Below, one piece after another: positions 1 through 24,630 of a stretch of DNA of 24,630 nucleotides. The position numbers and the translations under genes were made by a program. The stretch is from positions 1-24,630 of IMG/VR virus record IMGVR_UViG_3300028840_002089, one strand, 5' to 3'. The notes under the pieces are model-generated. The model saw only the letters and a list, made by a program, of their open reading frames with translations. It was not told the origin of the DNA and did no database searches. How positions within the stretch are numbered: the stretch's first letter is position 1; each line of letters begins with the position of its first letter. Source of the stretch: a virus.

Positions 1-204
1 AAATCCGTTTTAGATGTCGGACAACATGGAGGGATTAAGATAAAAACTGGAATCAAATTTAGACCGGAACCCGACATCGAAGATACGGCCAGTGGAACCG
101 TTAATGAGGATCAGATAACAATTTTCGAAAGCAACGTCGTGCCGATCAGGGACCGGAGGGGACCGGTCGGAAGGCCCCCGAGGTACAGGGGTCTGGGTGG
201 GTAA
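1..204 (+). CDS. C-terminal end of an unknown protein (5' partial)
   Basis: Frame 1 is open from the first base to a TAA at 202-204, giving at least 67 residues, with the start lying off the left edge. I do not recognise the family. The visible part is charged, and its last 20 residues are rich in Arg, Gly and Pro, which suggests a disordered tail. The stop lies three bases before the ATG of the RusA-like gene, so the two are probably co-translated, and the position fits an early or replication gene. Because only a fragment is visible, a chance open frame cannot be excluded. Confidence 0.45.
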   Translation, partial: KSVLDVGQHGGIKIKTGIKFRPEPDIEDTASGTVNEDQITIFESNVVPIRDRRGPVGRPPRYRGLGG

Positions 205-207
205 AGG

Positions 208-597
208 ATGAGATGGACGGAAGCGCAGTTTGACGAATACATGACCACCAGGGCCAGGGGGGGAGAACGGCGATCTGACCCCGGCGGACATAAGACCTCC
301 TTGAGCGCCGGCACGTCTGACCCCCTGCGGTCCGCAATTTCAGGAGGAAAAATTACGCTTCGTGTCGCTTTCATCATGCCCCGCCCTAAAAGCCATTACG
401 GGACCGGCAAAAATAGTGGCGCTCCCAAACCGTCAGCACCAACATATCACACCCAAAAACCGGATTTGGATAACCCCGTGAAGTTTGTAAAAGATTGTTT
501 GAACGGTGTTTGTTGGCGTGATGACTCCCAAGTAGTGAGCCTGATAGCATCAAAATCATGGGGACCGGAAGGTTTGACTGAGATTTCACTGAGTTGA
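208..597 (+). CDS. RusA-like Holliday junction resolvase with atypical N-terminus
   Basis: RusA family enzymes are dimeric, metal-dependent endonucleases that cut Holliday junctions; phages use them in recombination and to clear branched DNA before packaging. The 129-residue product has the family signature in its C-terminal half: KPDLDN (residues 84-89, acidic D86 and D88), K92, D96 and WRDDSQ (103-108, acidic D105/D106), preceded by MPRPKSHYGTG at 57-67. The first ~45 residues are unlike RusA: the usual G-x-P-x-x-K-x-R-P-R segment is missing, replaced by MRWTEAQFDEYM and a Gly/Arg/Ser-rich stretch. The start is three bases after the upstream stop, behind a weak AAAGG. A hairpin follows the stop directly. 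The family call is firm; activity is uncertain because of the odd N-terminus. Confidence 0.8.
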   Translation: MRWTEAQFDEYMTTRARGGERRSDPGGHKTSLSAGTSDPLRSAISGGKITLRVAFIMPRPKSHYGTGKNSGAPKPSAPTYHTQKPDLDNPVKFVKDCLNGVCWRDDSQVVSLIASKSWGPEGLTEISLS

Positions 598-605
598 AAA
601 AAGGT

Positions 606-625
606 GCCCCGCGCTGAGGCGGGGC
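606..625 (+). terminator. GC-rich hairpin after the RusA-like gene
   Basis: A 7-bp perfect stem, GCCCCGC (606-612) with GCGGGGC (619-625), has a six-base loop and starts nine bases after the RusA stop. It sits between the early-type gene and the control region, where a terminator would be expected. It is followed by G residues rather than a T-run, so it is not a classical intrinsic terminator. It may be Rho-assisted or protect an mRNA 3' end. Confidence 0.4.
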
Positions 626-793
626 GGGGGGGTTAATTATAAAGGCAGACTTTCCGATAACATTAAGGATAATAATTATTTCAAGCTGGTTTTATGACAG
701 GCGAAACATGGCTCATTGTGGTGTTTTTGCAACAGATTTTGTGTGTTTTTTTCCACACTCAACGTAATGGGCTGAATATATTGGCTATTTCCA

Positions 794-832
794 GTGTGGT
801 GTTTTTACCCCACACAGTGGTAATTTTACCAC
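794..832. promoter_or_regulatory. Candidate operator: two adjacent inverted repeats
   Basis: GTGTGG (794-799) and CCACAC (810-815) form one inverted repeat. Right after it, GTGGTAATTTTACCAC (817-832) is a perfect 16-bp palindrome. It ends seven bases before a TTGACA -35 box, and the related half-site GGTAAATTGTGGTA lies inside the promoter spacer (851-864). This arrangement is typical of repressor or activator sites of phage control regions. No regulator gene is in the window, so the binding protein is unknown. Confidence 0.5.
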
Positions 833-839
833 ATATTTC

Positions 840-868
840 TTGACAGTCGCGGTAAATTGTGGTATGGA
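840..868 (+). promoter_or_regulatory. Sigma70-like promoter for the virion gene block
   Basis: TTGACA (840-845) matches the -35 consensus exactly. A 17-base spacer leads to TATGGA (863-868), preceded by TGG, giving an extended -10 form. The -10 is weak (TAT plus a TG extension), which suits a regulated promoter. It faces the first gene at 1015 and lies beside the palindromes at 794-832. Confidence 0.55.
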
Positions 869-1014
869 TAGACCCATGGAAAATAAATTATCAGCCGGCG
901 GGCTTATCGGTACGCAACAAAACGCCCCTCTTTCCAGGCCCGCGCGATTCCCATCATAATAAAACGCATTACCTCTACCGAACTATAAGCCCCTGTAAAT
1001 AGGGCAGGAATAGG

Positions 1015-1395
1015 ATGAGCAGAGCAGCACGCAACCGATATAAACGCCAGACCTTTGACCGATTTACGGAACGTCCGGCATTCGGGTTCAGCGATTCCGG
1101 CTATTGGTTATGGATTTATGATTTAATGCGCAAAAAACTAATGCTCAAACGCAAACCGGCTAACTGGTCAAGGGCCGGTTTTTTTATGTCCGGCGAAGTG
1201 CCGGCCAGCAAGCGCGGGAGTGTCGACTGGGGCACGCTTTTATTCGTTGTGATATTTTTTTTCGCGATTTTTCTGATGTTCACCCAGGATTTCGGAAGCC
1301 CGAAACTGGCACCATATGACGTAAGAGAGAGACTAGAACAAATCGAACAATGGGAAGAGGACGAACAAAAAAGAACGGGAACAACTTTGAATTAA
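1015..1395 (+). CDS. Small membrane protein, unknown function
   Basis: The 126-residue product is not recognised. The first ~60 residues are basic and aromatic. One strong hydrophobic segment spans about residues 73-90 (core LLFVVIFFFAIFLMF), followed by an acidic, helix-prone C-terminal tail rich in Glu. This suggests a single-pass membrane protein. The start at 1015 has a GCAGGAA ribosome site four bases upstream. An in-frame ATG at 1186 lies directly after a terminator-like hairpin (1154-1185), so a shorter 69-residue form keeping the membrane segment is possible. It is the first gene after the control-region promoter. Confidence 0.6.
   Translation: MSRAARNRYKRQTFDRFTERPAFGFSDSGYWLWIYDLMRKKLMLKRKPANWSRAGFFMSGEVPASKRGSVDWGTLLFVVIFFFAIFLMFTQDFGSPKLAPYDVRERLEQIEQWEEDEQKRTGTTLN
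1154..1185 (+). terminator. Terminator-like hairpin inside the first gene
   Basis: AACCGGC (1154-1160) pairs with GCCGGTT (1174-1180), with a 13-base loop, and is followed by five more T residues. This has the form of an intrinsic terminator but lies within the open frame starting at 1015, immediately before an in-frame ATG at 1186. It could attenuate transcription of the late genes, or the reading frame upstream of it may not be a real gene. Confidence 0.4.
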
Positions 1396-1421
1396 TCAGG
1401 CGGCGCGAGGAGGATTATCGA

Positions 1422-1586
1422 GTGAGAATGGCGGACAGGGGAACGGGTGTGGATGTTGATGATTGCCAGGGGCAAGGCAGGATTAATCTATCGATCGCTG
1501 ACCGGTTGAGGGCGTCTCAGTTGGCCGTTTATGCGCAACTCGGGGCCATAGCTGGTTGGTGGGAGATGGAAGAGGTGAGGGAATAA
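1422..1586 (+). CDS. Small hypothetical protein
   Basis: The product is about 54 residues and not recognised. A GTG start at 1422 is chosen because a strong GAGGAGG (1407-1413) sits eight bases upstream; an ATG at 1428 is an alternative. The frame also extends back to an ATG at 1350, but that would overlap the previous gene by 46 bases without a ribosome site. The C-terminal half is an amphipathic helix-like stretch with two Trp residues and an acidic end. The next small gene starts two bases after its stop. Confidence 0.55.
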   Translation: MRMADRGTGVDVDDCQGQGRINLSIADRLRASQLAVYAQLGAIAGWWEMEEVRE

Positions 1587-1588
1587 AT

Positions 1589-1708
1589 ATGAAAAAAATC
1601 AAATCATCGTTCAGATCGGCGGCGGATCGGGAGCTTGCCAAGGCTGGTAGGAAAAGAAAGTCTCCTGTGGTGAAACCGAAAAAGGCTAAGAGGAAAGTTG
1701 GGTATTGA
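1589..1708 (+). CDS. Very small basic protein (39 aa)
   Basis: This short frame starts at ATG 1589, behind a GTGAGG ribosome site in the end of the previous gene, and stops at TGA 1706-1708. The product has about a dozen Lys/Arg residues in 39, including RKRK and KPKKAKRK, so it is probably disordered and nucleic-acid binding. It sits between a small hypothetical gene and the small terminase gene. No family is recognised. Confidence 0.5.
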   Translation: MKKIKSSFRSAADRELAKAGRKRKSPVVKPKKAKRKVGY

Positions 1709-1720
1709 TGGTCCGACAAA

Positions 1721-2158
1721 ATGGATACACAGGGCTGGACAAAGGCGAAAATCCTAAAATATCACAAGCTATTGAAATACCTATCAAATCCAGACAATGC
1801 TGAGGTAGGTGTAGAGTTTTTAGCGTGTGAGGTTTTGGGGTACAAGCAACGGAATACGATTTACTCTGCGTTTAAGTGCGAAGAACTGACCGAAATATAC
1901 GATGAAGGATTGGCATTATGTCGAAAACAATGTGCCCGGTTATTGCGAAGTGTAGACCTGGGGATGTTGAAGCAAGGCGCGGCGGGAAACCCTGCGGCAG
2001 CTAAACTCGTTTATCAACGCATCGAAGGATGGTCGGAGAAAATAAGATTCGGGACCGATGATATCGACAGCGCAATCGAGCGGGAATTGGAGAGAATGGC
2101 CGGAGCCAGCAAAGATACAGATGTTGGAACGCCTCCAGTCGATGCCGAGCCCGAATAA
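1721..2158 (+). CDS. Putative terminase small subunit
   Basis: Small terminases bind phage DNA at the packaging start and load the large subunit. The 145-residue protein fits by position (directly before and overlapping the large subunit), by size and by pattern. It is all-helical, with a putative helix-turn-helix near residues 36-60 and a central segment (LLRSVDLGMLKQGAAGN, about 75-91) like the oligomerisation helices of small terminases, followed by a charged, Asp/Glu-rich tail. The start is ATG 1721; an in-frame TGA at 1706 rules out a longer form, and no clear ribosome site is seen. The assignment rests mostly on context. Confidence 0.65.
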   Translation: MDTQGWTKAKILKYHKLLKYLSNPDNAEVGVEFLACEVLGYKQRNTIYSAFKCEELTEIYDEGLALCRKQCARLLRSVDLGMLKQGAAGNPAAAKLVYQRIEGWSEKIRFGTDDIDSAIERELERMAGASKDTDVGTPPVDAEPE

Positions 2159-3725
2159 GCTTAGTGATTTTACCCGCTACCAGGATGACCCCGTCGGGTT
2201 CGCAAAAGACGTTCTGGACATCACTGTCACTCCCGACATTGCCAAGATGCTGGAGAGCATTCGGGATAATCGGATCACAGTAGCCAGGAGCGCCACGGGG
2301 ACCGGCAAAAGCCACGGTGCGAGTGTGGCGTCTATTTGGTTTTACAAGTGTTTTCCGGATAGTTTTGTCAGGACAATCGCAAATCCCACGGAAAATCAAA
2401 AAATTCTATGGGGTGAATTATCGGCAATGACCGAAAGACATCCTGATTTATTCAGCGATGACACGATTAAGTATTTCAGCATTAAGCGGGGGCCTAAAGA
2501 TTTTATTGAGCCTCTAACTGTCCCCACGACAGGTGCCGAGGCAGTTCGGGAAGGTAAATTTTCCGGCAAACATCATGCCCATATGCTCTATTTGTTCGAT
2601 GAGGGTGATACCGTTCCGGATTTTGCATATCGGGGAGTTGAGGGGTGTATGTCCGGGGGGCTCATTGTCCGGCTGTTGATTTTATTCAATCCTCGCTATA
2701 GCGCGGGATACCCGTATAGGCTGGAGCATAAAGACAAATCAGCAAATATTATTCATTTGAGCGCATTCAATCATCCCAACGTTATAACAGGCCAAGAGAT
2801 TATACCGGGCGCAGTCAATCGGTCAACGACCGTCCAGCGTATCCGTCAATGGTGCCGACCGCTGAACAAAGAGGAAAAGGCAGGCAAAGACACATTCGAA
2901 CTCCCTAAGTTCTTGGAAGGCGTCACGGATGATGGAGGAGATCCGCTGAAGGCAGGTTTTTATAAGATCATGGAACCAGCTTTTTCCTACATGGTTTTGG
3001 GTGAGTACCCTGCTCAGTCTCAGTTTCAACTAATCAGCCGGGAATGGACAGCGATGGCACGTTCACGGTGGGACGCCCACGTTGCAAAATTCGGAGAAAT
3101 ACCCCCCAGGGGCACTCAATGCCTCGGGGGACTGGACGCTGCGGAAATGGGGGATGATGTCAATTGCGACTGTTTCAGGTGGGGCGGGTACGTTGAGAGA
3201 TTAATCACCTGGGGCGGGGTTGACATGATGGAAACCGGCGACAGGGCGGCCAGGAAATACCGCAAACGCCGGATGATCCAGCAAAACGTTGATGCGATCG
3301 GGGTGGGCGCCGGGGTTGCTCCCCATATGAGACGTTTGGGGTGCCCTAATGCCATATCGGTAAAAACATCGGAAAGACCGACAAGAAAGTCCGAGTTGGG
3401 CGAATTCGGTACATTGCGCGACCAACTCGCATGGGAGGTCCGGGAGTGGTTGCGTGTGGACCCCGGGGCCATGTTGCCTCCGGACGATGAACTTTTAGAG
3501 GAGCTGCACACGCCGACCTATGACGTCAGCACGGGTAAAGTCAAGGTGATGCCGAAACGCGCCCCGATTGACGCACGGACGGGCACCAGGCGGGCCACCA
3601 TGCACGACCTCTTAAAGCGGTCTCCAAATAAGTTCGATGCCCTGTGCCTCACATTCGCCCCCCGGAAAGACCTCGGGGTGAGGGGCAACCAAGAAATCAA
3701 GCCCAGCGGGTTTGTATGGAGTTGA
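2121..3725 (+). CDS. Terminase large subunit (ATPase/nuclease)
   Basis: This is the DNA-packaging motor. The frame is open from 2058 (555 residues). I prefer ATG 2121 (534 residues) because homologous sequence begins near the following LSDFTRYQDDP; 2058 and 2142 are other options, and none has a good ribosome site. The ATPase domain has a Walker A ATGTGKSH (about residues 58-65 from this start) and a Walker B-like LYLFDEGD (about 156-163). The C-terminal RNase H-fold nuclease shows GLDAAEMGDD as its first acidic motif, then DAIGVGAG, and ends with a SPNKFDALCL segment holding a late acidic residue. It overlaps the small subunit by 38 bases and is followed after one base by the portal gene. 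No broken motif is seen. Confidence 0.93.
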   Translation: MLERLQSMPSPNKLSDFTRYQDDPVGFAKDVLDITVTPDIAKMLESIRDNRITVARSATGTGKSHGASVASIWFYKCFPDSFVRTIANPTENQKILWGELSAMTERHPDLFSDDTIKYFSIKRGPKDFIEPLTVPTTGAEAVREGKFSGKHHAHMLYLFDEGDTVPDFAYRGVEGCMSGGLIVRLLILFNPRYSAGYPYRLEHKDKSANIIHLSAFNHPNVITGQEIIPGAVNRSTTVQRIRQWCRPLNKEEKAGKDTFELPKFLEGVTDDGGDPLKAGFYKIMEPAFSYMVLGEYPAQSQFQLISREWTAMARSRWDAHVAKFGEIPPRGTQCLGGLDAAEMGDDVNCDCFRWGGYVERLITWGGVDMMETGDRAARKYRKRRMIQQNVDAIGVGAGVAPHMRRLGCPNAISVKTSERPTRKSELGEFGTLRDQLAWEVREWLRVDPGAMLPPDDELLEELHTPTYDVSTGKVKVMPKRAPIDARTGTRRATMHDLLKRSPNKFDALCLTFAPRKDLGVRGNQEIKPSGFVWS

Positions 3726-3726
3726 T

Positions 3727-5880
3727 ATGATCTCAGGAGCCAATCCAGCATTACAGCACACACCGGGGTCCGGACGGGGACTACTCTCCTTCATCCCGGC
3801 TGCCGAAACTGACAGGATCAAGGAAGAGGAAGCCAAGAGGGCGGCAGAGGAAACTCAGAACGATGAATTCGTTTCCAATCTCGGGGCGGATTTGGCCCTC
3901 CGGTGGCAGGCGGCGAAGAAGGCCAAGGAGCCCATTGATCGAATCCTCCTGCAATGTCTCAGGCAGAGAAAAGGCGAATATGACCCGCAAAAGCTGGCAA
4001 TGATCAAAACCCAGGGCCTTGCCGAGAATTTTATCAAAATCACAGACATTAAATGCCGGGCCGCCGAAAGTTGGGTCCGTGATATTTTACGACCTCCGGG
4101 CGAAAAACCATGGTCGACCGATGCCACCCCTATTCCGGATCTCCCCCCCGAGATAGAGCAGGAAATCACCATGAGGGCCTACCAGGAGTACCGTAACGCC
4201 CTGATGCTCTACCCGCCACAGGAGGTCGACGCGCTCGACTGGGAAGATTTGATTGACGAAATCAAACACGCCACAGTCCAGAAAATCAAAGACGAAGCCA
4301 AGAGCGCAGCCGAAAACCTGGAGAGGGAAATTGACGATGATCTCATTGAGGGCAAATGGTACGATGCTGTCGATGATATCATCTATGATGTCGTCACGTT
4401 CCCCGCGGCATTCGTTGAAGGACCAATCAAACGCAAAGAAAAGGTTTTGGATTGGGTCAGTCTCCCGGGCGGCGGCTCCATCCCTGCCCCGACCGAAAAA
4501 GTGGTCAAGATGTACGACCGCATTTCCCCTTTCGATATGTATCCATCACCGGGCGCAAAATCACTACAAGACGGATATTATTTTATTAAAGATCGGTTTC
4601 GTAGGTCAGACCTGAACGCCATGGTCGGGGTTGATGGGTATGATGAGGAGTCCGTGCGGTACGTGCTGAAAACCTACGGGCAATCCGGATTCCGCATGGA
4701 CCATGCCGGGGACCATGAGAGGGCGGACGTCGAGGGCAGACCGCACGAAAAAGACGACCCGGAAGGGACCATTGATTGCCTCAAGTATTGCGGTCCGGTT
4801 CAGGGCTCCAAGCTGATCGAGTGGGGGATGAGCAAGGCAGAAATACCGGACCCGGATTTAGACTATGAGATCAAGGCGTATATGGTTGCCAGTACGGTCA
4901 TATCGGCGGTCCTCAATCCTCACCCGCTGGGGAAACGAAATATATTCTCCGCTTCTTTCGTGAAAAAGAACGATTCAGTTTGGGGCGAGGGTGTGCCTCA
5001 GATTATGAGCGATATCCAGGATATTTGTAACGGTTGTGTCCGCGCCATGGTGAACAACATGGGGATGGCGAGTGGTCCGCAGGTGTGGTATTTGGCCGAT
5101 CTTGTTGACCCCACCATGCCAATGACCACCATGCACCCGTGGAAGCAATGGCCGTTTAAGTCCGATGAAATGATCGGGAAGAGTTCCCCTCCCATGGGGT
5201 TCTTCCAACCGGACCCCATTATCGATGTTCTGATAAAACTATATGACTATTTCTTCAAGCAAGCCTCGGAGATTACCGGGATTCCCGCCTATATCTACGG
5301 GAGCGAAAATGTCAAAGGAGCAGGTAAGACGGCCTCCGGACTTTCCATGTTGATGAACGCGGCCTCTAAGGGGCTCAAGATGGTTGTCGGTCACATTGAC
5401 AATGGGATTGTAAAGCCGTCTATCGAAGCCCACTGGCTGACCATCATGCTGGACGATCCGGAAAAAGCCCAGGGGGATATCAAGATTGTTGCCAGGGCCA
5501 GTGAGTACCTCATCATGATGGAGCAGTTGCAGATTCGGAGGATGGAATACCTCGATGCCACGAACAACCCCGTTGATATGCAGATATTTGGCCTCGACGG
5601 AAGAGCGGAAATTCACAGGGAAACACTTCATTCTCTAAAAATGAATACGGACAAGATCCTCCCCGACCGTGAATCCATTATGGCTAGACAGGAAGAAATG
5701 AAGCTGCGGAAAATGCTGGAAGCCATTTCAGCGTCAACCGGGATTCCCGTTGAACAACTTGTTCAAATGGCCTCCGGGGGAACGGCGGGGCCCGGCCAGG
5801 GGCCTGTTGGACAGGAAAAGAGGGCGATTGGCCCCGATGGACAGCCGGTGGCGGGGCAGGATTTCAGGGGGATGCAGTAA
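3727..5880 (+). CDS. Portal protein (P22-size)
   Basis: The portal forms the dodecameric ring at one capsid vertex through which DNA enters and to which the tail attaches. The 717-residue length is close to P22 gp1 (725). Recognisable portal features are DMYPSPGAK, the segment around GSENVKGAGKTASGLSM in the second half, and a helical C-terminal region followed by a Gly/Pro-rich tail. ATG 3727 is chosen because GGAG sits five bases upstream; a TTG at 3712 would overlap the terminase. The position straight after the large terminase is standard. Its last bases (TGCAGTAATG at 5873) are repeated at the end of the next gene. Confidence 0.9.
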   Translation: MISGANPALQHTPGSGRGLLSFIPAAETDRIKEEEAKRAAEETQNDEFVSNLGADLALRWQAAKKAKEPIDRILLQCLRQRKGEYDPQKLAMIKTQGLAENFIKITDIKCRAAESWVRDILRPPGEKPWSTDATPIPDLPPEIEQEITMRAYQEYRNALMLYPPQEVDALDWEDLIDEIKHATVQKIKDEAKSAAENLEREIDDDLIEGKWYDAVDDIIYDVVTFPAAFVEGPIKRKEKVLDWVSLPGGGSIPAPTEKVVKMYDRISPFDMYPSPGAKSLQDGYYFIKDRFRRSDLNAMVGVDGYDEESVRYVLKTYGQSGFRMDHAGDHERADVEGRPHEKDDPEGTIDCLKYCGPVQGSKLIEWGMSKAEIPDPDLDYEIKAYMVASTVISAVLNPHPLGKRNIFSASFVKKNDSVWGEGVPQIMSDIQDICNGCVRAMVNNMGMASGPQVWYLADLVDPTMPMTTMHPWKQWPFKSDEMIGKSSPPMGFFQPDPIIDVLIKLYDYFFKQASEITGIPAYIYGSENVKGAGKTASGLSMLMNAASKGLKMVVGHIDNGIVKPSIEAHWLTIMLDDPEKAQGDIKIVARASEYLIMMEQLQIRRMEYLDATNNPVDMQIFGLDGRAEIHRETLHSLKMNTDKILPDRESIMARQEEMKLRKMLEAISASTGIPVEQLVQMASGGTAGPGQGPVGQEKRAIGPDGQPVAGQDFRGMQ

Positions 5881-5882
5881 TG
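5873..5882 (+). repeat. Left copy of 10-bp direct repeat flanking a cargo gene
   Basis: TGCAGTAATG covers the end of the portal gene (Cys-free ending GMQ, then TAA) and the start codon of the next gene. The identical ten bases recur at 6301-6310, and both copies are preceded by a run of four or more G. The copy may mark where the gene between them was inserted. Confidence 0.7.
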
Positions 5883-6308
5883 ATAAAATCATCAGCGCTT
5901 TTTCCATATTACTTCATACCTGAAGTTATTTCTGGGAAAAGTTTAGTAAACGTCATCAAGAATATTGAGAAAAAACACCCTGAGGTTAATCTTAATTATA
6001 GCGGTTTCATTGAGCGTCAAGGGGATTCTGTCCGTTTTGGTTCTGATATCTTGATTTGTGGTTACATGGAGCTTTTTGTATTTAAAATAACAGAAGATGA
6101 GGCGAGATTATCACGGCCCTATCAAGATTTAGAAAAACAACACTCATTTGCTTTGCTTATTGGCGACACTGTTTCACAGGCATTATTTAATTTGCACCCC
6201 GGAGATTGGAAACTTTTTGCAGGCACATTTACACATTTTAAGAACTTGCCTGACCCTGATGATTTTGGGGATATTCTGGAAATAGAATTTTCTTATGGGG
6301 TGCAGTAA
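5880..6308 (+). CDS. AT-rich accessory protein of unknown function
   Basis: The 142-residue protein is not recognised. It starts in a TAATG overlap with the portal stop and ends in the same kind of overlap with the next gene. Its base composition is clearly lower in GC than the portal gene (about one third GC in its first 60 bases), and both edges carry the same TGCAGTAATG sequence. Together these mark it as a late insertion into the structural operon. The sequence has no signal peptide or membrane segment; it looks like a small alpha/beta protein with an acidic PDPDDFGDILEIEF stretch near the C-terminus, of the sort seen in immunity-type proteins, though that comparison is only a guess. Confidence 0.75.
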   Translation: MIKSSALFPYYFIPEVISGKSLVNVIKNIEKKHPEVNLNYSGFIERQGDSVRFGSDILICGYMELFVFKITEDEARLSRPYQDLEKQHSFALLIGDTVSQALFNLHPGDWKLFAGTFTHFKNLPDPDDFGDILEIEFSYGVQ

Positions 6309-6310
6309 TG
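6301..6310 (+). repeat. Right copy of 10-bp direct repeat flanking a cargo gene
   Basis: TGCAGTAATG here is identical to 5873-5882 and plays the same role: the end of one gene and the start codon of the next. Removing the DNA between the two copies would join the portal gene cleanly to the gene at 6308 without altering either. Confidence 0.7.
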
Positions 6311-6499
6311 CCTCGCGGATACGAAAAGATGAGAGACAAGTTCTTCCAGCAAAAAATAGACGCCTGGAATCGCCGTCACCCTCGAGACAACATGAGCAGG
6401 GCGACCCGGGACCGGCTTTACGATAACGCCCAGGGCAAGGCGGCCCGTATACACAATAGCAACAATCCGGATAATCCGGTCGGAAGGGGGAGGACATGA
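6308..6499 (+). CDS. Small basic hypothetical protein (63 aa)
   Basis: The product is hydrophilic and Arg/Lys/Asn-rich with a helical middle (about residues 5-45) and is not recognised. Its start codon lies in the repeat at the end of the cargo gene, and its stop overlaps the next start as ATGA. Before the cargo gene arrived it would have followed the portal gene directly. The pattern resembles small portal-adjacent proteins often found in podoviruses, but no function can be given. Confidence 0.6.
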   Translation: MPRGYEKMRDKFFQQKIDAWNRRHPRDNMSRATRDRLYDNAQGKAARIHNSNNPDNPVGRGRT

Positions 6500-7041
6500 C
6501 CTTCAACAACAAAACCCTAAACGAAATCAAAGAGCACGACATTGAAAACCTGGAGTTTTTGATGACGCGCAAGGCGAAAACCCACTACCTGAAGGACATG
6601 CACCAGGTCATGTGGTTCATGGGCCAGTGCATGAATACAAGCCTGTCTCGATTGGGCGTCTCGATCGTCCCCGGTATGCACGAAAAGTTTGTCGAACGGA
6701 TTATGAAGGAAAAAGGAGTTCAGGTCGAGCGGCGTAAGTATGAGGATGAAGTTCACCCATGCCCGCTATGCGGTGGTGATGGCAAGATAAAGATCCCGAA
6801 AGAACGGATTCAGCAGCAGTTTAATGAAAACGTCCCCGCAGAGCAGAAGTGCCCGGAATGCGCCGGCAAAGGGACTGTTGAAAAACGGGAAGCATGGAGG
6901 AGCGGGATTTACATCTACAAGGGCAATGAAATCGTTGATTGGATCTCCAAACCGAGGCCTTACCGGAAAACGGGAATTATCGTCAAGCCCGGGCTGCCGG
7001 TCGATGATTGCTTTATGGTCATTACGACTGTGAGGATTTGA
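6496..7041 (+). CDS. Protein with two DnaJ-like zinc motifs
   Basis: The 181-residue product has two CxxCxGxG motifs, CPLCGGDG (C89, C92) and CPECAGKG (C119, C122), as in the zinc-binding region of DnaJ. Together the four cysteines could bind one zinc ion. There is no J-domain. The N-terminal part is helical; the C-terminal part is beta-rich and aromatic. The gene starts in an ATGA overlap and ends in a TGATG overlap with its neighbours, so translation is probably coupled. Its place between portal and scaffold genes suggests a role in head assembly, which is inference. Confidence 0.65.
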   Translation: MTFNNKTLNEIKEHDIENLEFLMTRKAKTHYLKDMHQVMWFMGQCMNTSLSRLGVSIVPGMHEKFVERIMKEKGVQVERRKYEDEVHPCPLCGGDGKIKIPKERIQQQFNENVPAEQKCPECAGKGTVEKREAWRSGIYIYKGNEIVDWISKPRPYRKTGIIVKPGLPVDDCFMVITTVRI

Positions 7042-7328
7042 TGTTTCTTAAACCACCAACAGATACAGAGAAGGCCGAAAGGCTCAATAAGGGCCTTTTA
7101 CGATTATCGGCACTTCCCCAATTTCAAGAATTCCTCGAATTCCTGAAAAACGAAGAGCAAAGACTTTTTCGTTCGAATCGGAAAACCGAGGGAACAAAGA
7201 ACCACAGGCAGCAGGGGGCGCTATTGCTCCTTGAGGACATACTCGACATGACCGATCGCGAAAAGGTCAAGAAAGCTATTGAATCCATAGAGAATAAAAG
7301 AAGAGTGGAAGCGACACTGACCACATAA
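7041..7328 (+). CDS. Small helical hypothetical protein (95 aa)
   Basis: ATG 7041 shares its A with the upstream TGA and has GTGAGG eleven bases upstream, so it is preferred to an earlier ATG at 7008 that overlaps more. The product is highly charged and predicted helical, with a QFQEFLEFLKNEEQRLF stretch and a Lys/Glu-rich C-terminal half. No family is recognised. A strong terminator follows 26 bases after the stop, so it ends the first transcription block of the virion genes. Confidence 0.6.
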   Translation: MFLKPPTDTEKAERLNKGLLRLSALPQFQEFLEFLKNEEQRLFRSNRKTEGTKNHRQQGALLLLEDILDMTDREKVKKAIESIENKRRVEATLTT

Positions 7329-7353
7329 ACAACTCAATACAGGTAATTCAACT

Positions 7354-7390
7354 AAACCCAAGGCGGCTTCACGGCTTCTTGGGTTTTTTT
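7354..7390 (+). terminator. Intrinsic terminator
   Basis: AAACCCAAG (7354-7362) pairs perfectly with CTTGGGTTT (7378-7386), and the T-run continues to 7390. The loop contains a further short GGC/GCC pairing. It has the classical Rho-independent form and separates the portal block from the secreted protein at 7420. Confidence 0.85.
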
Positions 7391-7419
7391 ATTAAAACTC
7401 AAGAAGAAGGAGAGGAAAC

Positions 7420-8094
7420 ATGAAAAAAAAGAAATTTTTGAAATTCGGAATCGTTGTGTTTCTGTTGGCGGCCATGCTGACATTCATGGGTGCGTGGAGA
7501 GAGGTAGCCACGATAACCAAGGGGTATTTTAAAGAGATTCGGAACCTGACCGGTGAAGATCTCAATATTTATCAGCCGAAGTTTCATTCCGGTGTGACTT
7601 TACCGGGTTCAACCCCGATTATCAGCGATCCCGTTGTGGTCGATTTGGCGGGTACGTCTTATTATACCATCGACCGGGCCAATGGGTCTGAGTTCTGGAT
7701 TGACGACCATGAGAGCACCCTCGGCACACGGGTTTCAAGCGGTGTTTCTATTCTTCTACCTAAAATAACCGCAAGTTATGACGGTTACGAGGTAAAAATT
7801 TTAAAAGCCCCAGGGTTAACTTCTCCGGGCGGTTCGGGTGCAACGACCTTCAGCGGCACCACGAAGATTGTTATATCAATTGCAGGAACGACCGCATCTT
7901 CTGGAGTCACAGACCATATATGGAATGCAACAACCGGTGTAACCTATGAGTCACAATATGCCACATGGTCAGGTAGCACTACGGAGTTGTGCGAAGTTTC
8001 TGAAATTGATGCCGTTGGCGATTGGTTGAAGTTTAAAGCTTTGTATGACTCTTCCGGCTCCACATGGTATCAGGTAGGCCGTTACATTCAGTAA
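7420..8094 (+). CDS. Secreted protein of unknown function with signal peptide
   Basis: The 224-residue product begins with four Lys residues, a hydrophobic core (IVVFLLAAMLTFM) and a likely cleavage site at FMGA (about residue 25), a textbook Sec signal peptide. The mature part is rich in Ser, Thr, Gly and Val, predicted beta, and resembles virion or appendage beta-sandwich proteins, but no family is recognised. A GAGAGG ribosome site precedes the ATG. It is the only gene between two strong terminators (7354-7390 and 8117-8157), so it is effectively a separate transcription unit unless readthrough occurs. It is the first of a series of signal-peptide proteins in this virion cluster. Confidence 0.75.
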   Translation: MKKKKFLKFGIVVFLLAAMLTFMGAWREVATITKGYFKEIRNLTGEDLNIYQPKFHSGVTLPGSTPIISDPVVVDLAGTSYYTIDRANGSEFWIDDHESTLGTRVSSGVSILLPKITASYDGYEVKILKAPGLTSPGGSGATTFSGTTKIVISIAGTTASSGVTDHIWNATTGVTYESQYATWSGSTTELCEVSEIDAVGDWLKFKALYDSSGSTWYQVGRYIQ

Positions 8095-8116
8095 AACAGA
8101 GCACGCTATCAGAATT

Positions 8117-8157
8117 TTAAAACCTCAAGGGCTTTTTTGGCCTTCGGGGTTTTTTTA
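8117..8157 (+). terminator. Intrinsic terminator
   Basis: AAAACCTC pairs with GGGGTTTT (one U-G pair), and AAGG with CCTT further up the stem, with a one-base bulge between. The stem is followed by a run of seven T. It lies 22 bases after the secreted-protein stop and before the scaffold gene. Confidence 0.8.
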
Positions 8158-8215
8158 TGCCGACCCGAATCCCGTTCGCATTAGCAACGGCTCGGGCGGC
8201 TAAGTCAGGGAATCC

Positions 8216-8248
8216 CGGCAGTAGGGCGACGGCCAAGCTCTACTGCCG
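8216..8248 (+). promoter_or_regulatory. Stable hairpin in the scaffold-gene leader
   Basis: CGGCAGTAG (8216-8224) pairs perfectly with CTACTGCCG (8240-8248) around a 15-base loop. It lies 12 bases before the AAAAGGAGA ribosome site of the scaffold gene. With no T-run it is not a terminator. It could protect a processed mRNA 5' end or set translation level. The rest of 8158-8272 shows no gene or tRNA. Confidence 0.5.
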
Positions 8249-8272
8249 ACTCCCCGCAAAAGGAGAATCAAT

Positions 8273-9298
8273 ATGGCAATCCCAGATCAAGCATTGGCTG
8301 CCGAAAAAAAAGCCGACGAAATGTTGGAAAAAATGATCAATGACGAGACCCCCGGCGAAGAAACACCGGATCTCGACATTGAAGGAGAAGAAAAGGAAGT
8401 CGTTCCGGAAGGTGAGGAACCCGGTCAGGAGCCCGGCGAGGAGCCTGTAGAGGGCCAGGAAGAAGATGCCCCGAGAGAGGATACGGTTGATTACTGGAAG
8501 CAGCGTTTCAAGGTGGTGGAAGGTAAATTGGGGGAAGTCACTACCCTTGTCGATCGAGTCAATAGCCTGACGATCCAAAATGCGGAGTTGTCCCGGCTGT
8601 TGACTGATGCCCGAAAGCCCAAAGAAGATGAGGGGGATGAAGAACCCCCGGAAGATGGGCAGACCTTCCTTAACCTCATGACCGAGGAGGAACGGGAGGT
8701 AGTCGATAGGGATCTCGGTGAGGATTCTCTCGACATTATCGGTAAAGTCGTTCAACGGATAGCCGATGATGCCGTGAAGCCGGTCAAGGATAATGTTGAG
8801 ACGATCCACAGGGAAACCGCGAAAACCAAGGAAGAAGCATATTACGATACCCTCGACGCCGCTTTCCCTGATGGTGAGTGGGAGCGGTGGAACAAGGACC
8901 CGAATTTCAATAACTACATGGCGACCCAAAAACTCCCCTATACCGATACTCCCTACAAGATTGTCCTCCAGGAAGCGGATCGGGCCCTTGATGCCGGTAA
9001 GGTCATCGAAATCATCAACGATTACAAAAAAGCGAATGATCTTCCGGTGTCTCGGAAGAAACCCGTACCGGAGAAGAAACCCGGGCCTCCGAAAAAGCAA
9101 GAACACGTTGACCCGAAACGCGGTGCAGGGCCGGAAATTCCGTCAACCACCACAGGAGACGGAAAGATCTGGACCGTGAAGGAAATTCGGGAATTCTACA
9201 AGGATTCCGCGATCGGGAAAAAGTACACCGAAGAAGAACGGCTAAAAATAGATAAGGATATTTCCAACGCCCACTTGGAAGGGCGGATCAAACAATAA
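8273..9298 (+). CDS. Putative capsid scaffolding protein
   Basis: Scaffold proteins direct capsid protein into a correctly sized procapsid and then leave. The 341-residue protein is placed directly before the capsid gene. It has a Glu/Pro-rich acidic N-terminal third (about residues 20-70), a coiled-coil-like stretch (about 75-115), further acidic linkers, and a Lys/Pro-rich segment (about 262-290) followed by a short helical C-terminal domain ending in ISNAHLEGRIKQ, likely the capsid-binding end. This build is typical of podovirus scaffolds. AGGAG precedes the ATG. The call rests on position and composition, not on a sequence motif. Confidence 0.8.
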   Translation: MAIPDQALAAEKKADEMLEKMINDETPGEETPDLDIEGEEKEVVPEGEEPGQEPGEEPVEGQEEDAPREDTVDYWKQRFKVVEGKLGEVTTLVDRVNSLTIQNAELSRLLTDARKPKEDEGDEEPPEDGQTFLNLMTEEEREVVDRDLGEDSLDIIGKVVQRIADDAVKPVKDNVETIHRETAKTKEEAYYDTLDAAFPDGEWERWNKDPNFNNYMATQKLPYTDTPYKIVLQEADRALDAGKVIEIINDYKKANDLPVSRKKPVPEKKPGPPKKQEHVDPKRGAGPEIPSTTTGDGKIWTVKEIREFYKDSAIGKKYTEEERLKIDKDISNAHLEGRIKQ

Positions 9299-9304
9299 AA
9301 TTTC

Positions 9305-9358
9305 CGGGTCTGACGAGCGAGGGTTTTTACCCGAGTGGCGGGGGCCGGTTCTCCCGCC
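9305..9358 (+). promoter_or_regulatory. Structured leader of the capsid gene
   Basis: Two hairpins lie between the scaffold stop and the capsid start. CGGGT (9305-9309) pairs with ACCCG (9329-9333), and TGGCGGG (9336-9342) pairs with CCCGCCA (9353-9359). The first holds a run of five T in its loop but none after the stem, so neither is a standard terminator. A strong AAAGGAGA ribosome site follows at about 9398-9405. They may stabilise the capsid mRNA. Confidence 0.45.
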
Positions 9359-9411
9359 AGCCTGGACAGTAGCCAACCGGGGTGAATCTACCAAAAAAAA
9401 GGAGATGAATT

Positions 9412-9549
9412 ATGGCAGATTATCCAGTTTCGGTAGGCGTTACAACCATGTCTTCAACGTACATTCCGGAGATATGGAGTGGTAAAACCCTTGTTAAATT
9501 TTATAAATCGACGGTGTTCGGGGAAATCGCGAACACCGACTATGAGGGT
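9412..9549 (+). CDS. Major capsid protein, exon 1
   Basis: The first 46 residues of the capsid protein. They carry the conserved opening of P22-coat-like capsid proteins (STYIPEIWSGKTLV, then FGEIANTDYEG). The frame meets a TAA at 9550-9552, which is the first codon of the intron, so unspliced RNA yields only this short peptide. The exon ends GAGGGT, which pairs with GCCCTC in the intron (9566-9571) to form the P1 helix with a U-G pair at the splice site. The ribosome site AAGGAGA is eight bases upstream of the ATG. Joined to exon 2 the protein has 303 residues with a phase-0 junction. Confidence 0.9.
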
Positions 9550-9758
9550 TAATTGAGATAATTTGGCCCTCTTTAAACCCTGTGAATTGCTGGAACACCC
9601 TAAAGCCTGTACGCCACAACGTGGCCGGTAACGGCGAGCGTGATGGCCTGAAAAGCGACAGGATGAAACAATGGGCAATCAGCAGCCAAGCCCCCCGGAA
9701 ACGGGGTGAAGGTTCAACGACTAAGGGAAGTAGCCTAAACTTCGGCAAGGCAAAACCC

Positions 9759-10349
9759 TCACGAGCGCAGGGCTTTTTTTCGAGGTTTCTTGTCAGGGCC
9801 TCTACCTTTTTTGCCGATATGGTGTTTTGCGGTATGTGCGGAAAGCGGCATTATTTCAAGGTTCTCAATGCGATTGTCGGCTTTGTCTCCATTTATGTGA
9901 TGGATCAATTCCCTTGGGTCAAGGATTCTGCCAAGGCGTTCTTCCATGACAAGCCGATGCTTTCTAACGTACCCTTTGCTGTCAGCGTGTGGGTGTTCAG
10001 GACATTGGACCATGATGTATCCGTTGTGCGTAATGATGTACCCTTTATGGTATCTGTCGGGAATGGCGATTCCGTGTTCTCTTCCTGCCCTGGAAATAGA
10101 GGAAGAGGAAAACTTAAGGATTTTGCCAATTTCGGGGGCAGTAAAGCCTTTAGCAGCAAGCCCCTTCACTTTGTCAGTGGGTACAGTTCGGCGCTTTTTT
10201 TCAATGCCAAACCTATTCATGTAATTCAGGACACATTTTTTACTGACACCATATTTTTGGGCAATTTTTACGGTAGAGTGAAGATCGCTGTAGTCTTCCT
10301 CAAGCATTTGCTTGGTAAACACTACATTAAGTATTCTTCTTCCTTGCAT
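9759..10349 (-). CDS. HNH homing endonuclease encoded antisense in the intron
   Basis: The enzyme would cut intronless copies of the capsid gene, so that repair copies the intron in. The 196-residue product has two helix-turn-helix-like segments (about residues 24-50 and 58-94), likely for target recognition, then an HNH_3-type domain: GYVRKHRLVMEERLGR (126-141), LIHHINGDKADNR (148-160, with H150, H151, N153, D158, N159), ENL and a distal H172. The Lys/Arg-rich tail may bind DNA. A strong GGAGG lies seven bases before the ATG on the minus strand, and a promoter-like pair lies further upstream at 10375-10404. Expression opposite to the intron RNA is unusual: the gene must be read from its own promoter. 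Confidence 0.92.
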   Translation of the reverse strand: MQGRRILNVVFTKQMLEEDYSDLHSTVKIAQKYGVSKKCVLNYMNRFGIEKKRRTVPTDKVKGLAAKGFTAPEIGKILKFSSSSISRAGREHGIAIPDRYHKGYIITHNGYIMVQCPEHPHADSKGYVRKHRLVMEERLGRILDPRELIHHINGDKADNRIENLEIMPLSAHTAKHHIGKKGRGPDKKPRKKALRS

Positions 10350-10374
10350 AACTTAACCTCCTGTGTTTTGGGTA

Positions 10375-10404
10375 ACTATATCACCATAAGCACCCATTTC
10401 GCAA
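10375..10404 (-). promoter_or_regulatory. Sigma70-like promoter for the antisense endonuclease gene
   Basis: Read on the minus strand, TTGCGA (10404-10399) and TATAGT (10380-10375) are 18 bases apart, matching 4 of 6 and 5 of 6 consensus positions. The -10 lies 25 bases upstream of the endonuclease start codon, leaving room for the GGAGG site. It falls between the endonuclease start and the 3' half of P7, so it does not disturb the catalytic core. Confidence 0.5.
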
Positions 10405-10480
10405 GTAAAAAGATGATATAGTCTGAGCTTGTCGGAGACGGCAAGAAGGCAGGATAAAGAGCCTGTCGATAACACAACTG

Positions 10481-11254
10481 GAAATCAAGGCATACGGCGA
10501 TAAGGTCCACATCCGGATTATCCCCGACATTACCATCAATGACTATACCATCGGGCAAAAGCTCAACCGGGAACGCCCGGCCACGGCAGACGTTGAACTC
10601 GATATCGATCATGGCAAGTATTACTCGTTCAAGATCAACACGGTCGAGAAGGCCCAGGCGGACATCAACTATATTGAAAAGTGGTCCGACGATGCCGGGC
10701 AGCAGATGTCGATTAAAATTGATAGTGATATTCTGGGCGATGTTTACTCCGATGCCCATGCGAGCAATGCCGGGGCCACGGCGGGGGTTAATTCCTCCGC
10801 GTTCGATCTCGGTACGGCGGCAGCCCCGGAGAGCATCGATAAAACCAATATTCTCGATTATATCGTCGATCAGGGGACCGTCCTGGATGAACAGAACGTT
10901 CCGCAAACTTCCCGGTGGTTGCTCTTTCCCCCGCTTTTCTGCGGTATGATCAAGAAATCCGACCTGAAAGACGCTTCATTGGCCGGGGACGGAGTATCGA
11001 TCATGAGGAATGGGAGGCTTGGGACCATCGACCGATACACCATTTATTCAACCAACAACCTGAACTCTACTGCGGGCGTTTTCGATTGCATGTCGGGACA
11101 CCCGACCGCCATCACTTTCGCCTCTCAGTTGGTCGAAAACCGGATCATCCCGGATCCTGACGACTTCGGGGATATCATGGAGGGTCTACAGGTCTTCGGG
11201 TACAAGGTTATCAAGTCCGAATCCCTGGTTCATTTCGTGGCCCAGAAAGCGTAA
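10481..11254 (+). CDS. Major capsid protein, exon 2
   Basis: This exon gives 257 residues and completes the 303-residue capsid protein. The frame is open through the splice site, and the joined sequence reads TDYEG followed by EIKAYGDKVHIR, the continuous conserved segment expected in P22-coat-like (HK97-fold) capsid proteins. Further family-like parts are PDITINDYTIGQ, the strand-rich YYSFKINTVEKAQ and the C-terminal DRYTIYSTNNL and KVIKSESLVHF. It has no start or ribosome site of its own at the 5' edge; an internal ATG at 10706 is not needed. A GC hairpin follows the stop at 11260-11280. The insertion point lies in a highly conserved codon stretch, as is usual for homing introns. Confidence 0.92.
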   Translation, partial: EIKAYGDKVHIRIIPDITINDYTIGQKLNRERPATADVELDIDHGKYYSFKINTVEKAQADINYIEKWSDDAGQQMSIKIDSDILGDVYSDAHASNAGATAGVNSSAFDLGTAAAPESIDKTNILDYIVDQGTVLDEQNVPQTSRWLLFPPLFCGMIKKSDLKDASLAGDGVSIMRNGRLGTIDRYTIYSTNNLNSTAGVFDCMSGHPTAITFASQLVENRIIPDPDDFGDIMEGLQVFGYKVIKSESLVHFVAQKA

Positions 11255-11259
11255 ACCAA

Positions 11260-11280
11260 ACGGGGACCAGGTGTCCCCGT
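11260..11280 (+). terminator. GC hairpin after the capsid gene
   Basis: ACGGGGAC (11260-11267) pairs perfectly with GTCCCCGT (11273-11280) around a five-base loop, starting six bases after the capsid stop. No T-run follows, so it is more likely an mRNA-protecting or processing hairpin, or a weak terminator, than a strong stop. Confidence 0.5.
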
Positions 11281-11313
11281 AATTCAAAAAAGAAGCATTG
11301 GAGGACATAATTT

Positions 11314-11766
11314 ATGGCTACTTATACCGGTACAATCAACGTCGGGGCGACCGAAATATCGAACCTCGAATTTCACAGAATGTTCGTGATGAAAATGCGC
11401 CTGGTTATCGCCACGGAGATGGCGGCCCAAACCACACCCGCTGCGAACGGGTATTTCACCATTGCGGACGTGATCAAGATGGCCACATGGCCGGCGCGGT
11501 GTGTGCCGCTGCTCCTTATGACTGAAGTTGTTACGCCATCCACGGCCGCGGCCACGGCGGATATCGGGTTTGCAGGGGGGCAGGAGCTTGAAGCGGGTTT
11601 CGATTGCGACGCGGCCGCGGGAACCTGCACCACGGATAGCTGCATGGATGCGGCGGTTGCCTCCGGTTTCATAGACGGTGATACCGTCGATTTCGAGGTT
11701 TTGACCGCGAATATGTCCGATGGCGATTACAGGTTCTATATCGTCGGCTTCGATATGGACGCCTGA
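11314..11766 (+). CDS. Putative capsid decoration or structural protein
   Basis: The 150-residue product follows the capsid gene at once and is bounded by hairpins on both sides, which suggests high, independent expression. It is Ala/Thr/Gly-rich and predicted beta. It has four cysteines in the mature core, three of them close together (CDAAAGTCTTDSC, about residues 93-105), which could be cross-linked. It has no signal peptide. GGAGG lies nine bases before the ATG. No family is recognised; the decoration role is inferred from size and place. Confidence 0.6.
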   Translation: MATYTGTINVGATEISNLEFHRMFVMKMRLVIATEMAAQTTPAANGYFTIADVIKMATWPARCVPLLLMTEVVTPSTAAATADIGFAGGQELEAGFDCDAAAGTCTTDSCMDAAVASGFIDGDTVDFEVLTANMSDGDYRFYIVGFDMDA

Positions 11767-11796
11767 TCGTAAACACCTTTTTTACCAAAAAACCTG

Positions 11797-11824
11797 AAAA
11801 CCGGGGTTTACAGCCCCGGTTTTT
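11797..11824 (+). terminator. Strong intrinsic terminator
   Basis: AAAACCGGGG (11797-11806) pairs perfectly with CCCCGGTTTT (11814-11823), with a seven-base loop and one further T. It closes the scaffold-capsid-decoration block. The next gene begins 19 bases later, so the genes after it need readthrough, antitermination or their own promoter. Confidence 0.85.
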
Positions 11825-11842
11825 ATTTAAGAGGAGATGAAA

Positions 11843-12202
11843 ATGCCTAAATTTCTAAGGAAATCAGACCCGACTTCAACACAGATATTCAATTGGAGCG
11901 CGGCTCAGGCTGCCAAACCGGGCATGATCGAATGTGACGAAAAGGGTACGCCAACCATGTCATTGGCCCTGGAACCGAGGGCCAGGGGGAAGTACATTTC
12001 CCAGATGAACAAAGCCGACCTCACCCGGTTCGTAAAGGAAGAATACGGCCTTGAAGTCGATCAGGAGATGAGGGTGGAGGATGTCCGGGCATTCGCTACG
12101 GGGGAAAAGGCCGCAAGGGAAGAGGCTGTTGCAAAGTTGATCGAAAGCCTTTTCGGGAAGGCCATAACGCGCGGGGAGTCTCCCGACGATGACTTTCGAT
12201 GA
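11843..12202 (+). CDS. Hypothetical protein in the head-tail block
   Basis: The 119-residue product is not recognised. ATG 11843 is chosen over ATG 11837 because GAGGAG (11831-11836) abuts the latter and lies six bases before the former. The protein has a short beta-like N-terminal part and a helical, charged C-terminal part containing LTRFVKEEYGLEVD and KAAREEAVAKLIESLFGK. Its end overlaps the connector-like gene by 14 bases. Its position after capsid and decoration genes suggests a head completion or assembly role. Confidence 0.6.
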   Translation: MPKFLRKSDPTSTQIFNWSAAQAAKPGMIECDEKGTPTMSLALEPRARGKYISQMNKADLTRFVKEEYGLEVDQEMRVEDVRAFATGEKAAREEAVAKLIESLFGKAITRGESPDDDFR

Positions 12203-13148
12203 TATCATTGGAGATCTCGGGAACGACCCTACGGGGCCCCAGGAGGGCATGAAGAAGGACTTGATCCTGAAGGCCTTACAGGACCTTTGCCGAAAGACGT
12301 TTGCCTATTCGGAACTATTCGCTTTCCTTTCAACTGCCGGGACCTATGAGCACACCTTGACGCCTTCGGTGTCGAATACGTCCGTTATCGGGGTATTGCC
12401 GAACAGTGCCCGGATTGCAACAGTCAATTCCCCCGTTCCATCGGCGGCAGCCGGAACCGATGCGGGAGTTCTCGTGAGCGGCACGACCTATTATTACAAG
12501 GTTACGGCCTGTTGTGATGATTATCGCGAAACCCTTCCGTCTTCGGTTTGTTCAGCGAAAGCCGACGCCAACGGGAGCATCGATATCAGTTGGTCCGCTA
12601 TCGAGAATGCCGACAGCTACAAGGTTTATGGCCGAACAGACGGCAATTGGCTCTATATGGCCGAGGTCACGTCAGGGGTTGCGTATACTGATGATGGGAG
12701 CGATACACCGGCTGGAGCCATCCCCACGAAAAGCCCCCTCATGCGAGACATCAAGCTTGTCAACGAAGCCTTCCTACAGACCTTCAACCGTTATTGGAGG
12801 GGTTATGAGAGCGACAACGTTACCGGCGTGATCTATGACGGAAAAACGACACTGGCCCTGAATAGAATTCCGGTAACAACGGGGATAGGCTTTCAGGTGC
12901 AGCAGGTCCTTTACCCTACCGGCGTAATCGACATTCCGACCGTCCTTGAATCCTACGTGAGCGCAATCACCGATTTCGTCAAATGGCGACTCTACGTCAT
13001 GCCCCCATCCAAAACGATCACATGGAGCAATATCGATTTGGGCTTGCAGTACCGGAAGGATTATTTTCGGCAAATGTTCGAACTTCGGGGGAAGGTCGTG
13101 AGGAGCTTCGGGGGTGAACACAGGGTAACGCCTCAGTTTTTTTGTTAA
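12189..13148 (+). CDS. Putative head-tail adaptor with inserted Fn3-like domain
   Basis: The 319-residue protein has ends typical of podovirus adaptor proteins: an N-terminal helix DLILKALQDLCRKTFAYSE (about 24-42) and a helical C-terminal region (VSAITDFVKWRLYVMPP, then LQYRKDYFRQMFELRG, about 260-305). Between them, about residues 95-175 look like a fibronectin type III or Ig-like domain (TTYYYKVTACCDD, DISWSAIENADSYKVYGRT, then AYTDDGS). Such domains are common surface add-ons in phage virions. It overlaps the previous gene by 14 bases, with GGGGAG upstream of the ATG. It has no signal peptide, unlike the next gene. Adaptor role: inferred from pattern and place. Confidence 0.65.
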   Translation: MTFDDIIGDLGNDPTGPQEGMKKDLILKALQDLCRKTFAYSELFAFLSTAGTYEHTLTPSVSNTSVIGVLPNSARIATVNSPVPSAAAGTDAGVLVSGTTYYYKVTACCDDYRETLPSSVCSAKADANGSIDISWSAIENADSYKVYGRTDGNWLYMAEVTSGVAYTDDGSDTPAGAIPTKSPLMRDIKLVNEAFLQTFNRYWRGYESDNVTGVIYDGKTTLALNRIPVTTGIGFQVQQVLYPTGVIDIPTVLESYVSAITDFVKWRLYVMPPSKTITWSNIDLGLQYRKDYFRQMFELRGKVVRSFGGEHRVTPQFFC

Positions 13149-13160
13149 GCGAGGTAGGCT

Positions 13161-13892
13161 ATGAATCGTAAATTTCCATTGATCATTGTACTATTTCTGG
13201 TTCTTTTCTTTTCCTGCCACTCCTTGTTTGCGGCCTCCCGGAGCACGAACGACAAGACCGTTGCGGATCTCGTTGCAGAATCCCGGTATCTTCTTGATGC
13301 GATAACGGAAAGCGGCACAACCGACCCGATGTTCCCCGATGCCTTCATGGAGGTGTGGGTAAACAACGGGATTAAGAACGTCGCCTCCTGGACGCATTGC
13401 GTGGAAGACTCCGAACGGCATATTCTGAACAGCGGTACGTCCGAATATGCCATGACCTCCAATTACATCACCATCAAAAAGGTCATGTATCAGAGCGGGG
13501 CGACTGATTACAAATCGTTGACCCACGGAACCGACGATGCAAGAGGAAAAAACGAAGGTAACGTTGCTCATCCAGAGTTCTGGTATGAGGGGATTGGTAC
13601 GGTCGGCGTTTACCCCCTGCAGGATGCCGAATACACCACAGTCACAGGCAACACCATCTATGTGACGTTCGTTCCCACCCACACGACTCTTGCCGCAGGC
13701 GACACCGTTACGACCCCGCAACAATACAACGATTTGATTGTCTACTATACGGTCGCCAAAGCCCTTTTCAAAGACCGGAAGCTTACTGCACTCAGGGTTG
13801 TCATGGAACTTTACGCAATGGAAGCCGATCGATACAGGCAGGATTTCATATACAAGCCAAAAAAATCATTGGATGAGGTTGTAAATCAATAA
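13161..13892 (+). CDS. Adaptor-like protein with a Sec signal peptide
   Basis: The 243-residue protein starts with MNRK, a strong hydrophobic core (LIIVLFLVLFF) and a likely cleavage site after SLFA (residues 21-24), so it should be exported or membrane-anchored. The body is like phage head-tail adaptors: a helical start (TVADLVAESRYLLDAI), a central DPMFPDAFMEVWVNNGIKN segment, and a C-terminal helical pair (YNDLIVYYTVAKALFKD, then MELYAMEADRYRQDF). GAGGTAGG precedes the ATG. If the resemblance is right, export is surprising for a protein that should bind the portal in the cytoplasm. The signal peptide could also be an added membrane tether. Adaptor assignment is moderate; the signal peptide is clear. 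Confidence 0.65.
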   Translation: MNRKFPLIIVLFLVLFFSCHSLFAASRSTNDKTVADLVAESRYLLDAITESGTTDPMFPDAFMEVWVNNGIKNVASWTHCVEDSERHILNSGTSEYAMTSNYITIKKVMYQSGATDYKSLTHGTDDARGKNEGNVAHPEFWYEGIGTVGVYPLQDAEYTTVTGNTIYVTFVPTHTTLAAGDTVTTPQQYNDLIVYYTVAKALFKDRKLTALRVVMELYAMEADRYRQDFIYKPKKSLDEVVNQ

Positions 13893-13907
13893 TCGGGAGA
13901 ATTTAAA

Positions 13908-14438
13908 ATGAAAAAAATATTGATCAGTTTATTTCTGGCATCCCTTTTAATTCCTGCCTTTTCGTATTCGGCGGATAGCAGCACATATACCCTTGATCTG
14001 GGGGCCGGGATTACCTACCCCTCCGATGGAGACCCGCCTTCCGGCACGACTATGGTGGGGTCCGGTACGTCGATTCTCGTAATTTCCACAAAAGGGCTCA
14101 AGAGGTCGCACGGAAGAAATACTATCGCGAATATCGGGGAACTTGAGGGTTATTTCACCTTTCAGCTATCGGAGGTCACGCCCTGCCAGAGCCAGTTGAG
14201 CGCAGGCGGGGACTGGTCAGGCACGACGCTTACGGTGCAGTACAAAACCTCGAACCACGACACCGATGAGCATTGGGCCGCCGAGACCGCCACAACCATC
14301 CTGAACGGCGTTGCCATATCCGGCACCACGCGGGTAAAAGTCAACATGACGCCCACCTGGGCCAAGTTTATGAGGCTGGAAGTGGTGTCGGGCATTACCG
14401 CTCTCGGATGGTTGAGCGGCGTGCTGTACGCGAAATAG
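13908..14438 (+). CDS. Secreted beta-rich protein of unknown function
   Basis: The 176-residue product has a clean signal peptide (MKKILISLFLASLLIPAFSYS, cleavage before ADSS near residue 22). The mature part is Ser/Thr/Gly-rich with alternating strands, including TTLTVQYKTSNHDTDEHW and a C-terminal WAKFMRLEVVSG, resembling jelly-roll virion or surface modules. No family is recognised. It begins 16 bases after the adaptor-like gene, behind GGGAG, and is followed after nine bases by another signal-peptide gene, so the three are likely co-translated. Confidence 0.65.
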   Translation: MKKILISLFLASLLIPAFSYSADSSTYTLDLGAGITYPSDGDPPSGTTMVGSGTSILVISTKGLKRSHGRNTIANIGELEGYFTFQLSEVTPCQSQLSAGGDWSGTTLTVQYKTSNHDTDEHWAAETATTILNGVAISGTTRVKVNMTPTWAKFMRLEVVSGITALGWLSGVLYAK

Positions 14439-14447
14439 GGGAATGTT

Positions 14448-14708
14448 TTGAAAAAGAAATTTATTTTTTCATTTTTGGCGGTCTTTGCGATTCTTTCATT
14501 TTCATTTTTTGCATGGGGTTGGATGCACAAAGGACCGTGGGACGGTACAAAACCATGGAGCAGGTTTGTCCCATGGAAGGTCTTATTCCCGGCAGGAAAT
14601 CCGTGCTGGTCGGACGGAGAATCAAGCCTTTATACTTCTTCATCTGCGAACAAGTCTATCGTTCGTTGGTCGGACGGAGAATCTTTTCTTATTGAGGGAA
14701 ATCCATGA
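14448..14708 (+). CDS. Small secreted protein with internal 20-residue repeat
   Basis: The start is a TTG at 14448, five bases after AGGGGA; no ATG in this frame fits. The 86-residue product opens with MKKKFIFSFLAVFAILSFSFF, a signal peptide or membrane anchor, followed by a Trp-rich, short mature part. WSDGES occurs twice, 20 residues apart, each time encoded by the same 17 bases. The stop overlaps the start of the beta-helix gene (ATGA), so translation is coupled. Function unknown. Confidence 0.55.
   Translation: MKKKFIFSFLAVFAILSFSFFAWGWMHKGPWDGTKPWSRFVPWKVLFPAGNPCWSDGESSLYTSSSANKSIVRWSDGESFLIEGNP
14607..14683 (+). repeat. 17-bp direct repeat, 60-base period
   Basis: TGGTCGGACGGAGAATC occurs at 14607-14623 and 14667-14683, exactly 60 bases apart and in the same reading frame, encoding WSDGES both times. 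The bases between and after the copies are not alike. This is either a decayed tandem duplication or a conserved functional sequence. Confidence 0.8.
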
Positions 14709-16084
14709 AAAAATTAATTTTATTCTGCGTTTGTTTAATCGTTTTTTACGTGCCGACAGCCTGCTTTGGTGCGGCTTATACGGCCACCGGGGACGGTCTT
14801 TTTGAGGCTGCGGCCACCTGGGGCGGCGGGGGATGGCCGGACACAGCGGGCGACACATTTACGATTCCGGCGGGCATGGCGGTACTCGTTTCACAGGAAC
14901 ACCGGCACGCCCTCGGGGAATCACAGGTGAACGGCACGCTTGGAATCGCCACAAATCTGAACAATACGGTAGGTTTGCGTTTTGGGGATGCGGACCTGAA
15001 TGTAGCATCCGGGGCCACACTGATAATGCTCGAACAGGAAACGGGAGGGGTCAACTTGCCCGTCGAGTCCGGAGACACGGCTTACCTGGAGTGGGACACA
15101 ACGGCTGATAATGCCTCCGGGGTGTCTTTGGCTCAGGGGGCGATATTCTGGGCCAAAGGCACGTTGAGCGGCACGACTTATGTAGGGGCCTTGGCCGATG
15201 ACGCTGAAAGCCACGACGACGACAACGACATCAAAACCGTCTCCGCCATGGGCTGGAGTGTCGGGGACGAGTTGGCCATACACACCAAGCACACATGCCT
15301 AACATCTACTTGCTACCTGACCGATGTTTCCTTTCGTAAAATCAACGCCATATCCGGCACATCTATCACGCTTGAAGCCTACGGGGGCAACCCTGCGGCA
15401 GACAGCGGAGTAACGACCGTAAATACGGGCTGCGGGAGCACATGGACAGCGAGGGTTATCAACCTAACACGGAATGTCCGGGTCGAAAAGGTGGATTATT
15501 TGCCTAACCCAGGCAAGTACGGTGGGACAAACAGGCCGAGAATTGTTCACAACGCTACGGCACACGGTAACTTTGAAGTCACCCTTAGCAAAATATCCAT
15601 CGCTGGGCACAGCCAGATTGATTTGCCTGTCGGATACAACGACCTTTGGGAACTCGATGACGTGGTCATAAAACACCAGGGGTACGCTTTTGACGAAAAT
15701 AGCCAAGGCTTTGATTTTAACGGTGTCGCAACTAACCTGTCTTACTTTTGCGAAGATGGATGTATTGAAGTAACTGCTGATGGCTTTATTTTTGCAAACA
15801 CGGGAGCTTATCGTAACACCAACAGGGGAATCACCTCCGACGCTGATTATTTTGCGATCAGGTATCTATCGAGCGGAACGCTAGTTAACTCTACGTTTAC
15901 GGGCGATGTCTACGCAAGCTATGGTACTCACCTTGGAGGCTACAACAATATTTTTAACGGCACTCATTTTTTTGGCAACGGATACACGATGTTTTGGGGC
16001 GGAACTGGGCACACTTTTATAAATTGTGAGTTCGGCTGGACGCCTGAAGGGTCAGGGGTGACGAACGTCTCCGACGACTGGTGA
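14705..16084 (+). CDS. Secreted beta-helix appendage protein, N-terminal part (ends at in-frame TGA)
   Basis: The 459-residue product starts with a signal peptide (LILFCVCLIVFYVPTACFG, cleaved near residue 23). It continues with a G8-like opening (ATWGGGGWPDTAGDTFTIPAG, here shown at 37-57 only in outline: W, WP, D, TIPAG key positions). Turns of a right-handed beta-helix follow, with Asn/Gly-rich coils such as GYNNIFNGTHFFGNG and HTFINCEFGW near the end. It is probably a virion appendage or surface polysaccharide-binding protein. Cysteine pairs (CLTSTC, CEDGC) suit an oxidising compartment. The TGA at 16082-16084 interrupts a frame that stays open to 16714 and continues the same type of coil (LVNCKTEG), so this looks like the first 459 residues of a 669-codon gene. 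Confidence 0.7.
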   Translation: MKKLILFCVCLIVFYVPTACFGAAYTATGDGLFEAAATWGGGGWPDTAGDTFTIPAGMAVLVSQEHRHALGESQVNGTLGIATNLNNTVGLRFGDADLNVASGATLIMLEQETGGVNLPVESGDTAYLEWDTTADNASGVSLAQGAIFWAKGTLSGTTYVGALADDAESHDDDNDIKTVSAMGWSVGDELAIHTKHTCLTSTCYLTDVSFRKINAISGTSITLEAYGGNPAADSGVTTVNTGCGSTWTARVINLTRNVRVEKVDYLPNPGKYGGTNRPRIVHNATAHGNFEVTLSKISIAGHSQIDLPVGYNDLWELDDVVIKHQGYAFDENSQGFDFNGVATNLSYFCEDGCIEVTADGFIFANTGAYRNTNRGITSDADYFAIRYLSSGTLVNSTFTGDVYASYGTHLGGYNNIFNGTHFFGNGYTMFWGGTGHTFINCEFGWTPEGSGVTNVSDDW

Positions 16085-16093
16085 AGCTGTCAG

Positions 16094-16119
16094 CAATTAG
16101 AGGCCAGGTTGGTCAATTG
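16094..16119 (+). other. Hairpin just downstream of the in-frame TGA (SECIS-like candidate)
   Basis: CAATT (16094-16098) pairs with AATTG (16115-16119). After a three-base bulge (AGA), GGCC (16102-16105) pairs with GGTC (16111-16114) with one G-U pair, leaving an apical loop AGGTT. It begins nine bases after the TGA, with the loop GG about 22 bases from it. Bacterial SECIS elements lie in this range and need a G in the loop. The stem is short, so this is only a candidate. Confidence 0.3.
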
Positions 16120-16714
16120 TAAAACAGAGGGCAGGGGCAGCGATAACGGAACGACAAAAACTGGCGGGTTTCAATTCGGATCAAGGACATACGAACATGC
16201 CCATACCATTATAACCAGCGAACATCACGACCAGGTTTTAAACGCACACTATACATGGTTTCGGAACGGAGACATAGAAAAAGTTGCCGCCGACGGTTCC
16301 GGTGTGACGCCAACACAGAACTCAATGGGGGTTTCCGGTGGAGATGTCATTGAGTGCAGGTTTGTTTATTCTGATGTGAATGAGGTGTCCCCCCTATCCC
16401 CGATTCGGAATCACCAGGTTTGGGCGCAGGCGGATACAACAAAGACATATCGGTATTATATCCAATCAAACTATACAACAAACATCACCGATATCAAGCT
16501 AACCGCCGAATACCTGGACACCGCATCGAGCGGACATATCGCCACAAAAGAGGCGACCGCTACCATAGCTCCGAGGTCAAATACGGCAGACTGGAGCCAA
16601 TACATAGAAATTGAGGTCACACCGGCAGAAGACGGCTGGGTTCGTCTGCAACTCGACATTTACCAATACGAGGCGTCCAAGTACGTTTGGGTGGACCCGG
16701 AAGTGAGGTATTAA
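16109..16714 (+). CDS. C-terminal part of the beta-helix protein, or separate 201-aa protein
   Basis: This frame is the same as that of the gene at 14705 and is open from 16085, right after the TGA. As a separate gene it would start at TTG 16109, five bases after AGAGG, giving 201 residues without a signal peptide. Its first residues (LVNCKTEGRGSDNG) look like one more coil of the upstream beta-helix, then a beta-rich C-terminal domain ends in YVWVDPEVRY. Three readings are possible: readthrough or selenocysteine insertion at the TGA, restart at TTG, or a nonsense mutation or sequencing error. The stop TAA overlaps the next ATG as TAATG, so this part is translated at least in the intact operon. 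Confidence 0.6.
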   Translation: MVNCKTEGRGSDNGTTKTGGFQFGSRTYEHAHTIITSEHHDQVLNAHYTWFRNGDIEKVAADGSGVTPTQNSMGVSGGDVIECRFVYSDVNEVSPLSPIRNHQVWAQADTTKTYRYYIQSNYTTNITDIKLTAEYLDTASSGHIATKEATATIAPRSNTADWSQYIEIEVTPAEDGWVRLQLDIYQYEASKYVWVDPEVRY

Positions 16715-19700
16715 TGCGCATACGCGCGATTCAAATATTTCTGATTTTTTTTGTCGTTGTAATATCGTCTATTGCCACGGGTGCGCCCAGAAGCATCGTA
16801 TTTGACGGCAAGCTGGAAAAGCTGGCTCCCTCCATCGCCCTCCAGGACGGCTCAGTAAAAGAACTCCGGAACGTCCAGCGACCGAACCCGACCGTTCCTC
16901 TCGGGTGGGATAGGCGAACAGGGAACACCAAGTACAATACGACCGCTATTGCATCGGATGAAGTCAAGGGTATATTCCAGTATGTCAACGCAGAGCACGA
17001 TATCCATGCCTTTTATGCCCAATGTGGTGATGCCATCTATACGGGAAGCACATCCCCGCCAAGCGAAGGGACTTTTTTGTCTTCTACCGCTTCGGGCCGG
17101 GAAGCCCACAATGACGGCAATGCAGCATCGGACCCTTACGGGAACGAATCGGGAACAACAACAGGGTTTACCCATGTCGGTCTTGATAGCGGTAATTCGT
17201 TCTATGCAAACCCCACGGCTGTTGCCGTTGGCTCATATTCTCTTTGTGCCAACGGGAATGAAGCCGGTGCTCCCCCGATGGACACCCGGTTTTATAAGGA
17301 TATCGGAACCGACTGGAGCCTTGTGGATGGCGGAAGATATACGATCTCTTTTTCATGGCGACACGTAGGGGCAGGCGGCGATTGGTTTGTAAGGCTGGCA
17401 TCTTCCACAAATGGTGCGAGCGGACAAGATTTAGCGGATATGGTTGAAAGCACTGATACGACATTCGTTTCAGTAACCTATACCTTCACTTATTCAACCT
17501 CATACAGATATTTGGTTTTCAAGGAACACGGGGGCACTAATGATGGCGGCGTTTATGTCGATAATTTAAGTCTCCGTGAGCATTTCGATTACAGCATGGA
17601 CTCCGGCACGTCTCCCCTTTTCGGAGAACGAATCAATGACGATATGGTTTGGGCCGGAACGGGGACCACCCCCTTCGCCTATTCGGGAGGCGCCACCTAC
17701 CCCGATGCCTTTCTTGTCAAACACGAAACCGGAACGACCCTTTATGTGGACGGTTGGGACAGGGTAAGGGATAAACGGCAGGACACGAACATTTCCCTCG
17801 TCGCCCACTCCGGCGCATCGGAAATGATGTATTGGGGCTTTAGAAGGCGGTTGGATGGATTTACATTGGACGTTCTTAGTGGCGGTACTGAGATCGGCGG
17901 CGGGGTCACGCTGGAAGCCCGGAGGTCCGGTACATGGACAGCCGTTTCAAACCTCACCACGCTTTCAACGGATACGCGAGTCGTTGCATCATGGGATGCA
18001 TCGATCGATGATGACCCCTATCTGCTGCCGGGGACCAAGACACACCTTTACTGGTACAGGTCCGGGGTCACGAATGACGTTACGGACGGTATCAAGGCAT
18101 GGCGGGTACGCATAAATGACCGCATGGAGGAAATGACCAACCTTTGGAGCGGGTATTATGATATCGCGCTCGGTTGCCTGCTTTCCTCTGTTACCGGGTA
18201 CACGGATTACTCGGGTGAGGTCACGGACGGCACGGATGCCGAATACGTGGACGTTGGCGGGTTGACGACCTCCTATGCGCTTTATGTGGGGTTTGCTAAT
18301 CCGGCATTTGGGATCAAATTAAACATTGTTCCGGAAAACCCGAACCTTGGGACATCATGCACACTTTCCACCGTAAAATATTGGGACGGGAGTAACAATA
18401 CATGGACTTCGGTGGGCACGATTCAGGACGGCACCAGTTACAACGGGTATGCCCTCGGGCAGAGCGGTACAGTCCAGTGGGATGGCGGGTCGATTCACGA
18501 AGATAAAAGGGTTTTAGGCGGGATACTGACGCCTCTCTATTGGTATGAACTGAAATGGAGCGTCACTCTCCCGAGTGATGTTTATATATGGGAGGTAGCG
18601 CAACTCGAAAAGCCCTCCACCATCCCGCCCTTTCCGAAATATGACGGGGTGATCGAAAGTAACGGATATGCGGTTTACTGGCCGGGAAACAGGTTTAAGA
18701 ACGGCCTTGACTTCGCGCAGATGGGGTATCCTTACATTAAAAACGGGCCATTGCAGGGTCAGAGCGGGCCTATCTTCGGGCCCGGGACGGTGAACGCTGT
18801 CACAAGGATCTCGGACTACCTTATTGTTTCGACCAAAAACCCCTATCGGCTGTATTTCCTTGAGGGGAAGGTTCCGGGCAAGTGGGACAGCCTCAATATC
18901 GCATCGACTGTGGGCGCGGTAGGGCCTCATGCCATGATAACGATCGAGGACGCCGTAAGGCGTTTTTCAACAACGAAATCCGTTCACGCAGGCATTTTGA
19001 TGTCCCATGACGGCGTTTATTTGGCCGAGCGGGTTGTGATTAACATTTCCGGGCCGATTGCCAATTATTGGGACACCGGATCTACCCCGTACATTGAACC
19101 GGATTACATGCAGGACGTTCACGCCTGGATCGATTACAGGCGAAAACTGGTTCTCTTTGCCGTTCCGATGCACTTCGACAGCACCCAGACCACAAAGAAC
19201 GTGATTCTTCCATACAACTACCTCACTGACGAATGGTACGACATCTGGATGCTGGCCGATGACGCCAGTTGCGGAATTGATCTTATCGGAAACGACGACC
19301 AGCGAATGGCCTATATGGGGGATTATAACGGGTATGTCCACCGGATGAATACGGGGGCCGATGACAACAGCACGAAGATTGATCATTATTTGGTCACATC
19401 GGACATTATCAACCCGGAAGTTCCCGGGGCGCTCAATTATCAAAGTATTCTCCGATCGGTAAAAATCAAGGCGAAAACATGCGATTCGGGAGACGTTGAA
19501 GTGGTGACGTACCCGGACGGCCATAAAAGCGGGGTTACGTTGGACTCAATTTCTCTGACGAACAGCGGCTACAATTGGGTTGCCGGAAGGATTCAGGCCG
19601 AAGAAAGGGGGGAATCGTTTTCTTTCAGGTTCAGGAGCGGGATAGACGACGCGAACGAATATCTTGATGATTTCGTGGGGTTTACGGTCGATCTCGATCC

Positions 19701-19725
19701 TTTGAGGGAGACGCCTTTTAACTGA
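16714..19725 (+). CDS. Large tail protein (nozzle/hub-like) with signal peptide and inserted jelly-roll
   Basis: ATG 16714 overlaps the upstream stop (TAATG) and has GAGG upstream; an earlier start at 16687 is unlikely. The 1003-residue protein begins with a signal peptide (MRIRAIQIFLIFFVVVISS, cleavage near IATGA). Then comes a segment typical of podovirus tail proteins: LAPSIALQDGSVKELRNVQR with PLGWDRRTG. About residues 110-290 look like an inserted carbohydrate-binding jelly-roll (GGRYTISFSWRHVG, GGVYVDNLSLRE). The C-terminal half has propeller-like repeats (NGYAVYWPGNRF, SDYLIVSTKNPYRLYF, SHDGVYLAERVV, YRRKLVLFAVPM, YNYLTDEWYDIWM). It resembles the tail nozzle family of T7/P22-like phages. 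A signal peptide on such a protein is unexpected. Confidence 0.75.
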   Translation: MRIRAIQIFLIFFVVVISSIATGAPRSIVFDGKLEKLAPSIALQDGSVKELRNVQRPNPTVPLGWDRRTGNTKYNTTAIASDEVKGIFQYVNAEHDIHAFYAQCGDAIYTGSTSPPSEGTFLSSTASGREAHNDGNAASDPYGNESGTTTGFTHVGLDSGNSFYANPTAVAVGSYSLCANGNEAGAPPMDTRFYKDIGTDWSLVDGGRYTISFSWRHVGAGGDWFVRLASSTNGASGQDLADMVESTDTTFVSVTYTFTYSTSYRYLVFKEHGGTNDGGVYVDNLSLREHFDYSMDSGTSPLFGERINDDMVWAGTGTTPFAYSGGATYPDAFLVKHETGTTLYVDGWDRVRDKRQDTNISLVAHSGASEMMYWGFRRRLDGFTLDVLSGGTEIGGGVTLEARRSGTWTAVSNLTTLSTDTRVVASWDASIDDDPYLLPGTKTHLYWYRSGVTNDVTDGIKAWRVRINDRMEEMTNLWSGYYDIALGCLLSSVTGYTDYSGEVTDGTDAEYVDVGGLTTSYALYVGFANPAFGIKLNIVPENPNLGTSCTLSTVKYWDGSNNTWTSVGTIQDGTSYNGYALGQSGTVQWDGGSIHEDKRVLGGILTPLYWYELKWSVTLPSDVYIWEVAQLEKPSTIPPFPKYDGVIESNGYAVYWPGNRFKNGLDFAQMGYPYIKNGPLQGQSGPIFGPGTVNAVTRISDYLIVSTKNPYRLYFLEGKVPGKWDSLNIASTVGAVGPHAMITIEDAVRRFSTTKSVHAGILMSHDGVYLAERVVINISGPIANYWDTGSTPYIEPDYMQDVHAWIDYRRKLVLFAVPMHFDSTQTTKNVILPYNYLTDEWYDIWMLADDASCGIDLIGNDDQRMAYMGDYNGYVHRMNTGADDNSTKIDHYLVTSDIINPEVPGALNYQSILRSVKIKAKTCDSGDVEVVTYPDGHKSGVTLDSISLTNSGYNWVAGRIQAEERGESFSFRFRSGIDDANEYLDDFVGFTVDLDPLRETPFN

Positions 19726-19939
19726 TCAGTTCAAGACAGTTTTTTGTAGGGTTATACTTGTGCCAATAAAGAGGCTCATCAATGCCATAAAGATAATGTT
19801 TCATTTTTGGCAATGCCTGATCCGGGCAAGTAGGTATAAAAACTTGGATGACGCGATGCTTAGAAATCAATGTATCACACAGTATACAGGTTAATGTAAT
19901 AAATATAAATACCATGAATCCAATGAACGTTTTTTTCAT
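19718..19939 (-). CDS. Small secreted protein on the minus strand
   Basis: The 73-residue product opens with MKKTFIGFMVFIFITLTCILC, a signal peptide or N-terminal membrane anchor, followed by a short hydrophilic part with two further Cys-flanked segments. There is no good lipobox. On the minus strand AGAGGT lies six bases before the ATG, and a promoter-like pair lies further upstream (19967-19995). The stop overlaps the end of the tail gene by eight bases, tail to tail. The DNA is AT-rich relative to the tail gene. Opposite orientation, own promoter and AT content mark it as an accessory (moron-type) gene; function unknown. Confidence 0.65.
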   Translation of the reverse strand: MKKTFIGFMVFIFITLTCILCDTLISKHRVIQVFIPTCPDQALPKMKHYLYGIDEPLYWHKYNPTKNCLELIS

Positions 19940-19966
19940 GTCGTGACCTCTTTAGGCTTTAAGAAA

Positions 19967-19995
19967 ACGATATCAAGGGAAACCACAAATGTAAA
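19967..19995 (-). promoter_or_regulatory. Sigma70-like promoter for the minus-strand accessory gene
   Basis: On the minus strand TTTACA (19995-19990) and TATCGT (19972-19967) are 17 bases apart, matching 5 of 6 and 4 of 6 consensus positions. The -10 lies 27 bases upstream of the ATG at 19939. The region between the two divergent genes (19940-20036) has no other clear signal. Confidence 0.5.
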
Positions 19996-20036
19996 GCTAA
20001 AACTTTGGTGACCAAGGTTTAGTGAGGTTTGAGGTA

Positions 20037-20462
20037 ATGAATATGAACACCGCAACGATTGAGCCATGTTTGATTTTAACAGTAGGCTTGCCGAGAAGTG
20101 GCAAGAGCACGTGGGCACACAAGCAAAAATGTCCAGTTGTGAACCGGGACGCTATCCGCCTTGCCTTGCATGGACAGGCGTTTATCGTTAACGCTGAGCC
20201 GATGATTACAGCCATTGAAGAATACATGGTTAAATCCCTATTTCTTGCGGGGCACAAAAAAGTCATTGTTGATGCGACGCACTTGAAAGAAAAGTACATC
20301 AAAAGATGGGATGTTGGTCCATGGGACTTGCAAACACACATTCTTACAACATCAAAAGAAGTTTGCATTGAGCGAGCAAAGGCAGACAACAGAGAAGACT
20401 TAATACCAATAATCGAAAGAATGGCAGGGGACAACGAGTGGGACAACCGATCCTCGCAATAG
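20037..20462 (+). CDS. T4 Pnk-like polynucleotide 5'-kinase
   Basis: Enzymes of this family phosphorylate 5'-OH ends of RNA or DNA with ATP. The product (about 141 residues) has Walker A GLPRSGKST (17-25), then VVNRDAIRLALHG like the substrate-binding segment of T4 Pnk kinase, and VIVDATHLKEKYIKRW like its later conserved segment. It is close to the T4 kinase domain in size but lacks the fused phosphatase; a HAD phosphatase gene overlaps its end by 25 bases. Start: ATG 20037 (GTGAGG nine bases upstream); ATG 20043 and GTG 20022 are alternatives. The pair may repair nicked tRNA or DNA ends produced by host defences. A nucleotide kinase role cannot be excluded. Confidence 0.8.
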   Translation: MNMNTATIEPCLILTVGLPRSGKSTWAHKQKCPVVNRDAIRLALHGQAFIVNAEPMITAIEEYMVKSLFLAGHKKVIVDATHLKEKYIKRWDVGPWDLQTHILTTSKEVCIERAKADNREDLIPIIERMAGDNEWDNRSSQ

Positions 20463-20836
20463 ATTTTGATGGCGTTTTACACAGTTATTCAAGCGGATGG
20501 CAGGGACCACGCAATATTCCTGACCCACCTGTAGAGGGATCCATTGAATGGCTGGAAGACCTTTTAGGGTGTCCTGATTATTTCGGGATAGGGCCCCGAT
20601 ATAAAGACTTCAGGGTTATGATATTTTCATCCAGAAGTCGGTATATTGGTGGACGCAGGGCAATGAAAAAATGGCTTGTGAAGCATGGGTTAGATGTCAA
20701 TTACCTTGAGCTTATTAAGTTTCCGCTTATGAAACCTCCTGCTTTTTTACAAATTGACGATAGGGCTATTGCTTTTAATGGCCAGTTCCCGACAGTGAAA
20801 GAAATGAAGGCTTTTAAGCCGTGGAATAGGAAATGA
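20438..20836 (+). CDS. HAD-family phosphatase, partner of the kinase
   Basis: The 132-residue product has HAD motif I AIDFDGVLHS (D9, D11), motif II Ser in IFSSRS (about 62-67), a Lys at 99 before motif IV, and motif IV QIDDRAI (D107, D108). It starts at GTG 20438, seven bases after AGGGG inside the kinase gene, so the two are translationally coupled. In T4 Pnk a 5'-kinase and a HAD-type 3'-phosphatase are fused in one protein; here they are separate, overlapping genes. A joint end-healing role is inferred from this layout; a free nucleotide phosphatase role is possible. Confidence 0.78.
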   Translation: MGQPILAIDFDGVLHSYSSGWQGPRNIPDPPVEGSIEWLEDLLGCPDYFGIGPRYKDFRVMIFSSRSRYIGGRRAMKKWLVKHGLDVNYLELIKFPLMKPPAFLQIDDRAIAFNGQFPTVKEMKAFKPWNRK

Positions 20837-20840
20837 AATT

Positions 20841-21128
20841 ATGAAAATCCTGTTTCTCATAATCTTTTTAACGGCTGGCCCGAAGATATTTGACATGAAA
20901 TACGTTCCGTCTATGGAGGCAGCCGAAAAAGCCGTCGAAAGATACAGGGAAAAAGAGACCTATCCGGCAAGCATCCTGTACGAGTTTGATGTGGAAACGA
21001 AAGAATTCAAGCAACTGAAGAAACCATGGAATGAAAAAGATCCGGAATATATCATTATGCCTTCTCGCCCTGCTTATACTGGCGACAACCATTCAGGCGG
21101 CCCTCCGCCTGCCGGGAATGGGGAGTGA
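20841..21128 (+). CDS. Small hypothetical protein with hydrophobic N-terminus
   Basis: The 95-residue product starts MKILFLIIFLTAG, a short hydrophobic stretch, then charged sequence and a Gly/Pro-rich end. An AGGA-like site precedes the ATG, four bases after the phosphatase stop. The last 98 bases overlap in another frame with the start of the Cys-rich secreted protein, whose signal peptide is coded there. Such nested signal-peptide genes recall phage spanin pairs, but no lipobox or clear transmembrane helix supports that. Function unknown. Confidence 0.55.
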   Translation: MKILFLIIFLTAGPKIFDMKYVPSMEAAEKAVERYREKETYPASILYEFDVETKEFKQLKKPWNEKDPEYIIMPSRPAYTGDNHSGGPPPAGNGE

Positions 21129-22074
21129 TGAAGATACGTTGAGTGATCACATCGGGCGTACACAGGAATCAGACATTGAACCCGCGAGACCGATGGACAG
21201 GGAAGGCAAGCAGATAATAAGAAAGAACCCCGTTCGAAAGGCGTCAGAGGACAAGGCCCCATGGAAAGGGGATGGCGAGATTGACAGCCTATGGGACATG
21301 GAGCTTGATTATTACCCCCATGCGGAAACAACTCCCTGGAACTTTAAGGATTTCCCGATTATTGAGGACTTTTATCAAAATCCCCCGTTTGTTGATGGAT
21401 ACGCGCAACCGTGGTTCAGATGGGGGGGGACTCCGGAAGATGCCGATATTCCCGAAGGAATCGGGGCATACGTAACAGGATGCGTGATTTCAATGCCCTC
21501 TCATGTGACGAACTGTTATCAGCCTATTTTTGGAAAATTTGTAATAAAGCCAACCGCAGTTACAAGCATAAAGGTTTATGGCGCTGCCAAGCTTCTATCT
21601 TATAACGCTGAAACAAATGTTATCGCCATAATGCCGCTTTTTAAAGATGCCCGATGGGTGGGGATTTTTACCGACACGGTTAAGGTCGTTGCGACCGGCA
21701 TGACGTTATTGGGAGGGAAAAAGTATTACGGCGAATGCGAAGCCACTATAGCTTTTTCCTGTACGGATTGTTGGGTTTACTTGGGTTATCTCACACCTGC
21801 CGGCGCGGGGGTTCTTTGCGGACCATCTAACGCGACAGGCTGTAGATCCGATCCATTTGATTTCAACCTTATAATAGGCGATAGCCGATGGTCCCCGATG
21901 GCCGGGAAATGCCGGGATACTTATAACTTAGCGACATGGACACCAGGATCATTACCCGCCCCTCCGGGATACACGCCCCATACCTTCGCCCTGGCTAACG
22001 GGTGTGGCGGATGTGGCGCTGGTTGCTATGCAGGTATGGGCGTCAGGTATTGGGAGTGGGCATGCGAAGATTAA
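21031..22074 (+). CDS. Cys-rich secreted protein of unknown function
   Basis: The 347-residue product has a Sec signal peptide (MKKIRNISLCLLALLILATT, cleavage near IQA). The N-terminal third is acidic and low in structure, then a predicted beta-rich part follows. The mature protein has 12 cysteines, many in pairs (CEATIAFSCTDC, CGPSNATGC, GCGGCGAGC), suited to disulfides outside the cytoplasm. No family is recognised. The start at 21031 has only a weak ribosome site and lies inside the previous gene in another frame; reading through that frame probably helps initiation. The end overlaps the next gene by 13 bases. Confidence 0.7.
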   Translation: MKKIRNISLCLLALLILATTIQAALRLPGMGSDEDTLSDHIGRTQESDIEPARPMDREGKQIIRKNPVRKASEDKAPWKGDGEIDSLWDMELDYYPHAETTPWNFKDFPIIEDFYQNPPFVDGYAQPWFRWGGTPEDADIPEGIGAYVTGCVISMPSHVTNCYQPIFGKFVIKPTAVTSIKVYGAAKLLSYNAETNVIAIMPLFKDARWVGIFTDTVKVVATGMTLLGGKKYYGECEATIAFSCTDCWVYLGYLTPAGAGVLCGPSNATGCRSDPFDFNLIIGDSRWSPMAGKCRDTYNLATWTPGSLPAPPGYTPHTFALANGCGGCGAGCYAGMGVRYWEWACED

Positions 22075-22343
22075 CATACGTTCTTTTAGGTATTTATATT
22101 GCCCTGTTGTCTTATGCCTTGATCGATCTGCAGGTCAGGCTTGAAAAAGGCGACCAGCACCAACATGCCATAAACATGGCGACCAGAAGGGTAGTGAATT
22201 TAGCCCATTACCGAATAATAGACAATCGAAAATTAATAAGCGCGGTGCTTTCCGATTTCGGGGTTCGCCTTTCAATTATAGAGGGAACCAGGAAGCAAGA
22301 ATTGAGTAATGACATGACCATAAAACGAAAACCCGGAGATTGA
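22062..22343 (+). CDS. Small N-anchored membrane protein
   Basis: ATG 22062 is preferred over 22002 because GGGAG lies about ten bases upstream and it starts just inside the previous gene. The 93-residue product has one N-terminal hydrophobic segment (LTYVLLGIYIALLSYALI, about 4-21) and then a helical, charged part, so a type II membrane topology is likely. This build fits an inner-membrane spanin-like or holin-like accessory, but no partner or endolysin gene is visible, so the role stays open. Confidence 0.6.
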   Translation: MRRLTYVLLGIYIALLSYALIDLQVRLEKGDQHQHAINMATRRVVNLAHYRIIDNRKLISAVLSDFGVRLSIIEGTRKQELSNDMTIKRKPGD

Positions 22344-22355
22344 GGCCGTAAAAAA

Positions 22356-22372
22356 TCCGGGCGGGTCCCGGA
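22356..22372 (+). terminator. Short GC hairpin between genes
   Basis: TCCGGG (22356-22361) pairs perfectly with CCCGGA (22367-22372) around a five-base loop, between the small membrane protein and the coiled-coil gene. It has no T-run, like the hairpins at 606, 9336 and 11260, so it is more likely a processing or stability element than a terminator. Confidence 0.4.
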
Positions 22373-22403
22373 AAATGCCGGAAAAGGCAAGTTGGAGGAC
22401 TAA

Positions 22404-23042
22404 ATGAGAGACTATTTTACCGAAAACATGGAATTGATGGCAAGGCAGGGCGGTTTCGGTACGGCTGCAATCGCCCCAATCCTTAGAGAACGCAATCAAT
22501 ACGCCCTCGGGAAAAAGAGGCTTCGTGAAGAGCAGGCCGAAAGCAAAAGGCGGTTCGATGTCAGCACAGAGCAATGGGAAAAAGATTTTGCTTTAAAAGA
22601 AAAGGAGTTACTGGACCGGATCGCCAGGCTGGATGAACAGCTTGAGATGCAAAAATCGAACACTGAATTCACTCAAGGAATGACCTTTTATAATCAGGGC
22701 GCGGGGCCGAAGGAGGGGCGGGAGGCGTTCAGGACTAAATTCGCCCCGGGATTAACGACTGAACCATATTACGATGATCCTGTTTTCGGAAATATGTACG
22801 GGTCAAACGCCTATTCCATGATGGACAGAAGAACCGGCGGCGGCGGCGGGTTTTCCGGGGGCGGAACTGGCGGCGGGTCTTTTACGCAGGATGTCAGTTT
22901 CCTTAATAATTTGGCTGGTCAATACGGAACGGGCCTCAAGCCTGCCAATATGGGGGGCCCTGGACTTCGGGAGAGGACCTACGACAACATCATGAGGGCA
23001 CTGAATAAAAGATTAAGCAGCTCAGGGAGGCGATGGGGATGA
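22404..23042 (+). CDS. Putative internal virion (ejection) protein, coiled-coil and Gly-rich
   Basis: The 212-residue product has a coiled-coil-like stretch at about residues 33-85 (RLREEQAESKRRFDVSTEQW onward, Lys/Glu/Leu-rich), then a Gly-rich linker (about 145-160) and a basic C-terminus. Position after the tail genes, and the two similar proteins that follow, fit the ejection proteins of P22-like phages, which leave the virion with the DNA. TTGGAGGA precedes the ATG. No sequence motif proves this. Confidence 0.6.
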   Translation: MRDYFTENMELMARQGGFGTAAIAPILRERNQYALGKKRLREEQAESKRRFDVSTEQWEKDFALKEKELLDRIARLDEQLEMQKSNTEFTQGMTFYNQGAGPKEGREAFRTKFAPGLTTEPYYDDPVFGNMYGSNAYSMMDRRTGGGGGFSGGGTGGGSFTQDVSFLNNLAGQYGTGLKPANMGGPGLRERTYDNIMRALNKRLSSSGRRWG

Positions 23043-24241
23043 TAATTTCAAGGGACATGCCAAGGGGATACGATAACATCAAGGCCGAACGGGATGATCT
23101 GGTCAGGCAATTAAACGAATTGAACGCCCAAAAGGTCAACACGTCAACATCCTATGGGGCTTTCGACCCCGATGCCAGCATTGAGCACGGATACCGTGAC
23201 GCACGACAATGGAACATGGAAGACATAGCCTCGAAAATGAACCGGATCAACCAGCTAAGGAGGTCTCAGCAGACCTACAATAGAGGTAATTGGGATACTG
23301 ACAGGGAGCTGCAAGGGCTTGAGGCCGATATGGCGCAAGAGTCGGGGCGTCAACGATTCTGGGATGATTACATGAAGGGGGTCAATGCCGATGCTGCATG
23401 GTGGGATGATCAAATGAATCAGAACGTTATCCTATCGGAGAGAACCCCGCCTGAAGGATCTCAGTCGTTTGAGGGTGCAGGGGATCGCTATAGAAGGGAA
23501 CCGGGGCGGACTTACGACCCCATGCCCGAGCTTCACGGATATGTTCCGGAAGGCGGCCAGCATCTTGGGTCATTCTCTAATAGGGGCGTTCCTGCCTTGA
23601 GGGGTAGGGGTGAATTAAGGGGCATTGAATCGGAGGCAGTGAAGCACCGGAGAAAAAAGGAGCTTGAGGAAATCAAACATTTCGGGAAAGAACGGCTCAC
23701 AAGGAAGCAGATGGCCGATATCGATATCAAATTAGAGGCTGAGTATGACGATAAATATACGGATGCCATGGGGAACGTCGTAAAAAACGCTCCTGATTTG
23801 TTGGAATACAAAGCCGAAAGATGGCGGCAGTTGTCCGGTCCTATGGAAGGTAGCGGACAGGGGCGGGCAACAGAAACGCAGAGAATCCCCCCAGGCGCGG
23901 ACATCATAGCGGACATCATTCAAAACCGCTTCATGGGTTCTGATGAGGAAAAGACACAACTCGCCATGGAGGTTATCCCTTTTCTTGAAAGTGGCGATAT
24001 TGAAGGAGCGAAAAACTTACTCAAAAAGGCGATTATGGCGAAAAACACAGGGACAACAGAAACAGGGGCGTATTCTCCAGGGGTGATAGAAAGAATTAGA
24101 AGCAGGAACCCTAAGCCAGTTTATGACTTACCAGGAGCCCTTAGATCAAGGCTCAAAGACAAATTTAAGCCAGATACGAACGAAGAAAGGCTACAGAGAT
24201 CAGAGTGGACAAGAAGGGTAATTCCAAGAAGTTACAGGTAA
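23039..24241 (+). CDS. Putative internal virion (ejection) protein
   Basis: ATG 23039 overlaps the upstream TGA (ATGA) and has GGGAGG eight bases upstream, so it is preferred to ATG 23033. The 400-residue product is hydrophilic: helical N-terminal part (ERDDLVRQLNELNAQ), a Trp-containing middle (WWDDQMNQNV), a charged helical segment (about 200-250) and a helical C-terminal part ending in a basic tail. It has no signal peptide or membrane segment. Its place between the other ejection-like genes suggests an internal virion role; no family is recognised. Confidence 0.6.
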   Translation: MIISRDMPRGYDNIKAERDDLVRQLNELNAQKVNTSTSYGAFDPDASIEHGYRDARQWNMEDIASKMNRINQLRRSQQTYNRGNWDTDRELQGLEADMAQESGRQRFWDDYMKGVNADAAWWDDQMNQNVILSERTPPEGSQSFEGAGDRYRREPGRTYDPMPELHGYVPEGGQHLGSFSNRGVPALRGRGELRGIESEAVKHRRKKELEEIKHFGKERLTRKQMADIDIKLEAEYDDKYTDAMGNVVKNAPDLLEYKAERWRQLSGPMEGSGQGRATETQRIPPGADIIADIIQNRFMGSDEEKTQLAMEVIPFLESGDIEGAKNLLKKAIMAKNTGTTETGAYSPGVIERIRSRNPKPVYDLPGALRSRLKDKFKPDTNEERLQRSEWTRRVIPRSYR

Positions 24242-24244
24242 ACA

Positions 24245-24630
24245 ATGCCATACTCAGATGAACTAATAGCCTATCTTTCAGGCGTTCATGATATCTCCAC
24301 TAATCCATCGGAACCGGACAGGCAGGCGATAACTCCTATGGGCGAGGGGAGCGGAGGCAATTCCCTTGTCAGTTACCTCTCAGGAGTTGATGTGGGAACA
24401 GAGGAAGGCCCTGCAATCACTCCGAGGCCTGAAACCACCATGGGGGGCCTTTTATCCGCAGGCGGCAGGGGTTTTCCCGAAGGCGTGACGACCGAAATTC
24501 CGTCAATGGTTGGCGGGGCTATTCAATTCACCGGATCGAATATATCCAAAGTCGCTCCATCGGTAGGGGAACAGTTTGAGTGGTTGGGTGAACTGGTCAA
24601 CGATTGGGCCGAGGAAACATCAAAGAACCT
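24245..24630 (+). CDS. Start of a large internal virion-type protein (3' partial)
   Basis: ATG 24245 begins three bases after the previous TAA, with only a weak AGG upstream, and the frame is open to the right edge (128 codons seen). The N-terminal part has two similar segments, LIAYLSGV at residues 7-14 and LVSYLSGV at about 45-52, each followed by an ITP motif, so it carries a short internal repeat. Then come MVGGAIQFTGSN and EQFEWLGELVNDWAEE, Gly and hydrophobic-rich helical segments seen at the start of large ejection proteins. The rest is outside the window. Confidence 0.65.
   Translation, partial: MPYSDELIAYLSGVHDISTNPSEPDRQAITPMGEGSGGNSLVSYLSGVDVGTEEGPAITPRPETTMGGLLSAGGRGFPEGVTTEIPSMVGGAIQFTGSNISKVAPSVGEQFEWLGELVNDWAEETSKN

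Follow-up and report, generated by a model that had tools for sequence, protein, structure and literature searches.

A late region with tagged genes beside untagged head genes

The window, meaning the whole stretch of DNA analysed here, is a 24,630-base linear IMG/VR fragment from an uncultured phage, and it is the late region of a short-tailed phage of the SU10-portal type. Coordinates given without a contig name refer to its plus strand unless marked (-). The packaging and head genes of such a phage occupy its first half and include the terminase large subunit (2058..3725), the SU10-type portal protein (3712..5880; Pfam PF23899), a scaffold-like protein assigned by position and composition (8273..9298), and the major capsid protein (9412..11254), none of which carries a signal peptide (SP).

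A group I intron (about 9550-10480; Rfam RF00028, E 1.9e-15) interrupts the coat gene. The coat reading resumes across the intron (...NTDYEG / EIKAYGDK...), and an HNH-like, endonuclease-like ORF lies antisense within it (9759-10349 (-)). Insertions were also found at or near the coat-gene start in relatives (L024 3511-4095, L005 12664-13263, and L032 17289-19130), either as endonuclease-like ORFs beside truncated coat ORFs or as a coat ORF lengthened to 613 aa; it looks as if this site were invaded again and again.

A separate contig, L010, is nearly identical to the left part of the window and reaches about 7 kb further upstream. Its early region contains genes that we read as repressor-like (HTH), helicase-like, replication-protein-like, and RusA-like, and the window phage is therefore probably temperate. 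Within the window, two adjoining small genes (20022-20462 and 20438-20836), one P-loop kinase-like (AAA_33, E 4e-10) and the other HAD-phosphatase-like, look as if they were a split polynucleotide kinase/phosphatase.

Signal peptides of individual products

A preliminary description of this DNA had assigned Sec signal peptides to seven products of the late cluster and to one minus-strand gene. We confirmed Sec-type SPs at the start of six, namely 13161, 13908, 14448, 14705, 16714, and 21031. Their N-termini are basic (MNRK, MKK, LKKK, MRIR), each has one hydrophobic segment with a 19-residue Kyte-Doolittle mean of 1.97-2.57, and all six contain the small-x-small cleavage motif, with small residues at -3 and -1. 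A second segment of comparable strength is absent from these products (best 1.41 or less), and what follows the SP is soluble protein. Most SP starts are preceded by a Shine-Dalgarno-like sequence, which is weak at 21031. By inspection, the lipobox [LVI][ASTVI][GAS]C is absent from the seven SPs of the window.

The first of the six is a neck adaptor with an SP of about 25 residues (13161..13892). It is followed by a 176-aa protein with SP architecture and no assigned function (13908..14438; MKKILISLFLASLLIPAFSYSA|D), by an 86-aa SP protein with a TTG start and AGGGG ahead of it (14448..14708), and by a 459-aa spike-like SP protein (14705..16084), whose start is overlapped by the preceding gene and whose weak G8-domain similarity lies below the Pfam cut-off. 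A 201-aa protein without an SP (16109..16714; TTG start) stands between two SP genes, and its stop overlaps the ATG of the 1003-aa SP protein at 16714..19725. The last, a 347-aa SP protein with 12 Cys (21031..22074), overlaps ORF 20841 by 98 bases. A small one-helix membrane protein closes the block (22002-22343); its hydrophobic segment is likely an anchor rather than an SP, though our caller counts it, and the protein is possibly an inner-membrane spanin or holin partner.

Alternative starts are scarce in two of the six. Within the first 45 codons, 16714 has zero alternative ATG, GTG, or TTG codons and 13908 has only a TTG at codon 5; with no usable later start, the hydrophobic segment of these two products cannot be skipped in translation.

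The evidence was less uniform for the remaining two products. The 224-aa protein encoded between portal and scaffold (7420..8094) has the same architecture as the six, with an SP-like segment (MKKKKFLKFGIVVFLLAAMLTFMG) directly before AWREVATITK, but its -3 residue is poor (F-M-G-A|W) and the caller labels the segment as membrane. We set the boundary at this site despite the weak motif because homology places it there. The minus-strand gene, 19718(-), is an antisense ORF of 73 aa; it has a single hydrophobic segment, its cleavage site is poor, and its status as an SP product is doubtful.

Neck adaptor and nozzle candidate

The earlier proposal that 13161 encodes an adaptor was borne out by both profile and fold. 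The product matched Pfam SU10_adaptor (PF24175) with 37.6 bits against a cut-off of 27 (E 4e-9), and the match begins at residue 33, just past the SP. A structural model built with 12 SP-less adaptors contained a core of four helices and, set apart from it, an SP helix at the N-terminus, with a pLDDT of 59 and a better-scoring helical core. When this model was used in a fold search, the top 32 PDB matches were all phage portal, neck, or tail entries, among them the SU10 tail (7z47) at rank 4 (E 1e-3, prob 1.00). This tagged protein is the only SU10-type adaptor of the window above the Pfam cut-off, and the adaptors of relatives start without an SP. A second adaptor-like neck protein, also without an SP, is encoded at 12189..13148 (E 1.8e-13). 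No homologue of 13161 was matched by tblastn in 50,697 phage records, no close relative was found in the viral-contig scans, and the records reached through the loci gave no match.

The length and position of the 1003-aa SP protein suit a tail nozzle, as had been proposed, but this identity found no support in our comparisons. Profiles of the relatives' nozzle proteins gave E values of 0.2-1.2 and hhalign a probability of 0.5%, the single-sequence AlphaFold2 model reached a pLDDT of 31, too low to judge a platform or beta-propeller fold, and nothing usable on nozzle identity came from HMM, hhalign, PHROGs, or AlphaFold2. The failed profile test does not exclude a nozzle, since the SU10 and T7 nozzles likewise have no detectable similarity (PMC9509320). 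For 16687, tblastn found no match in the same 50,697 phage records, the viral-contig scans gave no close relative of it or of its C-terminus, and no match was obtained in the records reached through the loci.

Cys pairs had also been put forward as a general property of the SP proteins. The Cys content was 1.18% in the mature SP proteins versus 1.10% in the rest, with 21031 and its 12 Cys as the sole outlier, and we could not uphold this point.

Signal peptide frequency and distribution among relatives

The SP rates come from one home-made caller, applied alike to the window, its relatives, and opposite-strand ORFs. Among 41 E. coli genes it found four of five known SP proteins and also called two membrane proteins; the caller alone therefore cannot separate cut SPs from N-terminal anchors. 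In the window it called 7 of 27 co-oriented genes, comprising the six above and 22002 (7420 fails the strict rule), compared with 23/626 genes in all relatives examined, 4/432 in SP-poor relatives, and 6/311 opposite-strand ORFs. The excess in the window gave a Fisher p of 1e-4 against all relatives and of 3e-7 against the SP-poor relatives, the latter having been picked after looking at the data.

Portal-based searches led to about 80 related viral loci, and 17 of the larger records were examined whole or in large part. Tagged late or tail-type genes recurred in seven other records: G005, G013, G018, G019, G020, G032, and a Gammaproteobacteria MAG. On the portal tree, SP carriers (the window and five other records) made up six of the nine members of one clade with support of 100/100, and this clustering of the SP label was reached in 15 of 500 shuffles. 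The three clade members without tagged genes are G006 and G007, which are short, near-identical contigs, and the long G035.

The carriers differ in which genes bear the tag. A 922-aa SP protein of G032, which we read as an M16-type peptidase, probably belongs to host flank and was left out of the virion-related set, and a homologue search with the 146-aa SP protein of G020 gave G019 alone. G019 and G020 have SP-less nozzle and spike proteins alongside their SP proteins, and each encodes a very long nozzle-type protein of 1151-1162 aa (L130 7439-10927 in G020). The portal of G013 (L026 11658-14654, 998 aa) contains an insertion of ~240 residues between two homologous halves, possibly an intein. 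In G013 and G005, lysis-type genes follow the SP gene block (L024 11647-12450 and L021 6833-7854), namely a cell-wall hydrolase or peptidase-like gene, a small lipoprotein-like gene, and a membrane protein gene.

Signal peptides in front of conserved N-termini

The product of 7420 shares with its family the position between portal and scaffold, an N-terminal [AS][WDF]RE motif, and a downstream TK; beyond the N-terminal motif the family is divergent. SP-less members begin with MAWRENAVITK, MAWRENADITS, or MADRENADITK, and MSWRED is the start of a near relative located in a Gammaproteobacteria-class genome. The tagged members read SP|AWREVATITK in the window, SP|ADRENFSVGK in L043, and SP|KWFSRAVIDE in L022.

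In two fibre genes of G005, an SP directly precedes the fibre N-terminal domain; in G013 and in six annotated tail fibres from isolated phages, this domain begins at the initiator Met. One of the two SP fibres carries a Collar domain (PF07484, E 6e-24), and an SP fibre of G020 ends in Peptidase_S74 (E 4e-7). We also considered one shared, copied SP cassette and rejected it, as the SP DNA showed no similarity beyond the start region and lysine codons except between G019 and G020 orthologues.

Judged from these sequences, the SPs are segments added ahead of conserved N-termini, as would fit proteins that are exported and then used in the virion. Homologues thus do start downstream of the hydrophobic segment, an arrangement that the preliminary description had said would refute its own proposal. 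The comparison of starts does not refute the proposal, because the SP is additional coding sequence, in most cases preceded by a ribosome-binding site of its own, and several relatives carry it too.

Possible export of peripheral virion proteins

We tentatively favour, with a confidence somewhat short of even, the reading that peripheral virion proteins acquired SPs by grafting, would be exported, and would meet the heads at lysis or later. What the sequence itself shows is the SPs, the position of their boundary at the homologous N-terminus, the virion-type domains that follow, and the clustering by lineage; from these we infer export, cleavage, membership of the virion, and where and when joining takes place. 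Where an SP stands at the old N-terminus of several unrelated virion-type proteins, in several genomes, and the remainder of the protein is preserved, selection for export with the virion role retained is the best explanation.

Under this reading, Sec SPs would have been attached several times, to different genes, within the lineage of the window phage, giving a tagged set made up of fibres and the proteins associated with them, the neck adaptor, and the product of the gene between portal and scaffold. Heads, whose terminase, portal, scaffold, and coat proteins lack SPs, would form and fill in the cytoplasm of the host, which is probably a diderm bacterium. The tagged proteins would be exported through Sec, would be cleaved where the old N-terminus begins or stay bound to the outer side of the inner membrane, and would fold in the periplasm, to be met by the heads once lysis removes the intervening membrane.

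Heads built and filled inside the cell, together with tagged neck and fibre genes, suggest that virions are finished outside the cytoplasm. Since heads cannot be exported, joining would have to take place at lysis or later, in the periplasm, or on the inner membrane's outer face. Late joining appears feasible for fibres, given that P22 tailspikes are reportedly able to attach to otherwise finished heads in extracts, and it is harder for the adaptor, which normally helps retain packaged DNA. An exported adaptor could not hold packaged DNA in the cytoplasm, and we can only conjecture that 12189 might do so instead. The SP-less nozzle and spike proteins beside SP proteins in G019 and G020 are a further counterpoint, as they show that the division is not clean; so are the lack of Cys enrichment and the weak cleavage motif of 7420.

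The preliminary description had placed some virion parts outside the cytoplasm or tethered to the inner membrane. Its core, Sec-type signals on virion-type proteins, stands, while the nozzle, the general Cys pairs, and 19718(-) have dropped out of its support. Sequence does not separate a tether from full export; the positive N-region predicts an N-in/C-out orientation, so that even an uncut peptide would put the domain on the outer, not the cytoplasmic, face of the inner membrane. With rather more reserve, we suggest that this phage lineage may build its virions in two compartments. Heads would be filled with DNA in the cytoplasm, neck, fibre, and accessory proteins would be put together beforehand either in the periplasm or on the outer side of the inner membrane, and only lysis would allow the virion to be completed.

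The tagged proteins might instead be exported but stay free or surface-bound, no longer as virion parts, and act in receptor blocking, superinfection exclusion, polysaccharide digestion, or lysogenic conversion. This would suit the temperate-looking early region of the overlapping contig L010 and those SP proteins that are spike-like or have Ig domains, and phage exclusion lipoproteins are indeed exported (PMC11893012). We nevertheless consider it unlikely, because the tagged genes are interspersed among those of the late virion operon, the tag is on the one above-cut-off SU10-type adaptor of the window, the conserved N-terminal attachment-type regions are intact behind the SP, and inspection revealed no lipobox in the window SPs.

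We give slightly less weight still to peptides that do not serve export, with proteins folded in the cytoplasm that retain the segment for use in the virion or at the membrane during DNA delivery, or as an inner-membrane anchor for assembly. The small-x-small sites in six of the seven, good and at an SP-typical distance, speak against retention, as do the coincidence of the SP boundary with the N-terminus of the cytoplasmic homologue and the fact that the signal is the only thing common to these diverse proteins, its DNA being no copied cassette; the weak site of 7420, and a caller that does not tell SPs from N-terminal anchors, speak for it.

Production of two forms, a full-length exported one and a cytoplasmic one from an internal start that would serve as the virion part, seems improbable. 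In-frame candidates exist at codon 23 of 7420 (an ATG giving MGAWRE) and at codon 22 of 13161 (a TTG), but neither has a visible Shine-Dalgarno-like sequence before it, and a comparable start is missing from 16714 and, past the SP, from 13908. Finally, an artefact of wrong starts, chimeric assembly, or host genes, conceivable for an uncultured linear fragment with SPs judged by a home-made caller, is largely excluded by the SPs on late or tail-type genes in seven other records, of which five fall in the window's portal clade, by the ribosome-binding sites upstream of SP starts, and by the recurrence of the window's left part in the separate contig L010.

Comparison with known systems

The accepted view is that tailed phages complete their virions in the cytoplasm. 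If fibres and neck proteins are exported in some lineages, as our favoured reading proposes, virion maturation would be possible at or after lysis, and periplasmic chaperones could assist the folding of fibres. Such genes would then be mis-called by gene finders that cut off hydrophobic N-termini or label the genes as host secreted proteins. The paired SP and SP-less homologues make the export question directly testable by N-terminus exchange.

One paper on Acinetobacter phages predicted a single SP in one phage and none in another (PMC4128745), and a survey of phage hypervariable (DGR target) proteins found them to be without SPs, in line with phage origin (PMC6199706). Our search of the open-access literature found no report of tagged neck or fibre proteins, although absence of precedent is not proof of novelty.

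The portal-adaptor-nozzle tail of Escherichia phage SU10 (Kuravirus) resembles the window in its portal and adaptor families (PF23899 and PF24175) and in the adaptor fold, which matches 7z47. The SU10 structure paper describes the adaptor and nozzle and mentions no SP (PMC9509320), whereas the window adaptor has one. Tail fibres of Burkholderia phages BcepMigl and JC1, Serratia phage Parlo, Klebsiella phage LASTA, and similar phages share the N-terminal domain of the G005 SP fibres; these isolated-phage domains are 42-58% identical to the first sequence in alignment A6. Unlike the G005 fibres, these fibres have no SP and start with a Met that lies a few residues ahead of the conserved NNA motif.

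SAR and Sec-signal endolysins, spanin lipoproteins, and exclusion lipoproteins are likewise phage-encoded and exported by host Sec. Those proteins serve lysis or exclusion, whereas the signals described here stand on neck, fibre, and accessory virion-type proteins that have no lipobox or lysozyme domain. Coat proteins of the filamentous Inoviridae are virion proteins that are made with Sec SPs and assembled at the membrane. The likeness to the window lies in Sec SPs on putative virion proteins, here read from sequence, and the difference is that the window, with no filamentous-phage genes, belongs to a head-and-tail phage with a terminase and a portal.

Follow-up and report, generated by a model that had tools for sequence, protein, structure and literature searches.

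The major capsid gene of the virus studied here is interrupted by a group I intron whose endonuclease gene lies on the opposite strand, an arrangement that raises the questions of how such a gene is expressed, how it came to run in that direction, and whether the direction matters. The reading developed below is of a mobile intron with a self-contained endonuclease cassette that is predicted to repress itself and whose expression would be independent of strand; judged as a whole from comparative sequence analysis, it is quite probable. Comparison with relatives supports the intron structure, the exon junction, changes of orientation, conservation of a promoter, and a mimic of the homing site within that promoter.

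The capsid gene and its intron

The whole stretch of DNA analysed, a virus record of 24,630 bases referred to as the window, has the gene order of a head and packaging region, with matches to terminase-like (2058-3725) and portal-like (3712-5880) families and, on the plus strand, the major capsid gene (9412-11254). Located 5' of the capsid gene, positions 8273-9298 match phrog_13678, a family of unknown function, and possibly encode a scaffold; a long minus-strand open reading frame (8240-9106) lies opposite this gene. The capsid gene is composed of exon 1 (9412-9549, plus strand, codons 1-46), which ends in ...NTDYEG with U as its last base, and exon 2 (10481-11254, plus strand), the first 22 nucleotides of which, GAAATCAAGGCATACGGCGATA (10481-10502), presumably form the site recognised by the endonuclease. 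Joined in phase 0, as the first-pass annotation of this DNA had proposed for the TDYEG-EIKAYGD junction, the exons encode a 303-residue protein reading ...NTDYEG/EIKAYGDKV... that matches the major head protein (phrog_267, E 1.7e-43; Pfam Phage_capsid_4), and without splicing the capsid reading frame meets a stop at the first codon of the intron. A capsid homologue lacking the joined TDYEG-EIK sequence had been named as grounds for discarding the intron; instead, about 70 homologous viral loci without the insert read continuously through N-T-D-Y-E-G-E-I, and the capsid proteins of Rhizobium phages are likewise uninterrupted across the junction.

The insert (9550-10480, plus strand, 931 nucleotides, terminal G) contains the sole Rfam RNA match in the window, a full-length hit to the group I model RF00028 at 9540-10445 on the plus strand that scores 67.8 bits, above the gathering score of 50, in agreement with the original assignment, and it has a conserved paired core. 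P1 (9544-9571) is formed by exon bases GAGGGU (9544-9549) and the guide sequence GCCCUC (9566-9571), and closes with the U-G expected at a 5' splice site. P3 (9578-9772), which pairs CCCUGUG (9578-9584) with CGCAGGG (9766-9772), encloses P4 (9588-9593/9679-9684), P5 (9598-9600/9673-9675), and P6 (9685-9713). P7 (9719-10423) pairs GACUA (9719-9723) with UAGUC (10419-10423) and is followed by P7.1 (9725-9727/9756-9758) and P7.2 (9733-9735/9749-9751), two elements that indicate an IA-type intron. P8 (9773-10412) joins CUUUUU (9773-9778) to AAAAAG (10407-10412) and holds the endonuclease cassette in its loop, L8; P9 (10428-10445) and P9.1 (10448-10467) lie downstream.

For a test of this fold, the window core, with L8 replaced by a short linker, was aligned to 18 introns of this site that carry no gene, and a structure comprising P1, P3, P4, P5, P5a, P5b, P6, P7, P7.1, P7.2, P8, P9, and P9.1 was written by hand. 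The 69 pairs of P1, P3-P9.1, P7.1, and P7.2 are maintained in 89.7% of cells of this alignment, with two-sided changes at 40 pairs, many of them in P3, P6, P7.1, P8, and P9. None of 500 shuffles reaches the real value on any measure, and slid controls also score far below it. In the same set of sequences, P5a and P5b lack conservation in their drawn form. Of the complete P1, P4, P7, P9, and P10 pairings listed by the first-pass annotation, the first four are borne out, whereas P10, a 4-bp AAAU/AUUU match in the window, was overstated. The insert thus has the group I core with its P7 pseudoknot, the splice-site U-G, the terminal G, and joined exons that stay open, features by which it is classed as a group I intron and which suggest that it would splice itself out of the capsid mRNA.

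The endonuclease gene and its orientation among relatives

Within L8, the minus strand encodes a 196-residue HNH homing endonuclease (9759-10349), identified by a Pfam HNH_3 match (PF13392, 7.5e-11), by PHROG, and by comparison of a structural model with I-HmuI. Its Shine-Dalgarno sequence, AGGAGGTT (10355-10362, minus strand), places AGGAGG 7 nucleotides ahead of the ATG, so that an antisense HNH gene with its own GGAGG, as noticed at first reading, is indeed present. The protein has two N-terminal helix-turn-helix units and a C-terminal HNH domain; its catalytic residues, H131, H150-H151, N153, and N163, are invariant in 12 sequences, and differences between HNH genes, including those between a sense and an antisense copy, fall mostly at third codon positions. 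The top structural neighbour of the modelled catalytic domain is I-HmuI, with a Z score of 7.1, middling by the scale of the tool, and 3.1 Å over 72 residues. A single-protein sequence search of solved structures returned no match for the window HNH protein, and Pfam gave no GIY-YIG match in it. The gene and the ribozyme overlap: the last HNH codons (ALRS-stop) are complementary to the P3 3' strand and adjoining core, with the stop codon falling opposite the conserved TCACGA element, whereas in sense relatives the HNH stop often lies within the P7 3' strand, where AAGATATAGTC reads K-I-stop. Opposite the HNH gene, a plus-strand open reading frame of 279 codons (9582-10421) was considered as a second gene and rejected, having no Pfam or PHROG match; long open plus-strand frames occur in several other introns of this site as well, and the one in the window is probably a shadow frame.

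Relatives were collected by searching DNA for a pattern that covers the 5' junction together with the guide sequence; this yielded 46 distinct introns located after TDYEG in homologous capsid genes on viral contigs. A scan with the HNH alignment, which is independent of the junction, returned nearly only these loci plus two others, L371 and L374, which carry CAGGGT in place of GAGGGT; the HNH family is thus nearly confined to the capsid site among the viral contigs scanned. Of about 48 introns at the exact site, all relatives being metagenomic contigs, 18 are empty, 25 distinct ones carry the same HNH family, and one, L090, carries an unrelated antisense gene. With a few cut-off contigs left out of the orientation classes, 18 HNH copies are sense (for example, L001, L309, L316, L325, and L374) and seven are antisense (the window, L332, L339, L313, L335, L326, and L371). 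Assembly artefacts are unlikely to account for the antisense copies because these recur in separate contigs (L313/L279, L326/L299, and L339/L322).

The antisense copies do not form one lineage on any of three trees. A single antisense clade is rejected on the HNH tree (p-AU 0.0021), where at least five orientation changes are needed, on the ribozyme-core tree built with the gene excluded (p-AU 0.0086), where well-supported branches force at least four changes of the antisense label, and on the tree of capsid exon 2 (p-AU 0.0019). The window and L332, both antisense, are grouped on the HNH tree with the sense copies L316 and L309 (support 96/82), and L332 and L309 are neighbours on the core tree too. 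By these trees, HNH orientation is labile and has changed repeatedly at this site. A route that would serve is inversion in place between the arms of P8: the arms are complementary in most introns, although the window pairing taken alone is short (6 bp, z 0.9), and inverting the DNA between complementary arms would keep P8 intact.

Repeated invasion of empty introns by cassettes entering in either direction would also change orientation, and as a substitute for in-place inversion it is a distinct possibility, if a doubtful one. Such swapping would account for the empty introns scattered among filled ones on the core tree, for the mutual discordance of the HNH, core, and capsid trees, and for the unrelated antisense gene that L090 carries in L5. 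It sits less easily with the HNH copies of this site, which all belong to one family found almost exclusively here, share their L8 position and promoter, and include sense and antisense copies that are close on both the HNH and core trees, as in L332 and L309. In-place inversion is the route retained below.

Other insertions were observed among these genes. The antisense gene of L090 (2761-3408, minus strand) encodes 215 residues with an FCS zinc-finger match at the N terminus only, is by eye possibly a Vsr/EDxHD-type nuclease, and has its own contig as the sole match in the viral collection. A different intron in L072 (3290-3988), with an Rfam match of only 24 bits, interrupts the capsid gene after TD, 9 nucleotides further upstream, and its sense gene has a GGIIDGEG motif that is LAGLIDADG-like by eye, with no Pfam match. 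Second interruptions of the capsid gene are found near codon 95 in L177 (1662-2630), with a sense LAGLIDADG_2 gene, and near codon 119 in L320/L291. Frames run open from around P4-P5 into the endonuclease gene of L8 in L097, L123, L135, L140, L176, and similar introns, so that translation of the core as an N-terminal extension may occur in some phage introns. Endonuclease genes are antisense in 8 of 26 cases at the capsid site and about 1 of 33 elsewhere (Fisher p 0.007), a rough comparison, given that the second count was made by eye from a redundant set of introns. Antisense endonucleases are not exclusive to capsid genes, as an antisense LAGLIDADG gene accompanies a group I intron in the primase/helicase-like gene of L178 (5411-6193, minus strand).

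The promoter-like element and its resemblance to the presumed homing site

Upstream of the window HNH gene, a promoter-like element (10375-10404, minus strand) is composed of TTGCGA (10404-10399), an 18-nucleotide spacer, and a TG-extended TATAGT (10380-10375); its -35 box adjoins the P8 arm. A plain promoter scan of the window is unconvincing by itself (four found, 1.8 expected), and the element is called a promoter because it is conserved among relatives. Most HNH copies, in either orientation, have a TTG-containing -35 box, a spacing of 16-18 nucleotides, and an often TG-extended -10 box ahead of the HNH start. The upstream regions of 17 sense and six antisense copies, scored as separate groups, each exceed all 400 dinucleotide-shuffled sets, and a (G)GTGATA extended -10 box is present in 11 of the 17 sense regions (1.0 expected) and 4 of the 6 antisense ones (0.3 expected). 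The promoter-like boxes noted in the first reading thus recur on both strands, and, by consensus and shuffles, the HNH gene appears to carry a promoter of its own within the intron, and its expression is probably independent of the capsid transcript.

The 22 nucleotides running from the -35 box through the first -10 bases resemble, in fixed register, the first 22 nucleotides of exon 2. In the window, this putative operator, GAAATGGGTGCTTATGGTGATA (10379-10400, minus strand), is identical to GAAATCAAGGCATACGGCGATA at 15 of 22 positions, and in L325 and L332 the matches are 17 and 16 of 22. An exon-2-like stretch is found in approximately two-thirds of the HNH promoters; the remaining third (L301, L298, L280, L288, L314, L335, L339, and L313) lacks a clear mimic, and that of L001 is weak. 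The likeness was noticed in the data before its register was fixed, and the cassettes are related, so that combined p-values overstate independence. A gapped local alignment for any similarity between promoter and junction, which was weakly significant (KS p 0.028), was replaced by an unanchored, ungapped scan that compared the sequences upstream of the HNH genes with capsid 22-mers at about 500 offsets. The three highest-scoring offsets, 1, 0, and 2 relative to the point where exon 2 begins, have means of 12.4-12.7 compared with 10.60 overall (sd 0.39). Two loci outside the original set, which were read before scoring and had no part in the definition, score 13/22 (L371, p 0.002) and 16/22 (L374, p 0.0007). 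Promoters also match the exon of their own phage better than those of other phages (14.0 versus 13.1, permutation p 0.007); in L374, for example, the exon has GAAGT, with a Val codon, and the promoter has CAAGT.

These observations point to a homing-site-like operator that overlaps the HNH promoter and is absent from about a third of relatives. The HNH target would probably include the conserved E-I-K-x-x-G-D codons with which exon 2 opens, and, by analogy, binding of the enzyme to the putative operator would repress its own gene. The likeness might instead be a relic of target sequence carried in at entry, or ancestral chance, with no repressor role, an account that fits the common ancestry of the HNH copies and the promoters in which the mimic is missing. 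It is rather unlikely, as copies whose proteins are only 45-60% identical retain the mimic, precisely at the promoter and in both orientations, and the mimic tracks the exon of each phage. Self-repression through the mimic is accordingly kept as the preferred, predicted role.

What the strand itself contributes may be slight. The first-pass annotation had suggested that antisense orientation separates the timing of the nuclease from capsid transcription, an explanation that lacks support in that form, as close sense copies at the same site share the promoter type; separate timing, if any, would come from the promoter rather than the strand. It had further suggested that antisense HNH transcription could affect capsid splicing or yield by collision or antisense RNA. 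The transcript would span P8 and P3 and probably extend further into the core, and a search of 9300-9759 for a minus-strand terminator found none, but the promoter common to sense copies at this site and the frequency of orientation change on all three trees, which suggests near neutrality, render such regulation improbable. A reading of the antisense HNH gene as a decaying passenger, with the overlapping 279-codon plus-strand frame or nothing expressed, is very improbable given the intact catalytic residues, the third-position bias in the HNH frame, and the lack of a family match for the plus-strand frame.

Known systems and the proposed mechanism

An antisense endonuclease gene in a phage capsid intron has precedent in mycobacteriophage LittleE (JF937101), whose intron, with gp14, is proven to splice by RT-PCR and protein sequencing (PMC3706429). 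In the excerpted account of that system, the intron likewise lies in the major capsid gene and the endonuclease on the bottom strand, although at another position in the capsid gene, and no sense counterpart or promoter analysis is described there (PMC3706429). By Pfam match, the LittleE endonuclease belongs to LAGLIDADG_3 and that of the window to HNH_3. Sense and antisense endonuclease genes at one site are known from the myxomycete nuclear rDNA L2066 group I introns, where the antisense gene is expressed; these differ in residing in a eukaryotic rRNA gene, in being group IE, in encoding His-Cys enzymes, and in numbering just two copies (PMC9548176). A spliced capsid intron with a bottom-strand endonuclease and the pairing of both orientations at one site are thus already known.

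The promoter arrangement is reminiscent of I-TevI of the T4 td intron, which binds a sequence in its own promoter identical to the homing site at 15 of 20 positions and represses itself (PMC2988022). The likeness here is 15 of 22; I-TevI, however, is a GIY-YIG nuclease encoded in sense orientation in a thymidylate synthase gene, and repression, demonstrated there, is a prediction in the present case. I-HmuI of SPO1-type phages (PDB 1U3E) is also encoded in a phage group I intron and shares the HNH catalytic domain over the 72 aligned residues, but it is only 19% identical in sequence, lies in a DNA polymerase gene, and has other DNA-binding parts in place of the two N-terminal helix-turn-helix units of the window protein. 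The open-access literature searched yielded no description of a phage intron in which gene orientation changed repeatedly, nor of an HNH gene whose intron promoter mimics the homing site.

In the mechanism proposed, a mobile group I intron would excise itself from the capsid mRNA, and the cassette in its P8 loop, comprising promoter, operator, ribosome-binding site, and HNH gene, would be self-contained. The enzyme would probably recognise the intronless capsid junction, including at least the E-I-K-x-x-G-D codons, and its cut would lead to homing; in most relatives, the mimic of this target within the promoter would switch the gene off as the enzyme accumulates. The cassette could fit either way round with the ribozyme undisturbed, and its orientation has changed repeatedly, both directions being tolerated because expression is predicted to be strand-independent and the P8 arms are complementary. 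Read from sequence comparison, the gene is probably able to invert harmlessly and to shut itself off. More specifically, the P8 hairpin may be a natural flip site at which promoter, operator, and gene invert as a unit around an intact ribozyme, with an operator that co-evolves with the target and limits the enzyme in either direction; this is a tentative proposal, a little short of an even chance.

If true, the cassette would be an HNH counterpart of I-TevI autorepression, of independent origin and functional on either strand. A target-mimicking promoter in a nuclease family unrelated to that of I-TevI would suggest that this form of self-repression evolved at least twice, and it would offer a way of predicting what an intron endonuclease cuts from the enzyme's own promoter. 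The sense and antisense copies at one site constitute a natural experiment on the effect of strand on splicing and host fitness.

Follow-up and report, generated by a model that had tools for sequence, protein, structure and literature searches.

Does an in-frame TGA within a phage beta-helix gene specify selenocysteine, does it serve some other programmed purpose, or does it simply break the gene? The question arises from the window analysed here, the whole 24,630-base stretch of DNA that makes up virus record IMGVR_UViG_3300028840_002089. A frame opened by ATG 14705 and ending at 16714 is interrupted once, by a TGA at 16082-16084 (codon 460), and a first-pass annotation had listed five options for this codon, namely selenocysteine insertion, programmed readthrough, restart at TTG 16109, nonsense mutation and read error. 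The window also encodes a terminase at 2058-3725, a portal of SU10-like type at 3712-5880, a major head protein at 10706-11254 and, at 13161-13892, an adaptor of SU10 type (Pfam SU10_adaptor, 37.6 bits over residues 33-205), and this set marks it as a fragment of a short-tailed phage. All features of the interrupted gene given below lie on the plus strand.

We examined how TGA is used elsewhere in this phage. TGA was the terminal codon in 6 of the 16 other genes of the window, the terminase included (TGA at 3723), in agreement with the earlier view that it is an ordinary stop here. Reassignment of TGA to an amino acid would fit the open frame on either side of codon 460, but it was refuted by these terminal TGAs, and the 16 genes contained no other internal TGA. 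The chance of a code change is therefore close to nil. Because this phage uses TGA as an ordinary stop, the main product of the gene would be a protein of 459 residues that lacks the C-terminal domain.

The two sides of the TGA were then compared. The part before the stop (14705-16084) has 459 codons for a leader, a G8-like domain and a predicted beta-helix. The part after it (16085-16714) has 209 codons followed by TAA at 16712-16714, and it would encode the last helix rung, a linker and a CBM-like domain. This second stretch had no in-frame stop, whereas the other five frames had 6-10 each, and only 5 of 20,000 first-order Markov sequences with the composition of the post-TGA stretch were open over the same length. 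The in-frame continuation past the TGA is well above chance. A family profile built from nine relatives, with the window protein left out, scored 168.6 bits against the part before the TGA, 154.7 bits against the part after it and 326.9 bits against the joined protein. Judged by these scores, both sides of the TGA are one protein and one gene. The initial observations that the frame from 14705 stays open on either side of a single TGA and that the protein style is alike across it were both upheld. A frameshift in place of a stop was ruled out because the frame and the family match reach the TGA from both sides, and the match crosses it without a gap that would point to a lost base.

In leave-one-out scoring, residues 495-669 of the window protein reached 0.89 bits/aa and ranked eighth of the 11 family members, which argues that the C-terminal part has not decayed. 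The N-terminal part (residues 23-300) was the most divergent among the 11 members, with a score of 0.52. Selection acting on a product of readthrough or restart would also account for a C-terminal part that is intact over 209 codons.

The joined protein, searched directly against viral contigs, phages, plasmids, genome contigs and solved structures, returned no relative. The neighbouring genes used as search bait gave nothing useful at the TGA site; the portal led to related phages, and none of their 7 records carried the spike-like gene. A DNA pattern for the NC..FG/R..NC motif matched 28 loci with no relative among them, and a beta-helix in L031 and L032 was set aside as resemblance only. 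A pattern search of DNA for the G8-like motif led to at least three records, whose full-length relatives were 31-32% identical and had open frames. An alignment-based search then gave 14 viral and 6 genome loci. After near-identical loci were merged (L168 and L169 into L167; L171 into L166), the full-length relatives counted were ten: L165, L166, L167, two tandem genes in L170, L172, L174, L175, L179 and L180. L161-L163 contain the same genes as L172, L171 and L166. Left uncounted were L173, which is cut by a contig end, L176, L177, L178, L181, L183 and L184, which do not share the C-terminal part, and L182. Three of 395 genomes from the phylum of G020 gave a match, full-length solely in the genome already known; a repeat search covered largely the same genomes and is not independent of this one. 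A tblastn search of two relatives against named phages gave no match, and no second copy of the TGA site was present among the sequences searched.

All ten distinct full-length relatives, about 23-32% identical to the window protein, are single ORFs of 592-666 codons with no stop inside, and all 14 matches in the 12 records searched were likewise free of internal stops. Two ancestral genes were ruled out, since the two parts are fused in each of the ten; the homologs are thus not pairs of separate genes, which the first-pass annotation had named as an outcome that would refute its reading. In L164 (1480-3420), the C-terminal domain of the spike family sits behind an unrelated N-terminal part, and this domain is a movable module. 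The two tandem genes of L170 (2756-6349) are paralogues within the beta-helix family, and their C-terminal domains are nearly identical.

The residue that stands at codon 460 in the relatives bears directly on selenocysteine. Across the ten relatives this column reads G, V, T, A, K, N, N, N, N and N, with neither Cys nor Trp in any of them. The column falls in a loop, and the three alignment modes that agreed on it were all MAFFT modes. Codon 460 follows the nearly invariant Asp 458, and residues 453-462 around the TGA were predicted as a low-confidence loop (AlphaFold2) in which the position itself is variable. According to a passage of a selenoprotein-prediction paper (PMC12013277), all known selenoproteins, the bacterial ones among them, now have Cys homologues. 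In the portion consulted of the Sargasso Sea survey (PMC1088965), Cys homologues were demanded in more than half, and cases resting on a single sequence were kept as candidates only, given sequencing error. With Cys at this column in none of the ten relatives, selenocysteine is not supported.

Selenocysteine inserted at the TGA and steered by the downstream hairpin, as had been proposed for this locus, would draw on an in-frame TGA inside a conserved protein, on the local sequence U-S-C and on a hairpin that has a G in its loop and lies at a permitted distance. A bulged hairpin was indeed predicted at 16093-16120, beginning 8 bases past the TGA, with an apical loop GGU closed by A-U (AGGTT), and it showed no sign of function. 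Its stability was compared with that of 200 shuffled sequences at three lengths, giving z = -0.56 with 50/200 as stable for 44 nt, z = -1.65 with 16/200 for 47 nt and z = -0.64 with 45/200 for 69 nt. The hairpin passed a crude SECIS-like test (stem of at least 4 pairs, loop of 3-14 whose first two bases include a G, distance from the codon of 16-37 bases, energy of -7.8 or lower; the limits are not those of bSECISearch), and so did 475 of 5704 codon positions (8.3%) in 17 window genes. A scan of 15900-16400 against Rfam at a lax threshold returned a 13-bit chance hit as its sole match. The hairpin is unexceptional and at chance level; the earlier description of its bulge and loop stands, and its likeness to a SECIS is shared with the background.

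Formate dehydrogenase is an example of a bacterial selenoprotein gene with a SECIS. The interrupted gene resembles such genes in its single in-frame TGA and the hairpin that follows, and differs from them in lacking a Cys homologue, in a hairpin at background level and in having no redox fold. Neither a redox-type active site nor an oxidoreductase fold was found in the predicted model, which has a beta-helix and a CBM-like domain instead. ARAGORN found no tRNA gene in the 24,630-base fragment. Among the papers listed in a literature search none named a phage-encoded selenoprotein, which is no proof of absence in print. Selenocysteine was rejected on the lack of Cys at the site in the relatives, and its probability is very low.

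A second programmed use of the codon would be readthrough, in which most ribosomes stop at the TGA and some decode it with a near-cognate amino acid, so that a short form is made together with a long form that bears the CBM-like domain. Phage Q-beta uses UGA in this way at about 1 in 15, as described in an excerpt of PMC8067240, and its coat/A1 pair resembles the present case in that stopping at a UGA or passing it could decide the length of a phage protein. The intact, family-typical C-terminal part and a stop near a domain border would also suit readthrough. Unlike in Q-beta, readthrough in this gene is a candidate only, and the long form is the rule in the relatives, which always make it. 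None of the ten relatives compared, all at about 23-32% identity, has the stop, and the RNA structure downstream is not unusual. We regard programmed readthrough as unlikely.

The TGA might instead close a first cistron, with restart at TTG 16109 (16109-16111) giving a C-terminal protein of 201 aa that could join in trans. This TTG is in frame, 24 bases past the stop, and is preceded at 5 bases by AGAGG, with a predicted Shine-Dalgarno duplex of -5.8 kcal/mol; the occurrence of the C-terminal domain behind another N-terminal part in L164 would also fit a separable product. However, a duplex equal to or better than this one was found at 42 of 275 internal NTG codons of the window genes, and the site before TTG 16109 is not above chance. 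None of the 15 window genes whose start could be read begins with TTG, all of them using ATG (the portal start is not settled). An NTG codon with a duplex of -5.8 or lower occurred in the matching stretch of only two of the ten relatives (L179 and L180), at other places, so there is no consistent internal start, and the fusion of both parts in all ten speaks against a split gene as well. This arrangement is improbable.

Both processes could be joined in one scheme, in which the UGA would be a lineage-specific switch. The phage would make mostly helix-only spikes and would add the CBM-like domain through readthrough or through restart at TTG 16109, the latter opened by the terminating ribosome. 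If true, the outcome would be a mixed set of spikes, some that hold and others that release, although we consider the switch unlikely. Readthrough or restart, if either were true, would offer a simple route for phage spike variation.

We found the best explanation to be one gene cut by a non-conserved nonsense codon in a single assembled sequence, either a recent mutation or a consensus error, with a probability of roughly three in four. Sequence comparison shows that there is one gene, that its stop is not conserved, that no Cys stands at the site and that the C-terminal part is intact. The predicted family architecture joins a leader to a G8-type beta-helix and a CBM-like domain, and the gene is uninterrupted in every relative seen. 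In this one assembled sequence a nonsense codon at position 460 breaks it, in a predicted loop that leads from the final rungs of the helix to the CBM-like domain. We infer a recent stop with no programmed role. It would stem either from a nonsense mutation that arose recently in the sampled phage or from an error in the consensus. Among the five options first listed, nonsense mutation or read error is thus best supported, selenocysteine fails, and readthrough and restart are unsupported.

A sister contig, IMGVR_UViG_3300017963_004480, matches window positions 346-9530 at 99.9% and ends there, so the TGA site lies outside it. The two differ by 7 substitutions, two of them at the edge of a segment missing from the window, and by two single-base indels; none of the substitutions creates a stop in the gene frames checked. 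The missing segment, about 163 bases, affects a RusA-like gene (window 208-597) whose N-terminal part is gone, with RusA Pfam positions 49-123 in the window and 1-123 in the sister contig. The RusA loss and the indels indicate that disrupted genes or consensus flaws occur in this contig. Against mutation or error counts the place of the TGA, which lies no more than about 50 residues from the predicted border where the CBM-like domain begins and would be sensible for regulated truncation. If the stop is a mutation or an error, the case is a warning that an in-frame TGA and a plausible hairpin can arise together by chance, and that relatives settle the question.

The architecture of the protein was examined with predicted structures. 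Pfam G8 (PF10162) matched residues 38-88 weakly, at 16 bits against a cut-off of 22.9, and the protein had no Pfam match above cut-off and no significant PHROGs match. For a family in this position, the alignment of relatives gives annotators a handle. AlphaFold2 with a ten-row alignment gave a model of moderate confidence, with a pLDDT of 65.5 overall, good at residues 21-80, poor over much of the helix and mostly 82-94 in the blocks from residue 571 onward; the protein folded alone gave a pLDDT of 35, and that model was set aside. Foldseek led from the predicted model to phage tailspikes. With VIA-align, the TMEM2 ectodomain (PDB 8c6i; PF10162) gave the best structural match, which covered residues 27-522 (Z 17.1, rmsd 5.8, 416 aligned); CBM4, CBM16, CBM35 and CBM61 modules matched residues 513-669 (16241-16711) with Z 8-10. 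The resemblance to TMEM2 comes with 12% identity and the Pfam score below cut-off, and the window holds a phage gene with a CBM-like end. From this model we infer that the spike-like protein has a G8-type beta-helix and, after it, a CBM-like beta-sandwich of sugar-binding type. The family is probably of a kind known from phage spikes and from enzymes that degrade polysaccharides.

A similar order of domains is predicted relative to the LKA1 gp49 tailspike (PDB 4ru4), which ranked second in Foldseek (E 1.7e-6) and in which a beta-helix is followed by a C-terminal beta-sandwich that is likely sugar-binding. A beta-helix with a C-terminal jelly roll is the architecture given for gp49 in the part consulted of PMC5701251. 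The likeness is a general resemblance only, with identity of about 10% and TM-scores below 0.2, and the window protein differs at its start, where it has a signal-peptide-like leader and a G8-like domain.

This leader covers residues 1-24 (14705-14776), a hydrophobic N-terminus identified by a home-made hydrophobicity rule and not by SignalP. It would rather suggest export than a virion location. Signal-peptide-like leaders occur in a run of genes of this phage, with starts at 7420, 13161, 13908, 14705, 16714 and 21031, and the head-tail adaptor (13161-13892) is among them. For proteins of the neck or tail, export would be odd. The same home-made rule was positive for 7 of 27 ORFs in the window, 0/20 in L012, 0/19 in L007, 4/18 in L206 and 7/20 in L204, and the adaptor-family proteins in G006-G008 are without such a leader.

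Two further observations concern other genes of the window. A group I intron at 9540-10445 (Rfam RF00028, 67.8 bits) interrupts the major head protein gene, with exon 1 from about 9412 and exon 2 extending to 11254, and the sister contig stops at the edge of this intron. Within the intron lies an ORF (9582-10421), and L009/L010 carry an ORF 31% identical to it in the equivalent place. At 20022-20836, two adjoining genes resemble a polynucleotide kinase (PHROG 505) and, weakly, a HAD-type phosphatase; this pair is perhaps a split RNA/DNA end-repair enzyme.
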